From assembly GCF_014203325.1 (NCBI RefSeq), contig NZ_JACHIV010000001.1, positions 4,217,501-4,281,500 on the forward strand: 64,000 nt of DNA, in the 5' to 3' direction. The stretch is from Saccharopolyspora gloriosae. Lineage in GTDB: Bacteria > Actinomycetota > Actinomycetes > Mycobacteriales > Pseudonocardiaceae. The position numbers and the translations under genes are program-made. The notes below the pieces were generated by a model. That model saw only the letters and a program-made list of their open reading frames with translations. It was not told the origin of the DNA and did no database searches. Below are positions 1-64,000 of this stretch, in pieces (within the stretch, counting starts at the first letter, position 1; every line of letters starts with the position of its first letter).

Positions 1-1147
1 CCGGGGCACCGGCGAACGGGATGCTCTGGCCCGCGGGCTGCTCCGGGTTTCCGGGGTGGCTCCACAAGCCCTTGCGCTCCAGGATCGGCAGCACGCCCTC
101 GCCGAACCAGTACGCCTCCTCCAAGTGCGGGTGGCCGGAGAGCACGAACTCGTCCAAGCCCAGCGCGGCGTACTCCTCGATGCGCGCGGCGACCTCCTCA
201 TGACTGCCGACCAGCGCCGTCCCGGCACCGCCGCGCACCAGACCGACACCCGCCCACAGGTTCGGGTAGATCTCCAGGTCCGCCGTGGAACCGCCGTGCA
301 GGTCCAACATCCGGCGCTGGCCCTCGGATTCGCTGCGGTTCAGGCCGCTCTGCACCTGCTCGATCGTCTTCGGGTCGATGGCGTCCAGCAGCCGCCGCGC
401 CTCCGCCCACGCCTGCTCCGAGGTGTCCCGGCTGATCACGTGCAACCGGATGCCGAAGCGCGGCGTGCGGCCCTGCTCGGCGGCCAGCGACTTGATCCAC
501 GCGATCTTCTCGGCGACCTTCGCGGGCGGCTCGCCCCACGTCAGGTACACGTCGGAGTGCTTCGCGGCCACGTTCCCGGCCGCGGGGGAAGATCCGCCGA
601 AGTAGATGTCCGGCACCGGGTCCGGCGTGCGGGTCAGCTCCGCGCCCTCCACGCGCACGTGATCGCCGCTGAAGTCGACGCGCTCACCGCGCCACAACGC
701 GCGCACCACGTGCAGGAACTCGTCGCAACGCGCGTACCGGCCCTCCTTGTCCAGGAAGTCGCCGTAGGCGCGCTGCTCGTGGCTCTCCCCACCGGTGACC
801 ACGTTGAGCAGCAACCGCTTGCCCGAGTGCCGCTGGAACGTCGCGGCCATCTGCGCGCCCAGCGTCGGCGACAGCAGACCCGGGCGGAACGCGACGAGGA
901 ACTTCAGCCGCTCCGTCGACTCGGCGAGCATCGCCGTGGACAGCCACGCGTCCTCGCACCACGCGCCCGTCGGCGTCAGCGCCCCCTCGAAACCGAGCTG
1001 CTCGGCGCTGCGCGCGATCTGGCCCAGGTACTGCAACGTCGCAGGGCGAGCACCCGCCGCGGTCGAAGTCGCGACGCCGTGACCACCGCCGACGAGGTAG
1101 CGGCTGTCGCCGTAGGTGGGCAGGAACCAGTGGAACGTGAGCGACAT
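1..1147 (-). CDS. ssuD: Alkanesulfonate monooxygenase SsuD (3' end beyond window)
   Basis: FMNH2-dependent luciferase-like (LLM) flavoprotein that cleaves C1 and longer alkanesulfonates to aldehyde plus sulfite during sulfur limitation. The 382 visible residues nearly match the usual family length of about 380, so only the last few are missing. Family hallmarks visible on translation include an N-terminal FHWFLPTYGD segment, the LLLNVVTGG segment, and a YFGGSSPAA loop. The start is ATG at 1147, preceded by GGAGA at a suitable distance. It lies downstream of a leader peptide (1386-1460) and a 238-nt structured leader, suggesting attenuation control by sulfur or cysteine supply. The reduced flavin probably comes from the SsuE-type reductase at 4983-5543. 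The assignment rests on sequence recognition; other LLM monooxygenases are the only real alternative. Confidence 0.93.
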   Translation of the reverse strand, partial: MSLTFHWFLPTYGDSRYLVGGGHGVATSTAAGARPATLQYLGQIARSAEQLGFEGALTPTGAWCEDAWLSTAMLAESTERLKFLVAFRPGLLSPTLGAQMAATFQRHSGKRLLLNVVTGGESHEQRAYGDFLDKEGRYARCDEFLHVVRALWRGERVDFSGDHVRVEGAELTRTPDPVPDIYFGGSSPAAGNVAAKHSDVYLTWGEPPAKVAEKIAWIKSLAAEQGRTPRFGIRLHVISRDTSEQAWAEARRLLDAIDPKTIEQVQSGLNRSESEGQRRMLDLHGGSTADLEIYPNLWAGVGLVRGGAGTALVGSHEEVAARIEEYAALGLDEFVLSGHPHLEEAYWFGEGVLPILERKGLWSHPGNPEQPAGQSIPFAGAP

Positions 1148-1202
1148 CAGACGTCTCCGAGGTGTGGGTGGGGGAACGAGCGGGCAGTGGAGCCGGAGTG
1201 CG

Positions 1203-1256
1203 GCGAGGTCGCGACCTCGCGGCGCGAATCGATCCGCCGGCCTGCCGCGAGGCCGG
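1203..1256 (-). promoter_or_regulatory. Two hairpins in the ssuD 5' leader RNA
   Basis: Between the leader-peptide stop and the ssuD start lie two strong inverted repeats. The first, 1237-1256, has a 7-bp perfect stem (CCGGCCT/AGGCCGG) with a 6-nt loop. The second, 1203-1220, is an 18-bp perfect palindrome (GCGAGGTC/GACCTCGC with a CG centre or tight loop). Neither is followed by a T-run, so they could act as Rho-type or non-canonical terminators, or mask the ribosome site. Their place after a leader peptide suggests an attenuator; this is inference. Confidence 0.5.
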
Positions 1257-1385
1257 ATCTCCTCGCGGGCAGGCGAATCCGCGGAGCGGGTCCGCAGCCG
1301 AACGCGGGCGGGTCGACCGCCACCGATCGGGCTCAGGCGGTCAGGAAGCCAAGAGGTCGCGGACGGGCCTCTGCGGGGCCGAACG

Positions 1386-1460
1386 TCAGCGGCGACAGCG
1401 CTGCGCCGCGACGCGCACGAGATCAACGTGGCGACGTCGGGTCAGCAGCGGCAACAACAC
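1386..1460 (-). CDS. RRHVDL-type leader peptide upstream of ssuD
   Basis: A 24-codon reading frame from GTG 1460 to TGA 1386. Key residues are a short leucine-rich start, a TRRRHVDLVRV core at residues 7-17, and a Cys at residue 22 encoded by the rare codon TGT. It matches the peptide at 5676-5756 closely (shared RRHVDL, VAQ-like segment and Cys22), although the two lie upstream of different genes. Peptides with this core are known in actinobacteria as putative leader peptides of sulfur-metabolism genes. No Shine-Dalgarno site is needed, because a good promoter places the transcript start at or next to the GTG. The likely role is ribosome-mediated sensing of cysteine or sulfur, but the mechanism is inferred. 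Confidence 0.8.
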   Translation of the reverse strand: MLLPLLTRRRHVDLVRVAAQRCRR

Positions 1461-1495
1461 CCGTCCATCCGAACAAAGCCCCCCACCACTGTCAA
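1461..1495 (-). promoter_or_regulatory. Leaderless promoter of the ssuD leader transcript
   Basis: On the minus strand a consensus -35 TTGACA (1490-1495) is followed by a 17-bp spacer and a -10 TCGGAT (1467-1472). Six bases separate the -10 from the GTG of the leader peptide, so transcription should begin at or very near the start codon, giving a leaderless mRNA. The ssuE leader has the same layout. Confidence 0.65.
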
Positions 1496-1530
1496 TGTGA
1501 GTTCTTGCGGGGGTCCGCGAGGGCTTGGCC

Positions 1531-1725
1531 GGTGGTCGGGTGGCGGAACCTCAGCTGTCTTCTCGCTGCGGGATCTTTTTCCCAAGTGGCTCCGCCACGA
1601 GGGAAAAAGCCGTCCTCGCGAGAAGACACCTGAGAACCCGCCGGTGGTCGGCTTCTCGACGTGGGCTATTCGCTTCGCGAATCAGGCACGGCCTTCGGCC
1701 GCGAGGATTCGGCTTCGCCGGTGAC
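1531..1725 (+). repeat. Palindromic intergenic repeat, copy A (type 1)
   Basis: A long near-perfect hairpin at 1550-1634. Outer arms of 17 nt (1550-1566 and 1618-1634) pair with one mismatch. An inner stem CTTTTTCCC/GGGAAAAAG (1575-1583, 1601-1609) encloses an apical GTGGC-tcc-GCCAC stem. The left flank (GGTCGGGTGGCGGAAC-like) and a right tail with ATTCGC/GCGAAT and CGGCC-TTC-GGCCG mini-hairpins are shared with copies D and F. It sits between the 3' end of the ABC-F gene and the ssuD leader promoter. Runs of T/A on both strands of the inner stem would suit bidirectional termination. Confidence 0.85.
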
Positions 1726-1777
1726 GTGGACGTGCTCACCTGGAGCGACGGGTTCGCGGGCGCTGATCGGAGGTCGG

Positions 1778-3415
1778 TCAGGACTCGGTCACTCGGCCGT
1801 CGTCGATGTGCAGGCGGCGGGTGACGTGCACGGCGTCGAGCATGCGGCGGTCGTGGGTGACCAGGAGCAGGGTGCCCTCGTAGGAGTCGAGCGCCGACTC
1901 CAGCTGCTCGATCGCGGGCAGGTCCAAGTGGTTCGTCGGCTCGTCCAGCACCAGCAGGTTCACGCCGCGCGCCTGCAACAGCGCCAGCGCGGCCCGCGTT
2001 CGCTCGCCGGGCGAGAGCGTGTCCGCCGGGCGCAGCACGTGCGCGGCGAGCAGGCCGAACTTCGCCAGCAGCGTGCGCACCTCCGCCGTCGGCCACTCCG
2101 GGACCTGGGCGCCGAACGCGTCCAGCAGCGCCTCCGCCCCGAAGAACAAGCCGCGCGCCTGATCGACCTCACCGACCACGACCCCGGACCCGAGCGACCC
2201 GCGCCCGCCGTCGAGCTCCAGCCTGCCCAGCAGGGCCGCCAGCAACGTCGACTTGCCCGCACCGTTCGCCCCGGTGATCGCCACCCGATCCGCCCAGTCG
2301 ATCTGCAGGTCCACCGGCCCCAGCGTCATCGAATCCCGGTGCACCACGGCACCGTGCAACGTCGCCACCACCGAACCCGAGCGGGGCGCGGCGGCGATGC
2401 TCATCCGCAGCTCCCACTCCTTGCGCGGCTCCTCCACCACGTCGAGGCGCTCGATCAGCCGCTCCGTCTGGCGGGCCTTCGACGCCTGCTTCTCGGTGGC
2501 CTCGCTGCGGAACTTGCGGCCCACCTTGTCGTTGTCGGCGGCCTTGCGGCGGGCGTTCTTCACGCCCTTCTCCATCCACGACCGCTGCGAACGCGCCCGC
2601 GCCTCCAGCGACGCGCGCGTGTCCGCGTACTCCTCGTACTCCTCGCGCGCGTGCCTGCGCGCCACCTCGCGCTCCTCCAGGTACGCGGCATAACCACCGC
2701 CGAACGACCGCACCTGCTGCTGCGCGAGGTCCAGCTCCACGACGCGCGTCACCGTGCGGGCCAGGAACTCGCGGTCGTGGCTGACCAGCACCGTTCCGGC
2801 GCGCAGCTCGGAGACGAACCGCTCCAACCGCTCCAAGCCGTCGAGGTCCAGGTCGTTGGTGGGTTCGTCGAGCAGGAACACGTCGTAGCGGCTCAGCAGC
2901 AGCGACGCCATGCCCGCCCGCGCCGCCTGCCCACCGGACAAGCTCGTCATCGGCTGGTCGAGCGCGACCTCCAAGCCCAGTTCCGCGACGACGCTCGCCG
3001 AACGCTCCTCCAGATCAGCGCCGCCCAGCGCGAGCCACCGCTCCAACGCCGTGCCGTACTCGTCGTCCGCACCGGGACGTTCCTCGGTGAGCGCCTCCGT
3101 CGCCGCGTCCAACTCCCGCTGCGCCGCCGCGACCCCGGTGCGCCGCTCCAAGAACCCGTGCACCGTCTCGCCGGGAATCCGATCCGGCTCCTGCGGCAGA
3201 TGTCCCACCGTCGCCGTCGGCGGGCTCAACCGCACCGACCCCGCCTCGGCGGACAGCAAGCCGCCGAGCATCCGCAGCAACGTCGACTTCCCCGCGCCGT
3301 TCACCCCGACCAGCCCCACCACGTCACCAGGCGCGACGACCAGATCAAGACCGGAGAACAGGACCCGCTCGCCATGACCCGCGGCGAGCTCCTTCACGAC
3401 GAGTGTGGCGCTCAT
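1778..3415 (-). CDS. ABC-F family ATPase (two ATP-binding domains, no membrane domain)
   Basis: A 545-residue soluble protein with two ABC ATPase cassettes in tandem. The first has a Walker A GVNGAGKS (37-44), LSGGQ signature (159-163) and LLDEPTNDLD (181-190). The second has GANGAGKST (382-390), an LSPGE signature variant (467-471) and DEPTNHLD (491-498). The linker at about 250-330 is highly charged and helical, as in ABC-F ribosome-binding proteins. Such proteins act on translating ribosomes, either as translation factors (EttA/Uup type) or as antibiotic target-protection factors; the subfamily cannot be settled here. It starts at ATG 3415 with a short untranslated region and a possible TAGGAT -10, but no clear ribosome site. 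No antibiotic biosynthesis genes are adjacent. Confidence 0.9.
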   Translation of the reverse strand: MSATLVVKELAAGHGERVLFSGLDLVVAPGDVVGLVGVNGAGKSTLLRMLGGLLSAEAGSVRLSPPTATVGHLPQEPDRIPGETVHGFLERRTGVAAAQRELDAATEALTEERPGADDEYGTALERWLALGGADLEERSASVVAELGLEVALDQPMTSLSGGQAARAGMASLLLSRYDVFLLDEPTNDLDLDGLERLERFVSELRAGTVLVSHDREFLARTVTRVVELDLAQQQVRSFGGGYAAYLEEREVARRHAREEYEEYADTRASLEARARSQRSWMEKGVKNARRKAADNDKVGRKFRSEATEKQASKARQTERLIERLDVVEEPRKEWELRMSIAAAPRSGSVVATLHGAVVHRDSMTLGPVDLQIDWADRVAITGANGAGKSTLLAALLGRLELDGGRGSLGSGVVVGEVDQARGLFFGAEALLDAFGAQVPEWPTAEVRTLLAKFGLLAAHVLRPADTLSPGERTRAALALLQARGVNLLVLDEPTNHLDLPAIEQLESALDSYEGTLLLVTHDRRMLDAVHVTRRLHIDDGRVTES

Positions 3416-3504
3416 AAGGATGCCGATCCTAGTGCCCTGGTCAGCAAGGATCTTTCAGCACCTGCGCCCACGCTCAGCGGACCTGGCCGGATGCGGCCAT
3501 TTCC

Positions 3505-4812
3505 TCAATACAGCTGGTAAAGCTCGTACGGACCTTCGTCGGTCAGCTGGTAGAAGTGATACTCCCCGGGCCCTCGGATCAGAAGTTCCCTGACCGGATC
3601 GAGGTGCTCAGAACCGACACCGACGTATCTGACGCCGCCGACCTCGCGCACCCTGTCCGCCATGCCGGTGTTCCGCTGACCGAGGAAGGCTTTCCGCATT
3701 CCCTCAGGCCCCCCTTGCCCGCCACCGCTGGGGGCATCCCCTGCCGCGCCTCGTTCGCTCAGTTCCTCCACGAGTGCCGCCACGTACGAACGCACCGGGT
3801 TCTGATACCGCTTGCCCTCGTCTGCGAGCAGGTGGTTCGCGAGGTTCGCACCCGTCGGCATGTCGGCGAGGAAGGAATCAATCTTGTCCCCCTTAACCCC
3901 GCGCTTTAGCCCGCCGCCGCCGGGCCTGTTTCGCTGCTTCGCCAGTTTCTTCCTGGCGTCCTTGGGATGCCCATCGTTCTGCACGTCCTTGCCATACGCC
4001 CAGGCGATCTTCAAGAAACGCGCCGCAGCCCGTCCCAGATAACTCGCATCTTCACTTTCGGAGATCTCGCGCAGCCTGTCCGATTCCAAGTAACCGAGGA
4101 GCATGCTCATCGTCTCCCCCATCTTGGGGTACAACGATTCGAGCGCATGCGGACGCCAGTCGAAATCCTCCCCCACCTCGAACTTGCCGCGAACCTCACC
4201 CAACCCGGCCCGGTAGGCGGCCTCGGTACGCGGCTCCTGGCTGAAGTCATCGGTGCTGAACGGCTCGTACAAGTACCCGGGCGGTGTTCTCCCCGAAACC
4301 ACTTTGAGCATGTCCGGCAAGGTGACGCCGGTGTGCCGCTCTCCCAGCACGTTGATGCCCGTTCGGGAGAACCGAACCCACTGTCCCGAAGGCATGTTGC
4401 CCAGGTAGTCGGTGTTCTCCGCAGCGTGCTGCTCGAACTCGTTCATCGACTCGTACTCGCGCCGCGACTGATCTTGGACCCATTCGATCATCTTGTCGGT
4501 GGTCAGGCGCGGGTCACCTACCGTCACCGGTTGCCCGTTCACCACTGCGGACCGCTGAACGGGCACCGGCCGCGCGGTCGTCGCGCCACTTCCGACGCGG
4601 GCTCCCCGAAACGTGGCGGGACGCGGTTTCGCCCCGGGCGGAGCGGAATGCCGCGCGCGGTCGGCGAGCAGCTTCGCCACCGCCGCGTTCCCCACCGTCC
4701 GCTGCAATTCCAGCAACGCGGACTCTTCGGCGTTCGGCGTCGGGCCACCGCGCGTCGGGCGCGGCGACCTGCGGAACTCCGCTTCGCGGGAATCGCGGGA
4801 AAAGGCGCGCAT
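3505..4812 (-). CDS. Uncharacterised DUF4157-like (eCIS-associated-type) protein
   Basis: I cannot name this 435-residue protein. The N-terminal 90 residues are low-complexity and basic (RRSPRPTRGG), then carry LQRTVGNAAVAKLL (36-49) and a PVPVQRS stretch (about 83-89). Both are typical of actinobacterial proteins with DUF4157 or extracellular-contractile-injection-system cargo N-termini. The remaining 340 residues are hydrophilic, with no signal peptide or membrane segment, and show no catalytic motif that I recognise. A longer start exists at 4851, but ATG 4812 is preceded by a strong GAGGAGG at 4817-4823. AAG/AAA lysines and codon choices such as GGA, TAC/TAT and CGA are more mixed than in the neighbours, consistent with accessory origin. 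No eCIS sheath, tube or baseplate genes are in the window. Confidence 0.6.
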   Translation of the reverse strand: MRAFSRDSREAEFRRSPRPTRGGPTPNAEESALLELQRTVGNAAVAKLLADRARHSAPPGAKPRPATFRGARVGSGATTARPVPVQRSAVVNGQPVTVGDPRLTTDKMIEWVQDQSRREYESMNEFEQHAAENTDYLGNMPSGQWVRFSRTGINVLGERHTGVTLPDMLKVVSGRTPPGYLYEPFSTDDFSQEPRTEAAYRAGLGEVRGKFEVGEDFDWRPHALESLYPKMGETMSMLLGYLESDRLREISESEDASYLGRAAARFLKIAWAYGKDVQNDGHPKDARKKLAKQRNRPGGGGLKRGVKGDKIDSFLADMPTGANLANHLLADEGKRYQNPVRSYVAALVEELSERGAAGDAPSGGGQGGPEGMRKAFLGQRNTGMADRVREVGGVRYVGVGSEHLDPVRELLIRGPGEYHFYQLTDEGPYELYQLY

Positions 4813-4982
4813 CTGGCCTCCTCGGCTGAGCTCGGCGACGGCGGACCACACCCACCGCGGCTCGATCGATCAGCCTTCCCTGCCCGCCGCGTGCACCGCC
4901 AGGCCCGAGGAACCCCCGTAGCGGGCAGCGCGGCTGCCCTTACCGCCCCACGGAACCTCCCCGGGCGCCCGCGAACCTCGAA

Positions 4983-5543
4983 CTACGCCGTGCGCCCCAG
5001 GACCGTGCCGTGGGGGACGCCGTCGAGGGCCTTCTCGAACTGCTCCAGGACGTCCGAGAGCGGGCCGGAGCTGTCCTCGTGGATCGTGAGGTCGTCGCCG
5101 GTCACCGTCAGGTGCTTGTCGATCAGGAAGAAGCTCTGCACCACGTGCCGCGCGCCCAGCGAGCTCACGACCGGGCGCAGCCCGTAGTCCAGCGCCAGCA
5201 CGTGCGCCAAGCTGCCGCCGGTGGCCAGCGGCAGCACCGCCTTGCCGCTGAAGCCGAACTGCGGCAGCAGGTCCAGGAACACCTTGAGCAGCCCGGAGTA
5301 CGCAGCCTTGTAGGTCGGCGTGGCCAGCACGATGCCGTCGGCGCGGTGCACCTGCTGGATCGCCTCGGCGATCTCGGGCGCCGTCGTGTCGGCGCCCAGC
5401 AGCGGCTCAGCGGGCAAGGTGCGCAGCCGCAGGTGGTCGGATTGGCGGCCCGCGGCGGTCAGCCTGCGGGCGAGGTGGTCTGCGACGCGTTCGGTCTTCG
5501 ACGTCTTCGAAGGGCTGCCGGAGATGACCAGGACGGTGGACAC
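4983..5543 (-). CDS. ssuE: SsuE-type NAD(P)H-dependent FMN reductase
   Basis: A flavodoxin-like oxidoreductase of 186 residues that supplies FMNH2 to SsuD-class monooxygenases. Visible family features are the phosphate-binding GSPS (9-12), a TPTYKAAYSGLLKVFLDLLP stretch, and a GKAVLPLATGG segment followed by HVLALDYGLRPV, all characteristic of SsuE/MsuE. An upstream in-frame extension to 5648 is open, but GTG 5543 has AGGAGA seven bases upstream and aligns with the family start. A leader peptide and leaderless promoter precede it, matching those before ssuD. The two genes are separated by about 3.8 kb, so they are probably co-regulated rather than co-transcribed. Confidence 0.9.
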   Translation of the reverse strand: MSTVLVISGSPSKTSKTERVADHLARRLTAAGRQSDHLRLRTLPAEPLLGADTTAPEIAEAIQQVHRADGIVLATPTYKAAYSGLLKVFLDLLPQFGFSGKAVLPLATGGSLAHVLALDYGLRPVVSSLGARHVVQSFFLIDKHLTVTGDDLTIHEDSSGPLSDVLEQFEKALDGVPHGTVLGRTA

Positions 5544-5675
5544 GCGCGTTCTCCTCACGGGAATGTGGCCGATTCGAGCGGAATCAGACCGGGGCGCGGC
5601 CGAACCACCAGGTGAATCCACAGTGGACGTGCGGGGAGATTCGCTCACCCGCGGCGACGGCGCGCGACGACCGGC

Positions 5676-5756
5676 TCAGCTGCTGGGGCGACACCCTTGT
5701 GCGACGACACGCAGCAGATCCACGTGACGACGCTTGGTGAACAGGGCCGGGAGCAC
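5676..5756 (-). CDS. RRHVDL-type leader peptide upstream of ssuE
   Basis: A 26-codon frame from GTG 5756 to TGA 5676. It has a TKRRHVDLLRV core (7-17) and Cys22 encoded by TGT, and ends in PSS. Its alignment with the ssuD leader is ungapped through residue 23, including the position of the Cys codon. It ends 132 nt before the ssuE start. The interval contains a GGTGAATC/GATTC-CACC potential hairpin and a TCCACAGTGGA palindrome at 5617-5627. The role as a cysteine- or sulfur-responsive leader follows from the family and its position; no experiment is implied. Confidence 0.82.
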   Translation of the reverse strand: MLPALFTKRRHVDLLRVVAQGCRPSS

Positions 5757-5792
5757 GGAACCATCGCAACACCGCCACGAACGGGGTGTCAA
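5757..5792 (-). promoter_or_regulatory. Leaderless promoter of the ssuE leader transcript
   Basis: Minus-strand -35 TTGACA (5787-5792), 18-bp spacer, -10 TGCGAT (5763-5768), then six bases to the GTG of the leader peptide. The same hexamer, spacing and six-base gap occur before the ssuD leader, so both transcripts probably start at the GTG. Confidence 0.65.
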
Positions 5793-5845
5793 CGACTCGG
5801 GACGCGAATCCCAACGCGCGGAACCGGGAATCGAGCGCCGGAACC

Positions 5846-6793
5846 TCAGTCCTCCGCGCCCCGGCTCAACCGGGCCAGCCTGCGCGGCGTCGGCCACTTC
5901 ACGTGCGTAGCCCAGCCGAAACGCTCGAACATCCAGATCACCCGCGCCGAGATGTCGATCTGCCCGCGCCGCACGCCGTGGCGCGCGCACGTGGGATCGG
6001 CGTGGTGCAGGTTGTGCCAGGACTCACCCATGCTCAGCAGCGCCAACGGCCAGAAGTTCGCCGCCTTGTCCCGGCTCTGGAACGGGCGCTCCCCGATGAT
6101 GTGGCAGATCGAGTTCACCGACCACGTCACGTGGTGCAGGAACGCCACCCGCACCAGTCCCGCCCAGAAGAACGCCGTCCACGCGCCCCACCAGGTCCCC
6201 GTCACCGCGCCGCCGACCACCGCGGGCAGCGCCAACGTCAGCAACGTCAACGGCCCGAACAGCCGGTGCACCAGCACGATGTCGCGGTCGGCCATCAGGT
6301 CCGGCGCGAACCGCTCCCGGTTCGTCAGGTCCCGCTCGAAGAGCCAGCCCATGTGCGCGTGCCAGAACCCCCGCGCCAACGCCATCGGCGAGGTGCCGAA
6401 CGCCCACGGCGAATGCGGATCGCCCTCCCGGTCGGAGAAGGCGTGGTGCCTGCGGTGATCCGCGACCCAGTGCATCACCGGCCCCTGCACCGACATGCTG
6501 CCCGCCACCGCCAGCGCGATCCGCAGCCCGCGCTTCGCACGGAACGCGCCGTGCGTGAAGTACCGGTGGAAGCCGACCGTCACGCCGAGGATCGTCAGCA
6601 CGTAGAACCCGGCCGCGAGCCCCAGGTCCAGCCAGCTCAGCCCCCAGCCCCACGCCAGCGGCACCGCGGCCAGCAACGCCAGGAACGGCACCAGGATGAA
6701 CACGTAGACCGACAGCTGCGGGGCCCAGCCACGACGCCCGGTCAACAGCGGCGAGCGCCCCTGCCGGGTCGCGGCGGATTCAGTGGTGACCAT
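5846..6793 (-). CDS. Membrane fatty-acid (acyl-CoA) desaturase
   Basis: Integral-membrane diiron desaturase, 315 residues. The three histidine boxes are intact: HRYFTH (76-81), HRRHH (113-117) and HNLHH (260-264). Hydrophobic segments lie at about 28-50 and 60-75 and in the middle of the protein, as in stearoyl-CoA delta-9 desaturases such as mycobacterial DesA3. It probably introduces a double bond into acyl chains at the membrane, using a separate reductase as electron donor; none is encoded nearby. ATG 6793 was preferred to 6844 because the upstream segment is hydrophilic and not family-like. It appears to be monocistronic. Confidence 0.88.
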   Translation of the reverse strand: MVTTESAATRQGRSPLLTGRRGWAPQLSVYVFILVPFLALLAAVPLAWGWGLSWLDLGLAAGFYVLTILGVTVGFHRYFTHGAFRAKRGLRIALAVAGSMSVQGPVMHWVADHRRHHAFSDREGDPHSPWAFGTSPMALARGFWHAHMGWLFERDLTNRERFAPDLMADRDIVLVHRLFGPLTLLTLALPAVVGGAVTGTWWGAWTAFFWAGLVRVAFLHHVTWSVNSICHIIGERPFQSRDKAANFWPLALLSMGESWHNLHHADPTCARHGVRRGQIDISARVIWMFERFGWATHVKWPTPRRLARLSRGAED

Positions 6794-6938
6794 CGCGCGA
6801 GAACCTCGAATCTGGCGGGGGCTCGGATCGGCTGTGCGCCCCACACTTCAGGTACCCGAGCCGCTGAGCAACGAACCGCACCTCACACCATGGTGAATTT
6901 CGCCTGATCAGGGCCGATCGGGCGACGTGGCACGCGGC

Positions 6939-8066
6939 TCAGCGCGTCACCACTTGGGCCAGCACCATCGTGAACGCGTCGCGATCGACGGCGGCCGGCT
7001 CCTCGGCGAGCCACTCGCCCACCTCGCGAACGAAGCCCTCCGGGGTCAGCGGTTCCACCGGCGCGTCCGCATCGGATTCGCCCACCGTGACCTCGCCCGC
7101 CCGGTTCGGGTACAGCAGCAGCACGCCGCGCACCTCGACCTCCGGCAGCAACGCCTCGAACGCCGCCACTCCGTTCGCGAGCCGGGTGGTGCCGCCGCGG
7201 AACACGTGGCCGTTGCGCCACACCTCGCCGTCCTCGTCGACCTCGTAGTGCCCCGGCAGCCAGCGCTTCGACTCGACCAGCACCAGCCGCCGCCCGCACA
7301 GCACCGCGTGATCGATGTCGGCGAACACCGAGCCCGGCCAGGCGATCCCGTGGAAGATCCGCACCCCCGGCATCCGGGTCAGGTGATCGGCGAGCAACTC
7401 GGCGGAACGCTGCTTGACGGCCTCGTCCGCGGGGACCTCCTCCTCCGCGGTGCCGCCGAACACGCGGCCCCGGTTCTCGGCTTCGAACAGCCGGTCCGTG
7501 CGGCGCGCCTCCAGCAGGCGGCGCAGCAGCACCAGCACCACGACCCCCGCGGAGACCAGCATCGCCAGCCACACGCCGAGCAGCACTCCGCTCAACCCGA
7601 CCAGCAGTCCCGTCGCCGCCAGCAGCACCCAGCCGCCGGCCAGCGCGAGCGCCGGAGTCCGGTCCGGCGCCGTGACCGGCAGGTACACCACCCGCTCCGC
7701 CGGATCGACCTCGTCCCACCAGGGGATGTCGGCGGGGTCGAGGTCCGGCGCGGGCGGGGTGAAGTTCGGATCGTCGCCGAAGTCGCGCCGCTTGCCGGGC
7801 CGGTACACCCAGCGCCGCGACGGCGAGCGATCACGCCCGGACGGCCTCGGTTCCGGTTCCGGTTCGTCCCGCGGATCGTCGTAGTCGGCGCGGCGCACCG
7901 GATCGTTGAGGGTCTCGTAGGCCTGCTGCAACAACCGGAACGTGCCGGCGGTGCCGCCGACGTCCGGGTGCATGGTGCGCGCCAAGGTCCGGTACGCGGA
8001 CTTGATCTCGGCGCTCGACGCCGACCGGTCCACGCCCAGCAGCTCGTAATAGTCGACCCCGCGCAC
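6939..8066 (-). CDS. DnaJ-membrane-NERD fusion protein
   Basis: A three-part protein of 375 residues. Residues 5-65 form a J-domain with the HPD motif at 33-35. A proline- and acid-rich linker follows, then two membrane segments at about 140-182. Residues 215-345 resemble a NERD (nuclease-related) domain, with a PD-(D/E)xK-like D...VESK pattern at 250-267. The J-domain would stimulate a DnaK partner, and the NERD part may act on nucleic acid or be a degenerate nuclease. The start is GTG 8066 with GGACGGAG upstream; the longer open frame to 8432 is out-of-frame shadow. The substrate is unknown. The fusion is readable directly from the sequence, but its function is not. Confidence 0.75.
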   Translation of the reverse strand: MRGVDYYELLGVDRSASSAEIKSAYRTLARTMHPDVGGTAGTFRLLQQAYETLNDPVRRADYDDPRDEPEPEPRPSGRDRSPSRRWVYRPGKRRDFGDDPNFTPPAPDLDPADIPWWDEVDPAERVVYLPVTAPDRTPALALAGGWVLLAATGLLVGLSGVLLGVWLAMLVSAGVVVLVLLRRLLEARRTDRLFEAENRGRVFGGTAEEEVPADEAVKQRSAELLADHLTRMPGVRIFHGIAWPGSVFADIDHAVLCGRRLVLVESKRWLPGHYEVDEDGEVWRNGHVFRGGTTRLANGVAAFEALLPEVEVRGVLLLYPNRAGEVTVGESDADAPVEPLTPEGFVREVGEWLAEEPAAVDRDAFTMVLAQVVTR

Positions 8067-8184
8067 GAAACTCCGTCCACCATCGGCGATCGGCCTGCCA
8101 CGACCGCGCGGCCATGATAGTTGTTCCGGGCGTTTCAAGATCAACCAGATGTGACGCGCGGGCCGCGTGACGCCGCCGATTGGG

Positions 8185-9264
8185 CTAACCGGGTGACGCG
8201 CGCAGCCGCCACGCGAGCAGCCCGCCCAACGCCAGCGGCAACCAGAACACGAACACCCGGAACACCAGCACCGCCGCCGCCGACACCCCCACCGGCACCC
8301 CGTAGGACGCCAAGGCCGCCGCCGCGCCCACCTCCACGAACCCGATCCCGCCGGGCAGCACGCCGACGATGCCGAACAACGTCGACACCGCGTACGCCAC
8401 CAGCGCCACCAGCGGCCGGTCCCCCGCCCCAACCGCGATCATCGAAGCCCACAGCACCACCGCGCCGAGCAGATCGATCGCCACCGCGAAGCACACCGCG
8501 GGCACCGCCGCCGCGGGCCGAGTCCGGATCGCCGCCACCGCGTCGTAGAACTCGTCCGCCGCCGCCGTGTCGCGCGCCGCGCGCCGGCGGCGCAGCAACC
8601 GGTCCCAGCAGCGGCCCGGCAACGTCCACACCCGGCGCAGCACCTCGCGGCTGCGCACCGCCGCCACCAGCGCCACCACCCGGACCAGCAATCCCGCGGA
8701 GAACAACACCGTCGCGACGATCTCGGCGCGCTCCAGCCTGCCGTCCCAGGACACCACCGCCAGGCCCGCGGCGAGCGTCACCACAAAACCCACCTCGGCC
8801 GTCTGCGCGGCGGCCAGGTACGCCCCGGTGACGCGCCCCTGCCCGGCCGGATCGCGCGCCCCCTGCCTGCGGGAGTCGAGCGTGAACGCGGCCAGGCCCG
8901 CGACGTTGCCGGACTTCACGGCCAGGTTCAACGCCATCGACGCCAACGTGACCGGCAGCAACCTGGCGAACTCGTGGTAGCCACCCGCTCCCGTCACCCG
9001 CCGCGCCGCCAAGTGCAGCAGCACCCAGTCCGCGATCCAGATCAGCAGCACTACCGCGCCCACGGCCAGCCACGCGGGATCGGCATCGCGCAACGCCCGC
9101 CCCGCCGCGGGCAGCTCGTGGCGGTTCGCCCACACCAGCGCGGCGGCCGCCGCGACCACCACCAGCGCAGCCACCCACCGGAACGCACGGGACCTCACCC
9201 GACTCAGCGTCGCAGCACCACCGTCCCGTCGCCGCTCAGCCCAGCAGCCACGAAGCGTGATCAA
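8185..9264 (-). CDS. Flippase-like (LPG synthase TM / UPF0104) membrane protein
   Basis: A polytopic membrane protein of up to 359 residues with about eight hydrophobic segments. It matches the flippase-like domain found in the N-terminal half of MprF and in stand-alone UPF0104 proteins. The typical FGIVGVLPGGIGFVEVG stretch before the last helices is clear. It lacks the cytosolic aminoacyl-transfer domain, so it is not a full lysyl-phosphatidylglycerol synthase. It probably moves a lipid or lipid-linked molecule across the membrane. The exact start is uncertain: the first 25 residues are hydrophilic, and a GTG at the RSRAFRW segment (about 9198) is an alternative. Confidence 0.75.
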   Translation of the reverse strand: MITLRGCWAERRRDGGAATLSRVRSRAFRWVAALVVVAAAAALVWANRHELPAAGRALRDADPAWLAVGAVVLLIWIADWVLLHLAARRVTGAGGYHEFARLLPVTLASMALNLAVKSGNVAGLAAFTLDSRRQGARDPAGQGRVTGAYLAAAQTAEVGFVVTLAAGLAVVSWDGRLERAEIVATVLFSAGLLVRVVALVAAVRSREVLRRVWTLPGRCWDRLLRRRRAARDTAAADEFYDAVAAIRTRPAAAVPAVCFAVAIDLLGAVVLWASMIAVGAGDRPLVALVAYAVSTLFGIVGVLPGGIGFVEVGAAAALASYGVPVGVSAAAVLVFRVFVFWLPLALGGLLAWRLRASPG

Positions 9265-9321
9265 CGCGGAGGTGCGTCCGACTTCCCGGTGAAACCGTTC
9301 GTCCCCTCGGGTTCCATTGGA

Positions 9322-10593
9322 TCAACGGCGTTGCCGCAGGGAGTCGTAGCGGCGCCGAGCCGCGTCGCGCTGCCGCCGCGCCCTGGTCACGGTCCGCGTC
9401 GTGTCGCGCAGCCGCGCGGACAGGTCGTCGAGGCGGGCGCGGAGCTCATCCCGGTCGCGTTCCTGCTCATCGCGCTCCTGCTCGGCCGCGCGCAACGCGT
9501 CCTCGGCCTGCCGCAGCTCCTCGGAGGCCTCGTCCACCCCTGAGCCCTCGGCGGCGCTCGGGCGCGGTGCGCGCTTCGTCCGGCCTGCGGGTTCCGATGC
9601 CTCCGCCCGCTCGGAGACGTCGCGGCTCCGGCTTGCCGGGCGGTCCGATCCGGCTTTGCGGCCGGACCGGTTCGTCTTTCGGCCGGCACGGTCCACCGGC
9701 GGCTTTCGATCGGCGCTTCCCTGCTGCGTGCTGCGATCGGTCCGGTCCTGCCGGGTCTTGCCGGACCGCTCCGGCCGGGTACCGCGCTCAGAGCGGTCCG
9801 GCCGAGGTTCGCGCTCGGCGCGTTCCCGTCGGGGCTGCGGCTCGGTCGTGCGGTCCCCCGCGGGCTCGACGGCAGGTGCTTCCGCGGTTCGCCGACCACC
9901 GCGCCGCGTCCCCGCCGCGCCGCGATCCGTCCCTTCGGTGTCGTGAGCCCGCGCGGCGCTCCCGCCCCGATCCTCGTCCGCGCCCGGACGCCCCGCCTCG
10001 CTTCGCTCCGCCCGGGAGTGAGCTCGACGGCGACCACCTCGACGTGCCCCCGAGTCATGTCCCCGACGGCTCGACGTGGCGCTGCGCATCGCGGCGACCG
10101 AGAGCTCGTCCAACCCGAAGCCGCTGTAGGCCAGCGCCCCGCTGAGCACCCCGGCCTGGACCCGGCGTCCCGATTCCGGTTCCGCGACGGCGGCGGCGAA
10201 CGTCGACTCCACCTGCCGCCGGGCCTGCTCCCCCAGCCGCTTCCCGGCGCGGGAGGCCACGTCCGCGGCCTGCTCGGTCAATCCCCGGACCAGGTCCGCG
10301 CGCCGCCGATCCAGCCGCCGGATCTCGTCGCCGCGCAGGTCGCGCTGCGCCGAGCGCAGCTCGTCGCCCACCTCGACCAGCTCGGCGACCCGGTCCCGCT
10401 GCTCGGCCGAGACCCGGTTCACCGCCCACGCCGCCGTCGTCGGCTTCCGCAACACCTTGAGCTCCGCCGCGAGCCGGTCGTCGCCCGCGTCGCGCGCCTG
10501 CTTCAACCGGCGGTCCCGGTCGGCGACGAACTCCCCCGGATCACCCTGGTAGAGCTCCTGCAGCACCGCCTCCGACACCTGCTCCCCGGCCAT
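9322..10593 (-). CDS. Basic coiled-coil protein with Arg-rich low-complexity core, unknown function
   Basis: I recognise only an actinobacterial conserved N-terminus. Residues 1-170 are helical with a KPTTAAWAVNRV segment. Residues 175-340 are an Arg/Ser/Glu/Pro-rich, disordered stretch with many RSE/RTE-type repeats and high net positive charge. Residues 350-423 form a predicted coiled coil (EELRQAEDALRAAEQERDEQ heptads) ending in RRYDSLRQRR. The architecture suggests a nucleic-acid- or envelope-associated scaffold, but no enzyme motif is visible. It lies tail-to-head with the flippase-like gene (58-bp gap) and head-to-head with the PspC protein. Confidence 0.65.
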   Translation of the reverse strand: MAGEQVSEAVLQELYQGDPGEFVADRDRRLKQARDAGDDRLAAELKVLRKPTTAAWAVNRVSAEQRDRVAELVEVGDELRSAQRDLRGDEIRRLDRRRADLVRGLTEQAADVASRAGKRLGEQARRQVESTFAAAVAEPESGRRVQAGVLSGALAYSGFGLDELSVAAMRSATSSRRGHDSGARRGGRRRAHSRAERSEAGRPGADEDRGGSAARAHDTEGTDRGAAGTRRGGRRTAEAPAVEPAGDRTTEPQPRRERAEREPRPDRSERGTRPERSGKTRQDRTDRSTQQGSADRKPPVDRAGRKTNRSGRKAGSDRPASRSRDVSERAEASEPAGRTKRAPRPSAAEGSGVDEASEELRQAEDALRAAEQERDEQERDRDELRARLDDLSARLRDTTRTVTRARRQRDAARRRYDSLRQRR

Positions 10594-10677
10594 CGGCTCA
10601 GCTCAGCACGCTGCGCGCCGACCCGCACCCGATCCAGCGGAGGCGTGAGCGGCGGCGCGGGCGGGCACCCTGCGGTC

Positions 10678-10860
10678 ATGACGAAATCGCTGCAACGGCC
10701 CCGGCGCGGAGCCATGATCGCGGGAGTGTGCGCCGGCATCGCCCACCGCTTCGGCTGGAGCGTCGGACTGGTCCGCTTCCTGTTCGTGATCTCCTGCGTC
10801 CTGCCCGGACCGCAGTTCCTGATCTACCTCGCGCTGTGGATCTTGATGCCGAAGCGGTGA
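10678..10860 (+). CDS. Small PspC-domain membrane protein
   Basis: A 60-residue protein made almost entirely of a PspC domain. It has a basic N-terminus, a GAMIAGVCAGIAHRFGW segment, and a hydrophobic helix of about 22 residues near the C-terminus ending in MPKR. PspC-type proteins sit in the inner membrane and can act in envelope-stress sensing, or as anti-regulators when fused to kinases; this one stands alone. GGAGGCGTG lies about 40 bases upstream, so the ribosome site is poor. A hairpin terminator starts 33 bases after the stop. Confidence 0.8.
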   Translation: MTKSLQRPRRGAMIAGVCAGIAHRFGWSVGLVRFLFVISCVLPGPQFLIYLALWILMPKR

Positions 10861-10888
10861 CGAACGCCGTGACCTGCCCTGGAACGCG

Positions 10889-10917
10889 AAAAACCCGCTG
10901 ACTCTGAAGTCAGCGGG
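10889..10917 (-). terminator. Intrinsic terminator, mainly leftward
   Basis: A perfect 10-bp stem CCCGCTGACT/AGTCAGCGGG (10894-10903, 10908-10917) has a 4-nt loop. On the minus strand it runs straight into TTTTT (10893-10889), a textbook intrinsic terminator and unusual in such G+C-rich DNA. On the plus strand it ends in CCTTTCC and may also stop the PspC transcript, so it can work in both directions. Confidence 0.85.
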
Positions 10918-11205
10918 CCTTTCCACACGGGCGGCCGAGGCGGCGTAACCGCCCCTCCCTTGTGGCCACCCGGCACAGCCGTGCCCGGTCTTGAGGTGGC
11001 GCCCTGCGACCGGCACGGCCAGCTCTGTTCGGCGCAACCACCACGGTAACCGCTATGGGTGAAATAAGCCCATGCCTCGCCGCATTTCGAGACCCGGAGT
11101 TCAGATTGTCCAGGGCGATCAGCAGTCTTCCGGTGGATCAGGACGAACCCGTTCCGCCGTGATGGTGAACGACGTTGCGCCATGAGCGCCGGGGCGTCTG
11201 CGACA
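10918..11205 (-). other. 288-bp structured non-coding region after iolD
   Basis: No gene of convincing coding character on either strand. On the minus strand the segment is highly foldable: GCCGTGCC-GGTC (around 11009-11020) can pair with GACCGGGCACGGC (around 10978-10990), and the latter can instead fold on itself (GGCAC/GTGCC). A GGCGG-ttac-CCGCC hairpin and an ATGGG/CCCAT hairpin (about 11054-11073) are also present. It ends at the terminator at 10889-10917. It could be a structured iolD 3' untranslated region or a separate small RNA; I find no clear promoter for the latter. Confidence 0.35.
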
Positions 11206-13074
11206 TCACAGGTGGTGGCGGCGCTCCCGCGCCCGGCGCTCGTACTCGGCCCGCGCGGAACGGGTGCTCTCCAGCGTCGACACCTCGGCGACCGGCACGT
11301 CCCACCACGCCTCCGGCGGGAGCTGCGCCTTGTCCGGCGAGGTCTCCACGTACACCGCGGTCGGGCGGTCCGCCGCCCTCGACGCGCGCAACGCCTCGCG
11401 CAACTCGTCCACGGTGTCCGCGCGCACCACGTCCACGCCGAGGCTGCGCGCGTTCGCCGCCAGGTCCAGCGGCAGCGGTTCCCCGGTGAACCGGCCGTGC
11501 TCGTCGCGGAACCGGTAGGCGGTGCCGAAGCGCTCGGCACCGACCTCCTCCGACAGTCCGCCGATGGACGCGTAACCGTGGTTCTGGACCAGCACCAGGT
11601 TGATCTTGATGCCTTCCTGCACGGCGGTCACCAGCTCGGTGGGCGACATCAAGTACGTGCCGTCACCGACGAGCGCGAACACCTCGCGATCCGGGTCGGC
11701 CAGCCGCGCGCCGATCGCCGCCGGTATCTCGTAGCCCATGCACGAGTACCCGTACTCCACGTGGTACTGGCTCGGCTGCTTGACCCGCCACAGCTTGTGG
11801 AGGTCCCCCGGCAGCGAGCCCGCCGCGTTGATCACGACGTCCTCGTCCGCGAGGACCTCGTCGAGCACGCCGATCACCTCGGCCTGACCGGGACGTTCCG
11901 CTCCGTCGGCGCACCGGGTGGCCCGGTCGACGACGTCGGCCCACCGCACCGCGGCGGCGCGGTATTCGCGCACGTAGGCCGGATCGACGTGGTGGTCGGC
12001 CAACCGCTCGGCGAGACCGCTGAGCACCGCCCGCGCGTCCCCGATCACCGGCGTCGCGGCCTGCTTGTGGGCGTCCCGGGCCTCGACGTTCACGTTGACG
12101 AACCGCACCTGCGGGTTCGCGAACAAGGTGTGCGAGGCCGTCGTGAAGTCGGTGTAGCGGGTGCCGACGCCGATCACCAGGTCCGCCTGCCGCGCAGTGT
12201 CGTCGGAGGACGCGGTGCCGGTGTGCCCGATCGCGCCGAGTGCGCGCGGATCGTCGAAGCGCAGCGAGCCGCGCCCCGCCTGCGTCTCCGACACCGGGAT
12301 GCCGGTCACCGCCGCGAACGCGCCCAACGCCTGTTCCGCGCCGCTGTGGTGCACACCGCCACCCGCGATGATCAGCGGGCGGCGCGCCTCCCGGATCCGG
12401 TCGGCCGCTTCGTCCAGCGACCGCGGATCGGCCTGCGGCCGGTGCACCCGCCAGGTCCGTTCGGCGAAGAACTCCTCGGGCCAGTCGTAGGCCTCGGCCT
12501 GCACGTCCTGCGGCAGCGCCAGCGTCACCGCCCCCGTCTGCACCGGATCGGCCAGCACCCGCATCGCCTCCAGGGCGGACGGGATCAGCGCTTCCGGCCG
12601 CCAGATCCGGTCGAAGTACCGGGACACCGGGCGCAGCGCGTCGTTCACCGACACGTCCCGCGCGTGCGGCGGTTCCAGCTGCTGCAGCACCGGGTCCGCC
12701 GGGCGCGTCGCGAACACGTCCCCCGGCAGCAGCAGGACCGGCAGCCGGTTGATCGTGGCCAGCGCCGCGCCGGTGACGAGGTTGGTGGCACCGGGGCCGA
12801 TCGACGTGGTGCACGCGTAGGTCGAGAGCCTGCCGCGCTGGCGCGCGTACCCGACCGCCGCGTGGACCATCGCCTGCTCGTTGCGCCCTTGGAGGTACGG
12901 CATTTCCGGCGTCTCCAGCAGCGCCTGCCCGATCCCCGCCACGTTGCCGTGCCCGAAGATCCCCCAGCACCCGGCGATCAACCGCACGCGTTCGCCGTCT
13001 CGCTCGGCGTGCTGCCGCGCCAGGAACCGCACCAACGCCTGAGCCACCGTCAACCGCCGCGTCCCGGGATTCAT
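11206..13074 (-). CDS. iolD: 3D-(3,5/4)-trihydroxycyclohexane-1,2-dione acylhydrolase IolD
   Basis: Thiamine-diphosphate enzyme (622 residues) that opens the inositol ring in the third step of myo-inositol catabolism, giving 5-deoxyglucuronate. The three ThDP domains are evident. The N-terminal Pyr domain has YLQGRNEQ with the conserved Glu, a central domain carries IAGGGVHHSGA, and the C-terminal PP domain has the GDGTYLMSP motif followed by the partner residues at NHGYASIGG. ATG 13074 follows GGAGAGGGGCAGTG. Unlike the other genes in its arm, it is separated from iolB by 267 bp containing palindromic repeat copy B, so its expression may be uncoupled or attenuated. Confidence 0.96.
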   Translation of the reverse strand: MNPGTRRLTVAQALVRFLARQHAERDGERVRLIAGCWGIFGHGNVAGIGQALLETPEMPYLQGRNEQAMVHAAVGYARQRGRLSTYACTTSIGPGATNLVTGAALATINRLPVLLLPGDVFATRPADPVLQQLEPPHARDVSVNDALRPVSRYFDRIWRPEALIPSALEAMRVLADPVQTGAVTLALPQDVQAEAYDWPEEFFAERTWRVHRPQADPRSLDEAADRIREARRPLIIAGGGVHHSGAEQALGAFAAVTGIPVSETQAGRGSLRFDDPRALGAIGHTGTASSDDTARQADLVIGVGTRYTDFTTASHTLFANPQVRFVNVNVEARDAHKQAATPVIGDARAVLSGLAERLADHHVDPAYVREYRAAAVRWADVVDRATRCADGAERPGQAEVIGVLDEVLADEDVVINAAGSLPGDLHKLWRVKQPSQYHVEYGYSCMGYEIPAAIGARLADPDREVFALVGDGTYLMSPTELVTAVQEGIKINLVLVQNHGYASIGGLSEEVGAERFGTAYRFRDEHGRFTGEPLPLDLAANARSLGVDVVRADTVDELREALRASRAADRPTAVYVETSPDKAQLPPEAWWDVPVAEVSTLESTRSARAEYERRARERRHHL

Positions 13075-13160
13075 CACTGCCCCTCTCCCATCCAGCACCT
13101 AGAGCCGGTCCCGGAGCTTGGTCGTGCCGAGTGATCAGCCGTCTCGGCATTTCGTCTTGT

Positions 13161-13320
13161 CAGCGGCGAAGCCGCTGAGCAGCGACCACCAGAGCAACCG
13201 GCACCGCCGCGGGTTCTCAGCGTCCTTCTCGCGAGGACGGCTTTTTCCCTCGTGGCGGAGCCACTCGGGAAAAAGATCCCGCAGCGAGAAGGACGCTGAG
13301 GTTCCGCCACCCGACCACCC
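13161..13320 (-). repeat. Palindromic intergenic repeat, copy B (type 2), inside the iol operon
   Basis: Hairpin 13216-13300. The 17-nt outer arms (13216-13232, 13284-13300) are perfectly complementary with variable core CGTCCTT, and the inner stem CTTTTTCCC/GGGAAAAAG (13241-13249, 13267-13275) caps a GTGGC-gga-GCCAC tip. It is inverted relative to copy A: the shared flank is at 13301-13316, and the tail AGCGGC-gaa-GCCGCT is at 13161-13178. It occupies the iolB-iolD gap, the only copy between genes of one apparent pathway operon. Confidence 0.85.
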
Positions 13321-13341
13321 GACCAAACCGAAGACGGCCAA

Positions 13342-14223
13342 TCAGTAAAAGGGAAGTCGGGGGTCGAGGGGTTGGTTCCACCAGGTTTCGCGCACCCACG
13401 AGTGCGCCGGGTCGTCGCAGATCAGCCACGCCCGGTTCGGCGAGGGCCCGGCCATGACGTTGAGGTAGTACATGTCGTAGCCGGGCACCGCCATCGACGG
13501 CCCGTGCCAGCCGTCGGGGATCAGCACGACGTCTCCGCTGCGCACTTCCGCCAGCACGTCGGTGTCCCGGCCCGGCCCGGACGGGTACACCCGCTGGTAG
13601 CCGATGCCTTCGCCGCCGCTTCCGGCGTCGATCTCGAAGTAGTAGATCTCCTCCAGCCGGGATTCGCCGTCGCGTTCGGTGTCGTGCTTGTGCGGCGGGA
13701 ACGACGACCAGTTCCCCGCCGGGGTCAGCACTTCCACCGCGATCAGCCGGTCGGCTTCGAACACGTGCGCCGCGCCGAAGTTGTTCACCTGCCTGCTGGC
13801 CTGTCCCGCACCGCGCAGCTCGACCGGCACCTCGGACGCCGCGCCGTAGCGCGCGGGAAGGCGGCGAGCGCACTTGGCGCCCGTCAGCGCGAACCGGCCA
13901 CCGGCCGCGCTGCGGATCCGCACCCGCGCGTCCCTGGGCGCGTAGGCGAAATCGGTGACACCGCGGAACACGCTTTCGCGCCCGGCGAGCTCGAACACCA
14001 CGACCTCGCCGTCACCGTCCTCGCACCGGACGGTGCACCCGCCGGCGAGCGGGAGCACGATCCATTCGCCGTCGCCGGTGCGGAACTCGTGCTCCGCTCC
14101 GGCTGCGAGCTTCAGCACGCGCAACGACGAGAACTCCCACCCGGCGGTGTCCGGGTCGACGTGCACCGCGTGCTCGCCGCGTGCCGCGGCCCCCGCGGGC
14201 AGGTGGAAACGCTTGTCCGCCAC
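13342..14223 (-). CDS. iolB: 5-deoxy-glucuronate isomerase IolB
   Basis: Cupin-type isomerase of 293 residues converting 5-deoxyglucuronate to 2-deoxy-5-keto-gluconate. Metal-ligand motifs of the second cupin are clear: SSFPPHKHDT with the paired histidines, followed by LEEIYYFEI and later GWHGPSMAVPGYDMYYLNVMAG. The C-terminal WLICDDPAHSWVRETW stretch is also family-typical. Two consecutive GTG codons (14224-14226 and 14221-14223) could start it; the second has AGGAGG at better spacing. The frame stays open upstream to 14433, but that part overlaps the next gene. It lies 55 bp after the aldolase gene. Confidence 0.95.
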   Translation of the reverse strand: MADKRFHLPAGAAARGEHAVHVDPDTAGWEFSSLRVLKLAAGAEHEFRTGDGEWIVLPLAGGCTVRCEDGDGEVVVFELAGRESVFRGVTDFAYAPRDARVRIRSAAGGRFALTGAKCARRLPARYGAASEVPVELRGAGQASRQVNNFGAAHVFEADRLIAVEVLTPAGNWSSFPPHKHDTERDGESRLEEIYYFEIDAGSGGEGIGYQRVYPSGPGRDTDVLAEVRSGDVVLIPDGWHGPSMAVPGYDMYYLNVMAGPSPNRAWLICDDPAHSWVRETWWNQPLDPRLPFY

Positions 14224-14278
14224 CACTTCCTCCTCCGTCCTTGTTGTCCGGGAGCTCCGGATCGCGGTCGTCCGGCGG

Positions 14279-15160
14279 TCACAGCAGTCCGGCAGCGGTG
14301 TCCACCGCCGCGGCCACGTCCCCGTCGGGTGGGTAGAGCAGGCTCCGGCCGACGACGAGGCCTTGCACGTTCGGCAGCCGCAACGCCGTCCGCCAGCGGT
14401 CGAACGTCGCGTCCTGATCGGCGGACACCTCACCGCCCAACAGCACCGTCGGCAGCGTCGTGGTGGCCATGACCTGCCCGATCCGTTCGATGTCGTCGAC
14501 CACCGGCACCTTCAGCCAGGTGTAGGCCGAGGTGCCGCCCAGCCCGGCGGCGATCGAGAGGGACCGGGTCACGGCCGCCGCGGACAGGTCGTTGCGCACC
14601 TCGCCGTCGACGCGGCGGGACAGGAACGGCTCGACCATCGCCATCAGGCCGCGTTCGGCGAGATCGTTGACGGCCCGCGCGGCGCCGCACATCGTCTCCA
14701 GCGAGCCCGGATCGGCGTAGTCGAGGCGCAGCAGCAGCTTCCCGCCGTCGAACCGCAGCCGTTCGATGTCCTGCGCCCGGTGCCCGGTGAACCGGTCGTC
14801 CAGCTCGAAGGCCGAGCCCGCCAACCCGCCCCGGTTCATCGAACCGATCACGACCTTGTCCTCCAGCGCCCCGAGCAGCAGCAGGTCCTCCAGCACGTCG
14901 GACGTGCCGAGCACGCCGTCCACTCCGGGCCGCCGCAGCGCCGTGCACAACCGCCCGAGCAGGTCCGCGCGATTCGCCATCGCCAGCGCGTCACCCCCGG
15001 CGCCCAGCGCGCCGCGCGCGGGGTGGTCCGCCGCGATGATCAGCAGTCTGCCGCTCGCCCCGAGCAGCGGCCTGCGCCGCCGGGCCGCGGCCGCTTCCCG
15101 GATCGCCTCCGGGCGGGTGGCGCGGACCCGCGTGAGATCAGCAATGTCCACAGTGGACAT
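14279..15160 (-). CDS. (Beta/alpha)8-barrel aldolase of inositol clusters (Cgl0159-like)
   Basis: A TIM-barrel protein of 293 residues resembling the Cgl0159 family, routinely encoded in actinobacterial inositol operons. Barrel-type motifs include LLIIAADHPARG near residues 40-50, a MNRGGLAGSAFELDDRF segment, LLLRLDYAD, and VLLGGEVSADQD with a late GLVVGRSLLYP. The ADHPARG strand resembles class I fructose-bisphosphate/deoxyribose-phosphate aldolases. It may therefore split 2-deoxy-5-keto-gluconate 6-phosphate into DHAP and malonate semialdehyde (the IolJ step). That role is inferred from position. It starts at ATG 15160, 25 bp after iolC. Confidence 0.8.
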   Translation of the reverse strand: MSTVDIADLTRVRATRPEAIREAAAARRRRPLLGASGRLLIIAADHPARGALGAGGDALAMANRADLLGRLCTALRRPGVDGVLGTSDVLEDLLLLGALEDKVVIGSMNRGGLAGSAFELDDRFTGHRAQDIERLRFDGGKLLLRLDYADPGSLETMCGAARAVNDLAERGLMAMVEPFLSRRVDGEVRNDLSAAAVTRSLSIAAGLGGTSAYTWLKVPVVDDIERIGQVMATTTLPTVLLGGEVSADQDATFDRWRTALRLPNVQGLVVGRSLLYPPDGDVAAAVDTAAGLL

Positions 15161-15185
15161 GATTTCCCCCCTTCACCCTGGCCGC

Positions 15186-16148
15186 TCAACCCGAGACGCC
15201 GGGGCGGTCGACGGCGAGCAGGGACTCGATCTCGTGCGCGTAGGGCATCGCCGCCGAACAGGCGAGCCGCGACGCCACCAGCGCCCCTGACGCGTTGGCG
15301 AACCGCATCGTGCGCGCCGGCCCCCACTCCGCGAGCAGCCCGTGACACAACGCGCCGCCGAACGCGTCGCCGGCGCCGAGCCCGTTGACGACCTCGACCG
15401 GAACCGGCGGCGCCACCACCTCGGCGGCGGCGGTGCGCGCGAGCACTCCCGCCGGCCCCTGCTTGACCACCGCCAGCTCCACGCCGGCCGCCAGCAGCGC
15501 GTCCGCCGCGGCGTCCGGATCGCGGGTGCCGACTGCTCGTTCGCACTCGTCGAGGTTGCCGACCGCCACGGTCGCGAACCGCAGCGCCCGCCGGTACCAG
15601 GAGGTCGCCTCGTCGTGATCGGCCCAGAACATCGGGCGCCAGTCCAGGTCGAACACGGTGTGCCCGCGCCGGGCCCGATGTTCCAGCGCGGCCAGCGTCG
15701 CCGACCGGCTCGGCTCTTCCGCGAGCCCGGTTCCGGTGATCCAGAAGATCCGCGCCCGGGCGATGGCGTCCAGGTCGAGCTCCCCGGAGCGGATCTCCAG
15801 ATCCGGCGCCTTGGGATATCTGTAGAAGTACAGCGGGAAGTCGTCGGGCGGGAACAGCTCGCAGAAGGTCACCGGCGTCGGATAGCGCTCGACGGGCGTG
15901 ACCCAGCGGTCGTCCACGCCGAACTCGCGCAACGCCCGGTGCACGTACTCGCCGAACGGATCGGCGCCGGTCCGGCTGATCACCGCGGTCGCCCGGCCGA
16001 GCCGGGAGGCCGCGACCGCGACGTTCGTGGCCGACCCGCCGAGGTACTTGCCGAACGTCTCCACCTGCGACAGCGGCACGCCAGTCTGCAGCGGGTACAC
16101 GTCGACCCCGATGCGGCCCATGGTGATGACGTCGAACGCGATGCCCAT
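15186..16148 (-). CDS. iolC: 5-dehydro-2-deoxygluconokinase IolC
   Basis: PfkB-family sugar kinase, 320 residues, phosphorylating 2-deoxy-5-keto-gluconate. The N-terminal MGRIGVDVYPLQTGVPL and the substrate-site GGSATNVAVAASRLG are characteristic of IolC. The C-terminal PfkB signature NGLGAGDAFGGALCHG contains the catalytic Asp. ATG 16148 is preceded by GGAGGTCAGAACTG. It is first in the leftward operon (iolC, aldolase, iolB, then iolD past a repeat). The promoter and operator lie about 210 bp upstream. Confidence 0.95.
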   Translation of the reverse strand: MGIAFDVITMGRIGVDVYPLQTGVPLSQVETFGKYLGGSATNVAVAASRLGRATAVISRTGADPFGEYVHRALREFGVDDRWVTPVERYPTPVTFCELFPPDDFPLYFYRYPKAPDLEIRSGELDLDAIARARIFWITGTGLAEEPSRSATLAALEHRARRGHTVFDLDWRPMFWADHDEATSWYRRALRFATVAVGNLDECERAVGTRDPDAAADALLAAGVELAVVKQGPAGVLARTAAAEVVAPPVPVEVVNGLGAGDAFGGALCHGLLAEWGPARTMRFANASGALVASRLACSAAMPYAHEIESLLAVDRPGVSG

Positions 16149-16355
16149 CAGTTCTGACCTCCGAACGGGACTAGGAGCGGAATCGGCGCGGAGCCGGGGA
16201 ATTCCTGGAAGTCGCCGCACGGCCCGGCGACGGCCGGAATTCCGGAGGCGAAGGGGTTCTCGGGCACCGGCGAGTCCGCCGGTGGGGCGATCGAGGGGTC
16301 GAGCCGCGGCGATCCGGATCGTCACCGGGCACCGGGGCCACGCGTTGTGATTTCG

Positions 16356-16406
16356 TGTCTACTCGGCCGAAATGCCGCCTGTCAATAGCATGTCCGGACA
16401 TACTTA
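16356..16406 (-). promoter_or_regulatory. iolC promoter with upstream operator
   Basis: On the minus strand the element TAAGTATGTCCGGAC (16392-16406) is followed after exactly 6 bases by a -35 TTGACA (16380-16385), an 18-bp spacer and a -10 TAGACA (16356-16361). The operator core ATGTCCGGACAT (16390-16401) is a perfect palindrome. The same 15-mer (one difference) plus the 6-base gap plus TTGACA occurs before iolE on the other strand (17406-17432). The GntR regulator encoded next door is the likely ligand. Confidence 0.7.
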
Positions 16407-16443
16407 CCTATGGGTGACACCCGACCTTGCTACCGTAAGGAAC

Positions 16444-17235
16444 GTGACCTCCATGCAGCAGCGATCCCGACGCGAGGCCGGGAAGTCCACCTGGAACCCG
16501 GCCAGCCGGGTCACCGTGGACCACGCCAGCCCCGTCCCGCTGTACCACCAGGTGGCCAGCCAGATCGAGGCCGCGATCGAATCCGGCGACCTCCCGGTCG
16601 GCACCCGGCTGGACAACGAGATCGAGCTGGCGGGCCACCTCGGGCTGTCCCGGCCGACGGTCCGCCAGGCCATCGGCTCGCTGGTCGACAAGGGCCTGGT
16701 CGTGCGCAAGCGCGGCGCGGGCACCCAGGTCGTGTTCAACAAGGTGAAGCGCTCCGTCGAGCTGAGCAGCCTGTTCGACGACCTCACCGAGATCGACCGG
16801 AAACCCAGCACCTACGTGCTGGTCAACGAAGTCGAACTGGTGCCGGACGCGCTCACCGGCACCCTCGGCCTCACCCGGACCGACAGCGTGCTGCACCTGG
16901 AGCGGGTCCGCTACGCCGCCGGGGAGCCGATAGCGCGGATGAACAACTTCCTGCCCGCGGAGCTGATCCACCCCTCGACCGACTCGCTGATCGAGCGCGG
17001 GCTCTACCAGCTGCTGCGCGGCGCGGGCGTGCCGCTGCACGCCGCGCGCCAGACGATCGGCGCCCGCGTGGCGACCAAGCAGGACGCCGAGCTGCTCGAC
17101 GAACCCGAGGGCGCCGCGCTGCTGACGATGGAACGCACCACCTACGACCAGTCCGGGCGGATCGTCGAGTACGGCTCGCACGTGTACCGCGCCTCCCGCT
17201 ACTCCTTCGACCTCTCCCTCCGCGGCGACATCTGA
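16444..17235 (+). CDS. GntR/HutC-family regulator of the iol cluster
   Basis: A 263-residue regulator with an N-terminal winged helix-turn-helix (PLYHQVASQIEAAI...GLSRPTVRQAIGSLVDKGLV) and a C-terminal UTRA effector domain (ending VYRASRYSFDLSL). It is the presumed inositol-responsive regulator, since it sits between the divergent iol arms beside the shared operators. The start is probably GTG 16444, which follows a TACCGT -10-like hexamer by seven bases and may be leaderless; ATG 16453 is the alternative. The operator palindrome at 16390-16401 lies about 45 bases upstream, so autoregulation is likely. Confidence 0.85.
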   Translation: MTSMQQRSRREAGKSTWNPASRVTVDHASPVPLYHQVASQIEAAIESGDLPVGTRLDNEIELAGHLGLSRPTVRQAIGSLVDKGLVVRKRGAGTQVVFNKVKRSVELSSLFDDLTEIDRKPSTYVLVNEVELVPDALTGTLGLTRTDSVLHLERVRYAAGEPIARMNNFLPAELIHPSTDSLIERGLYQLLRGAGVPLHAARQTIGARVATKQDAELLDEPEGAALLTMERTTYDQSGRIVEYGSHVYRASRYSFDLSLRGDI

Positions 17236-17632
17236 GCGCGACCCGCCGCCACGCCGCACCGCTGCCGATCACGCACGCCGCTCGACCCGCGCCTTCCTCG
17301 CCACCCCGGCCGAGTGACGCGGGCCCGCATCCGCGCACGGACTCCGAATCACCCGGACCTGCGCGGATTCACCGTCACGGCGACTTTCCGCGAATCATCC
17401 GTACGTAAGTATGTCAGGACCAAGTCTTGACAGGGCCGGGCCAGCCGGGGAAAACTACGGACACGGAGATCGGCGTCACAGTCGGCGCTCACGCGCACCT
17501 CGACCAGCACCTCTTCGCTCCGCGATTCCGCCCGCGCGAAATTCTCCGGGCCACGAACGGACATCCGCACCGGCTCCTCCGGTGCCGCAGATTCGGACTT
17601 CCGCCGCGACGCGGCAGCACAAGGAGATTTCG
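17236..17632 (+). promoter_or_regulatory. iolE promoter region with second IolR-type operator
   Basis: This 397-bp gap has no convincing gene. Operator TAAGTATGTCAGGAC lies at 17406-17420, then six bases, then -35 TTGACA at 17427-17432. A -10 is less clear (AAAACT or TACGGA near 17451-17459). The operator-to-(-35) layout is the same as at the iolC promoter. About 175-180 nt of untranslated leader would remain before iolE, ending in AAGGAG at 17621-17626. Confidence 0.6.
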
Positions 17633-18550
17633 ATGAGCAACGGCAATGCGGCCGAGGGCCGGCTGCGGGTCGGTTCGGCGCCGGACTCCTGGGGCGTCTG
17701 GTTCCCCCAGGACGAGCGGCAACCACCCTGGGAGCGCTTCCTGGACGAAGTGGCCGAGGCCGGGTACCGGTGGGTCGAACTCGGCCCGTACGGCTACCTG
17801 CCCACCGATCCGCGGCGGCTGCGGGACGAACTCGCCCGGCGGGAGCTGACCCTGTCGGCGGGCACCTGCTTCACCGCGTTCCACCGCGGCGACGTCTGGG
17901 ACGAGATGTGGGCGCACGTCCGCGAAGTCGCCGGGCTCACCGCGGCGCTCGGAGCCGGGCACCTCGTGGTCATCCCCGAGATGTGGCGCGACCAGGCCAG
18001 CGGCGAACAGCTCGAGGACCGCGCGCTCGACGACGACGCGTGGCGCTCGCTGGGCGCCGGCATCGACCGGCTCGCCAGAGCGGTGCACGAAGAATTCGGG
18101 CTGGGACTGCGGTTCCACCCGCACGCCGACAGCCACGTCGACACCCAGCCGAACGTGGAGCGGTTCCTGGAGATGACCGATCCCGACCTGGTGAAGTTGT
18201 GCTTGGACACCGGGCACATCTCCTATTGCGGCGGGAACAACCTGGAGCTGATCGAGAAGTACCCGAGCCGCATCGGCTACCTGCACCTCAAGCAGGTGGA
18301 TCCGCGGGTGCTGGCCGGGGTGCGGGACGAGGACCTGCCGTTCGGCCCGGCGGTGCGGCGCGGCGTGATGTGTGAGCCGCCGAACGGGGTTCCGGAACTG
18401 GAACCGATCATCCAGGCCACCGGAGATCTCGACGCCGACCTGTTCGCCATCGTCGAGCAGGACCTCTACCCGTGCGACCCGGAGGTACCGCTGCCCATCG
18501 CGCGACGCACTCGGGACTTCCTGACCCGTTGCGGAGCGGGCACCGGCTGA
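17633..18550 (+). CDS. iolE: IolE-type inosose dehydratase / sugar phosphate isomerase-epimerase
   Basis: Xylose-isomerase-like TIM-barrel protein of 305 residues. Motifs include GSAPDSWGVWFPQDERQ at the N-terminus, a metal-site Glu in VVIPEMWRD, HPHADSHVDT, and LCLDTGHISYCGG with the conserved Asp/His, all as in IolE and related inosose dehydratases. It would dehydrate 2-keto-myo-inositol to the dione that IolD cleaves. The start ATG 17633 has AAGGAG six bases upstream. An inosose isomerase (IolI-like) role is possible, but the full metal site and cluster logic favour the dehydratase. Confidence 0.85.
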   Translation: MSNGNAAEGRLRVGSAPDSWGVWFPQDERQPPWERFLDEVAEAGYRWVELGPYGYLPTDPRRLRDELARRELTLSAGTCFTAFHRGDVWDEMWAHVREVAGLTAALGAGHLVVIPEMWRDQASGEQLEDRALDDDAWRSLGAGIDRLARAVHEEFGLGLRFHPHADSHVDTQPNVERFLEMTDPDLVKLCLDTGHISYCGGNNLELIEKYPSRIGYLHLKQVDPRVLAGVRDEDLPFGPAVRRGVMCEPPNGVPELEPIIQATGDLDADLFAIVEQDLYPCDPEVPLPIARRTRDFLTRCGAGTG

Positions 18551-18817
18551 GGGTTCCCGTCGGCCCGGGAATGGTTGCTGCGCCGCGAGATCCGGCACCG
18601 CGCTACCGATGATCACTGACCAATCCACTGTGGACCGACTGCTGATCGACCCCGCAACCGGCCCGCCAGGCGCTGTCGCCCGTCCTGCGTGGAGCAGGAT
18701 GACAGCATGACGCCCGACGGGCATTCACCCCGTCAGCGGCACTATCGACACCGGCCGAGTTCGGCCACGAGGAAGACGGCCGACGAATCCGGCCGCGCGG
18801 TGAGAACTGAGAGGCCG

Positions 18818-20221
18818 ATGGTGGCGAATACGCTCTCGAACGACGGGCCCGGCGGCCCGACCGATGCCGCCGCGGTGCGCAAGGCCAAGCGCTTCATCCT
18901 GCTGGTCGCGGTGATCTCCGCGCTGGGTGGTGCGCTGTTCGGCTACGACACCGGCGTGATCTCCGGTGCCTTGCTGTTCATGACGCCGCAGTTCGGGCTC
19001 ACCCCGTTCCTGGAAGGTCTGGTCACCAGCGCGCTGCTGATCGGCGCCGCCGCGGGTGCGCTGTTCGGCGGCCGGATCGCCGACCGCGCCGGGCGACGGC
19101 CGCTGCTGATCGGCACCGCGGTGGTGTTCGTGGTGGGCACGCTCGGGTCGGCGTTGACCCCGGACGTCCCGATCCTCGTGCTCTCCCGCGTGGTGCTGGG
19201 AATCGCGGTGGGCGCCGCATCGGTGGTGGTGCCGCTCTACATCTCGGAGATGGCGCCCGCACACGTGCGCGGCAGCCTCGTCACGTTCAACGGTCTGATG
19301 ATCGTCACCGGGCAGCTGGCGGCCTACATCGTGAACGCGCTGCTAGCGGAGGCGGGCGCGTGGCGCTGGATGCTCGGCCTCGCGACCATCCCGGCGGTGC
19401 TGCTGGGCGTGGGCATGGTGTTCTTGCCGGACAGCCCCCGCTGGTACGCGAGCAAGGACCGGTTCGACGAAGCCCGCGGCGTGCTGCACCGGGGCCGCTC
19501 GCACGACGAGGCCGAACGGGAACTCGCGCAGATCACCACGGCCAACGAGCAGGAGTCCGCGGCCCGCGGCTGGCGGGAACTGCGGTCGCGGTGGCTGCGC
19601 AGGCTGTTCTTCATCGGCATCGGGCTGGCGGTGGTGCAGCAGATCACCGGCGTGAACACGATCATCTACTTCGCGCCGATGCTGTTGACGCAGACCGGCC
19701 TGGGCGAGGTCGCCTCCATCGTGGCGACCATCTCGATCGGCGTCATCTCGGTGCTGGCCGCGCTCGTCGGTCTGCTGCTGATGGACCGCGTGGGCAGGCG
19801 ACCACTGCTGATCACCGGGCAGGTCGGGGTGACCGGGTGCCTGGTGCTGCTGGGCCTCGCGTTCCTGCTGCCCGCCGGGGCGACCTGGGTCAGCTACCTG
19901 ACCCTCGGCCTGATGGTCGTCTACATGGCGTTCCAGCAGAGCAGCGTCAGCACCGTGACCTGGCTGATGATCACCGAGCTGTTCCCGCTGAAGATCCGCG
20001 GGTTCGCGATGGGCATCGCGGTGCTGGTGCTGTGGTTGACGAACTTCGTGGTGGCGCTGGTGTTCCCGCCGATGGTGGCGACGCTCGGCGGCAGCGCGAC
20101 CTTCTGGGTGTTCGCGGCGCTGGGCGTCGGGTCGCTGGTGTTCAGCGTGCGGCTCGTGCCGGAGACGAAGGGCCGCAGCCTGGAGGAACTGGAAGCGGAC
20201 ATGCGGCTGCGCTACGCGTAG
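18818..20221 (+). CDS. MFS sugar porter, probable myo-inositol importer
   Basis: A 12-helix major facilitator of the sugar-porter family, 467 residues. Diagnostic motifs are FGYDTGVISGA (41-51), a loop DRAGRRP, PDSPRWY in the central loop, DRVGRRPLL in the second half, and the C-terminal VPETKGRSLEELE. Position between iolE and iolG argues for proton-coupled inositol uptake (IolT-like). The chosen ATG 18818 follows GAGAGG; the frame stays open to 18689, but that stretch has poor coding character. It lies 267 bp after iolE and 26 bp before iolG. Confidence 0.9.
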   Translation: MVANTLSNDGPGGPTDAAAVRKAKRFILLVAVISALGGALFGYDTGVISGALLFMTPQFGLTPFLEGLVTSALLIGAAAGALFGGRIADRAGRRPLLIGTAVVFVVGTLGSALTPDVPILVLSRVVLGIAVGAASVVVPLYISEMAPAHVRGSLVTFNGLMIVTGQLAAYIVNALLAEAGAWRWMLGLATIPAVLLGVGMVFLPDSPRWYASKDRFDEARGVLHRGRSHDEAERELAQITTANEQESAARGWRELRSRWLRRLFFIGIGLAVVQQITGVNTIIYFAPMLLTQTGLGEVASIVATISIGVISVLAALVGLLLMDRVGRRPLLITGQVGVTGCLVLLGLAFLLPAGATWVSYLTLGLMVVYMAFQQSSVSTVTWLMITELFPLKIRGFAMGIAVLVLWLTNFVVALVFPPMVATLGGSATFWVFAALGVGSLVFSVRLVPETKGRSLEELEADMRLRYA

Positions 20222-20247
20222 CGCAGGACCCGGACGAAGGGACGACG

Positions 20248-21264
20248 ATGCGGTTAGGACTGATCGGCACCGGCCGGATCGGCACCATGCACGCCCGCAC
20301 CCTGCTGAACGTGGACGGCGTGACCGACCTCCGGATCACCGATGCCTTGCCCGAACGCGCGAGCCGGCTCGCCGACGAACTCCGATCCGAAGGCTGGGCG
20401 GCCGAAGCCGCAGGCACCTCCGACGACCTCTACTCCGGCGGGGTGGACGCCGTGGTGATCACCGCGGCCACCCACGCGCACGCCGCGCTGATCCACGCGG
20501 CCCTGGACCGCGAAGTGCCGGTGTTCTGCGAGAAACCCGTAGCGCTGGACGCGCCCGGCACCCGCGAGGTCGTCGAGCACGACGAGGCGGTGCGCACTCC
20601 GCTGCAGATCGGGTTCCAGCGCCGCTACGACGCGGGATACCGCGCGGCGCGCGACGCGATCCGCAGCGGACGGCTCGGCTGGCTGCACACGCTCCGCGCG
20701 GTCACCGGGGACCAGGACCCGCCGCCCGCGGAGTACATCGCCACGTCCGGCGGACTGTTCCGGGACTGCAGCATCCACGACTTCGACGTGCTGCGTTGGA
20801 TCACCGGCCGCGAGGTCGTCTCGGTGTACGCGCGGGGCGCCAACCGGGGCGCCGACTTCTTCGCCGCAGGCGATGACGTGGACACCGGCGCGGCGTTGCT
20901 GGAGTTCGACGACGGGTTGCTGGCCACGGCCACCGCCACCCGCTACAACGGCGCGGGGCACGACGTGCGGCTGGAGGTCTGCGGCTCGCGGGACGCGGTG
21001 TTCGTCGGCAACGACGACCGCGCACCGCTGCCGTCGGCCGAACAGGGCGTGACGTGGCCGTCGGCCGAGCCGTACCGCACGTTCCTGGAACGGTTCCGCA
21101 GCGCCTACGTCGCGGAGCTCACCGAGTTCGTCGAGGTCGCCGCGGGCCGCAGACCGAATCCGTGCACCGCCGCCGAAGCGCTGGAGGCGCTGTACGTGGC
21201 CGAGGCCTGCGACCTGTCCCGCCGGACGGGGCGGCCGGTGACCATCGAGGAGGTGCGCGGCTGA
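20248..21264 (+). CDS. iolG: Inositol 2-dehydrogenase IolG (Gfo/Idh/MocA family)
   Basis: NAD-dependent oxidoreductase of 338 residues catalysing the first step, myo-inositol to 2-keto-myo-inositol. The Rossmann GTGRIG lies at 7-12 and the EKP motif with the catalytic Lys at 95-97. GGLFRDCSIHDFDVLRW carries the conserved Asp173 and His177. The stop is followed by a 76-bp gap to PhoD. The start is ATG 20248, with GAAGGGACG upstream. Related scyllo-inositol dehydrogenases share the fold, so exact stereospecificity is inferred from context. Confidence 0.92.
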   Translation: MRLGLIGTGRIGTMHARTLLNVDGVTDLRITDALPERASRLADELRSEGWAAEAAGTSDDLYSGGVDAVVITAATHAHAALIHAALDREVPVFCEKPVALDAPGTREVVEHDEAVRTPLQIGFQRRYDAGYRAARDAIRSGRLGWLHTLRAVTGDQDPPPAEYIATSGGLFRDCSIHDFDVLRWITGREVVSVYARGANRGADFFAAGDDVDTGAALLEFDDGLLATATATRYNGAGHDVRLEVCGSRDAVFVGNDDRAPLPSAEQGVTWPSAEPYRTFLERFRSAYVAELTEFVEVAAGRRPNPCTAAEALEALYVAEACDLSRRTGRPVTIEEVRG

Positions 21265-21340
21265 GTCGCCGGACGATCGGCGCGGGGCTCCGGGCGCACG
21301 AGCGCTTTCACCGCGCCCTCCGGTGCTGTATGCAAGGCCC

Positions 21341-23044
21341 GTGACGAATGTGGTGCTGGGGCCGATCCTCCGCTACACCGACGACACGTCGGCGACGGTG
21401 TGGCTGGAGCTGGACGCGGCCTGCACGGTCGAAGTGCTCGGCAACGCCGTCGACACCTTCCAGGTCGGCGGGCACCACTACGCCCTCGTCCCGATCCGCG
21501 GCCTGCTGCCCGGCACGTCGACGCCGTACGACGTGCGGGTGGACGGCACGCCGGCCTGGCCGGTCCCCGGCGACACGCACCCGCCGAGCCGGATCCGCAC
21601 GGTGCCGCGCGGGGCGAAGGCCCGGCTGCTGTTCGGGTCGTGCCGGTTCGGACCGACCGAGGACGCCGCACGGCGCCGCGCGCTGGGTCCGGACGCGTTG
21701 GAGTCCTGCGCACGACGGCTGATGGACGCGCCGGAGCGGCACTGGCCGGACGCCATGCTGTTCCTCGGTGATCAGGTCTACGCCGACCAGACCGCACCGC
21801 AGGTGCGCCGGGAGCTCGCGCAGCGACGCGACCTGTCCGAACCGCCCGGCGAGGAGATCGCGGACTTCGAGGAGTACACCGCGCTCTACCGGTACGGCTG
21901 GGGCGATCCGCTGGTGCGGTGGCTGCTGTCCACCGTGCCCAGCATGATGATCTTCGACGACCACGACGTCCGGGACGACTGGAACACCTCGCTGGAGTGG
22001 CGCACCGCGATGGCCGCCGAGCCGTGGTGGCGGGAGCGCCTGCTCGGCGGGCTCGTCTCCTACTGGGTTTACCAGCACATCGGCAACCTCGGCCCGGACG
22101 ACCTGGAGCAGGACCCGACCTACTTGGCGGTGCTGGCGGCGGGCCGGGCCGGTGACGCGTTGCCGGTGCTGCGCGAGTTCGCGGCGGGCGCCGACATCGA
22201 ACTCCGCGCGCCGCAGGCCGCGCCGGGCCAGGCCCACGGGCGGTACAAGAACGTGCGTTGGAGCTACCGCCGCGACCTCGGATCGCTGCGGTTGATCGTG
22301 CTGGACACCCGCGCGGGCCGGATCTTGGAGGGCGGCGAACGCGCGATGCTCTCCGAGATCGACTTCGCCTGGCTGCGCGCTCAACTGCGCGTCGACGCGG
22401 ACGCGGCCGAGCCTGCGGGCGTGTCCGGGGACGCGGCACCCGCGGTTCGCGGCGACGCGCACGAGCACGTGGTGGTCGCGACCTCGCTGCCGTGGCTGCT
22501 GCCGCACGCCGTGCACCACCTGCAGTCCTGGAACGAGGCGGCCTGCTCCGACCGGGGGCGGTGGCCGAAGCTCGCCGAACGGATCCGCCAAGCGGGCGAC
22601 CTGGAGCATTGGGCCGCGTTCCGCGCTTCCTTCGACCGGCTCACCGGGGTGCTGCGCGACGCGGCGGATCGATCGGGGACGGCTTCGGTGTCCGTGCTGT
22701 CCGGGGACGTGCACCACAGCTACCTGGCGGAGGCCGAGTTCACCCCGCCGACGCGGTCCCGCGTGGTGCAGGTGACGTGCTCACCGCTGCACAACGCCAC
22801 TCCCCCGCACCTGACGGTGCCGCTGCGCATGGCCTGGTCCCGGTTGCTCACCGGCGTGTTCCGGAGGCTGGCCGGACGAGCCGGGGTTCCGCCGGTCCCG
22901 CTGCGCTGGACGAAGTCGACGGGCCCGTACTTCGGCAACATGGTCGGGCTCCTGGACGCGGACGGCGAACACGCCCTGCTCTCCCTGCAACGAGCCGACG
23001 ACGACGGCGGCCTCACCACGATCCACCGCTCCCGCCTCACCTGA
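21341..23044 (+). CDS. PhoD-like alkaline phosphatase/phosphodiesterase
   Basis: Metallophosphatase of the PhoD family (567 residues). It has an N-terminal fibronectin-like domain (VTNVVLGPILRYTDDTSATVWLE...) followed by the catalytic domain, with LLFGSCRF, LFLGDQVYAD, MIFDDHDVRDDWN and SGDVHHSYLAE metal-site motifs. No Tat or Sec signal peptide is visible, so it may be cytoplasmic, as in many actinobacterial homologues. Two GTG starts are possible: 21341 is used here, and 21323 adds six residues. It is transcribed away from iolG and ends at repeat copy C. Confidence 0.88.
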   Translation: MTNVVLGPILRYTDDTSATVWLELDAACTVEVLGNAVDTFQVGGHHYALVPIRGLLPGTSTPYDVRVDGTPAWPVPGDTHPPSRIRTVPRGAKARLLFGSCRFGPTEDAARRRALGPDALESCARRLMDAPERHWPDAMLFLGDQVYADQTAPQVRRELAQRRDLSEPPGEEIADFEEYTALYRYGWGDPLVRWLLSTVPSMMIFDDHDVRDDWNTSLEWRTAMAAEPWWRERLLGGLVSYWVYQHIGNLGPDDLEQDPTYLAVLAAGRAGDALPVLREFAAGADIELRAPQAAPGQAHGRYKNVRWSYRRDLGSLRLIVLDTRAGRILEGGERAMLSEIDFAWLRAQLRVDADAAEPAGVSGDAAPAVRGDAHEHVVVATSLPWLLPHAVHHLQSWNEAACSDRGRWPKLAERIRQAGDLEHWAAFRASFDRLTGVLRDAADRSGTASVSVLSGDVHHSYLAEAEFTPPTRSRVVQVTCSPLHNATPPHLTVPLRMAWSRLLTGVFRRLAGRAGVPPVPLRWTKSTGPYFGNMVGLLDADGEHALLSLQRADDDGGLTTIHRSRLT

Positions 23045-23079
23045 CGATTCCTCGCCCCGGCTTCCGGTCTTCACCTCGG

Positions 23080-23235
23080 CAGCGGCGAAGCCGCTGATCA
23101 GCGACCACCAGACCAAACCGACCACCAGCGGGTTCTCAGCGGCTTCCTCGCGAGGACGGTGATTTCGCGGGTGGCGGAGCCACCCGAAAAATCGATCCCG
23201 CGGCGAGGGAGCCGCTGAGATTCCGCTACCCGCCC
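23080..23235 (-). repeat. Palindromic intergenic repeat, copy C (type 2)
   Basis: Outer arms 23135-23151 and 23203-23219 pair over 16 of 17 positions with variable core CGGCTTC. The inner stem has diverged to GATTTCG/CGAAAAATC but still closes a GGTGGC-gga-GCCACC tip. A tail AGCGGC-gaa-GCCGCT lies at about 23082-23097. It fills the gap between the convergent PhoD and SGNH-lipase genes. Confidence 0.75.
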
Positions 23236-23271
23236 CCTGCGCGGGCCGAGATCGAAAACAGGTTCGTTCCG

Positions 23272-24093
23272 CTACCCGAGCACCTCGGCCGCGGAGCCGA
23301 CGGCGGAGGAAACCGTGGGGAGGTAGCCGTCGGCATGGCCGGAGACGTTGGGGTGGAACGACTCCTGCAACGGGGTGCTCGGACCGTTGATCCACTCCGG
23401 ATCGCCGCAGACGCCGTGCCCGTCGAAGGAGTCGCGCGGGTCGGCGTAGGCGAACCCGGCGGCCTGGGCCTGCTCGGAGATCACTTCGGCGAGCACGTCG
23501 GCACCAGCGTTGATCTGCTCCCGCTTGGCGTCGGTGAAGCCGGGGATGCCGCAGTCGCCGAGTTCGGTGATCCGCGGGTAGCCGACGACGACGATCTCCG
23601 CGTTGGGCGCGGCGGAACGGATGCCCGCGTAGGTGGCGTCGAGCTTGGCGGGCAGTTCGTCGCGGGTCTGCGCCTCCCCCTCGGCGACAGCGCCTTCGCA
23701 GGCTTCGTCGTTGCCGAGCAGGCAGTTCTGGATGACCTTGGCGAAGCCGATGTCGTTGCCGCCGATCTGCACCGTGACCAGCGTGGTGTCCGCCGACAGC
23801 GACCCGAGCTGATCGGCGTTGAGGTCGTCGGTGGTGGCGCCCGAGCAGGCGTCGAAGGAGAACGAGGTGGCGCCGTTGGCGTCGGCCAGCAGCTGCGGGT
23901 AGGCCTTGGGGCTGCGCAGGCAGTCCCCGCTGTCCTCGAAGTAGTCCCTGGTTCCCGTGCCCGAAGCGAACGAGTCGCCCAGCGCCACGTAGTTCGTGTC
24001 GGCCTGCGCCGCGAACGCCGGCGCCCCGATCATGGATGTTCCGATGACTACGGTCGCCGCGACGGCACGCGCGACCCCCCGAATGTGACGCAT
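23272..24093 (-). CDS. Secreted SGNH-family lipase/esterase
   Basis: A 273-residue exported hydrolase. The signal peptide is residues 1 to about 29 (basic MRHIRGVARA, hydrophobic core, APAFA-A cleavage site). Block I GDSF has nucleophile Ser41, the oxyanion GGND is at 111-114, and the catalytic His is in FHPN at 247. Six cysteines (58, 83, 124, 132, 181, 229) would form three disulfides, as in the Streptomyces extracellular lipases of this family. GGAGG lies just upstream of ATG 24093. The substrate is probably acyl esters of lipids; phospholipase activity is possible. Confidence 0.92.
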   Translation of the reverse strand: MRHIRGVARAVAATVVIGTSMIGAPAFAAQADTNYVALGDSFASGTGTRDYFEDSGDCLRSPKAYPQLLADANGATSFSFDACSGATTDDLNADQLGSLSADTTLVTVQIGGNDIGFAKVIQNCLLGNDEACEGAVAEGEAQTRDELPAKLDATYAGIRSAAPNAEIVVVGYPRITELGDCGIPGFTDAKREQINAGADVLAEVISEQAQAAGFAYADPRDSFDGHGVCGDPEWINGPSTPLQESFHPNVSGHADGYLPTVSSAVGSAAEVLG

Positions 24094-24281
24094 GGATCCT
24101 CCGAACGAACTCTCCGACCCCAGAACTCGGATGTTCCGGCTGGGATCGATTGAACGTCCCCAATCGACCACATCCACCAGGTTGGCGAATTGCCGACACG
24201 CGTCATTTTCACCGTCGAATCAAGAAGGAACCAAAAGCCCGAAGTAAATTCCCCGATCAGGTGGATTCGATTCGAATTCGA

Positions 24282-25625
24282 TTACTCAGCGCCCTTGATA
24301 TCACTACCCGGGTCGACCCTTTCGGCGGTGTCCGAAGTGTACGGTTTCTGATCCAGCGCATGCAGTGACCTGCCCGCGGAGTCAGGCATGCCCACCAGTC
24401 CGAGCACGGCGAACAGCACCAGCATCCCCATCATGATCATCGACATCCCCGCCAATCCGAACGAAGAAACGATCATGAGCGGAACGAGGAAGCTCCAGAT
24501 TCCGAGCACGATGCGAGCGAAGGCGAACGTGATCCCCTGCGCGGTCGCGCGCAGCATCGTCGGGAACATCTCCTGCGACCACAACTTGTAGAACGATTCT
24601 CCCGCGAACGCCGCACCGATCCCGAACAGCGCCACGTTCGCGATCGCCACCCCCACCCCGATCGGCAGGAACGCGAAGCAGGCGAACGCGGCGATCTGCA
24701 GCACCGCCCCGAACGCGAACAGCGGCCTGCGGCGGGAGCCATCGGCCATCGGCATGAACACCAGTGCCACCGCCAGCATCGTGAGCAGGTAGTTGAACGC
24801 CTGGACGCCGACGCTCGTCGCCTGATCGACGTCACCCGTGCGCTGCAGGATGTACGGCAGGAACGCGCCGTTCGTCCCCGCCACCGTGTTCCACAACGCG
24901 TACAGACCGCCGGTGAACACCAGCGCCCGCAGGTTCCGGCCGGTGAACACGTCCCGCAGCCGCCCCGCGGCGAGCGGGTTCCCGCTGTCCACCGCGGCCT
25001 GCCGGGCCTGCTGCCACCGCGCGGACTCGACCATGCCCCGCCGCAAGTACCACGTGACCACGGCGACGACGAACAAGTGCGCGAACACGATCCGGACGCC
25101 CAGCAACCCCAACGGTGCCAACGCGAACGCGAGCAGCAAGGTCACCATCGGCCCCAGGCTCCAAGCGACCTGGGTGACACCGATCAACCTGCCCCGCGCG
25201 CGACTCGGCGCGAACTCGGCGACCAGCGCCAGCGAAGTCGGCAGATCGGCTCCGACGGCCAGTCCCACGATGACGTAACCGATGAACAACATCGGCAGGT
25301 TCACCGCGCACACGATCCACACGATGCCGAAGGCGAACACCAGCAGATCCCACGCGTACACGCGCTTGCGGCCGAACCTGTCCCCGAGCCTGCCCCCGAT
25401 CAGCGCGCCGATCGCAGCGGAGATCGCGTTGGAGCTGAACGCGGTGAGCATGCCCACCGCGGTCGAACCCAACCCGAGATACGCCTCCCACAGCGGCAGG
25501 CCCGCCGCCGCGGCGACGATCGAACCCGCATCGATGTAAGAGGCCATCGAGGCCAACGCCGTCCACTTCCACTGCGTGCGAGTAGGACTCGCGTCGGCCG
25601 CCCCAGAAGACCCGGTGCTGTTCAT
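24282..25625 (-). CDS. MFS transporter, sugar/metabolite type
   Basis: A twelve-segment major facilitator, 447 residues. It carries a first-half loop GGRLGDRFGRKRVYAWD and the motif ADLPTSLALVAEFAPSRARGRLIG, which resembles the SP/metabolite:H+ symporter branch (proton-coupled sugar or polyol importers). The C-terminal tail is short and charged. The start is ATG 25625 with a weak GGGAGC; an upstream ATG at 25676 is less likely. It lies 260 bp after a LacI-type regulator of the same direction, so its substrate is probably the regulator's ligand. The 25626-25885 gap contains a TTCGGTAACACG-type stretch that could be an operator, but symmetry is weak. Confidence 0.82.
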   Translation of the reverse strand: MNSTGSSGAADASPTRTQWKWTALASMASYIDAGSIVAAAAGLPLWEAYLGLGSTAVGMLTAFSSNAISAAIGALIGGRLGDRFGRKRVYAWDLLVFAFGIVWIVCAVNLPMLFIGYVIVGLAVGADLPTSLALVAEFAPSRARGRLIGVTQVAWSLGPMVTLLLAFALAPLGLLGVRIVFAHLFVVAVVTWYLRRGMVESARWQQARQAAVDSGNPLAAGRLRDVFTGRNLRALVFTGGLYALWNTVAGTNGAFLPYILQRTGDVDQATSVGVQAFNYLLTMLAVALVFMPMADGSRRRPLFAFGAVLQIAAFACFAFLPIGVGVAIANVALFGIGAAFAGESFYKLWSQEMFPTMLRATAQGITFAFARIVLGIWSFLVPLMIVSSFGLAGMSMIMMGMLVLFAVLGLVGMPDSAGRSLHALDQKPYTSDTAERVDPGSDIKGAE

Positions 25626-25885
25626 CGAAGCGCGCTCCCGTCGTCCGCCGTCCGGATGCCGCGCGAACTCGCCCACGCCCCGCCGGGCCTCCGGTGGTGC
25701 GAGAGGAGGCGAGCGGGGCCGAGCACCGGCCGCGCGGTCGACGTGCGACCGAGCAGCGATCCCCTCGGCCGGAACACCGATGGGAACGTGTTACCGAAAC
25801 GGCGTCGGCGCGAGAAGCCCCCGTCCGGGCGTTCCAGGACACCGGATGGGCGCATCCACGCCGGAAGTGTCCGGTTGGGACGGAT

Positions 25886-26902
25886 TCAGCGGGACGCCGG
25901 CAAGCTGGAGCGCCGCACCACCAGCTCCGGTTCGTAGATCACCTGCTGGTGCACGTGCCCGGCCGCGGTATCGCGATCGGTCTCGGCCAGCACCAGCTCG
26001 GCGGCCTTGCGCCCGATGCGGAACGCGGGCTGGCGCACCGAAGTCAGCGGCACCGCCGCCGCCGCGGCGAACTCGATGTCGTCGTAACCGACCAGCGCGA
26101 TGTCCTCCGGCACCCGGATCCCCGCCGCGAACAACGACTGCAGCAGCCCCAGCGCGAGCAGATCGTTCGCGCAGAACACCGCAGTCGGCCGGGACCGCAA
26201 CCCCAGCAACCGGGCACCCGCGTCCCGCCCGGAAGCCACATCCAGCGCGGGCACCTCCAGCACGTTCAGCGCGTCCTCGTCCACACCCGCCTCCCGCAGC
26301 GCGGCCAGCGCGCCGGTCCGCCGATCGAGGCACTGCGTCAACGAAGCGGGCCCGCTGACGTAACCGATCCGCCGATGCCCCTGCTCGACGAGGTGGCGCA
26401 CCGCGAGCGCGCCGCCCGCCACGTCGTCCACCGCGACCGAACAAGCCTGCTCGCTGCCGACCTTCCGGTCCACCAGCACCGAAGGAATCCCCTGCCGCCG
26501 CAAGGAATCCAGATTGGCACCGCCGACATCGGCAGGAGTCACCAGCACACCGCGCACCCGCTGCTCCGCGAACAACGACAAGTACAGCGCCTCGGCCTCC
26601 GGGTCCTGCCCCGAATTGCACAACATCACGCCGATCCCCTCCGCACGCGCCGCCGCCTCCACACCCCGGGCGACATCGACGAAGAACGGATTCCCCATGT
26701 CCAGCACGAGCAGCGCGATGATGCGGCTGTGCCCCGCGCGGAGCTGACGAGCGGACTCGCTGCGGACGTAACCGAGCTCATCGATCACCGACAACACCCG
26801 CGCCCTGGTGGTGACCGAAACCCGGTCCGGGCGGTTGAGCGCGTTGGACACGGTGGCCACCGAGACTCCGGCGCGTTCGGCGACGTCCTTGATGCTGACC
26901 AT
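25886..26902 (-). CDS. LacI-family transcriptional regulator
   Basis: A 338-residue regulator with an N-terminal helix-turn-helix (SIKDVAERAGVSVATVSNALN) and hinge, followed by a periplasmic-binding-protein-like sensor domain (IIALLVLDMGNPFFVDVARGVEAAA, DRRTGALAALREAG, CANDLLALGLLQ, VGYDDIEFA). It probably represses the downstream MFS transporter gene and itself. It starts at ATG 26902. Immediately upstream (26943-27519) lies a long repeat-rich non-coding tract that must contain its promoter, but no clear -35/-10 pair was found. Confidence 0.92.
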   Translation of the reverse strand: MVSIKDVAERAGVSVATVSNALNRPDRVSVTTRARVLSVIDELGYVRSESARQLRAGHSRIIALLVLDMGNPFFVDVARGVEAAARAEGIGVMLCNSGQDPEAEALYLSLFAEQRVRGVLVTPADVGGANLDSLRRQGIPSVLVDRKVGSEQACSVAVDDVAGGALAVRHLVEQGHRRIGYVSGPASLTQCLDRRTGALAALREAGVDEDALNVLEVPALDVASGRDAGARLLGLRSRPTAVFCANDLLALGLLQSLFAAGIRVPEDIALVGYDDIEFAAAAAVPLTSVRQPAFRIGRKAAELVLAETDRDTAAGHVHQQVIYEPELVVRRSSLPASR

Positions 26903-26942
26903 GACACCAGGGTGCCCCCCACCGCTTTCCACCGCCGAAGTG

Positions 26943-27060
26943 GGCTTTGCGTTGGGAGTGGGGTGGCTTTGGAGGCGAGTTCGGCTTGGCGTGTGGGGCG
27001 GGTTTTGGAGCCGGGTTCGGCTTGGCGTGGGGCGTCGGGTTGTAGAGCCTTCCCCGGCTT
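26943..27060 (+). repeat. G/T-rich imperfect tandem repeat next to copy D
   Basis: An unusually G/T-skewed stretch in which GTTCGGCTTGGCGTG recurs (about 26977 and 27015), with related GGGTTTTGGAG and GAGTTCGG blocks between the copies. No coding character is seen. It abuts repeat copy D and lies in the promoter region of the LacI gene. Confidence 0.5.
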
Positions 27061-27129
27061 GGGCGTGTGGTTTCGGTGGTGCGTGGAAGGTCGGGTTTCA
27101 GGATTGCTTCCACGGCTGGTGTTGCTGGG

Positions 27130-27280
27130 GTGTCCGGGTAGCGGAACCTCAGTCGGTCTCTCGCTGCGGGATCTTTTTCCCAAGTGGCTCCGCCACGAGG
27201 GAAAAAGCTGTCCTCGCGAGAGACCGACTGAGAACCCGCCGGTGGTCGGCTTTGTGACGTGGGCTATTCGCTGCGCGAAT
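27130..27280 (+). repeat. Palindromic intergenic repeat, copy D (type 1)
   Basis: Perfectly complementary 17-nt outer arms (27148-27164, 27216-27232) with variable core TCGGTCT. Inner stem CTTTTTCCC/GGGAAAAAG at 27173-27181 and 27199-27207, and apical GTGGC-tcc-GCCAC. The tail includes ATTCGC-tgc-GCGAAT at 27266-27280. It lies downstream of the XRE regulator gene and upstream of the LacI gene, both leftward. Confidence 0.9.
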
Positions 27281-27430
27281 ACAGGCACGGCCTACGGCCG
27301 CAAAGCAGGCTGGCTTCGCCGCCCACTGCACGGCTTCGCCGCGGGGCACGGCCTTTGGCCGCGAAGCAGGCGGGGCTCTCGCCCGCCCGAGGCACGGCCT
27401 TCGGCCGCAGGGCCACGGCCTTCGGCCGTA
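27281..27430 (+). repeat. Mini-hairpin array attached to copy D
   Basis: A run of short stem-loops with stems CGGCC/GGCCG or CGGC/GCCG and three-base loops: TAC (27288-27300), TTC (27331-27341), TTT (27349-27361), TTC (27395-27407) and TTC (27416-27428). Most are introduced by GGCA or GCA. Loops vary while stems persist. The unit closely resembles a C-TTCG-G tetraloop hairpin. The remaining 27431-27519 shows no feature. Confidence 0.75.
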
Positions 27431-27519
27431 CGGGGTGGGCTTTGGTTCGGGGGCTTTGCTTGCTTTTGTGGGCTTGGCTGGTGGTCCTGCTGTGGTCTGC
27501 CGGTGCTTGTCGGGGCGGG

Positions 27520-28722
27520 TCAGACTTTGAGGCCGAGCCAGTTGGTGAAGTGCGCGATGCTGTCGGATTTGCGGCGTTCGGCCATGGCGATGGCTCGGGC
27601 CGTTTCGCGGACCTGCGGGTGGTAGCGGGTCTGCTGCGGGGCGACGCGGCGCGCGTTGCTCAGGGCGCGCAGTGCGTTGGTGTGATCGTTGACGATCACC
27701 CAGGCTCGGGCGACGTCCTGCCAGTGGTGGCCGACCCGGTTGGCCCGCATGTCGTCGGGCAGTTGCAGCTCGGAGCCGTCGCGCGCCGCCTTGCCGGGAT
27801 CACCGCCCTCCAGCGAGACGGCCACGTCGTGGATCTCCACGTTGCCGGGACCGAAGTTCGTGTCGTAGGCGGTGGAGGACCGGCCGAGGCGTCGGCCGAT
27901 CACCCGCGCCTCCGCGATGTGCTCGCGGGCGCGGTCCAGCTCGCAATCGCGCGCGGAGATCATCGCGCCGCGCAGGTGCGCCGATCCGCGCAGCGCCAGC
28001 ACCTCCTCACTGTCCGGTCTGGACTCCAACAGGTCCAGCGAGTGCTGCACCAGACGGGTGCTGGTGTCGTACGCCGCGCACGACATCAGGATCAGCGCGC
28101 GGTGTTGCACAGCGTGAGCGGCCAACAGCGGATCATCGCTACGCTCCGCAGCAAGTTCCATCAGGTCCACGGCCTGTGTCGCAAGTGGAATCCACCCGAA
28201 CCGGTAGACCAGTTGCGCTGTGTTGCCATAGGCCTGCGCGAGGTGCCGGTACCCCCGTTCGCGACCGGAGTCGGTGCTCGCCTGGTGGATGGCGCCGGCC
28301 ATCCTGCGCAGCAACGACGGCGTCATCTCGATCGCCTGCCGGGCGCGGTCGGAGTGCCGGAGCTCCCGCGCCTTGCCCAGGTCGGCTTCGAGCTCCTCGG
28401 GCGAGCCGGGATCCAGCGGGAGCGCGTAGCGGCCTTCGGCGAACAGCGTGCGCAGTTCGGTCATCCCCGGTGGCACGCCACCGTCGTCGTCGAGCGTGCC
28501 GCGGTAGGGCTGGCCGTAGAGCTCTTCGGCCTCTATGCCCAGCGCACGGGCCACGGCCGCGACGAACGCGGGCGATCCGGGTTCACGTCCCTGTTCGACC
28601 GCTCGGAGCATGCTGATGCTGTAATTGGCCCGCTGGGCTAGGGCCTGCTGGTTGAGTCCGGCGACTTTGCGGGCCATCGCGACGCGGTCACCGAGGGCCA
28701 GTCCCTGTTCGGGCCGTGGCAC
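27520..28722 (-). CDS. XRE-family helix-turn-helix regulator with TPR-like C-terminus
   Basis: A 400-residue regulator. The N-terminal XRE HTH lies at about residues 10-70 (DRVAMARKVAGLNQQALAQRANYSISMLRAVEQG), followed by a long helical region with TPR-like repeats (YGNTAQLVYRFGWIPLATQAVDLMELAAE..., HAVQHRALILMS). This architecture is common in actinobacterial regulators of specialised metabolism or development. GTG 28722 with GAAGGAGTCCC upstream is a better start than ATG 28746. It is divergent from a small Cys-rich protein gene; the shared intergenic region contains nested repeats (28792-28828) that are probable binding sites. Confidence 0.82.
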   Translation of the reverse strand: MPRPEQGLALGDRVAMARKVAGLNQQALAQRANYSISMLRAVEQGREPGSPAFVAAVARALGIEAEELYGQPYRGTLDDDGGVPPGMTELRTLFAEGRYALPLDPGSPEELEADLGKARELRHSDRARQAIEMTPSLLRRMAGAIHQASTDSGRERGYRHLAQAYGNTAQLVYRFGWIPLATQAVDLMELAAERSDDPLLAAHAVQHRALILMSCAAYDTSTRLVQHSLDLLESRPDSEEVLALRGSAHLRGAMISARDCELDRAREHIAEARVIGRRLGRSSTAYDTNFGPGNVEIHDVAVSLEGGDPGKAARDGSELQLPDDMRANRVGHHWQDVARAWVIVNDHTNALRALSNARRVAPQQTRYHPQVRETARAIAMAERRKSDSIAHFTNWLGLKV

Positions 28723-28762
28723 GGGACTCCTTCCACGTGGGGCCATGAGACCACCAGACTAG

Positions 28763-28846
28763 GTGACACACGTTGGAGTGAGCACCTTATTGCTGCACTG
28801 TCACATAGCTGTCACTCCATAGTGCAGCACGGTCGTAACTTGACAG
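28763..28846. promoter_or_regulatory. Repeat-rich divergent regulatory region (XRE gene / small-protein gene)
   Basis: A perfect 8-bp inverted repeat, GCTGCACT (28792-28799) and AGTGCAGC (28821-28828), encloses two CTGTCAC direct repeats 11 bp apart (28798-28804, 28809-28815), one helical turn. GTGACA occurs in reverse at 28763-28768, and TTGACAG follows at about 28840. The spacing suits cooperative binding by the XRE regulator; this is inference. Confidence 0.5.
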
Positions 28847-28886
28847 GACAAGCGCTCACCCACCGCGAGCTAGTCAGGTGAGAGAC

Positions 28887-29207
28887 ATGCCTGCTTTTCA
28901 CGACTGCCAACCCGAACCCGGAACGGTGGCACTTCCCGAGATGGTCGACGCCGACCACGGGCGCCCGCCGCCCGAACCCACCGTGCTCAACGTCCGCTAC
29001 CGCGCCGGAATCGTCGGCGAACGCGCTCGCGTCGTGCACGCCGCGACCTGGACGCCGCGCGACGTGCTGATCACGTTGTGCGGGATGCCGCTGGATCCCT
29101 CGCTCGTCGAGGAATCCACGGGCATGCCGTGCATGCGCTGCATCCGGATCGCCGCCCGGCGCGCACGTCCGGACGACCCCGACCAACGCGGCATCGACGG
29201 CGGCTGA
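28887..29207 (+). CDS. Small Cys-containing protein of XRE neighbourhoods, unknown function
   Basis: A 106-residue protein without a named function. It has conserved-looking TWTPRDVLITLCGMPLD and STGMPCMRCIR segments. The three cysteines in a C...CxxC pattern near residues 65-90 could bind zinc. No signal peptide or membrane helix. AGGTGAG lies just upstream of ATG 28887; a GTG three codons earlier is the alternative. Its place, divergent from an XRE regulator and before a methyltransferase, is recurrent in actinobacteria and suggests a regulator-linked accessory protein. Confidence 0.65.
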   Translation: MPAFHDCQPEPGTVALPEMVDADHGRPPPEPTVLNVRYRAGIVGERARVVHAATWTPRDVLITLCGMPLDPSLVEESTGMPCMRCIRIAARRARPDDPDQRGIDGG

Positions 29208-29302
29208 GCGAACTCCGCGCGACCCGCCCGACCGCACCTGGTTCCGTGATCGATTCGCGACCCTCCGATGCCCTTCCTGCGGCATCCTTCGAGGGAACAT
29301 CG

Positions 29303-30124
29303 TTGATCGCGAAGAGGTGCGGATTGGGCGAGCAGGACTGGATCCCGGCTGACGTCGACATCACCAAGCCGAGCGCGGCACGGGTCTACGACGTGCTCCT
29401 CGGCGGTGGCCACAACTTCGAATCGGACCGCCGGTTCGCCCGCGAGGCCGAGCGGATCTTCCCCGGCATCGCCGCGTCCAGCCGCATCAACCGCGAATTC
29501 CTGCGCCGCGCCGTGCTGCACGCGATGGAGTCCGGGGTGCGGCAGTTCCTCGACATCGGCTCCGGCATTCCCACCGTCGGCAACGTGCACGAGATCGTGC
29601 ACGAGCTCGACCCGTCCTGCCCCGTGGTCTACGTCGACTACGAATCCGTCGCCGTGGCGCACAGCCGGCTGCTGCTCGACGACGACGCGCACGCGACGAT
29701 CGTGCAGGCCGACGCGCGCCGGCCGGACGTGATCCTGGGACATCCCGACACGCGGCGGCTGCTGGACTTCGACCAGCCGGTGATGCTGCTGATGCTGGCC
29801 CTGCTGCACTTCATCCCGGACGAGGACCACCCGGCCGAGCTCGTCGCGCGCTACCGGCGGGCCTTGGCCCCCGGCAGCATGCTCGCGATCAGCCACGCCG
29901 CCGACGAGGCCCGCCCCGAGGAGCTCGCCCAGCTGACGGCGCTGTTCGCCACCAGCACCAATCCCGCCACGCCGCGCCCGTCGCGGTGGATCGCCGACCT
30001 GTTCGGCGACTTCGAGATGGTCGAGCCGGGAGCCGGTTTCGTCTCGGAGTGGCGCCCCGACGAACGCCTCGACGAGGATGCCGTCGACTCCCTGGTCTAC
30101 GGCGGCGTGGGCGTGCTCCGCTGA
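29303..30124 (+). CDS. SAM-dependent methyltransferase (DUF574 type)
   Basis: A class I methyltransferase of the actinobacterial DUF574 family. The hallmark WIPADVDITKPSAARVYD and LLGGGHNFESDR near the N-terminus precede the SAM-binding FLDIGSGIPTVGNVHEI, the acidic strand VVYVDYESVAVAHS, and a late LALLHFIPDED. The substrate is unknown. The TTG at 29303 has GAGGGA six bases upstream and gives a family-like N-terminus (273 residues); GTG 29246 would add 19 residues but has no ribosome site. It may be co-transcribed with the small protein upstream. Confidence 0.8.
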   Translation: MIAKRCGLGEQDWIPADVDITKPSAARVYDVLLGGGHNFESDRRFAREAERIFPGIAASSRINREFLRRAVLHAMESGVRQFLDIGSGIPTVGNVHEIVHELDPSCPVVYVDYESVAVAHSRLLLDDDAHATIVQADARRPDVILGHPDTRRLLDFDQPVMLLMLALLHFIPDEDHPAELVARYRRALAPGSMLAISHAADEARPEELAQLTALFATSTNPATPRPSRWIADLFGDFEMVEPGAGFVSEWRPDERLDEDAVDSLVYGGVGVLR

Positions 30125-30330
30125 ACGGCGAACCGCGACCGATCGCCGAGTCCGGCGCGCGAGCAGCGGCCCGGACCGGCACCGGCCGTTGCGCCGTTCG
30201 CCCGAAGCCCGCCTCGGTCCGGATGGACGAACGGGTCGCGTTGCCACATTTCCCGTGGTGAGGCCGGTCGCACACCTGATTGACGGGGATGCGAGCATTC
30301 CGCGAACCGCATCGACGAAAGGTGGGTCAC

Positions 30331-31725
30331 GTGCAGGTGCTCTGGGGCGCAGCGGGCATGGTGGTGCTCTTGCTGATCGCTTTCGCGTTGTCCACCGATC
30401 GTCGGGCCATCCGGCCGCGCACCGTGTTCGGGGCGTTGGCGATCCAGCTGGTGTTCGCCTTCATCGTGCTGCGGTGGGACGCCGGCAAGCAGGCGTTGAG
30501 CGCGGTGTCCTCCGGGGTGCAGCGCGTGATCGACTCGTCGAAGGAGGGCATCGACTTCCTGCTGGGGCCGGTCATGCCGACCAACGGCGCGACGGTGGTC
30601 GCCTTCCAGGTGCTGCCGATCATCGTGTTCGTGGCCTCGCTGACGGCGGTGCTCTACCACTGGAACGTGCTGCAGTGGGTGGTGCGCGTGGTCGGTGGCG
30701 GCCTGCGCGCGGTGCTGGGCACGACGCGCGCGGAGTCGCTGAACGCGACGGCCAACATCTTCCTCGGGCAGACCGAGGCGCCGCTGGTGGTGCGCCCCTA
30801 CCTGGCGGGCATGACGCGGTCCGAGTTCTTCGCCGTCATGGTCGGCGGACTGTCCACTGTGGCCGGTTCGGTGATGGTCGGCTACGCGTTGCTGGGCGCG
30901 AACCTGGACCACCTCATCGCGGCGAGCTTCATGGCCGCCCCCGCCGGGCTGATGATGGCCAAGATCATCGTGCCGGAGACCGAGCAGGCCACCGGCGACG
31001 CCGAGCACGCCGCCGCGGCGCGCACCGAACGGCGCGGCCTGGCGGCGTGGTTCTCGAAGAACCCGAAGCCCGCCTCCTCCGCCGAGAAGCCCGCCGCCGA
31101 GAAGCCCGTCACCGAAGAGCCCGAAGCCGACACGTCCACTGTGGACACCGGCGAGCCGGAGAAGGCGGACACCGCGACGGCGGTCGACGACAGCGAAGCT
31201 CTGGAGACCAAGCCGCGCAACGTCATCGACGCCGCAGCCGCCGGTGCCTCCGACGGGTTGAAGCTCGCGCTCAACGTCGGCGCCATGCTGTTCGCGTTCG
31301 TCTCGCTGATCGCCCTGCTGAACCTGATCCTCGGCGCGTTCGGCGGCCTGGTCGGGCTGGGCGACATCACCTTCGAGCAGATCATCGGCTACGTGTTCGC
31401 CCCGGTGATGTGGCTGATCGGCGTGCCGTGGGACGACGCCGTGGTCGCGGGCGGCTTCGTCGGGCAGAAGCTGGTGCTCAACGAGTTCGTCGCCTTCAGC
31501 GACTTCGGTCCGCAGGCGGCGAGCTTCGAACCGCACACCGCCATCATCATCACCTTCGCGCTGACCGGTTTCGCGAACTTCTCGTCGCTGGCGATCCTGC
31601 TCGGCGGTCTCGGTGGCCTGGTGCCGTCCCGCCGCCCGCTGATCGCCGAGTTCGGGATGCGCGCGATCGCGGGCGGCACGCTGGCGAACCTGATGAGCGC
31701 GGCCATCGCGGGAATGCTCATCTAG
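30331..31725 (+). CDS. Concentrative nucleoside transporter (NupC/CNT) with a long acidic insertion
   Basis: A sodium- or proton-coupled nucleoside importer, 464 residues. The CNT core is clear: GALAIQLVFAFIVLRW near the start, the motif NIFLGQTEAPLVVRPYL, SEFFAVMVGGLSTVAGSVM, and in the second half VPWDDAVVAGGFVGQKLVLNEFVAF and ITFALTGFANFSS. Between the two halves, about residues 230-295, is a hydrophilic Ala/Pro/Glu/Lys-rich segment (many EKP and TEEPEAD elements) not typical of NupC. The start is GTG 30331, with AAAGGTGGG upstream. Its ATP-independent transport role is secure; the insertion's role is unknown. Confidence 0.9.
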   Translation: MQVLWGAAGMVVLLLIAFALSTDRRAIRPRTVFGALAIQLVFAFIVLRWDAGKQALSAVSSGVQRVIDSSKEGIDFLLGPVMPTNGATVVAFQVLPIIVFVASLTAVLYHWNVLQWVVRVVGGGLRAVLGTTRAESLNATANIFLGQTEAPLVVRPYLAGMTRSEFFAVMVGGLSTVAGSVMVGYALLGANLDHLIAASFMAAPAGLMMAKIIVPETEQATGDAEHAAAARTERRGLAAWFSKNPKPASSAEKPAAEKPVTEEPEADTSTVDTGEPEKADTATAVDDSEALETKPRNVIDAAAAGASDGLKLALNVGAMLFAFVSLIALLNLILGAFGGLVGLGDITFEQIIGYVFAPVMWLIGVPWDDAVVAGGFVGQKLVLNEFVAFSDFGPQAASFEPHTAIIITFALTGFANFSSLAILLGGLGGLVPSRRPLIAEFGMRAIAGGTLANLMSAAIAGMLI

Positions 31726-31779
31726 CGCGAGTCGCACGGCCGCGGACGACCCGCCGCCGGATCCCGGTGAACGCCTCCG

Positions 31780-33276
31780 CTACCCGGTCACTCGGGGAGC
31801 GGGGGCGTTCAGCTTCGGCAGCAGGTAGGACCGGAGACCGGCGAGGTCTCCGGCGTCGCCGCACCAGCCGAGGTAGCCGTCCGGCCTGATCAGGAACAGG
31901 GCGGCGGCGCCCACTCCGTATCCGGTGCGGGCGTGGCCGTGGACGTCCACGACGTCACCGGGGCGCCCCGCTCCGCGCACGACGGCGTGCACGTCCAAGT
32001 CGGCGATGCCCGGATCGCCGAGCGAGCCGCCGAAGTCCAGCAGCGTCCACCGCGTTCCGCCGAACAGCTCGAAGAGCCGGACCGCGGCACCGTCGCGCTC
32101 GCACGGCGCGTCCGGCGCCCGGTCGCCCGCGCGGAGCGGGCCGGGCTCGCCGCGCTCCTCCGCCGACAGCGGACCTCCCCGGTAGTGCAGTCCGAGCTGG
32201 TTCAGCTCGGGACCGCGCACGTGCGCTTCGGAATCGTCCTCGCGCAGCAGGTCCAGCAGCCGCCCGCTCAGCTCCAGCACTCCCCGGGCCACCGGGCGCC
32301 GCTCGGCCTCGTAGGTCTCCAGCAACGCCGGGTCCGCGCCGCGCAGCACGGCGGCGATCTTCCAGCCCAGGTTGTAGGCGTCCTGCACCCCGGTGTTCAT
32401 GCCCTGCCCACCGGTGGGCGGGCAGACGTGCGCCGCGTCGCCGGCGATCAGCACCCGGCCGTCCCGGTAGCGCTCGGCGAGGCGCGCGTTGGCCCGCCAG
32501 GTCGAGTTCCAGTGCACCTCGTGCACCCGCACGTCGAGCCCGCTGGCCCACCGGAGCCGTTCCTGCAGCGCGCTGGGAGTCGCGGTGATGTCGTCGCGGG
32601 ACGTGGTCACGGTGAACAGCTCCGTCCCGGCCAGCGGTTGCGCGGACACCATCTCCCCGCCCCGCGACCAGGCCAGCGCCCGGTCGCGGTCGAGGCCGCT
32701 GAGCCGGACGTCGGCGATCAGCGCCCCGGTCGTCTCGTCGGTTTCGCCGTGGAAGCCGATGCCGAGGGCGCGCCGCACGGTGCTGCCGCCGCCGTCGGCT
32801 CCGACGAGGTAGTGCGCTCGGAGTTCGGTGCCGTCGGCGAGCACCGCGGTGACGTGCCGATCGCCCTGGTGGAACTCGCGCAGTTCGACTCCGAGCTCGA
32901 CCTGGCCGCCGTACCCGGCGAGCGCCTTGCGCAGGATCTCCTCGGTGCGGAACTGCGGGACGAACCAGGGGTCGGGGTGGGGGACGCCGGGAGCCGGGGG
33001 CGCCGGTTCGCTGGGCCTGCCCTCCCAGACCAGATCGCCGTCGTCGTACTTGCGCAGCGGGATGCCGCCGTCGCCCGCGGCACGCAGTTCGTCGAGCACG
33101 CCGAGGTCGGCGAACACCTCCAGGGTGCGCGGGTGGATCCCGTCGGCGCGCGAGCCGCCGAAGTGCTCGGTGGCCTTGTCGATGATCCGGAAGCCGATGC
33201 CGCGCCTGGCCAGTTCGCATGCCAGAACCAGGCCGGTCGGCCCGGCGCCCGCGATGAGTACTTCGGTCTCCTGCAT
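31780..33276 (-). CDS. FAD-dependent aromatic-type monooxygenase
   Basis: Class A flavoprotein hydroxylase, 498 residues. FAD-binding GAGPTG lies at 10-15, a DG motif in LVGADGGGSTVRRALGI, and the second FAD motif in VLIAGDAAHVCPPTGGQGMNTGVQDAYNLGWKI. A thioredoxin-like C-terminal domain is present, as in phenol hydroxylases and polyketide (RdmE/PgaE-like) hydroxylases. It likely hydroxylates an aromatic or polyketide compound with NAD(P)H and O2. The neighbouring divergent TetR regulator and two operators suggest substrate-inducible expression. GGAGGCGCAAC precedes ATG 33276. Confidence 0.9.
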   Translation of the reverse strand: MQETEVLIAGAGPTGLVLACELARRGIGFRIIDKATEHFGGSRADGIHPRTLEVFADLGVLDELRAAGDGGIPLRKYDDGDLVWEGRPSEPAPPAPGVPHPDPWFVPQFRTEEILRKALAGYGGQVELGVELREFHQGDRHVTAVLADGTELRAHYLVGADGGGSTVRRALGIGFHGETDETTGALIADVRLSGLDRDRALAWSRGGEMVSAQPLAGTELFTVTTSRDDITATPSALQERLRWASGLDVRVHEVHWNSTWRANARLAERYRDGRVLIAGDAAHVCPPTGGQGMNTGVQDAYNLGWKIAAVLRGADPALLETYEAERRPVARGVLELSGRLLDLLREDDSEAHVRGPELNQLGLHYRGGPLSAEERGEPGPLRAGDRAPDAPCERDGAAVRLFELFGGTRWTLLDFGGSLGDPGIADLDVHAVVRGAGRPGDVVDVHGHARTGYGVGAAALFLIRPDGYLGWCGDAGDLAGLRSYLLPKLNAPAPRVTG

Positions 33277-33294
33277 GTTGCGCCTCCATCAAGT

Positions 33295-33352
33295 GGTACG
33301 GCGTACTCGATAGTCGTACACCGCACGAACAAAGTTAGCGGTACGGTGTACC
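33295..33352. promoter_or_regulatory. Two TetR-type operators between monooxygenase and tetR genes
   Basis: Near-identical inverted repeats GGTACGGCGTACT (33295-33307) and GGTACGGTGTACC (33340-33352; perfect GGTAC/GTACC arms with a 3-bp centre), with starts 45 bp apart. The first lies just upstream of the monooxygenase ribosome site and the second abuts the tetR start codon. Each therefore covers one gene's promoter or initiation region, consistent with repression of both by the adjacent TetR protein. Confidence 0.75.
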
Positions 33353-33354
33353 AC

Positions 33355-34071
33355 ATGGCAACCGAGCACGGCGGCACCCCGATCTGGGCCGAACCCGCAC
33401 CGGGCACCCGCAAACCCCGCTTCACCCGCGAGCAGATCGCCGCCGCCGCGCTCGCCCTGGCCGACGCCGAAGGCTTCGAAGCGGTCTCGATGCGCCGGGT
33501 CGCCGCCGAGCTGGGCGCCGGGACGATGACCCTGTACCACTACGTGCGCACCAAGGACGACCTCGTCGCGCTCATGGACGACGCGCTGATGGGCGCAGTG
33601 CTGATCCCCGCGGACGAGCTGCCCACCGAATGGCGGGCCGCGCTCACCGCCATCGCACGCCGGACCCGCGAGGTGTCGCTGCGCCACCGCGGACTGCTGC
33701 AAGGCCTGCGCGGCGCCCGGTTGGGACCGAACGCGCTGCGCCACGCCGACCAGTCGCTGGCCGCGCTCGCCGGCACCTCCCTCGACCCCGGCTCGAAGCT
33801 CGCCCTGCTGGCCGCCGTCGACGACTACGTGCAGGGCAACGTGCTGCGCACCGGGGAACCGCTGCACGACGGCGACGTTCCCGCCGAAGCCGCCCGATTC
33901 CTCCGGGAACAGCTCGAACACGGCGAACTCCCGCAACTGCACGCCCTGCTCGGAACCGAGGCGCCGCACGCCGAATGGGCTCGGATCGCCACGACGACCA
34001 CCGCCGAGGAGCGCTTCGAGGAAGGGCTGCGCGCGCTGCTCGACGGCGCCGCCGCCCGCTACGGAATCTGA
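33355..34071 (+). CDS. TetR-family repressor
   Basis: A 238-residue regulator with an N-terminal TetR helix-turn-helix (FTREQIAAAALALADAEGFEAVSMRRVAAELGAGTMTLYHYVRTKDDLVALM) and a TetR_C-type ligand domain. It lies divergent from the FAD monooxygenase with two matching operators between them, so it most likely represses both genes until an aromatic or antibiotic-like ligand binds. ATG 33355 lies directly beside the operator at 33340-33352, leaving almost no untranslated leader. A hairpin follows its stop. Confidence 0.92.
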   Translation: MATEHGGTPIWAEPAPGTRKPRFTREQIAAAALALADAEGFEAVSMRRVAAELGAGTMTLYHYVRTKDDLVALMDDALMGAVLIPADELPTEWRAALTAIARRTREVSLRHRGLLQGLRGARLGPNALRHADQSLAALAGTSLDPGSKLALLAAVDDYVQGNVLRTGEPLHDGDVPAEAARFLREQLEHGELPQLHALLGTEAPHAEWARIATTTTAEERFEEGLRALLDGAAARYGI

Positions 34072-34075
34072 ACCT

Positions 34076-34108
34076 CGGCCGAACGGCCTGGAAATGACCG
34101 TTCGGCCG
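34076..34108 (+). terminator. Hairpin after tetR, probable terminator
   Basis: A perfect 11-bp stem CGGCCGAACGG/CCGTTCGGCCG (34076-34086, 34098-34108) with an 11-nt loop starts five bases after the tetR stop. A partial third copy (ACCGTTCGGCGG) follows at about 34109-34120. It lacks a T-tract, as do many actinobacterial terminators. Confidence 0.6.
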
Positions 34109-34227
34109 ACCGTTCGGCGGAGATCATCACGGGCGCAACGGCCGATGTCCCCGCACCCCCGCGAACCCTAGTTTTGTGGACGACCGATCCACATGAGCCG
34201 ACAGGTTCGCCGCTCCAGGGAGTGCAG

Positions 34228-35334
34228 ATGACCACCACGTTCCCCGCCCCGACCCATGCAGTGGACGTCGACGGGGTCCGCGAACGGGTCGACGCGGCCC
34301 TCTCCCGGTTCCTCGACATGCAGGAGGACCGCTACCGCGCGATGGCCGCCGACGACACCGGGCGGGCGCAGTGGGCAGCGGCGATCGACACGCTGCGGAC
34401 CTTCCTGATCGGCGGCAAGCGGCTGCGACCGGCGTTCTGCTACTGGGGCTGGCGCGGCGCGGGTGGCGACGGCGACGACGAGGGGATCATCGCCGCCGCC
34501 GCGGCCCTGGAACTGCTGCACGCGTTCGCGCTGATCCACGACGACATCATCGACGAGAGCGACACCCGCCGCGGCGCCCCGTCGTTGCACCGCCAGCACG
34601 CGGACCTGCACCACACCGAGCGGATGCGCGGCTCCTCGGAGCTGTTCGGCACCTCGGTGGCGCTGCTGCTGGGCGACCTGTGCCTGGCGTGGTTCCACGA
34701 GCTGCTCGGCTCCAGCGGGCTCCCGCAGCACCGGCTCGCGGCGGTGCAGCCGATGGTGGCGCAGTCGTTCGCGGAGCTCGTGCTCGGCCAGTACCTCGAC
34801 GTCGCCGAACAGGCCCGGTCCACGCACTCCGTGGAGCGGGCGTGCACGATCATCCACTACAAGACCGCGAAGTACACCATCGAGCGCCCGCTGCACCTGG
34901 GCGGGCTGCTCGCCGGGGCCGACGCGGCGCTGCTCGACTCCTACACCGCCTACGCTCTGCCGCTGGGCGAGGCGTTCCAGCTGCGCGACGACGTGCTCGG
35001 CGTGTTCGGCGACGCCGCGATCACCGGCAAGCCCGTCGGCGACGACCTGCGGACCCGCAAGCCCACCGTGCTGCTGGCCACCACCCGGCGCCGCGCCGAC
35101 GCCGCGCAGCTGGACGAGATCGACCGCGCCTTCGCCGCGGGCGACCTCGACGACGAGCAGGTGCGGCGCATCCAGTCGATCGTCGTGGACAGCGGCGCGC
35201 TCGCCGAGTGCGAACGCCTCATCACCCGCCGCGCCGAGGACGCCCGCGACGCGCTCGCCGCGATGCACGTCCCGGACCACGTGCACGGAATGCTCACCGA
35301 ACTGCTCACCGCCGCCACCGACCGGGCGTGGTGA
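34228..35334 (+). CDS. Polyprenyl (geranylgeranyl-type) diphosphate synthase
   Basis: Trans-prenyltransferase of 368 residues condensing isopentenyl diphosphate onto allylic diphosphates. GGKRLRP (62-68), the first aspartate-rich DDIID (105-109) within HDDIIDESDTRRG, and the second DDVLGVFGD (254-262) are intact. The residues before the first Asp motif (LLHAFAL) include bulky positions, compatible with a C15-C20 product, though chain length cannot be fixed by eye. No terpene cyclase or carotenoid gene is nearby. ATG 34228 follows GGGAGTGCAG. Confidence 0.9.
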   Translation: MTTTFPAPTHAVDVDGVRERVDAALSRFLDMQEDRYRAMAADDTGRAQWAAAIDTLRTFLIGGKRLRPAFCYWGWRGAGGDGDDEGIIAAAAALELLHAFALIHDDIIDESDTRRGAPSLHRQHADLHHTERMRGSSELFGTSVALLLGDLCLAWFHELLGSSGLPQHRLAAVQPMVAQSFAELVLGQYLDVAEQARSTHSVERACTIIHYKTAKYTIERPLHLGGLLAGADAALLDSYTAYALPLGEAFQLRDDVLGVFGDAAITGKPVGDDLRTRKPTVLLATTRRRADAAQLDEIDRAFAAGDLDDEQVRRIQSIVVDSGALAECERLITRRAEDARDALAAMHVPDHVHGMLTELLTAATDRAW

Positions 35335-35355
35335 CCGCTCGGCGAGCCCGGTCGC

Positions 35356-35688
35356 TCACCCCAGCGGGGTGCCGATGCGGAGGCGGTTGCCGTCGGGGTC
35401 GTGCAGTTCGATCTCCCGCGCCCACGGGGTCGGCTCCGGGCGCATCCCGAAGCGCTCGGCGATCTCGTCCACGTCGCTGACCCGCAAGTAGATCAGCGCG
35501 CCGGGACGGGCATCGCCTTCGTGCTCGGACAAGAACAGGCGCACTCCCCCGCGCATGACCTCGACGAAGGCGGGCAGGTGCGGCTCGAACCGGTGCTCCC
35601 ACTGCGCGGTGAAGCCGAGCAGCTCGTACCACTTCAGCGCCACGTCGGCCGCTTCCACCCGGATGATCGGGATGACGTCCTCGTCCAT
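35356..35688 (-). CDS. VOC/glyoxalase superfamily protein (bleomycin-resistance-like)
   Basis: A 110-residue single-module VOC protein. It begins MDEDVIPIIRVEAADVALKWYELLGF, contains LFLSEHEGD and the C-terminal EIELHDPDGNRLRIGTPLG, matching the glyoxalase/bleomycin-binding fold in which two such protomers form a cup. It could bind a drug, or be an inactive binding protein or small-molecule enzyme. The motif does not decide. Convergent with the prenyl synthase (21-bp gap). Confidence 0.82.
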   Translation of the reverse strand: MDEDVIPIIRVEAADVALKWYELLGFTAQWEHRFEPHLPAFVEVMRGGVRLFLSEHEGDARPGALIYLRVSDVDEIAERFGMRPEPTPWAREIELHDPDGNRLRIGTPLG

Positions 35689-35734
35689 CGGCCCATCGTG
35701 ACAGCCACCGCCGCGAACCTGCGCGCCGCGCGCG

Positions 35735-37051
35735 TCAGCGAGCGCCGGTCAGCGAGCGCGACCAGCTCCACTCGCCCGGTTCGGGGACGCCGACGAGCTT
35801 GAGCCCGGCCGCTCGCAGGGTGCGGGCGATCGCGGTGTCGTCGACGTGGGTGTGGGCCTGGACGGTGTCCAGCCCCGCGGCCCGTGCCTGTTCCACCAGC
35901 TCCGCGGCCAGCCGGGTGCCGATGCCGCGTCGCTGCCAGTCGTCGCGGACCAGCAGGGCGACCTCCGCGACCCGCCCCTCGCGCACCAGGTTGCCGACCG
36001 CCACGACCGCACCGTCCGGCCCCTGCACCAGCAGCGAACCGCCCAACGCGGGCGTCAGCAGGCGCAGCATGTGCTCGCCGTCCGGCGGGCTCGCGCCGCA
36101 GTAGCGGCGGTACCGCGCGGCCGACGAGCACCGGGCGTGGAACTCGGTGACCAGGTCCAGGTCCTCGCGGTCGGCCGCGCGCACGGTGAGCCGCGCCCCG
36201 TCGTTGCTGGTCAGCTCCCGCACCTCCGGGCGCAGCCGCCTGCGGCAGGCCGCGGCCAGACCCGCCATCGCCCGCGCCCGCGCGAACTCGGCCGGGGTGA
36301 ACGCGGCACCGGTCCGCTCCAGCACCAGCGCGCCGCCGCCCGGCGCGGCCAGGCAGATCACACCGTCCGCCACGCCGTCGAGCCCGGCCTCGGGGTGCGG
36401 TTCCTCCTGCCAGCGCACCTCGATCTCGCCGAGCGTGCCGCGCAACGCCCGCTCCACGTCGCCACGCCCGTCGACCAGGTTCGCGGCCAGGTTCAGCGTC
36501 CGAGTCGGGACGTCGTCGAGCTCGCGGACCTCCGCGCGGCGGGCCGTGACGTCGCGTCCGCCCGCGGCTGCGACCGCCCGGACCAGATCGGCCTCCCCCA
36601 CCGTCGCGGGCACGTGCACCAGCACGTCGTCCACCGCTCCGTCGGCGACCGGGTGCACGTGCAGGGTGCGGATGTCGCCGCCCAGTCCGGCGAGGCCCGA
36701 GGCCACGTCCGCGAGCCGTCCGGGGCTGTCGGACACGGAGGCGCGCAACCGCCACAACGCGCGCCCGCCGCTCACGAGCTCCGCATCCGGCCCCCGTTCG
36801 GCGACGGGCTCGGCCGCCGGGTGCCCGGCGCCGCGCGGCCGGGTCGAGCGCACCGCCGCACCCGCCACGAGCAGCGCGCCGAACGCGACGAGCGCCCAGG
36901 CCGCCGGGTCGGCGGAGCGCGGCCCGGCGCCGATCAGGTGCACGATCCCGGCGACCGCGCACAGCGCGGCGAGCTCGACCATTTCGCGCGTCCACGTTGC
37001 CCGGCCGCGCACGCCGGTGGGCTCCGCCGCGTTCCCGCCTCCAGCTGTCAT
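35735..37051 (-). CDS. Membrane-ACT-GNAT fusion protein
   Basis: A composite protein of 438 residues. Two hydrophobic segments (about 24-60) are followed by an ACT-like regulatory domain (about 96-175; LRASVSDSPGRLADVASGLAGLGGDIRTLHV) and a second ACT-like repeat. A GNAT acetyltransferase domain (about 280-430) has the acetyl-CoA motif VRDDWQRRGIGTRLAAELVEQARAAG. The GNAT likely acetylates a protein lysine or small molecule under control of a ligand at the ACT part. This resembles amino-acid-regulated protein acetyltransferases of actinobacteria, but the membrane anchor is unusual. ATG 37051 is preferred over 37096. Confidence 0.75.
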   Translation of the reverse strand: MTAGGGNAAEPTGVRGRATWTREMVELAALCAVAGIVHLIGAGPRSADPAAWALVAFGALLVAGAAVRSTRPRGAGHPAAEPVAERGPDAELVSGGRALWRLRASVSDSPGRLADVASGLAGLGGDIRTLHVHPVADGAVDDVLVHVPATVGEADLVRAVAAAGGRDVTARRAEVRELDDVPTRTLNLAANLVDGRGDVERALRGTLGEIEVRWQEEPHPEAGLDGVADGVICLAAPGGGALVLERTGAAFTPAEFARARAMAGLAAACRRRLRPEVRELTSNDGARLTVRAADREDLDLVTEFHARCSSAARYRRYCGASPPDGEHMLRLLTPALGGSLLVQGPDGAVVAVGNLVREGRVAEVALLVRDDWQRRGIGTRLAAELVEQARAAGLDTVQAHTHVDDTAIARTLRAAGLKLVGVPEPGEWSWSRSLTGAR

Positions 37052-37166
37052 GGCTCCACGGTGCGGGCCGGATGTTTCCCCGCGTCGACCTGCCATGACC
37101 TTCTCGTTAACGGTCCTTCCCCCGAACAGAACTGGCGGTAACCGCTGGCACCGATAAGATCACGCC

Positions 37167-38207
37167 ATGGCGACTTCGGGTGAGCAGCAGGAGCGGCGGC
37201 ACCGGGTGGCGGTGCTGCCGACCACCGGCACGGCCCCCTTCGAACTGGGCGTGATCTCCGCCGTGTTCGGCCACTACCTGCTCGACCTGATCCCGAGCCG
37301 GTACGAGCTGACGGTGTGCTCCGAAGACCCCGGGGCGGTGCCGCTGGACGGCGGTGCGGTGATGAGCACGCCGCACGGACTCGACGACCTCGCCGCCGCC
37401 GACACGGTGATCGTCACCAGTCGCGCCGATCCGCACGAGCACCCGTCGGCCGCGCTCGTGGAAGCGCTGCACTCGGCCCACCGGCGCGGTGCCCGGCTCG
37501 TGTCGACCTGCACCGGAGCGTTCGCCCTCGCCGCCGCCGGAATGCTGGACGGGCGCCGGGCCACCACGCACTGGCGCTACGCCGACCTGCTGCGCAGCCG
37601 CTTCCCGCTGGTCGAGGTCGATCCGGCACCGCTCTACATCGACGAGGAGGACGTGCTGACCGGCGCGGGCAGCGCGGCGAGCCTCGACCTGTGCCTGCAC
37701 CTGGTGCGCAAGGACCTCGGCGCCGACCTCGCCAACACCGTCGCCCGCAGACTCGTCATCCCGCCGCACCGGGAAGGCGGTCAGGCGCAGTACGTCGAGT
37801 CGCCGGTGGCGGGATCACCGGAGAACGACGGGGTGGCGCGGAGCATGAGCTGGGCACTGGAACACCTGAAGGAACCGCTGACGGTGGAGCTGATGGCGGG
37901 CGCGGCGCACATGTCCGAACGCAGCTACCTGCGCCACTTCGCGCACACCACGGGAAGTTCACCGATGCGCTGGCTCACCTCGCAGCGCGTCCGCGCGAGC
38001 CTGCCGCTGCTGGAGAAGACCCGCGACTCGGTGGACGAGGTCGCCGGAACGGTGGGCTTCGAATCCGTGGTGACCTACCGGTACCACTTCAACAGGATCA
38101 TGCGGACCTCTCCGTCGGCGTACCGCCGGATGTTCCACGCCCCGCAAACCGAACCCCCCGCCGAACCGCGTAGCGCCTGCACGGGCCCGAAATCCGGTCC
38201 GTCGTGA
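37167..38207 (+). CDS. GlxA-type AraC-family regulator (DJ-1/PfpI plus AraC HTH)
   Basis: A 346-residue regulator with an N-terminal class I glutamine-amidotransferase-like (DJ-1/PfpI) domain (VAVLPTTGTAPFELGVISAVFG; STCTGAFALAAAGMLDGRRATTHW) and a C-terminal AraC helix-turn-helix (WALEHLKEPLTVELMAGAAHMSERSYLRHFAHTTGSSPMRWL). GlxA-type regulators sense small metabolites and activate nearby catabolic genes. No obvious target operon is adjacent except the divergent GNAT gene. It starts at ATG 37167 and ends at repeat copy E. Confidence 0.92.
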   Translation: MATSGEQQERRHRVAVLPTTGTAPFELGVISAVFGHYLLDLIPSRYELTVCSEDPGAVPLDGGAVMSTPHGLDDLAAADTVIVTSRADPHEHPSAALVEALHSAHRRGARLVSTCTGAFALAAAGMLDGRRATTHWRYADLLRSRFPLVEVDPAPLYIDEEDVLTGAGSAASLDLCLHLVRKDLGADLANTVARRLVIPPHREGGQAQYVESPVAGSPENDGVARSMSWALEHLKEPLTVELMAGAAHMSERSYLRHFAHTTGSSPMRWLTSQRVRASLPLLEKTRDSVDEVAGTVGFESVVTYRYHFNRIMRTSPSAYRRMFHAPQTEPPAEPRSACTGPKSGPS

Positions 38208-38224
38208 TCCTGTCGGCGGCGCAG

Positions 38225-38360
38225 GCGAGCGGCCACCACCAGAGCAGACGAACCCCCCAGCGGGTTCTCAGCGTTCTTCTCGCCAGGACAGCAATCGTGT
38301 GTGGGGCCACCAAAATTGATCCCGCAGCGAGCAGAACGCTGAGGTTCCGGCACCCGACCA
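38225..38360 (-). repeat. Palindromic intergenic repeat, copy E (type 2, partly decayed)
   Basis: Outer arms 38267-38283 and 38327-38343 pair at 16 of 17 positions, with variable core CGTTCTT. The inner stem is lost or degenerate (GCAATC...AATTGAT), while a GTGG/CCAC tip remains. The flanks match copies B and C. It lies between the convergent AraC and hydrolase genes. Confidence 0.7.
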
Positions 38361-38385
38361 CCTCGGAGAACGACCGAGGAAATCG

Positions 38386-39216
38386 TCAGCGGTCGCGGAG
38401 GAATGCGAAAAGGGCCGCCGCCAGTTCTGCGGGCGCGTCCTCCTGCACCAGGTGCCCGGCACCCGGGATCACCCGCAGCTGCGCTCCGGGGACGAGTCCG
38501 GCGAACTCGTGGCCCTTCTGCACCGGGATCCAGGTGTCCTCCGCGCCCCAGCACACCAGCGCGGGCAGGTCGAGTTCGCCGTAGGAGTGCTGCACCTCGT
38601 CGGTGTAGCGCTGATCCGCTTGGGCGATCTGGCGGTAGAAGGCGGGCTGGCCGGACTCCCCCAGCCACGGCTCGGTCAGCGCGTCGACCAGGGAGTCGTC
38701 GAGGCCGCGGTGGCTGGCGGACCTGATGTACTCGCGCACCAGCGCACGGTGCATGGCCGGGGGCAGCTGCTCGAAGACCTCGACGTGCTGCCCGATCAGC
38801 CGGAAGAACGGCGATCCCCACGGGGCGAGCGCGACCGGGTCGACGACGGCGATCCGCTCGTACCGCGCCCCGTGCAGCAGGTGCGCGCGCAGCGCGACGG
38901 CACCGCCGAAGTCGTGCGCGATCACGGCGGGGCGGTCCAGTTCCCAGTGCTGGAGCAGTTCCGCGAACACCCGTCCTTGCGCGGCCAGCGACACGTCCTG
39001 GCCGCCGTGCTTGTCCGACGCGCCGTAGCCCGGCATGTCCCAGACGTACACCCGGAAATGCGGCGCCAACGCACGGGCGACGCCCCGCCAGACGAAAGAG
39101 GAGAAGGGCGTGCCGTGCAAGAGCACGACCGGTTCCTTCTCCTCTCCGCCGAGGCGATCCCAGCGAACATCGCCGATGCTGCTGCGATGGACTCGACCGA
39201 GTTCCCACTCCTGCAC
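38386..39216 (-). CDS. Alpha/beta hydrolase with Asp nucleophile (haloalkane dehalogenase-like)
   Basis: An alpha/beta hydrolase of 276 residues. The oxyanion HGTP lies at 34-37. The nucleophile elbow AHDFGG carries Asp102 in place of Ser, as in haloalkane/haloacetate dehalogenases and epoxide hydrolases. The acid is in WGAEDTW (Asp227) and the base in GAGHLVQED (His255). Dehalogenase or epoxide hydrolase chemistry is more likely than ester hydrolysis. A Trp directly after Asp, typical of HLD enzymes, is replaced by Phe. The substrate is unknown. Confidence 0.82.
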   Translation of the reverse strand: MQEWELGRVHRSSIGDVRWDRLGGEEKEPVVLLHGTPFSSFVWRGVARALAPHFRVYVWDMPGYGASDKHGGQDVSLAAQGRVFAELLQHWELDRPAVIAHDFGGAVALRAHLLHGARYERIAVVDPVALAPWGSPFFRLIGQHVEVFEQLPPAMHRALVREYIRSASHRGLDDSLVDALTEPWLGESGQPAFYRQIAQADQRYTDEVQHSYGELDLPALVCWGAEDTWIPVQKGHEFAGLVPGAQLRVIPGAGHLVQEDAPAELAAALFAFLRDR

Positions 39217-39574
39217 GAAAGCTCCTCGTCAACTTCTCCGGATCGACGGTGCGATTCGGCCGGATAGCACGTGCCCCCTGCGGGAACGCGCATCGCCGAT
39301 CATTCCGATGCCATACCGCGTGGGCGACGCACTCGATGAACCGCTGCCCGCACGAGATCGCACCAGGTGTTCCACCAGCGGCGGCGCCGCGCGCTGCCAC
39401 CAGCATGCGGCGCGCCGGGCGCCGATTCGAGTGGCGGCAACGCCATTTACCGACAAGATCCGGCCAAGGTCGTGAGCCCCTGCCCCGGCGGGCGCGGACC
39501 GGGCGGACGCGCACAATCGGCGAAGGGCGGGCGGCCCCCGCTCCGACGATCAGCGACATGTTGGGACGCGAACG
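39217..39574. other. 358-bp divergent intergenic region, no features seen
   Basis: Contains the promoters of the flanking divergent genes. I found no convincing -35/-10 pair, operator symmetry, small gene or repeat copy in it. Confidence 0.4.
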
Positions 39575-40438
39575 ATGACAACCGTGGCCTTCCTCGGAAC
39601 CGGCACGATGGGCGCGCCGATGGCGCGCAACCTGCTCGCGCGCGGCTTCGCGGTGCGCGCCTGGAACCGGACCCGGTCCCGCGCCGAAGAACTCGCCGCA
39701 GACGGCGCCACCATCGCCGACAGCCCGGCCGACGCGGCGCGCGGCGCGGACGTGCTCGTCACGATGCTGCTCGACGCGGAATCGACCGCCGCAGCAGGAC
39801 GCGCCGCCGCCCCCGAACTGCCCGCAGGCGCCCCGTGGCTGCAGATGGCGACGATCGGGCTCGCGGGCATCACCGAGATCGCCGAGATCGCGGGCGAGCT
39901 GACCCTCGTGGACGCGCCCGTGCTCGGCACCCGCGGCCCCGCCGTGCAAGGCACGCTGACCGTGCTCGCCGCCGGACCGGAACAGATCCGCGACCAGGCG
40001 GCAGAAGTGTTCGACGCCGTCGGCGCCCGCACCCTGTGGCTCGGCTCCGACGCGGCGCACGGCGACGGGACCCGGCTCAAGCTCGCCGCGAACAACTGGG
40101 TGCTGTCGTTGACCAACGCCGTCGGCGAATCGATCGCGCTCGCCGAAACCCTCGGCGTGCGGCCACAACTGTTCCTCGACGCCATCTCCGGCGGCGCCGT
40201 CGACTCCCCGTACGCCCACATCAAAGGCGGCGCCATCGTGTCCGGGGACTACACCCCCTCGTTCACCGTGAGCGGCGCGCACAAGGACGCCAGCCTCATC
40301 GCCGAAGCAGCCGGTGAGCTGCGGCTCGACGTGGCCGAAGCCGTGCGCGAACGCTTCCGTCGAGCAGCAGAAGCAGGCCACGCCAACGAAGACATGGCGG
40401 CGGCTTACTTCGCTTCTTTCGCTGGGGAATCGGGGTGA
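39575..40438 (+). CDS. 3-hydroxyisobutyrate dehydrogenase-family NAD(P)-dependent oxidoreductase
   Basis: A beta-hydroxyacid dehydrogenase family protein of 287 residues. The N-terminal Rossmann GTGTMGAPMARNLLARG (8-24), a GTRGPAVQGTL segment in place of the family's GG-containing substrate motif, and the Lys-containing LKLAANNWVLSLTNAVGESIALAE helix are clear. The last includes the catalytic Lys. It could act on short-chain beta-hydroxyacids or imines (imine reductases share the fold). The context gives no substrate. It ends at repeat copy F. Confidence 0.82.
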   Translation: MTTVAFLGTGTMGAPMARNLLARGFAVRAWNRTRSRAEELAADGATIADSPADAARGADVLVTMLLDAESTAAAGRAAAPELPAGAPWLQMATIGLAGITEIAEIAGELTLVDAPVLGTRGPAVQGTLTVLAAGPEQIRDQAAEVFDAVGARTLWLGSDAAHGDGTRLKLAANNWVLSLTNAVGESIALAETLGVRPQLFLDAISGGAVDSPYAHIKGGAIVSGDYTPSFTVSGAHKDASLIAEAAGELRLDVAEAVRERFRRAAEAGHANEDMAAAYFASFAGESG

Positions 40439-40444
40439 TTTGCT

Positions 40445-40600
40445 TGGGTGGTCGGGTGGCGGAACCTCAGGTGTCTTCTCGCTGCGGGATCTTTTTCCCA
40501 AGTGGCTCCGCCACGAGGGAAAAAGCCGTCCTCGCGAGAAGACACCTGAGAACCCGCCGGTGGTCGGCTTCTCGACGTGGGCTATTCGCTGCGCGAATAC
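40445..40600 (+). repeat. Palindromic intergenic repeat, copy F (type 1)
   Basis: Perfect 17-nt outer arms (40466-40482, 40534-40550) with variable core GTGTCTT. Inner stem CTTTTTCCC/GGGAAAAAG at 40491-40499 and 40517-40525; apical GTGGC-tcc-GCCAC. The tail has ATTCGC-tgc-GCGAAT. Nearly identical to copy A outside one arm base. Lies between convergent genes. Confidence 0.9.
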
Positions 40601-40700
40601 AGGCACGGCCTACGGCCGCCAGGCAGGCTTGCTCCGCAGCCCAAGGCACGGCTTCGCCGCAAAGGCACGGCTTCGCCGCGAGGCACGGGCTTCGGCCGTC
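40601..40700 (+). repeat. Mini-hairpin array attached to copy F
   Basis: Four short stem-loops: CGGCC-TAC-GGCCG (40606-40618), CGGC-TTC-GCCG (40649-40659 and 40668-40678) and an ACGG-type hairpin with TTC loop (40685-40699), several introduced by AGGCA. Same unit as in the array after copy D, but with a different number and order. The rest of the gap, to 40815, shows no feature beyond a few further TTCGCCG words. Confidence 0.7.
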
Positions 40701-40815
40701 TGAAGGTCGGCTTCGGCTTGAGCAGGTTTGCTTCGCCGGGTCTGGGTCGGGTTCGCCGTGGCCGCGGCGGGTCCTGGTGCGGCGACGCTCGGGGTGGAGC
40801 GTCGCCGCACTGGGG

Positions 40816-41457
40816 TCAGCGGGTGCTGTAGTGGTGGAACTGGGCTGCGCAGCGGGACAGCTCCTCGTCGTCGAGCAGGCTCGGTTCGCCTGCCCGGCGG
40901 GCCGTGAGCCACAGCTCGCAGAGCCATTCCAGCTGCCGGGCGCGGTTGTACGCCGCGGCCGGCGTCGAACCGACCGCGACCGTGCCGTGGTTGCGCAGAA
41001 CGCAGGCACCCCGGCCCTCCAACGCGACCGACATGTTGCGAGCCAGCTGATCGGTGCCGAAGGTCGCGTACTCCGCGACCCGCACCACACCGCCCATCTC
41101 CGCCAGCTGGTAGTGCACCGCGGGAACGTCGTCGCGCAGCAACGACAACGCCGTGGCGTGCAACGAATGCGTGTGCACCACCGCCTGCACACCGTGCTCG
41201 ACGTACGCCGTCAAGTGCATCGGCAGCTCCGAGGTCGGGGGCAGGTCGCCCTCGACCACGGTGCCGTCGAGCCGGACCACCGCGATGTCACCGACGGTCA
41301 GGCCGTCGTAGTCCACTCCGGACGGTGTCACCGCGACCAGCTCGCCGCTGCGCACCGACACGTTGCCGGAGGTGCCCACCACCAGATCGTCGGTGATCAT
41401 CTTCTGGGCGATGCGGATGACCTCCGCGCGCTCCTCGACCAGCGACGGGCTCAACAC
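40816..41457 (-). CDS. Class II aldolase/adducin-family protein (fuculose-phosphate-aldolase-like)
   Basis: A zinc-dependent class II aldolase-like protein, 213 residues. It shows [10 protein letters not shown], an acidic/metal site in [23 protein letters not shown], the histidines of [13 protein letters not shown], and [10 protein letters not shown]. It probably cleaves a ketose phosphate into DHAP or glycolaldehyde-type products. The start GTG 41457 overlaps the RpiB stop by seven bases. The long open frame upstream to 41721 is a shadow within that gene. Last gene of the operon. Confidence 0.85.
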
Positions 41458-41939
41458 GCCCCGCCGGTGGAGCCGCCCTCGTACTCGCCGATGGCCGCGA
41501 CCTTCTGCGCCGACGCCGAGTTCTCGTCGAAGCGCAGGTCCAGCCACTCCGCCGCGAGCAGCCGCGCGAGCTCCAGGCCCACCACGCGCTGCCCGAAGCA
41601 CAGCACCTGGGCGTTGTTGCTCAGCACGGAGCGCTGCACCGAGTAGCTGTCGTGCGCGGTCACCGCGCGCACCCCCGGCACCTTGTTCGCGCTGATCGCC
41701 ACGCCGAGCCCGGTACCGCACACCAGCAGCGCCCGGTCCGCCTCGCCCGCGGCGACCTTGCGCGCGGCGTTGACGGCGACGTGCGGGTAGTCGGTGTGCT
41801 CGTCGGAACCGACGCCCACGTCGACCACCGAGGCCACCCGGGGGTCCTTCGCCAAATCAGCCTTGAGCACGTCCTTGTAGTCCAGCCCCGCGTCATCGGA
41901 GCCGACGACGACGCGCCAGCCGGCCTGCTCGTCCGCCAT
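41451..41939 (-). CDS. RpiB/LacAB-family sugar-phosphate isomerase
   Basis: A 162-residue isomerase. [17 protein letters not shown] and the active-site [20 protein letters not shown] are characteristic, with the catalytic Cys. RpiB itself acts on ribose 5-phosphate, but family members such as EryI, LerI and DerI isomerise tetrulose phosphates. Here the operon (FGGY kinase, DhaK/L kinase, DeoR) favours a tetrulose-phosphate-type substrate. ATG 41939 with AGGTGAAG upstream is preferred; the GTG at 41948, overlapping the DhaKL stop, is the alternative. Confidence 0.85.
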
Positions 41940-41944
41940 GATCG

Positions 41945-43696
41945 TCACTTCACCTCAGTCGTGTCGAGTTCCGGGTTCCGTCCACCGAGGACTTCCGCTG
42001 CTCGGTTCAGCGCCATCGCCAGCGACGTCGCCCCCGGGTCGGGAGTGCCGACGCTGCGTTCCGCCAGCGGCCGCGCCCGCCCGGTGCGCGGGGTGAGCTC
42101 GGCCGTGCGCTCCGCGGCGGCGGTCGCCTCCCGCGCCGCCCGCCGGATCGCCTCGCCCGTTCCGGCTCCGTCCCCGACCGCCGCGGCCAGCTCGTCGACG
42201 AACGGGATCAGCGCGTCCACCAGCGTTTTGTCGCCGGGTTCGGCGCGGCCGAGCCGCTGCACGGCTTCCAGCGCGGCTCGCGACCCGGCGAGCAGGTCGG
42301 CGGCCGTGACCTCCCGGTCGTCGGGCAGCAGGTCGCCGAACGAGCGCAGCCCCGCTCCCCACAACGCGCCCGAGGTGCCGCCCGCCTTCGCCGCCCACTC
42401 GTCACCGGCGGCCATCAGCACGGCGGCGGGACCGGCGCCCGCTGCGGCGGCGGGTTCCGCGGCCTCCAGCGCGGCACCGCTGCCGCGCGACATGCCCCGG
42501 CCGTGGTCACCGTCGCCGGCCACCGCGTCCAGCCTGCCGAGCTCGTCCTCGGACTCGTGCAGCAGCTCGCTGAGCGACCGCAGTCCCGCGACCACGAGCC
42601 GCGCGGTGTCCTGCCCGACCTGCGGGGCGACCGCGGTCGCCGCCGCGACCACCTCGGCGGCCTCCTCCACCACCTCGTCGTCCACATCGGACTCGACGAT
42701 GCTCCCCTTGCGGTAGGCGGGGGAATCGGCGGGCGCGCTCCACAGCCGCTCCAGCTCCGGGTCCAGCCAGGTCAGCGTCAGCGAGCAGCCGGCCATGTCG
42801 AGGCTGGTGACCAGTTCCCCGACCTCCGGCTGCACCACCTCGACACCGGCCTCGGCCAGCAGCCGGGACGCGGTCTTCCACACCACGAACAGTTCCTCGT
42901 ACTTCGTGGCGCCCAGCCCGTTGAGGATCGCCGCCACCCGACGCGTTCCCGTCCCCTCGGGTGCTTCGGCGAGCACCCCGTCGACGAGCGTGCGGGCGAG
43001 TTCCGCCGCGCTCGGCATGTCCACTTCGGACACACCGGGTTCGCCGTGGATGCCCAGTCCCAGGCCCATCCGGCCGTCCGGAACCTCGAACAGCGGCTGC
43101 GGGCTGCCCGGCAACGTGCAGCCGTCGAAGGCCACGCCCAGGCTGCGGGTGCGGTCGTTGGCGTGCTCGGCGACCCGCACCACCTCGTCGAACGAGTAGC
43201 CCTCCTCCGCGGCGGCGGAGGCGACCTTGAACACCACGAAATCGCCCACCACGCCACGGCGCTTGCCGATGTCCTGCGCCGACGCGCTCGCCACGTCGTC
43301 GGTGACGACCACGTTGTGCGCGGCGACCCCCTCCCGGCGCAGCCGCTCCACCGCCAGCCCGAAGTTCATGTTGTCCCCGGCGTAGTTGCCGAACGAGAAC
43401 ACCACGCCCGCACCGGTGTCGGCGGCCTTCGCCACCGAATAGGCGTCCTCCGCCGACGGGGACGTGAAGATGTTGCCGATCACCGCGCCGTCGGCGAAAC
43501 CAGGACCGACCACCCCGCAGAACGCCGGGTAGTGCCCGGATCCGCCGCCGGTGACCACGGCGACCTTGCCGCGGCGCGCGCGCCGCGCCCGCACCACGCC
43601 GCCGCGCACCTCGCGCACGTAACCGGGGTTGGCGGCCACGAAACCGGCCACCATGTCCTCGGTGAACGTCGCCGGATCGTCGTACAGACGAGTCAT
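41945..43696 (-). CDS. DhaK-DhaL fused dihydroxyacetone/tetrulose kinase
   Basis: A 583-residue ATP-dependent kinase of the DhaKL family. The N-terminal DhaK half has [16 protein letters not shown] and the substrate-binding His in [10 protein letters not shown]. The C-terminal DhaL half has [13 protein letters not shown] with its Mg/ATP aspartates and [13 protein letters not shown]. It would phosphorylate dihydroxyacetone or, as with mycobacterial LerK/DerK, erythrulose. The start ATG 43696 overlaps the FGGY kinase stop by four bases (ATGA), with GGAGGAG upstream. Confidence 0.9.
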
Positions 43697-45159
43697 CCGG
43701 ATACTCCTCCCCCCGACCGCCACACCGGCCGGGCCCGATCGATCGATTCCAGGTATGCGCGATATCCGCGCTCGTAGAACTCCACCGCCGCCGCGTCCGG
43801 CTGCACCGTGTGCCGGGCGTTCGACCACAGCTCGCGATCCACCGGCTCACCCAGCGAATCCCACGCGGTCATCGCCGCCCCGCGCGCGCCGACGCCTTCC
43901 TCATGCGGCACGTGCAGCGGCCGTCCCAGCACGCTGGCGAAGATCCGGCTCCACGCCGCCGACCGCGCGCCGCCTCCGCAGGCGGCGACCTCTCCCGTCA
44001 ATCCGGCGGACTCCAGGTTGTGCCGCGCCGCGTACGCGACCGCCTCGCACAACGCCCGCACCAGGTCCGCCGGGGTCGTCTCCAACGACAACCCGGTGAA
44101 CTGGCCGCGGGCGTGCGGCTCGACGAACGGGGCTCGTTCACCGGAGGAGGACAGGAACGACAACGCCGAGACCCCGTTGGCCCCGGCCGGGCTCGCCGCC
44201 AGCAGCGCCTCCAGGTCCTGCACGCCCGCGCCGACCATCCGCAGCACCCAATCCAGGTTCGCGGTGCCGACCATCGCCGGCATCACCCGCAGGTACCGGT
44301 CCGGATCCGGGGTGGCCAGCCACATGCCCGCGGCGTCGGCGTCCGGATCGATGGTGACCTCGTCGCGCAGCACCTGGCAGCCCAGCGTCGTACCTATCAC
44401 CAGAGCGGCGTCTCCGTCGGCGCGCACCCCGGAACCGAACGCGCACGCAGGCAGGTCGAAGGGACCCGCCGATACGGGCAGGCCCGGAGACAATCCGAGT
44501 TCGGCGGCGCTGCGCGAGTCCAGCGCGAACAGCTTGCCCGGCGGCGCCGGTTCCGCCAGCAGCGCGCGGAATCCGCTGAGCCCGCAGGCTTCGAGCACCG
44601 CCGCGTTGTAGGCGCGGGTGGGCACGTCGAGGAACGGCAGCGACGCGTCGGAGGCGTCCACCGTGACCTCGCCGGTGAGCCGCTGCACTATCGCGTCCAC
44701 GCAGTAGCCGGCGACCTCCGCCCGTTCCAGCCGCTGCGGTTCGTGCTCGGCCACGTGCGCCAGCAGCGGCGCCGCCGAACCCGGGAACATGCCCGAGCCC
44801 GTCAAGCCGTACACCCTGCGCAGCACGCCCTCCGACTCCCAGCGCTCCAGCACCGGCGCCGACCTGGCATCCAACCAGGACAGCCCGGGGCCGACCTGGG
44901 CGCCCGCGGCGTCGCGCAGCCACAGGCCGTCGCCCTGGCCGGTGATGGCCAGGGCCTGCACCGGCGAGTCCGCCTCGGCCGCGACCGAGCGGACCACGCT
45001 GATCACCGAGGCCACGACCTCGTCGAGGTCCTGCTCCACCCGTCCGCCCGCCGAGCGGTGCAGGGTGCTGCGCACGCTGTGGGTGACCCGGGCCGAGCCG
45101 TCCCGGCCCAGCAGCGACGCCTTCGTCACCGAGGTGCCGACATCGACTCCGATGATCAT
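43693..45159 (-). CDS. FGGY-family carbohydrate kinase
   Basis: A 488-residue sugar kinase. N-terminal IGVDVGTSVTKASLLG phosphate loop, substrate region ITGQGDGLWLRD and SWLDARS, and the C-terminal ACGGGARSAAWSRIFASVLGRPLHVPHEEGVGARGAAM adenosine motif are typical of xylulokinase/erythritol kinase-type FGGY proteins. Together with DhaKL and an RpiB-type isomerase it suggests polyol or ketose phosphorylation. The start ATG 45159 overlaps the preceding stop by four bases. The substrate is not decided by the sequence. Confidence 0.88.
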   Translation of the reverse strand: MIIGVDVGTSVTKASLLGRDGSARVTHSVRSTLHRSAGGRVEQDLDEVVASVISVVRSVAAEADSPVQALAITGQGDGLWLRDAAGAQVGPGLSWLDARSAPVLERWESEGVLRRVYGLTGSGMFPGSAAPLLAHVAEHEPQRLERAEVAGYCVDAIVQRLTGEVTVDASDASLPFLDVPTRAYNAAVLEACGLSGFRALLAEPAPPGKLFALDSRSAAELGLSPGLPVSAGPFDLPACAFGSGVRADGDAALVIGTTLGCQVLRDEVTIDPDADAAGMWLATPDPDRYLRVMPAMVGTANLDWVLRMVGAGVQDLEALLAASPAGANGVSALSFLSSSGERAPFVEPHARGQFTGLSLETTPADLVRALCEAVAYAARHNLESAGLTGEVAACGGGARSAAWSRIFASVLGRPLHVPHEEGVGARGAAMTAWDSLGEPVDRELWSNARHTVQPDAAAVEFYERGYRAYLESIDRARPVWRSGGGVSG

Positions 45160-46214
45160 GGACTCAGGTCCTCCAGCCGCTCCAGGACCTCGGGGTTGGC
45201 CACGTGGCGCGGCCGTCGCCCGTCGAGGAACAGCGCCGCGTCGCCCGCCACGATGGCCGCGGCCCGGTCGGCGGTCCGACGGGTCGCACCGGCCAGGTGC
45301 GGGGTGGTGATCACGTTCGGCGCGTCGAACAGCGGCCAGTCCCGCGGCGGTGGCTCGACGTCGTACACGTCGAGCGCCACGCCGCCCAACCGGCCCGACG
45401 CGAGCAGGTCCGGAAGCGGCGCGTAGTCCAGCAGCCCGCCGCGCGCGGAGTTCACCAGCACCGCGCCCTCCGGCAGCAGCGCCAAGTTCGCGGCGTTGAT
45501 CAGGTGCTCGGTCTCCGGGGTGAGCCGCGCGTGCAGGCTCACCACGGAACTCGCGCGCATCAGGTCGTCGAGCTCGACCAGCCGCACGCCGTCCCGGTCC
45601 GCTTCCTCCCGGCCGACGAACGGGTCGGAGACCAGGACGTGCGCGCCGAACGCGGACAGCACCCGCGCCACGATGCGCCCGATCGCGCCGTAGCCGACCA
45701 GACCGACCGTGGCGCCTTCGAGTTCGAGCCCCGCCTGCTCGTAGGCGTAGTAGTCGCCGCGCCAGTTGCCGTTCTTCAGCTCCGCGTTCGAGTCGGCGAT
45801 GCGCCGCATCGCCGCCAGGATCAGGCCGACCGCGAACTCCGCCGCCGCCGCCGCGTTGCGCGCGGGGGTGTAGCTGACGATCACGCCCGCCTCGGTGGCC
45901 GCGGCGAGGTCGACGTTGACCGGGCCGCCGCGGGCGACGCCGACGAACCGCAGGTTCGGGCTCTTGCCCAGCACGTCCGCGGTCACCGGAGCCATCTGGG
46001 TGGCGAGGATCTCGGCGTCGCCCAGCGCTTCGAGCACCTGCTGCTCGGTTCCGCTGGCTTCGCGCACGCCGCCGACCGGGCCGAACGGCTCCACCGGCCA
46101 ACCCGTCTTCATCGTGCTGAAGCTCAGGTCGTGCCCGACCGCCTGTTCGGTCAGCGCGCTCACGAACAGCTGCGGGTCCACGAAGCGGTCACCCGCGGCG
46201 AGAACCTTCGTCAT
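45156..46214 (-). CDS. D-2-hydroxyacid dehydrogenase
   Basis: An NAD-dependent D-isomer-specific 2-hydroxyacid dehydrogenase, 352 residues. GLVGYGAIGRIVA is the NAD site. The catalytic trio is visible: Arg in VNSARGGLLD, Glu in DVYDVEPPP and His in TTPHLAGATRRT. In this operon it may oxidise or reduce an intermediate between kinase and aldolase steps, or detoxify a by-product; phosphoglycerate dehydrogenase itself is unlikely because the ACT/allosteric C-terminus is absent. GGAGGAGTCTGGAC precedes ATG 46214. Confidence 0.88.
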   Translation of the reverse strand: MTKVLAAGDRFVDPQLFVSALTEQAVGHDLSFSTMKTGWPVEPFGPVGGVREASGTEQQVLEALGDAEILATQMAPVTADVLGKSPNLRFVGVARGGPVNVDLAAATEAGVIVSYTPARNAAAAAEFAVGLILAAMRRIADSNAELKNGNWRGDYYAYEQAGLELEGATVGLVGYGAIGRIVARVLSAFGAHVLVSDPFVGREEADRDGVRLVELDDLMRASSVVSLHARLTPETEHLINAANLALLPEGAVLVNSARGGLLDYAPLPDLLASGRLGGVALDVYDVEPPPRDWPLFDAPNVITTPHLAGATRRTADRAAAIVAGDAALFLDGRRPRHVANPEVLERLEDLSP

Positions 46215-46238
46215 GTCCAGACTCCTCCGTCCGGTCGG

Positions 46239-46937
46239 TCAGCCCGCAACGGGCGTCGTCAACGATTCGAGCAGCCGGACGCGCACTTCGTCGAGGTCCG
46301 CGGCCACGAAGGACGCGCCGGTCAACGCGTCCTCGGCAGGTGGGTAGTCGGCGCTGGGGATGGCCACGACCGTCATCTCGGCCGCCGCGGCGGAGCGCAG
46401 GCCGTTGCTGGAGTCCTCCACGGCCAAGCATTCTCGCGGGTGCCTGCCCAGCTTGTTCGCCGCAGCCAGGTACACGTCGGGGCTCGGTTTCCCGCGCGGC
46501 ACCTCGGCGCTGGACACGGTCGCGCTGAAGCAGTCGCTCAGCGCGTGCAGGTCGAGCACTGCGTCGATGAGCCTGCGCGGAGCCGATGAGGCCAGGCCGA
46601 TCACCACTCGCTCCGACACCTCCAGCACCATGCGTTCGGCACCGGGCAGCAGCTCGATCTCTCCCGCCTCCAGGGCAGCGATCATGTCGTCGACCACGAT
46701 GCGCTCGGTCTCCGAGGCGGGTTCTTCGGCGAGGCTGAACCGGGCCAGGAACGCCGACCACTCCGGAGCGCTCATGCCCTGCACCTGGCGGGTCTGCTCC
46801 GCCGTCCAGGTCTGGCCGCGGGCGGCGGCGAAGCGCGCCCACATCCGCTCCCACAGGTGTTCGCTGTCGACCAGGACGCCGTCCATGTCGAAGACGACCG
46901 CTCGGTGCGCGCCCGGCGCGCGGTCGGGCTGCGTCAT
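46239..46937 (-). CDS. HAD-family phosphatase/phosphoglucomutase-like
   Basis: A haloacid dehalogenase-superfamily hydrolase, 232 residues. FDMDGVLVDSEHLW (16-29) is motif I with both aspartates, ASSAPRRLI is motif II, the KPSPDVYLAAANKLG lysine is motif III, and VEDSSNGLRSA carries motif IV. It is first in the operon, with GGGAGGTACACCG before ATG 46937. It probably removes phosphate from a sugar phosphate (a repair or dead-end product); a beta-phosphoglucomutase-like role is also possible. The reading frame upstream is open far beyond this start (see findings). Confidence 0.88.
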   Translation of the reverse strand: MTQPDRAPGAHRAVVFDMDGVLVDSEHLWERMWARFAAARGQTWTAEQTRQVQGMSAPEWSAFLARFSLAEEPASETERIVVDDMIAALEAGEIELLPGAERMVLEVSERVVIGLASSAPRRLIDAVLDLHALSDCFSATVSSAEVPRGKPSPDVYLAAANKLGRHPRECLAVEDSSNGLRSAAAAEMTVVAIPSADYPPAEDALTGASFVAADLDEVRVRLLESLTTPVAG

Positions 46938-46972
46938 CGGTGTACCTCCCACCCGTTCGGCGACGGCGCTCA

Positions 46973-46995
46973 AATTAACACCGGGGTAGTTAAAT
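46973..46995. promoter_or_regulatory. DeoR-type operator over the HAD-operon promoter
   Basis: Inverted repeat AATTAAC (46973-46979) and GTTAAAT (46989-46995) with a 9-bp centre, strikingly A/T-rich for this DNA. On the minus strand, -35-like GTGACA, a 17-bp spacer and -10-like TAATTT are overlaid by it. A repressor bound here would block the leftward promoter. The adjacent DeoR protein is the likely ligand. Confidence 0.6.
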
Positions 46996-47063
46996 GTCAC
47001 TACATCGATGATACTTGGCCGACTTTCAGCCGGTCCCACGGTCCAGTGCAGCAAGGAGGCAAG

Positions 47064-47861
47064 ATGGCGGCCATGGCGTCCGCACCCAAGAAGCAGTCCC
47101 CCCGGCTCCTGCGCCAGCAGCAGATCATCGACCACGTCGTCGAGGGCGGCTTCGCCAGCGCCGCGGAGCTGTCCGCGCTGACCGGGGTCAGCCTGATGAC
47201 GGTGCACCGCGACATCGACGACCTGGTCAGCCGCGGACTGCTGCGCAAGTTCCACGGCGGCGTCTCCGCGCAACCCTCCACCGTGTTCGAGAGCAGCTCG
47301 GACTTCCGCCTGCACACCCACACCAAGGAGAAGGAAGCGCTGGCCGCCGCCGCGCTGCCCCTGATCGCTCCGGGCATGTCGGTGCTGCTGGACGACTCGA
47401 CGACGGCGCTCGCCCTGGCCCGCCTGCTGCCCGATGTCGGCCCGCTGACCGTGGTCAGCAATTACCGGCAGGTGCACGAGACGCTGCGGGAGTCCCCGGA
47501 CATCCGGTTGATCAGCATCGGCGGCGAGTACTCCCGCACGCACGACTCGTTCATCGGACTGCCCTGCCAGGAGATGATCAGCGGGCTGTCGGTGGACCTG
47601 ATGTTCTTGTCCACCTCGGCGATGAACGCCGAGATGACCTTCCACCAGGAGCAGGAGATCGTGCTGGTGAAGCGGGCGATGATCAGCAGCGCCAGCACGC
47701 GGGTGCTGATGATGGATGCGAGCAAGGTCGGCCGCGCCGCGCTGCACCGGCTCGCCCCGGTCTCCGACTTCGACCACGTGCTGCTGGCCGGGGAGTTCGA
47801 TCCGGCGCTCGTGGAGTCGATGCGCGAGCACTCCGAGGTGCGCCTCGTCGCACTGGGCTGA
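47064..47861 (+). CDS. DeoR-family repressor of the sugar operon
   Basis: A 265-residue regulator with an N-terminal DeoR helix-turn-helix (RQQQIIDHVVEGGFASAAELSALTGVSLMTVHRDIDDLVSRGLLRKFHGG) and the DeoR sensor domain (ALPLIAPGMSVLLDDSTTALALARLL; TVVSNYRQVHETL; MFLSTSAMNAE; LLMDASK-like MMDASKVG). It binds a phosphorylated sugar effector in this family. It is divergent from the HAD-FGGY-DhaKL operon, with an operator between, and it is preceded by AGGAGGCAAG. EryD-type regulation of erythritol genes is a parallel. Confidence 0.92.
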   Translation: MAAMASAPKKQSPRLLRQQQIIDHVVEGGFASAAELSALTGVSLMTVHRDIDDLVSRGLLRKFHGGVSAQPSTVFESSSDFRLHTHTKEKEALAAAALPLIAPGMSVLLDDSTTALALARLLPDVGPLTVVSNYRQVHETLRESPDIRLISIGGEYSRTHDSFIGLPCQEMISGLSVDLMFLSTSAMNAEMTFHQEQEIVLVKRAMISSASTRVLMMDASKVGRAALHRLAPVSDFDHVLLAGEFDPALVESMREHSEVRLVALG

Positions 47862-48000
47862 TCCCGCACTCGCACGGCCGCGCCCGGCACCGGCGTTCAC
47901 AGTCGACCTGGCATCTTTAACATTGATATTGGTATTTTCCGATACCGCAGGACCACGCTGCGCGGTGTTCCCGAGCCGGAGCCGCCCGCGGAGGCGGCGG

Positions 48001-49889
48001 TCACCGGTCGCGCCGCTCCGGCTGGTGCGCCCGCCTCGTCCCGGCCGCCCGGCCGGACCGGGTGCCGCGAGACGTTCCCACTGCCGGTACTCGCCGTCGG
48101 CCCCGGGCTCGTTCACCAGCAGTGCGCCGTCGTCGGCGGTGGCCGCCAGCGTGCCGTCGGCGCTAAGCGACGGCCGGTCCGCCACCGCCCCGCGGAGCAC
48201 GGTCCGGCGCATTCCGCGCGGGCTCAGGCGGAACACCTCCGTGCCGCCGAGGCCGGTGCGCACGGCCAGCACCAGGTTCGTCGGGCTCGGCGCGGCCAGT
48301 GCCGGGCCGGATCCGCCACCGGAGGAGCGCAGCCGCGCCCGGACCCGCCAGCCGCCTCCGGGCTCATCCGATTCGGCGAGCACCACGACCACGCCGTCCT
48401 CGGCCTGCCGGAACGCGAGCAGCGCCGTGCCGTCCGGGGCGGCCGTGGCCTCGATCGGCCCCGCCGGGCGCAGCCCGAGCGGGACCTGCGCGGGCGCGAA
48501 ATCGTCCCCGGCGGACTCCCAGTGCGCCATACCGTCGGGTGTGGCGGCGAAGACGTGCACGATCCCGCCTCGCCCGCGGACCACCGCGACATCGCCGACG
48601 TCCTCGGCGTGGAGCCGAATCCACGGTCCGTCGCCGATCCGGGCGTGCACTCCGGATCGCGCGTCCGCACGCGCCACCACCATTCGATCGTCCACTGTGG
48701 AGGCAATGGCCGTTCTTCCCAGCGCCGCCCCGTCTCCCGGCGGCGCCACTGTCCGCCACCGCGGCCTCCAGCGCCCGCCCGAGTCCTGGCTCGTCGAGTA
48801 CGACGCCCCGCTCCGGAAGTCCCGCACCACCACGCGGAGCCCGTCCCCGTCCGAGACGAACGCGACGTCACCGGGCCCCACCGGAGGCGCGGGCAGCGGA
48901 ACCGGCTCGATCCGCGACCCGGCCCGTTCGCCGAGCAGCAGTCTTCCACGGCGCACGTCGGCGAAGTGCAGGCGTCCGAGGCCGTCCCGCTCGACCTGGT
49001 GCGCGCTCGCGGGCCAGCGGTAGCGCATGCTGCGCAACCAAGTCCCGTACGGTTCGCCGAGCCCGACCAGCGGATCGTGCGGCGCGTAGCGCGCGAAGAC
49101 CCGCCGCTTGGTCTCCACGACGTCGGGTGAGAGGTTCGGCGCGGCGTCGGCGACGTTGTAACCGCGGTAGTGCACCACGCGCACCGGCCCGTCGTGCCGC
49201 GCCACTGCCGCCGTCGCGAACCGGGTGGTCGCCACGTGGTCCGGGTGGTCGTGGGCGTCCCAGTGCGCTTGGTACCGGGGGTCCGGCAACGGGTCCTGCG
49301 TCCGCAGGACCGTCGGGTCGTACCGGCGCAGCAACTCGGCCAACGCGCTGATCAACCGCTCCCGGCCGTACTCGGACGGGCCGGGCAGCGTGGCACCCGC
49401 CGGCACCACGGTGCGCACCGAGCCCCCGTCCGTCCACAATCGACTCAACGCGTGCTTTCCGCCCACTGCGAGCGGATCGTTGTCGTCCGGCAGGTTCAAG
49501 AACACCAACCGGATCGCCGGGCGCGCCCGCAGCACGTGCACCTCGGCGAACCGGCCGGGCAGGAGCTCGATGGCCGTGCGTTCCCACTCGTCGGGCACCG
49601 CCGCCATCGCCGCGAACGCGGCGCGGCTCCCGGCCTGCCGACCGGCGGCGTACGGCTCGGCGGGCCGCACATCGCTCTCCCCCGCCGTCAGGTACACCGT
49701 GGTCACCGGCGCCCCGGAGCGCACGGCCGTGCGGAGGTCCGGGTTCATGAACAGGATGTCGTCGTCGGGATGCGCCACCACCTGCACGTACCGCGCCCCG
49801 CCTGTCTCCGCCGCTCCGGGCGTCGGGGCGAACGACAGCAGCACGCACGCCGCCACCGCCAGGACCGCACCACGAAGGCCTCCCCGCAT
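48001..49889 (-). CDS. Secreted PIG-L family de-N-acetylase with beta-propeller-like C-terminus (3' end unresolved)
   Basis: Zinc-dependent GlcNAc-type deacetylase. It has a signal peptide (1 to about 28), HPDDD metal site at 40-44, a DAHDHPDHV second metal/base motif, and then about 350 residues with repeated AFVSDGDGLRVV/DGTALLAF/SADGTLAATADDG-type strands suggesting a beta-propeller. ATG 49889 overlaps the YfhO-like stop (TGATG) with AGGAGGTGGG upstream. The frame does not stop where the domain ends: it stays open through the antisense of deoR and joins the HAD gene in-frame at 46239. The end shown (48001) is where a one-base frame shift would give a stop, so the true 3' end is uncertain. 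Confidence 0.7.
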
Positions 49890-52015
49890 CAGACCCACCT
49901 CCTACCGGCCAACGACGCCAGCAGCGCCCCGGCGAGTGCCAGCACGATCCCCGCTCGGTATCCCGGCGGGCTCCACTCCAGCCGCACCGTGCCCGCGCGG
50001 GTTCCTTCGGGAAGCTCGACGCGCACGAGCCCCGCGGAGGTCGCGCGGACCGGCAACTCCGCACCGCCCGCGGTGGCGCGATATCCGGGCCAGGCCAAGC
50101 GGGCGAACACGAGCTGCGCCCGTGGCCCCGCGCGGTCGAAGCGCACCTGTTCGGACCGCGCCGAGCGTTCGTGGTCGGCGAGCACGCGCACGTCGGAGGC
50201 CACGCTCAGCCGGCCCGCCGGCCACGGCATCGGCTCCGACCGCTGCAAGCGGGTGACGTCCGCGTCCCGGTGCACCACCCGCCAGCCGGGCGGCGCGACC
50301 GGGAGGTCGAGGGAGCGGCGCTGCACCACGACGTCGCGCACCCGCAACTGGTCCGCCAACGGCGCACCGACCTCGTCCGCCTCCCACAACCGGCGGTACG
50401 CGTCCGGGCACTGCGCTCCGAAGTACCCCAGGCACAGCCGTTCGTGCAGCGCGCGGAATCCGATCCCGGTGTAGGACACCAGGCTCGGCACCCCGGCCAC
50501 CGCGTGCATGTTCCCGAACAGCAGCTGCCGCCACGCCGCACCCGACTCGACGTCCCGCGCCGCGATGCGCGACCGGTCGGCGATCTGCACGACCGTTCCC
50601 GAACGCAGGTGCGCGAAGTCCGCGCGGATCCGCCGCACGTCGGAGGGGAAGGAGTACACGGCGACGTCGTGGTTCGCCGGGAACCAGCACACCTGGAACA
50701 CCAGCGCGACGACCGTGCCCAGCTGCAAACCCCACGGCACGAGCGCACGACGTCCCAGCGCCGCCAAGCCGAGCACCGAGGCCATCAGCACCACCGACAC
50801 GGCGTGCCGAGCCCACAGCGAAGGCCACGCCGCGAACGACAAGTACCCGCACAGCGCCACGGCGAGCAACGTGATCAGCGTCCGGGTCCGGCGGTGATCG
50901 GTCCGCAATCCCGCGCTCAACGCCACCGCGAGCACGACCGCCAGCGCCAGGTACACGACGGGGAGGTACCGCAGCGGCCACCGCAGCATCCCCACCTGCG
51001 ACGGACCGAGGCACAGCAGCACGCCCGCACCGGCGACGACGAACACGCCCGCGCACCGCCGCGCCCGCACCGCCCGCCAGTCCAGCCACGGGGCCAACGG
51101 CAGCGCGAACCAGGTGAAGTACAGCGCTGGCACCGTCATCCGGAACGAGCCGAACGAGCGGATCTGCGGCACGAACCCGGCGACGCTCAGGTTCAGCAGA
51201 TCACCCGGGTCCGGAGCCAGCAGTCCCGCGTTGAACAGCAGCAGTCCCGTGCGCCAGCCGACGGGCGCGGTCGCCAGCACCGGCGCGAACACCAGCGGCA
51301 CCACCATCGCCACCGACGCGATCGCGAGCAGCAACCGCCGCACCCCGATCCGCGCGAACCTGAGCTCCAGCAGCAACCCTGCGCCGATCAGCACCAGCGC
51401 GAGCACCGCGTACGGATCACCGGCCGACACGCACAGGTAGCCGAACGCGAACGCCGCCCACACCGGTGCGCGATCGCGACCGGCCCGCCGCAGCGCCCAC
51501 CACGCCCACGGCACCCAGGCCAAGCCCATCAACCCGCCCGCCCAGGTGGCCGCCTGGAAGTACAGCACAAAACCGGACACCGGCAGTGCCACACCGAACA
51601 CCGCGGCCACCGGGCGGGAAGCCCCGTACTCCCGGCACAGCACGTGCGCACCCACTCCCAGCAGCACCAGGAACTGCGTCTTGACCACGACGGCCGCGAC
51701 CGCCAGGTCGCCGAGGGCCACGACGAGCACGAATTCCGCCAGGTGCACGGGATTCCACACGCCGAACAACGCCTCCGCCGCGAGGTCTCCGCCCATCCAC
51801 GAGTCCGGTTCCAGCAGCGGCGGCCACTGCCCGGCGAGCAGCCGCTCGCCCAGCCGGTGCCACATCGGCAGGAACTGCGCGGCGCTGTCGTCCCAGAAGT
51901 AGAACGCCGGATTCACCAGCACCGGCAACTGCGCCAGCAGCGCCACGACCACCGCCACCCCGCACGCGGCGCCGAGATCCCGCCGCCACGGGACTGCCAC
52001 GATCGGCGCCCTCAT
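49889..52015 (-). CDS. YfhO-like multi-pass membrane protein (glycosyl/lipid-linked transfer)
   Basis: A large polytopic membrane protein, 708 residues with about 12-13 predicted helices in two blocks, an NPAFYFWDDSAAQFLPMWHRLGERLLAGQWPPLLEPDSWMGGDLAAE loop after the first helix, and a soluble C-terminal half ending in one anchor helix. This layout is typical of YfhO/GT-C-like proteins involved in lipoteichoic-acid or glycan decoration. It follows gtrA/gtrB-like genes with a 4-bp overlap, so it likely transfers a sugar from a polyprenyl-phosphate carrier to an extracytoplasmic acceptor. Confidence 0.75.
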   Translation of the reverse strand: MRAPIVAVPWRRDLGAACGVAVVVALLAQLPVLVNPAFYFWDDSAAQFLPMWHRLGERLLAGQWPPLLEPDSWMGGDLAAEALFGVWNPVHLAEFVLVVALGDLAVAAVVVKTQFLVLLGVGAHVLCREYGASRPVAAVFGVALPVSGFVLYFQAATWAGGLMGLAWVPWAWWALRRAGRDRAPVWAAFAFGYLCVSAGDPYAVLALVLIGAGLLLELRFARIGVRRLLLAIASVAMVVPLVFAPVLATAPVGWRTGLLLFNAGLLAPDPGDLLNLSVAGFVPQIRSFGSFRMTVPALYFTWFALPLAPWLDWRAVRARRCAGVFVVAGAGVLLCLGPSQVGMLRWPLRYLPVVYLALAVVLAVALSAGLRTDHRRTRTLITLLAVALCGYLSFAAWPSLWARHAVSVVLMASVLGLAALGRRALVPWGLQLGTVVALVFQVCWFPANHDVAVYSFPSDVRRIRADFAHLRSGTVVQIADRSRIAARDVESGAAWRQLLFGNMHAVAGVPSLVSYTGIGFRALHERLCLGYFGAQCPDAYRRLWEADEVGAPLADQLRVRDVVVQRRSLDLPVAPPGWRVVHRDADVTRLQRSEPMPWPAGRLSVASDVRVLADHERSARSEQVRFDRAGPRAQLVFARLAWPGYRATAGGAELPVRATSAGLVRVELPEGTRAGTVRLEWSPPGYRAGIVLALAGALLASLAGRRWV

Positions 52016-52413
52016 CGCGGTCTCCCGTCGCCCCGCGCGCCGCGGATCAGCACGGCACGGGTGATCAGGAAGGTGGCGGGCATCGCGACCACGCCAGCCG
52101 CGACCGTCGCCACCCGCGCGTCGATCCCCGCCACCCCGGTCAGCGCCGCCATCGCGGCGGTACCGGCGACCAGATCTCCCAGGTGCGACAACGGATACCA
52201 CAGCAATGACCGCGCGCTCGGCGCCACACCGAAGGTGAACCGGCAGTTCAGCAGGTACGAGCAGCCCATCGCGGTGACGGTCGCGGCCACGTGCGCCGAC
52301 AGCACCGGCGTCACCGCGGACAGTCCGCTGTAGACGCCGTAGTGCACGGCGGTGTTCACCCCGCCCACACCGGCGAAGCGCAGCAGGGGCCGCCCACCCG
52401 TGTTCGCCGACAT
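52012..52413 (-). CDS. GtrA-family membrane protein (polyprenyl-phosphate-sugar flippase-like)
   Basis: A 133-residue, four-helix membrane protein with typical GtrA features (LLRFAGVGGVNTAVHYGVYSGL at the start, SYLLNCRFTF in the middle). GtrA proteins are thought to flip undecaprenyl-phosphate-linked glucose or a similar sugar. Its stop and the YfhO-like start overlap by four bases (ATGA), and the GT2 gene lies three bases upstream, so the three act together in glycan modification. Confidence 0.88.
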   Translation of the reverse strand: MSANTGGRPLLRFAGVGGVNTAVHYGVYSGLSAVTPVLSAHVAATVTAMGCSYLLNCRFTFGVAPSARSLLWYPLSHLGDLVAGTAAMAALTGVAGIDARVATVAAGVVAMPATFLITRAVLIRGARGDGRPR

Positions 52414-52416
52414 CGC

Positions 52417-53382
52417 CTACACCCGCTCGGCGGACGCCGCGCACAGCGCGTCGTACCCGCGATCGCCCGCCGAGCCACCGATCCCGCGCGCGAGACCGCC
52501 GGACTCCTTCACCAGGAAGTGCGGCCGCCCCATCGTTTCCAGGTGGATCCGGCCCAGGTACTCCCCGACCACGCCGAGCAGCAGCATCTGCACCCCGGCC
52601 GCGCACAGCAGCACCGGCGCCAGCAGCGGCCCGCCGCCCGCCAGCTCCCGCAACGCCTGGACCGCGCCCGCCGTGGCGACGAGCGCGCCGACGCAGCCCG
52701 CACCGCGCAACGGCTTGCGGTGGAAGGAGAACAAGCCGTCCGCGCCGTGCTCGACGAGCGCCCGCCACGTCCACCGCGACCGCCCGCCCTGCCGGGCACC
52801 GCCCCGGAACGGCACGTGCGCGGTGTCGAACCCGATCCACGCGAACAGGCCCTTGGAGAACCGGTGCTGTTCGGGCAGCGCGAGCAGCGCCTGCACCGCC
52901 CGCCGGGTCAGCATCCGGAAATCACCGGCGCCATCGGGCACCCGGACCTCGCAGAACCTGTTGAGCAGCCGGTAGAAGAACCGCGCGGGCAGCCGTCGCG
53001 ACAACGGCTCACCGGAGCGGTCCCGGCAGGCCACGACCTGGTCGTGGCCGGAGTCCAGCACCGCCAGCATCCGCCCCAGCAATTCCGGTGGATGCTGCAG
53101 ATCCGCGTCCATGATCACGACACGTCGGCCGTGCGCGCGCCGCAGCCCGGCCAGCACCGCGGCCTCCTTGCCGAAGTTGCGGCTCAACGACAGGTACCGG
53201 AACCGCGGATCGGACGCAGCGAGTTCGCGCAGCCTCGGCAGGGTCCGGTCGGTGCTGCCGTCATCGACGGCGACCACCTCGTAGTCGGGGGCTACGCCGG
53301 GCAGCACCCGCAGCAATTCCGCGTGCAGGCGGGGAATTCCGTCTTGTTCGTTGAAGCAGGGAACGACGACCGTGAGATCCAT
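52417..53382 (-). CDS. GT2 glycosyltransferase (GtrB/dolichyl-phosphate-mannose-synthase-like)
   Basis: A 321-residue GT-A glycosyltransferase with DPM1/GtrB architecture: VVVPCFNEQDGIP and VDDGSTD (40-46), the metal-binding DADLQHPPE, the acidic GDFRML loop and two C-terminal membrane helices (VGALVATAGAVQAL; LLAPVLLCAAGVQMLLLG). It probably makes a polyprenyl-phosphate sugar that GtrA flips. First gene of the GtrB-GtrA-YfhO-PIG-L operon. ATG 53382 is the only family-like start. Confidence 0.9.
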   Translation of the reverse strand: MDLTVVVPCFNEQDGIPRLHAELLRVLPGVAPDYEVVAVDDGSTDRTLPRLRELAASDPRFRYLSLSRNFGKEAAVLAGLRRAHGRRVVIMDADLQHPPELLGRMLAVLDSGHDQVVACRDRSGEPLSRRLPARFFYRLLNRFCEVRVPDGAGDFRMLTRRAVQALLALPEQHRFSKGLFAWIGFDTAHVPFRGGARQGGRSRWTWRALVEHGADGLFSFHRKPLRGAGCVGALVATAGAVQALRELAGGGPLLAPVLLCAAGVQMLLLGVVGEYLGRIHLETMGRPHFLVKESGGLARGIGGSAGDRGYDALCAASAERV

Positions 53383-53596
53383 GGACAGCTCTCATCCGGA
53401 CGGCACCACCGCCGGGGCGACGCGGTGCGAGGGGCGTTTCGGGCACCGCGAACGTAGGAACCCGCCGCCCCGCACCCCCGTCCGACACACCGGCGAATAA
53501 CTCCTGCGGGGGAGAAAAACCCGGCATCGCGCACGCGCCATCGACGCGGATACCGACTGGCGGACATCAGCGGAATCCACCGCGCAGCAAGGAGAA

Positions 53597-55663
53597 CTAC
53601 AGCTCGCCGCACTGCCCCCGGACTGCCCCGCGCACCTCGTTGGCCAGGCCCTCGTCGACCGGCGCGGGCTCGTTGCGCCAGCAGCGCAACGCCCCTCCGA
53701 TGGAGGAGCCCGCGACGACCGGACCGGCGTTGCCGGTCAACGTCACCGAACCCGTCACCTCGACACCGTCGACCCGCACCGGCCCCACCGCACCGCGCAC
53801 CCGGACCGGCCCGCCGATCGATCCTCCCGAAAGCCACACCGCACCGGGCGATTCGGCGCGCACCGCCCCGTCGACCGTCGAGTTCACCGCGATCAACGAC
53901 GCCCCTGCGGCGACCCGCACCGAGCCGCGGACCCGCGCGTCCACGAGACACGTCACGCCCTCGGAGACCACGACGTCCGCCTGCTCCCCGGTCACCGTCG
54001 TCGCGCAGTCCGCGACCGGGACCGTGATCGCCACCGGCCCCGCGTCCTGGTTCACCTCGGCGTGCGGACCGGCGGCGAGCCGGCGCTGGTAGCTCAACCG
54101 CAACGGGACCACCCCGTCCGGCGAACCGAGCACCACGGCCCCGTCCGCGGCGGGTTCCACCGTCAGCCCGCTCGCCGGATCGACCTGGGGCTCCACCCGG
54201 TTCAGCGAGTTCCCCAACGGCATCGCCGTCCCGGACGCGGTGTCGACGCGCCAGCCGACCTCACCCCGGCCACCGCTGACGTCGACCAGCGGCCGATCCG
54301 CGATCAGCGAATACGGTGCGACCCCGGACGGAACCGGCCGATCCTGGGTCGTCCCGTCGATGCGCAGCGACGACCGGTCCGGGTCGAGGCGCAACCGCGA
54401 CGTGTAGAGCCTGCGGTCGATCTCCGCGGAAGGCCGCCCGTGGTGGACGTAGTACAGCTCTGCCGCGTCCGGCAAGGAGATCACGCTGCCGTGCCCGGTG
54501 GAGTACATGCCCAGCTGTTCGTCCTGCGACAGCACCGGATTCGCCGGGCTCTTGCGCCACGGCCCGAGCGGATCGTCGGCCACCGCGTAGCCCACGCCGT
54601 AGAAGCTGTTGGCGAAGTTGTTCGCCGAATACGTCAGGAAGTAGCGCGGCTTGCCCTCCCGGGTCGTCGTCCGGACCACCGTGGAGCCCTCCGACCACCG
54701 CCGGTCCTTCTCCGCGCCGCCGGTCTCGGCGTAGTCGTCGACGTGCGCGTTCTCCCACTGCTGCGGGTCGGAGCCGTAGTCGATGATCGGGGTGAACCCG
54801 TCCTTGCGCACCCCCGGCGGATCGTCCGGCGCCCGGTTGGTGTCGCGGTAGCCCGGCGTGATCTGCGGCATCGTCGTGCCCGAAGGGTCGTTCCACCACT
54901 CCGAGGTCAGTTCCACGACCAGGACGTTGGACTCCTCGACGTACTTCCCGAGCTCGTGGTCCCACACCCAGTTCCGGTAGGCGTTGCGGGAGTAGTACAG
55001 GAAGATCCGCCCGTCGTCGAAGAACACGTTCGGGTCGATGAACGGGATGTAGGTGCCCAGCGGCGCCGTCCGGCCCTCCTCCAGGGTCGCCGGCGGCTTC
55101 TTCTGCTCGGCGTCCATGATGAGGTTCACGTCGTGGTAATCGGGATCGTAGGGGTGGTAGTCGATCGGCCCCGGCGTGATGTTGTGGAAGGGTCCGGCGG
55201 GCGAGTCGGACACCGCGACGCCCACCTTGCTGGGTTCCTCGAAGTCGGCGTAGCCGAAGTGCTCGGCGACGCCGTCGCGCAACCGCGCCGAGTAGAACAG
55301 GAAGTACCGGCCCGTGGCGGGGTTGTGGTAGACCTCCGGCGCCCAGAACCAGTCCCGGCCCCACTGGTCGCCGTCGCTCATGTCCAGCGCGCCACCGGGA
55401 AGTCGTTGCCACGTCACCAGATCCGGCGACCGGTAGATCGCGAATTCGTGACCGGGGTCGGCGCCGTCGGTCGAGTAGGCGAAGTAGTCGCCGCTGCTCG
55501 GATCCCGCAGCACGAACGGGTCGGCCGCGGGCAGCGCCGCGTCGTTGTAGTAGGTCGCGTCACTGGCGGGCCGCGGTGCGGCGGCGGAGCCGGATGCCGT
55601 GGCGGCCAGCAGGATCGGCAGCGCGAACAGGATTCCCCGCACTCGGGACCACCGGATCGCCAC
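53597..55663 (-). CDS. Secreted GH43-type glycoside hydrolase with repeat-rich C-terminal domain
   Basis: A secreted enzyme of 688 residues. The signal peptide is residues 1 to about 30, then comes a five-bladed GH43-like catalytic domain with AADPFVLRD (base Asp), WFWAPEVYHNP, IDPNVFFDDGRIFLYYS and the later WSEGSTVV acid-region. The C-terminal 180 residues are repetitive (VSEGVTCLVDARVRGSVRVAAGASLIAVNSTVDGAV...), a parallel beta-helix-like pattern, ending in a Cys pair. It likely trims arabino- or xylo-oligosaccharides, or cell-wall arabinan/galactan. GTG 55663 follows GAGGAGGACCGA; the open frame to 56092 is antisense to the S9 gene. Confidence 0.85.
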   Translation of the reverse strand: MAIRWSRVRGILFALPILLAATASGSAAAPRPASDATYYNDAALPAADPFVLRDPSSGDYFAYSTDGADPGHEFAIYRSPDLVTWQRLPGGALDMSDGDQWGRDWFWAPEVYHNPATGRYFLFYSARLRDGVAEHFGYADFEEPSKVGVAVSDSPAGPFHNITPGPIDYHPYDPDYHDVNLIMDAEQKKPPATLEEGRTAPLGTYIPFIDPNVFFDDGRIFLYYSRNAYRNWVWDHELGKYVEESNVLVVELTSEWWNDPSGTTMPQITPGYRDTNRAPDDPPGVRKDGFTPIIDYGSDPQQWENAHVDDYAETGGAEKDRRWSEGSTVVRTTTREGKPRYFLTYSANNFANSFYGVGYAVADDPLGPWRKSPANPVLSQDEQLGMYSTGHGSVISLPDAAELYYVHHGRPSAEIDRRLYTSRLRLDPDRSSLRIDGTTQDRPVPSGVAPYSLIADRPLVDVSGGRGEVGWRVDTASGTAMPLGNSLNRVEPQVDPASGLTVEPAADGAVVLGSPDGVVPLRLSYQRRLAAGPHAEVNQDAGPVAITVPVADCATTVTGEQADVVVSEGVTCLVDARVRGSVRVAAGASLIAVNSTVDGAVRAESPGAVWLSGGSIGGPVRVRGAVGPVRVDGVEVTGSVTLTGNAGPVVAGSSIGGALRCWRNEPAPVDEGLANEVRGAVRGQCGEL

Positions 55664-55814
55664 TCGGTCCTCCTCGACACGCACCGAACTCGCACGAACA
55701 CCCGCCGTGAACGATTCCGTCGGCCAACGTAGGTTGTCAATACTTTGATCAAGAGCCGACACGCCGACGCGACCTGGCTCCCGCTCCTGCCCTGAAAGCT
55801 GGCAAAGTGCAGGT

Positions 55815-57914
55815 ATGCCGTCCGTTCCGTCGTTCCCCCGCCACAGCGCGCGCACCCAGGGCTTCACCCTCGGCGTGCCGCGGACCTTCACCATCACCCC
55901 CGATGGCAAGACAGTGCTGTTCCTGCGCTCCGCCAGCGGAACGGACCGCAGCAACGCCCTCTGGCGCTGGGACGTCACGACCGGCACCGAGGCGCTGGTC
56001 GCCGATCCGGCCACGCTGCTCATCGACGACGAGGTCTCCGACGAGGAGCAGGCCCGTCGCGAACGGTCCCGGGAACGCGCCACCGGCATCACCGGCTACG
56101 CCACCGACAGCACCGGGACCCAAGTGGCGTTCACCCTGTCCGGCAGGCTGTTCCACGCCGACCTGAGCACCGCGGCCGTCCGCGAACTGCCCGCTCAGCA
56201 GCCCGTCGCCGATCCGCGGCCGGACCCGCACGGCCGGTGGGTCGCCTACCTCTCCGGCGGGGCGCTGCGCCTGATCGGCACCGACGGCAGCGGTGACCGG
56301 GCCTTGGCCGAACCCGAGACCGACACCATCAGCTGGGGAGCCGCCGAGTTCATCGCGGCCGAGGAGATGGCCCGCTACCGCGGCTACTGGTGGTCCCCGG
56401 AAGGCACCGCGGTGCTCGCGGCCCGCGTGGACGAAGAACCCGTGCAGCACTGGTACCTCGCCGACCCGGCAGACCCCGCGAAACCACCCCGAACCCTGCG
56501 CTACCCCGCGGCGGGCACCGCAAACGCCGAGGTCCGCCTCGCCGTGCTCGGCGTGGACACCGCGCCCGTCGACGTCGAATGGGACCGCGAAGCCCACCCG
56601 TACCTGGTCACCGCGCACTGGTCCCGCGGCGGGCCACCGCTGATCGCGGTGCAGAGCCGGGACCAGCGAGTCCAGCTGGTGCTGGCGGTCGACCCCGCCA
56701 CCGGACGCACTCGCGAAGTGCACCGCGACACCGACGAGCACTGGATCGAGATCAAGCCCGGCTGGCCGGCCTGGCACCCCGGCGGCGAGCTCGTCCGCAT
56801 CGGCGTCGACGGCGACAGCTACCGCCTGTTCGTCGGCGACGTGCCGTGGACTCCGGAGTCGCTGCAAGTGCGGTCGATCATCGACATCGGCGACGACGTC
56901 CTGATCTCCGCCTCCGCCGAGGACCCCGCCGAGATCCACCTGTACCGCTGCACCGCCGACGGCGCCGAGCGCGTCAGCACCGAACCCGGCGTGCACAGCG
57001 CAGTCCGCACCGGGACGACCACCCTGCTCGCCCACGCCGGTCTGGAGTCCCAGCACTCCCGCTTCCGCGTGGCCGACGGCGAACGCACCCTCGGCGAGAT
57101 CCGCTCCCACCCGGAGACCCCGTCGATCACGCCCAACGTGGAGCTGCTGCGGCTCGGTGATCGCGAGCTCCGGACCGCGCTGCTGCTGCCGCAGGGCCAC
57201 ACCGCCGCCGACGGGCCGCTGCCGGTGCTGCTCGATCCCTACGGCGGGCCGCAGGCGCAGCGCGTGCTCGCCCGGCGGCAGGGTTATCTGACCTCCCAGT
57301 GGTTCGCCGACCAGGGTTACGCGGTGGTCGTCGTCGACGGCCGCGGCATGACCGGCCGCGGTCCCTCCTGGGATCGCGCGATCAGCGGCGACCTGGCGGA
57401 ACCGCCGCTGCAGGACCAGGTCGACGCGCTGCACGCGCTGGCCGAGCAGCGCCCCGAGATCGACCTGAATCGGGTCGCGATCCGCGGCTGGTCCTTCGGC
57501 GGCTACCTGGCCGCGCTCGCGGTGCTGCGCCGTCCCGACGTGTTCCACGCCGCCATCGCGGGCGCCCCCGTCACCGACTGGCGGCTCTACGACACCCACT
57601 ACACCGAGCGCTACCTCGGCGACCCCGCGCGGAACCCGCGCGACTACGCCGCGAGTTCGCTCGCCGACGACGCGGAGAACCTGCGCCGACCGCTGCTGCT
57701 GCTGCACGGCACCGTCGACGACAACGTCTTCCCCGCGCATTCGCTGCGCCTGTCGGCGGCGCTGCAGGCGGCGGCACGCCCGCACACCATGCTGTCGCTG
57801 CCCGGCGTGAGTCACATGCCCACCGACGAGACCACGTCGGAGAACCTGCTGCTGCTCCAGATCGAATTCCTGCGCGCGGCACTGGGCGGCTCCGACCGCA
57901 CCTCTTCGGCCTGA
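55815..57914 (+). CDS. S9 family serine peptidase (DPP IV/acylaminoacyl-peptidase-like)
   Basis: A 699-residue prolyl-oligopeptidase-family enzyme. An N-terminal seven-bladed propeller region (GFTLGVPRTFTITPDGKTVLFLRS..., ISWGAAEFIAAEEMARYRGYWWSPEG) includes the EE motif of DPP IV-like enzymes. The C-terminal catalytic domain has GWSFGGY with Ser560, Asp635 or Asp636 in TVDDNV and His667 in GVSHMP. No signal peptide is visible, so it may be cytoplasmic. It likely cleaves dipeptides from the N-terminus, often after proline. It starts at ATG 55815, convergent with the histidine kinase across the decayed repeat G. Confidence 0.92.
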   Translation: MPSVPSFPRHSARTQGFTLGVPRTFTITPDGKTVLFLRSASGTDRSNALWRWDVTTGTEALVADPATLLIDDEVSDEEQARRERSRERATGITGYATDSTGTQVAFTLSGRLFHADLSTAAVRELPAQQPVADPRPDPHGRWVAYLSGGALRLIGTDGSGDRALAEPETDTISWGAAEFIAAEEMARYRGYWWSPEGTAVLAARVDEEPVQHWYLADPADPAKPPRTLRYPAAGTANAEVRLAVLGVDTAPVDVEWDREAHPYLVTAHWSRGGPPLIAVQSRDQRVQLVLAVDPATGRTREVHRDTDEHWIEIKPGWPAWHPGGELVRIGVDGDSYRLFVGDVPWTPESLQVRSIIDIGDDVLISASAEDPAEIHLYRCTADGAERVSTEPGVHSAVRTGTTTLLAHAGLESQHSRFRVADGERTLGEIRSHPETPSITPNVELLRLGDRELRTALLLPQGHTAADGPLPVLLDPYGGPQAQRVLARRQGYLTSQWFADQGYAVVVVDGRGMTGRGPSWDRAISGDLAEPPLQDQVDALHALAEQRPEIDLNRVAIRGWSFGGYLAALAVLRRPDVFHAAIAGAPVTDWRLYDTHYTERYLGDPARNPRDYAASSLADDAENLRRPLLLLHGTVDDNVFPAHSLRLSAALQAAARPHTMLSLPGVSHMPTDETTSENLLLLQIEFLRAALGGSDRTSSA

Positions 57915-57989
57915 CCGGAACGACCACGCGGGGGCGGCCCGCCGAGCCGCCCCCGCCCGGAACCCGCACGATCCGACCGCACCGCGTCG

Positions 57990-58275
57990 TCGTTCTACCA
58001 GAGCGCGACGACCGGCGGGTTCTCGTGCGAGGAGGGTGTTTCTGCGCGCGGCGGACGATCCCGCGACGCGGCGAGCACGAGCCGCCTGCCTTTGATCTTG
58101 CCTTTTCAGGCGAACAGCGGGCCGTCTCCGTGTCTGCTCAGCGACGGGCCAGAGCAAGCCGACAGGGCTCTCCGCGGATTCCTCGCGAGGACAGCGATTT
58201 CGTGGTGCAGGGCTTGCCACCTGAGAAATCGCAGCCATACCAAGAAAAAGAGCAGTGAGGTTCCACCACAGCGGG
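57990..58275 (-). repeat. Decayed palindromic repeat region, copy G
   Basis: The 368-bp gap between convergent genes carries two degraded elements. G1 has arms CTCGTGC/GCACGAG near 58022-58081, and G2 has CTCTCCGCGGATTCCTCGC near 58168 with a shared GTGAGGTTCCACCA flank at 58255-58267. Inner stems have lost pairing. Assigned by flank similarity and position only. Confidence 0.55.
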
Positions 58276-58282
58276 GACCAGA

Positions 58283-59401
58283 CTAGGACCGGGTCAGCGG
58301 AAGTTCCGCCCTGAGCTCGAAACCCTCGTCGGACGGCGCCGCGTCCAACGTGCCGCCCAGCATCCGCACCCGCTCCGACAACCCCGCCAGCCCCGAACCG
58401 CCACGGCCCACGTCCGGCGCGTTGCCCACCGACACGGCGCGAGCGCTCAGCATCGGAGCACCGTTGCGCACCACGACCCGCAGCAGGTCGTCGTCCCCGG
58501 TCAGCTCCACCAGGACCTCCGCACCGGGCGCGTGCTTCGAGACGTTCGTCAGCGCCTCCTGCACCACCCGGTACACGGCCCTGCTCACCCCGGACGACAG
58601 CTGCACCGCCTGCGAGCACTCATCGCTGAGCGTCACCCGGACGCCCGACCGCTGGGCCCGCGCCACCAGCTCCGGAATGGCCCGCGCGCTCGTCGAATCC
58701 CGCTCTTCGGCCGCCAGGCCCAACGTCGAACGCATCTCGCCCAGCGCTTCCTTCGCCAAACCCCGCACCCGGATCGCCGATTCCCGGACGTCGGGCTCCG
58801 CGCTCGTCGCCGCCAACGCCGCCGCCTCCACCGCGATCAGCGTGACGTGATGGCCCACCGCATCGTGGATCTCACGGGCGATCCGGGCCCGCTCCTCGGC
58901 ACGAGCGGTGTCGGCCTTCGCGGACAGCTCCGCATCGGTCGCGGCCTGCAGACGGCGCATGCTGGTCGTCAACTGCGCCCGCGTCGCGATCAACGTGCCG
59001 ATCACCGTCGGACTCCCCGCCGCGATCAGCACCACCGTCACCGTCAGGGCCACGTCCGACGGCGGCAACGACTGCCAGATCAGCACCGGCGCCAACGCGC
59101 TCGCCGCGGCCAGCGACACCCAGCCGACCAGCCACCACGTGTGCGCCCGAGCGCGCCCCAACCGGAACAACGCCACGAACGCGGCCGCCCAGCCGAGACC
59201 GCCCGCCAAACCCGGAAGGCACAGCACAAGCGCCACCCGCGGCGACCAATGCCGCAAGACCAGACCGGCGGACGCGATCAACCCCGTCACCAAGGCCCAC
59301 GTCGACCCGTTCTGCGCCAGCAACACCGCCACCGCGGGAAGCAGCACCGCGAGCACGTCCAACAGCACCCGCCGCGGACGTGACTCGGCGAGCCCGCTCA
59401 A
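58283..59401 (-). CDS. NarL-type sensor histidine kinase (HisKA_3)
   Basis: A membrane sensor kinase of 372 residues with about five N-terminal helices (residues 11-140), a dimerisation/phosphoacceptor segment AREIHDAVGHHVTLI with His179, and an ATPase domain (VQEALTNVSKHAPGAE; GGSGLAGLSERVRMLGG). The small, largely membrane-buried input region suggests sensing within or near the membrane (antibiotic or envelope signals). TTG 59401 overlaps the response-regulator stop (TTGA), so both are co-translated. Confidence 0.9.
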   Translation of the reverse strand: MSGLAESRPRRVLLDVLAVLLPAVAVLLAQNGSTWALVTGLIASAGLVLRHWSPRVALVLCLPGLAGGLGWAAAFVALFRLGRARAHTWWLVGWVSLAAASALAPVLIWQSLPPSDVALTVTVVLIAAGSPTVIGTLIATRAQLTTSMRRLQAATDAELSAKADTARAEERARIAREIHDAVGHHVTLIAVEAAALAATSAEPDVRESAIRVRGLAKEALGEMRSTLGLAAEERDSTSARAIPELVARAQRSGVRVTLSDECSQAVQLSSGVSRAVYRVVQEALTNVSKHAPGAEVLVELTGDDDLLRVVVRNGAPMLSARAVSVGNAPDVGRGGSGLAGLSERVRMLGGTLDAAPSDEGFELRAELPLTRS

Positions 59402-60096
59402 CGCCGCTCGCCCTCACCCGTCCCCGCGACGCGCTGCGCGATCAACGCGGCCTGCACGCGGTTCTCGGCCCCCAGCTTGCTCAACACCGTTGAGACATAA
59501 CTTTTCACCGTGGCCTCGGTCAACCCCAGCTGCTCACCGATGTGCGCGTTGGAACGCCCGGCCCCGAGCAGCTCCAGCACCTGGCGTTCCCGCGCCGACA
59601 AGCTCCGCACCAACCGGACCTCGTGCGCCGAGTCGCCCAGCGAGCGGAACCGCGGCAACAACCGCACCGCGATCCGCGGATCCAGCACCGCGCCGCCGGC
59701 GGCCAGGTCCTGCACCGCGCGGACCAACGCCTCCGGTTCCGCGTCCTTCAGCAAAAAACCGTGCGCCCCCAGGCGCAACGCCTCCGCGACGTAGTCGTCC
59801 AAGTCGAAGGTCGTGAGCACCGCGCACACCGGAGGACGCGGCAGCCCGCGCAACTCCCGTAACGCGGCCAGCCCGTCCTTGCCCGGCATCTGCACGTCGA
59901 TCAACGCCACGTCCGGTTGGTGCGTCCGCACCACCGACAGCAGCTCATCGCCGGTGCCCGCCTCCGCGACCACCCGGATCAGGCCGTCATGCTCCAGCAG
60001 GACCCGCAGGCCCCGCCGCAACATCACCTCGTCATCGGCCAACACCAGCCGGATCGGCCGCGCCGCGGAACCCTCCGCGGCGGAATCAGCACGCAC
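59398..60096 (-). CDS. NarL/LuxR-family response regulator
   Basis: A 232-residue regulator with an N-terminal receiver domain (ADDEVMLRRGLRVLLE; phosphoacceptor Asp67 in ALIDVQMPGKDG; conserved Lys in FLLKD) and a C-terminal LuxR helix-turn-helix (LSARERQVLELLGAGRSNAHIGEQLGLTEATVKSYVSTVLSKLG). Pairs with the kinase downstream. The start GTG 60096 has GGGGAGG upstream at about nine bases. Targets are not evident in the window. Confidence 0.92.
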   Translation of the reverse strand: MRADSAAEGSAARPIRLVLADDEVMLRRGLRVLLEHDGLIRVVAEAGTGDELLSVVRTHQPDVALIDVQMPGKDGLAALRELRGLPRPPVCAVLTTFDLDDYVAEALRLGAHGFLLKDAEPEALVRAVQDLAAGGAVLDPRIAVRLLPRFRSLGDSAHEVRLVRSLSARERQVLELLGAGRSNAHIGEQLGLTEATVKSYVSTVLSKLGAENRVQAALIAQRVAGTGEGERR

Positions 60097-60185
60097 CCTG
60101 GGTCACCTCCCCTGTGCAAAGGGCCGACCGAAGGTTATCGGCAAGGCATTCTTGGTCTGCGTGCAGTACCCGGACACTAGTCCGA

Positions 60186-61652
60186 TCAGCGGCGTGCTTT
60201 GCGCCCGTCCTTGCGTTCCCGAACCCGAACCGAGATCCGAACCGGGCTGCCGGTGAACCCGAACTCCTCGCGGAACTTGCGCTCCACGAACCGCCGGTAC
60301 CCGGCCTCCAGGAACCCGGTGGTGAACAGCACCAGTGTCGGCGGGCGGGGATGCGCCTGCGTCGCGAACAGGATCTTCGGCTGCTTGCCGCCGCGCACCG
60401 GCGGCGGGCTCGCCGCGACCAGGTCCGAGAGCCAGGAGTTGAGCCGGCCGGTCGGCACCCGCGTGTCCCAGGACTCCAGCGCGGTGCGCAGCACCGGCGC
60501 CAGCTTCGCCACCGAACGCCCCGTCTCCGCGGAGACGTTCACCCGCTCCGCCCACCGGGCCCGCACCATCTCGCGGTCCAGCTCGTTGTCCAGCCGCCGC
60601 CTGCGGTCGTCGTCGACCAGGTCCCACTTGTTGCACAGCAGCACCAGCGCACGCCCCGCCTCGATGACCATGCTGATCACCCGCAGGTCCTGCTCGGTCA
60701 ACGGCTCGGAGGCGTCGATCAGCACGACCGCCACCTCCGCCGCCTCGATCGCGGCCTTCGTCCGCAGCGACGCGTAGTACTCGGTGCCGCTCGCGGTCCG
60801 GACCCGCTTGCGCAGCCCCGCCGTGTCGACGAACCGCCACACCTCGCCGTCGAGCTCGACCAGCGAGTCGACCGGGTCGACCGTGGTCCCCGCGACGTCG
60901 TGCACCACCGAACGCTGCTCGCCGGTCAGCCTGTTGAGCAGGCTCGACTTGCCCACGTTCGGCTTGCCCACCAGCGCGACCCGGCGCGGCCCGCCGGTGA
61001 CGCCGAACTGCTCGTGCGGCACGTCCGGGAAGACGTCCAGGATCGCGTCCAGCAGGTCACCGGAACCACGTCCGTGCAGACCGCTGATCGGCCGCGGCTC
61101 CCCCAGCCCGAGCGACCACAGGGCCGCCGCGTCGGCGTGGGTGCGCTCGTCGTCGACCTTGTTCGCCGCCAGCAGCACCGGACGCTTCGAACGGCGCAGC
61201 ACCCGGGCCACGGCCTCTTCCGTCGCGGTCGCGCCGACCTGGGCGTCCACCACGAGCAGCACCGCGTCCGCCGTGGACATCGCCATTTCCGCCTGCTGGG
61301 CCACGGCCGCCTGCAGGCCCTTCGCGCTCGGCTCCCAGCCGCCCGTGTCGACCACCGTGAAACGCCTGCCGTTCCACAACGCGTCGTAGGACACGCGGTC
61401 CCGCGTCACGCCAGGCTGGTCCTGCACGACCGCCTCGCGGCGCCCCAGCAACCTGTTCACCAGCGTCGACTTGCCCACGTTCGGCCTGCCCACGACTGCC
61501 AGCACCGGCTGCGGCCCGCCGTCAGCGGCGTCCTCGGCGCCCTCGACCCCGTCGAACTCGGACCATTCGGCCTCGTCCGACCACGTACCGTCCAGGCCGC
61601 CGTCGAGCGGCGCACCCACATCTTCCGGGCGGCCCACCGACTCTTCGGTCAC
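60186..61652 (-). CDS. der: Ribosome-biogenesis GTPase Der (EngA)
   Basis: A double-GTPase protein (488 residues) required for 50S subunit assembly. G1 motifs GRPNVGKS (55-62) and GKPNVGKSS (in the second G domain), the DTGGWEP and DTAGLRKRV switch motifs, NKVDD and NKWDL specificity motifs, and a KH-like C-terminal domain are all present. The extended acidic N-terminus (residues 1-48) is normal in actinobacteria. It overlaps plsC by 4 bp. The order cmk-plsC-der is conserved in the phylum. Confidence 0.97.
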
Positions 61653-62326
61653 GCTCGTTTCCCTCTCGCATCGTCGCTTTCGGAGGTCTCGGCGATCAGC
61701 CCGTCCAATTCGGCGATCAGCCCGACCAGTTCATTGCGGACCTGCTCGGTCGCTGCCGTCAACCCGGCGCGCCCCTTGGCCACCGGCAACGTCACCGGCT
61801 CGCCGAACAGCACATCCACCCTGGGCAACAGCCTACGGCCCTGCCCAGCCGGACGGTGCGTGCCCCGGCAGGCCACCGGCAGCAGCCGCGCACCGGAAGT
61901 CCTCGCCAACCACGCGGCACCGTGCTGCGCGTTGGACACCTCACCATCACCGCGAGTTCCCTCCGGGAACACGCCCACCAACCCGTCCGCCCGCAACACC
62001 CGCACCGCCGCCAGCAGCGGAGTGCGGTCCGGTTCCCCGCGGCGAACCGGGATCTGCCCGATCCGGCGCAGGAACCAGCCGAGCGGCCCTCGGAACAACT
62101 CGTGCTTCACCAGGAACACCACGTTGCGCGGCAAGATTCCGAACAGCAGCGGTGCTTCCAGCAGCGAACTGTGGTTGGCCACCAGCACCAGCGGCCCGGT
62201 GCGCGGAACCCGATCGAGGTGGTGCACCCGCAGCCGGTACGGCAACCGCACGAAGGTCTTGCCGATCCAGCGCCCCACCCGGTGCAGCCGCCACGACGCG
62301 CCTTCCGGCAGATCCCCGGCGCTCAT
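61649..62326 (-). CDS. 1-acyl-sn-glycerol-3-phosphate acyltransferase (PlsC-like), HX4E variant
   Basis: A 225-residue acyltransferase of the PlsC family. The FPEGTR substrate motif (120-125) and the membrane-associated fold are clear. The catalytic HX4D box reads NHSSLLE: His52 with Glu57 in place of the usual Asp. Whether this remains active is open. It is located between cmk and der, with four-base overlaps on both sides, as in other actinobacteria. It would make phosphatidic acid for phospholipid synthesis. Confidence 0.9.
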
Positions 62327-63045
62327 CGCCTCGACTCCACCCCGGCGAACAGTCCCCTGGCGTCCACCAGCGTCCGCAGCTGCTCCAGCACGCCCGCCAC
62401 GTCCAGCTCGGTAGTGTCGAGCTCGACGGCGTCGTCGGCCATCCGCAGCGGCGACACCGCGCGACCGGAGTCGAACGCGTCCCGCCGCTGCACGTCGGCA
62501 TGCGTGCTCTCCAGATCGGAGACCCGGCCTGCCGCGGAGTCCTGATCGCTGCGGCGGCGCGCCCGCGCCTGCGACGAAGCGGTCAAGTACACCTTCAACT
62601 CGGCCTCGCGCGCGACGACCGTGCCGATGTCGCGGCCCTCGACCACCACACCACCAGGTTCGCCCAGCGCCTCCCGGATGAGCCTGCGCTGCTCGTCGAC
62701 CAGCAGCTCGCGCACGCGCGCGACCGCCGAAACCGCCGAGACCGCACCGGTCACCGCGGCGCCGCGGATCTCCTGCCCGATGTCCTCGCCGGCGAGGGTC
62801 ACCGTCGGCAGCAGCGGGTTCGTGCCCATCACCGGCAGCGCCGAGGCGGCCACCTCGGCTACCGCTGCCTCATCGGCGACCGACACCTCCGCGCGCAGCA
62901 CGGCGAGCGTGACCGCCCGGTACATCGCGCCCGTGTCGAGGTACGACGCAGACAGCGCCGCGGCCAGCTTCCGGGCCACCGTCGACTTCCCAGTGCCCGA
63001 GGGGCCGTCGAGGGCCACCACCCCACGAAGCTCGGCGTGTGCCAC
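62323..63045 (-). CDS. cmk: Cytidylate kinase
   Basis: A 240-residue nucleoside monophosphate kinase phosphorylating CMP and dCMP. P-loop GPSGTGKS (14-21), YLDTGAMYRAVTL, VVEGRDIGTVV and the lid-region RARRRSDQD are all family-typical. First gene of the cmk-plsC-der unit. No change in key residues is seen. ATG 63045 is preceded by GGAGGAGACTCGACGTGGCACACG on its own strand, with the GGAG core about 18 bases upstream, so the ribosome site is not optimal. Confidence 0.97.
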   Translation of the reverse strand: MAHAELRGVVALDGPSGTGKSTVARKLAAALSASYLDTGAMYRAVTLAVLRAEVSVADEAAVAEVAASALPVMGTNPLLPTVTLAGEDIGQEIRGAAVTGAVSAVSAVARVRELLVDEQRRLIREALGEPGGVVVEGRDIGTVVAREAELKVYLTASSQARARRRSDQDSAAGRVSDLESTHADVQRRDAFDSGRAVSPLRMADDAVELDTTELDVAGVLEQLRTLVDARGLFAGVESRR

Positions 63046-63256
63046 GTCGAGTCTCCTCCTTAGTCACCACCGGCCGAGGAAACGCCGGACCAACCACTCA
63101 TTGTGCCTGCTCCACCGATGGGTTCCCCACTTGCGTCCACGATCGACGGCACACCGCTCACGGCGCGCGCCCACCGCGCCCCGTCCGAGTCCGGTTCTCA
63201 CCGGTTCGTCCCAGGCGCTGCTCACGCGCACGCGTTCTTGTATTAGGCTCGAACAC

Positions 63257-63739
63257 GTGGACGTCACAGTGACCCCGCTTCCGGGACTCGGGACCCAACA
63301 GGACTTCGTCACTCGTTCCGGGCACAGGATCGGTGTGATCACGTATCGCGACGGACGCTTCGAGCTGATCGTCTCCGGCCACGACGACCCGGACAAGGTC
63401 GCCGCCTCGGCCGGGTTGACCGCCGAGGAGACCAACACCCTCGCCAACCTGCTCGGCGCCCCTCAACTGGTGGCGCGCTTGAGCGAGCAGCAGCGCGAGG
63501 TCGCCGGGATCAACACCTGGCAGCTCCCGGTCAACCAGGGCTCGCCGTACGACGGACGGGCCCTCGGTGACACCGAGATGCGCACCCGCACCTCGGCGTC
63601 GATCGTCGCCGTCGTCCGCGAGGGGACCGTGCACCCGTCGCCGCGCCCGGACTTCGAGTTCAGCGCCGGCGACCTGGTGGTCGTAGTCGGCACCGCCGAC
63701 GGACTCCGCGCCGCCGGCGAAATCCTCGAACGGGGCTAG
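63257..63739 (+). CDS. KhtT-like RCK-C regulatory subunit of a cation/proton antiporter
   Basis: A 160-residue cytoplasmic protein. The C-terminal RCK/TrkA-C domain (MRTRTSASIVAVVREGTVHPSPRPDFEFSAGDLVVVVGTADGLRAAGEIL) binds a regulatory ligand (c-di-AMP or cations in relatives). It should gate the antiporter encoded next. The start GTG 63257 lies seven bases after a TAGGCT -10-like hexamer and may be leaderless. A perfect hairpin separates it from the antiporter. Confidence 0.85.
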   Translation: MDVTVTPLPGLGTQQDFVTRSGHRIGVITYRDGRFELIVSGHDDPDKVAASAGLTAEETNTLANLLGAPQLVARLSEQQREVAGINTWQLPVNQGSPYDGRALGDTEMRTRTSASIVAVVREGTVHPSPRPDFEFSAGDLVVVVGTADGLRAAGEILERG

Positions 63740-63780
63740 GCGCAGAGCCGAGCCCCGCAGAGGACAAGGTCGTCCGCACC

Positions 63781-63807
63781 CGCCCAAGAGCACCGCGCTC
63801 TTGGGCG
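63781..63807 (+). terminator. Intercistronic hairpin between khtT-like and antiporter genes
   Basis: Perfect 11-bp stem CGCCCAAGAGC/GCTCTTGGGCG with a 5-nt loop. No T-run follows. It lies inside an expected two-gene operon, so it is more likely a partial terminator or transcript-stabilising hairpin that lowers antiporter expression relative to the regulator. Confidence 0.55.
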
Positions 63808-63875
63808 GAAACCCCGTGCGCTCAAGCAGCGGGACAACTGAATAGGTACTCGGACAGGGGCGAGAGGAAACACGG

Positions 63876-64000
63876 TGCACGACACGGCGATCTCCCTCAT
63901 CGAACTGGGAGCGGTGTTCTTCGGTCTCGGGGTATTAGGCCGCCTCGCCTGGAAAATCGGCATCTCGCCGATCCCGCTTTACCTCATAGGTGGAATCGCT
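63876..64000 (+). CDS. Cation/proton antiporter (KhtU/KefB type), N-terminal fragment
   Basis: Only the first 41 codons are in the window. They encode one amphipathic start and membrane helices with ELGAVFFGLGVLGRLAWKIGISPIPLYLIGG, the typical start of CPA2-type antiporters. GAGAGGAAACACG precedes GTG 63876. Paired with the RCK-C subunit upstream, it is probably a K+ (or Na+)/H+ antiporter. The rest lies outside the window. Confidence 0.8.

What the first reader, a model, noticed from the sequence alone, without database searches (positions are those of the whole stretch)
1531..58275. Dispersed palindromic repeat family whose outer stems covary from copy to copy
Six recognisable copies (A 1550-1634, B 13216-13300, C 23135-23219, D 27148-27232, E 38267-38343, F 40466-40550) plus a decayed pair near 58 kb. 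Every outer arm is 17 nt: constant CTCAG, a variable 7-mer, constant CTCGC. The variable parts are CTGTCTT, CGTCCTT, CGGCTTC, TCGGTCT, CGTTCTT and GTGTCTT. The opposite arm always carries the matching complement (17/17 in B, D and F; 16/17 in A, C and E). So pairing is conserved although sequence is not, which means either selection for a folded RNA/DNA structure or correction of arms by hairpin-templated repair. I do not recognise this family.
Basis: partly seen in the sequence, partly recalled or inferred. Interest (0 to 1): 0.88.

Follow-up and report, generated by a model that had tools for sequence, protein, structure and literature searches.

The report
Repeated gene-end hairpins with matched arms
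A soil bacterium carries about 300 copies of one long DNA hairpin placed just after the ends of genes, and the two strands of its stem keep matching each other even where their letters have been exchanged between related species, which points to a structure that the cell or the element needs.

Summary
The genome (a Saccharopolyspora, inferred from its closest relative) holds 324 CTCAG-N7-CTCGC arms and 298 full-hairpin matches; the reversed-pattern control is 0. The family occurs in 69 of 249 Pseudonocardiaceae genomes sampled (own included); of 296 genomes drawn across the phylum only the own one matched. The constant blocks stay constant when copies are found with a covariance model (74-77 of 77 places). 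Two stem segments, N7 and the inner stem, vary but stay paired. At one orthologous place (copy D) three species carry three different N7 pairs around nearly the same 51-nt interior. Copies lie between genes, enriched between convergent ones; 38 of 55 lie within 50 nt of the stop codon of the gene they face (8.7 expected). Copies come and go between species. No Y1/RAYT, TnpB or reverse-transcriptase match in this genome. Most likely a REP/BIME-like 3'-end element under selection for pairing, homogenised by exchange between copies, perhaps blocking antisense transcription. Function untested.

The parts
1543..1641 (-). copy A, long hairpin, N7 GTGTCTT / CTGTCTT (16/17)
1642..1744 (-). architecture II module of copy A: mini-hairpins with CGAAG-type loops, upstream of the hairpin in element sense
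   Evidence: (family D1)
13209..13307 (+). copy B, long hairpin, N7 CGTCCTT (17/17); absent at the orthologous place in G001, G002 and G005
13158..13186 (+). HP1 of copy B: TGTCAGCGGC-GAA-GCCGCTGAGCAGCGAC small hairpin (architecture I)
23128..23226 (+). copy C, between convergent genes, N7 CGGCTTC/CGGCTCC; present in G001, absent from G002
27141..27239 (-). copy D, N7 TCGGTCT (17/17); orthologous copies carry CGCCCTT/CGTCCTT in G001 and TGGCTTC in G002
27240..27342 (-). architecture II mini-hairpin module of copy D
38260..38350 (+). copy E, shortened inner part, between convergent genes, N7 CGTTCTT/CGTTCTG
40459..40557 (-). copy F, between convergent genes, N7 GTGTCTT (17/17); hairpin missing in G001 while its flanks remain
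40558..40660 (-). architecture II mini-hairpin module of copy F
58010..58275 (+). two decayed copies between convergent genes 55815-57914(+) and 58283-59368(-), with the left end motif TGCCTTTGATCTTG at 58087; limits by eye
   Evidence: intact orthologous copy in G002

Best explanation
A family of non-coding, non-autonomous repeats of Pseudonocardiaceae that works like REP/BIME elements: a long hairpin, with a smaller hairpin or a mini-hairpin array beside it, copied into the spaces behind gene ends. INFERRED: pairing is kept by selection on the folded strand; N7 and inner stems are free spacers between blocks that a protein (unknown) or the RNA fold needs; the letters of N7 at a place change mainly by ectopic gene conversion or replacement from other copies. 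INFERRED, weaker: the hairpin with its C-rich, G-poor unpaired flanks acts on RNA made in reader orientation (read-through from the convergent neighbour, or antisense noise) and stops or blocks it in the about 34-39 nt before it would enter the facing gene, that is, a 3'-end antisense barrier, possibly Rho-assisted.
For: Copy number and control. Covariation 0.366 against 0.117 shuffled, 97.7% of cells paired, 15 of 32 pairs with change on both sides. Constants kept in model-found copies. Entropy 1.20 bits in N7 against a mean of 0.085 in the rest; 11 copies with an identical 51-nt inner part carry 10 different N7. Strand preference outside G000 and G001. Position: 38 of 55 within 50 nt of the facing stop against 8.7 +/- 2.5 for random placement, maximum 19 in 5000; convergent 23 of 55 against a 9% share by length; divergent 4 of 55 against 30% (250 nt taken off each gap that holds an element); 0 copies overlap a called gene. 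Same spacing in the other loci: 66 of 83 face an antisense stop, 58 of these 66 within 51 nt. Presence/absence and arm differences at orthologous places. Leaders between hairpin and facing stop: C 0.40, G 0.23, T 0.06 (38 copies) against C 0.36, G 0.37, T 0.13 at 126 ends without the element, p = 1e-11; similar in 105 leaders of L103-L222. Gene ends in gaps with an element lack the strong local structure of other ends in the first 80 nt (-28.7 and -29.2 against -35.6 kcal/mol, p = 1e-4 and 0.004), as if the element takes the place of the usual terminator.
Against: No expression data at all. No mobiliser found. In G000 and G001 there is no strand preference in mismatches and only about 1 kcal/mol in folding. 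In 21 of 55 copies the gene upstream points away, so reader-strand RNA would need another promoter; a sigma-70-type scan of 13000-28000 found none. No T tract follows the hairpin; a T run inside the inner stem is in 48 of 59 distinct G000 copies but only 36 of 127 others. In tandem pairs of G000 the orientation preference alone is weak (17 of 28, p = 0.34). Of five G001 places without a full copy, three fold no better than shuffles, which does not suggest a terminator that was replaced. The 80-nt fold test cuts through the element. C-rich flanks and many G.T pairs are shared by descent, so p values and cell counts overstate independence.
Confidence: 0.45

Rival explanations
1. Purely selfish dispersed element: it spreads by an unidentified enzyme that targets gene ends or their terminators, with no benefit to the host; the fixed distance to stop codons reflects target choice, and pairing is needed only for its own movement (folded single strand).
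For: Full-hairpin matches vary from 18 to 298 within the genus; lineage-specific presence; anchored at one end only; folded strand is one specific strand outside G000/G001; shortened and decayed copies exist.
Against: No Y1/HUH (PF01797), TnpB (PF07282) or reverse transcriptase (PF00078) match in G000, G002 or G003 (other transposase and integrase families not tested); 22 frames between neighbouring copies look ordinary by eye; complementary outer ends above the cross-pair level in only 6 of 34 copies.
Confidence: 0.33
2. No selection for structure: arms match because hairpin-templated repair and gene conversion keep copying one arm into the other.
For: In G000 and G001 mismatches show no strand preference (9:8 and 7:6); a mini-hairpin of architecture II shows matched changes too; chimeric arms exist, so exchange between copies happens.
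Against: 59 G.T to 4 C.A in other assigned species and the strand difference in folding energy; constant blocks untouched while N7 changes; copies with 3 or more arm mismatches are rare (3 of 59 and 2 of 31).
Confidence: 0.12
3. A cis-acting or trans-acting structured RNA (riboregulator or antisense sRNA) made from each copy.
For: Reader-strand fold with near-invariant internal-loop letters; a second hairpin nearby.
Against: Copies in the window lie beside unrelated genes (KduI/IolB, hydrolases, ABC protein, histidine kinase and others; 9 of 10 scanned had a Pfam family); hundreds of copies; no conserved stretch upstream of HP1 that looked like a promoter (by eye); no Rfam match at gathering in the window, and the six weak matches at E<=5 in eight loci and one window stretch are not on the long hairpin.
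Confidence: 0.07

Closest known systems
REP / BIME / REPIN elements with TnpAREP (RAYT)
   Same: High-copy extragenic palindromes, gene-end location, hairpins, subfamilies that differ between species, composite architecture.
   Different: Hairpin of about 99 nt rather than 20-40 bp (the size in the abstract of PMC3733652, seen in listings); matched variable segments between constants; anchored to the stop codon of the antisense neighbour; no RAYT-type (PF01797) match in G000-G003; GTAG within 40 nt before the hairpin in only 16 of 55 copies in gene sense, CGTC in 8.
Bidirectional intrinsic or Rho-assisted transcription terminators between convergent genes
   Same: Place (3' ends, convergent gaps), strong hairpin, stem letters free.
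   Different: Near-invariant letters inside the stem and loop and a repeated family; no T tract after the hairpin.
MITEs
   Same: Short, non-coding, dispersed, gained and lost between species; some copies have complementary ends (TGTCTTTGATCTTG / CAAGATCAAAGACA).
   Different: Ends are the least conserved part and are complementary above cross-pairs in only 6 of 34 copies; no partner transposon found.
Integron attC sites (recalled, not compared by any tool)
   Same: Folded single strand, structure kept while stem letters vary.
   Different: Dispersed singly behind genes rather than in cassette arrays; no integrase search was made.

Membership tests
REP/REPIN with RAYT | high-copy extragenic palindrome | tested here: met
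   298 full-hairpin matches; 0 of 58 sampled copies overlap a called gene; 1 of 84 in other loci does
REP/REPIN with RAYT | cognate TnpAREP (Y1 transposase) in the genome | tested here: not met
   PF01797: 0 in G000-G003, the four genomes of the genus with most copies
REP/REPIN with RAYT | gene of the mobiliser flanked by the repeats | tested here: inconclusive
   22 frames between neighbouring copies in fetched stretches looked ordinary by eye; not scanned against a library
REP/REPIN with RAYT | short palindrome (20-40 bp) with GTAG/CGTC tag | tested here: not met
   about 99-nt hairpin; GTAG in 16 and CGTC in 8 of 55 leaders in gene sense; either of them in 22 of 55 in reader sense
MITE | conserved terminal inverted repeats shared with a transposon | tested here: not met
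   own ends complementary above the 95th percentile of cross-pairs in 6 of 34 architecture I and 0 of 28 architecture II copies; 48 TGTCTTTGATCTTG-like sites genome-wide, no transposon identified, their surroundings mostly not read
MITE | target-site duplication | tested here: inconclusive
   sequence around the empty places has diverged up to the stop codons
Intrinsic terminator | hairpin followed by T tract | tested here: not met
Rho-dependent terminator | C-rich, G-poor unstructured RNA | tested here: inconclusive
Rfam families (release 15) | covariance-model match | tested here: not met
   0 at gathering in the window; nothing on the long hairpin at E<=5 in eight loci and one window stretch
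OMEGA (TnpB) RNA | TnpB in the genome | tested here: not met
   PF07282: 0 in G000-G003
Retron / group II intron RNA | reverse transcriptase in the genome | tested here: not met
   PF00078: 0 in G000, G002-G005; 1 in G001

The most novel reading that the evidence does not exclude
The N7 pair behaves as a two-part cassette whose halves, about 60 nt apart, are replaced together at fixed places in the genome from a pool of types partly shared between species, while nearly everything around it is held constant; the element is a new class of gene-end device that halts antisense transcription before it enters the neighbouring gene, maintained in hundreds of copies by exchange between them and without any recognisable transposase.
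Probability: 0.22. Interest if true: 0.82.

Novelty: new variant of a known kind. Interest (0 to 1): 0.63.

Why it matters
Pseudonocardiaceae include important antibiotic producers, and how their convergent genes are kept apart is a question this family could open. Hundreds of natural variants of one hairpin at known distances from stop codons, with empty orthologous places and changed arms in sister species, are a ready-made set of experiments on what keeps palindromes paired (selection, repair or conversion) and on how repeats spread without a recognisable transposase.

Tried and rejected
RAYT/Y1 as driver: no match in the four high-copy genomes. TnpB and reverse transcriptase: no match in G000. 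A transposase gene enclosed by two copies: 22 ordinary-looking frames, by eye. MITE with terminal repeats: a subset only; a general outermost stem (P0) is not supported (p = 0.077). Known RNA family: none on the long hairpin. Independent sigma-70-type promoter: none in 13000-28000, the only stretch scanned. That the constant blocks are constant only because the search pattern demanded them: tested with the covariance model and rejected. That the strand preference is general: it is not seen in G000 or G001. That empty places carry a native terminator: of five G001 places folded, two fold better than shuffles and three do not, and one of the two turned out to hold a shortened copy. Literature: seven answered searches listed no paper whose title or start of abstract describes this family; besides the listings I saw one passage of PMC12306157, four passages of PMC3610266, an empty term search of PMC3733652 and the abstract and outline of PMC8266576. 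The library lacks most subscription papers.
Full report
WHAT IS THERE. The genome that holds the window is one contig of 6,825,909 bases; the pattern TCTCAG-N7-CTCGC occurs 152 times forward and 172 times reverse, and the same pattern read backwards 0 times. The full hairpin with both sets of constants matches 133 + 165 times (a few symmetric copies count on both strands). Same-genus genomes hold 96, 192, 91, 18 and 18 such matches; 10 of 60 genomes in that sample, own included, and 5 of 53 genera had any. G001 equals Saccharopolyspora sp. NFXS83 by the length of its first contig (514,941), so the window is inferred to come from a Saccharopolyspora.

DISTRIBUTION BY COVARIANCE MODEL. A model (R1) from 67 diverse copies finds the family in 69 of 249 genomes of the family (own included), 15 of 46 genera (at most 16 candidates per genome were scored, so counts saturate), and in 1 of 296 genomes drawn across the phylum, the window's own (strict filters in both). 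In 968 kb of the window's genome (stretches partly chosen because they hold copies, so density is not genome-wide) it gives 145 matches at 77 places.

ANATOMY. Two kinds of upstream neighbour occur in G000: a small hairpin TGTCAGCGGC-GAA-GCCGCTGAGCAGTGAC (architecture I; related small hairpins in other genera) or a run of mini-hairpins with CGAAG-type loops ending in ...TAGCCCACGTC (architecture II, seen in G000, G001 and G002). A further outermost complementary pair (TGTCTTTGATCTTG with CAAGATCAAAGACA, or TTCAGAATGATC with GGTCATTCTGAA) exists in a subset but is not general: own ends exceed the 95th percentile of cross-pairs in 6 of 34 architecture I copies and 0 of 28 of architecture II.

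PAIRING WITHOUT SEQUENCE. On 67 diverse copies 97.7% of pair cells are standard pairs; 15 of 32 pairs have changes on both sides in 295 cells; the covariation score is 0.366 against 0.117 +/- 0.006 for shuffles, none of 500 as high, and 0.06-0.11 when slid. Changes concentrate in N7 (seven pairs) and the inner stem (six pairs). The search pattern itself demanded the constant blocks, so I checked them in model-found copies: the ten left constant columns of CTCAG and CTCGC are kept in 74-77 of 77 places, the left N7 columns in 32-65 of 77. Among 41 G000 copies of one inner type, N7 columns have 1.20 bits of entropy, the rest 0.085 on average, though one loop column reaches 1.30, so N7 is about as diverse as the freest unpaired site. 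Eleven copies with an identical 51-nt inner part carry 10 different N7. Three of 59 distinct G000 copies and two of 31 G001 copies have 3 to 5 arm mismatches, with arms of two different types; they look like recombinants inside the hairpin that rarely persist.

WHICH STRAND. In G000 they are 9 and 8, in G001 7 and 6; in the other assigned species together 59 and 4; with 35 copies that I could not assign (some may be further G001 copies) 88 and 8 (186 distinct copies). An earlier tally with another filter, which dropped 20 of 210 matches, some of them real copies with unusual interiors, gave 94 and 15 outside G000 and 7 and 5 in it; the model-found G000 copies give 15 and 14. Many of the G.T pairs are at one N7 position and may be inherited, so cells are not independent events.

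WHERE. With a simple codon-model gene caller in the window and 20 stretches, 58 copies were found, none overlapping a gene, and 55 could be placed between two genes: convergent 23, tandem 28, divergent 4. Gaps of at least 120 nt number 30, 108 and 43; by gap length, with 250 nt taken off each gap that holds an element, one expects 9% convergent and 30% divergent (p = 9e-11 and 5e-5). In 40 of 55 the gene after the hairpin is on the other strand, and in 38 of these its stop codon lies 14-46 nt from the hairpin. Random placement and orientation in the same gaps gives 8.7 +/- 2.5, maximum 19 in 5000 trials. The other side of the element is not so anchored. In NFXS83 21 of 25 and in the other loci 66 of 83 placed copies face such a stop, 58 of the 66 within 51 nt; 1 of 84 was inside a called gene (the other loci include unassigned ones). 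In tandem pairs of G000 the orientation preference alone is not significant (17 of 28).

TURNOVER. The window is syntenic with G001, G002, G003 and G005. Copy B is absent from G001, G002 and G005; F lacks its hairpin in G001 though flanks remain; C is present in G001 and absent from G002. Of nine G000 copies in a second stretch alignable with G001, three have a full counterpart there and the others a decayed, shortened or no recognisable one; often the whole space between stop codons differs. Where both species have a copy the letters of N7 usually differ on both arms: copy D is TCGGTCT in G000, CGCCCTT/CGTCCTT in G001 and TGGCTTC/TGGCTTC in G002; its 51-nt interior is the same in G000 and G001 and differs at two sites in G002. 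Two further places changed from TGAGCCT to CGTTCCT and from TCGGTCT to CGGCTTC; a fourth also changed; copy C kept its type apart from an inserted base. At one more place a shortened G001 copy kept the N7 of the G000 copy (CGGCCTT). Incoming types CGTCCTT and CGGCTTC (G001) and TGGCTTC (G002) occur elsewhere in the same genomes; CGTTCCT was not seen elsewhere among the 31 G001 copies. Conversion or replacement by another copy explains most of this without new mechanisms. The mini-hairpin next to D changed in matched fashion too (ATTCGC/GCGAAT to ATGCGC/GCGCAT).

HOW IT MAY WORK. That is what an unstructured Rho-loading stretch looks like (established knowledge, recalled). RNA polymerase moving in reader orientation comes from the convergent neighbour or from antisense noise, makes the stable hairpin, and has about 34-39 nt before it would enter the facing gene backwards. 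I therefore propose an antisense barrier at gene 3' ends; this is inference. A passage that I saw in PMC3610266 reports antisense transcription enriched at 3' ends of genes in S. erythraea, which fits reader-strand RNA but was not linked to this family, and I did not test whether S. erythraea carries it. Gene ends in gaps with an element have weaker structure in their first 80 nt than other gene ends (-28.7 and -29.2 against -35.6 kcal/mol), as if the element replaced the usual terminator hairpin; the 80-nt window cuts through the element, and three of five G001 places without a full copy show no strong hairpin, so this is only suggestive. Against: in 21 of 55 copies no neighbouring gene feeds reader-strand transcription, and no T tract follows the hairpin.

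WHAT MOVES IT. Unknown. PF01797 (Y1, the RAYT family), PF07282 (TnpB) and PF00078 (reverse transcriptase) have no match in G000, G002 or G003. Frames between neighbouring copies look ordinary (by eye). DDE, IS110 and integrase families were not tested.

COMPARISON AND VERDICT. In location, copy number and hairpin form it works like REP/BIME elements, but it fails the RAYT and tag tests and has features not described for them in what I saw: matched variable segments between constants, and anchoring to the facing stop codon. I file it as a new variant of a known kind. Function remains to be shown.

Noticed in passing
27240-27342, 40558-40660, 1642-1744 and many G000 loci (among L001-L030): Arrays of mini-hairpins with CGAAG-type loops whose short stems also change in matched fashion (ATTCGC/GCGAAT, ATGTGC/GCACAT, AATCGC/GCGATT; ATGCGC/GCGCAT in G001) and whose number of units differs between species.
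   Followed up: partly
L004, L027, L157, L188; window 23128-23226: Copies whose inner part is inverted relative to the outer blocks (the four loci), or which read as a hairpin of the pattern on both strands (copy C): inversion between the arms seems to happen.
   Followed up: no
13221-13239, 13277-13289, 27155-27173: In the main G000 subfamily the palindrome CTCGCGAG, or TCTCGCTGCGGGA on the other strand, is followed by a T run, a possible alternative small terminator; found in only part of the copies of other species.
   Followed up: partly
G000:C1:24859-24970, 3429730-3429842, 5977672-5977819: Short inverted pairs of TGTCTTTGATCTTG spanning about 110-150 nt: apparently deletion derivatives of the element (only the first was read).
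   Followed up: partly
38146-38386 against G001:C16 (L084-L085): At copy E's place G001 carries about 2.3 kb between the flanks instead of 0.24 kb, ending in a truncated copy of the element; the extra DNA was not analysed.
   Followed up: no
G001:C1 near 377300-377400 (L232), opposite G000:C1:144176-144262: A G001 place first read as empty holds a shortened hairpin with the same N7 (CGGCCTT) as the full G000 copy: here N7 was kept while the interior was lost.
   Followed up: partly
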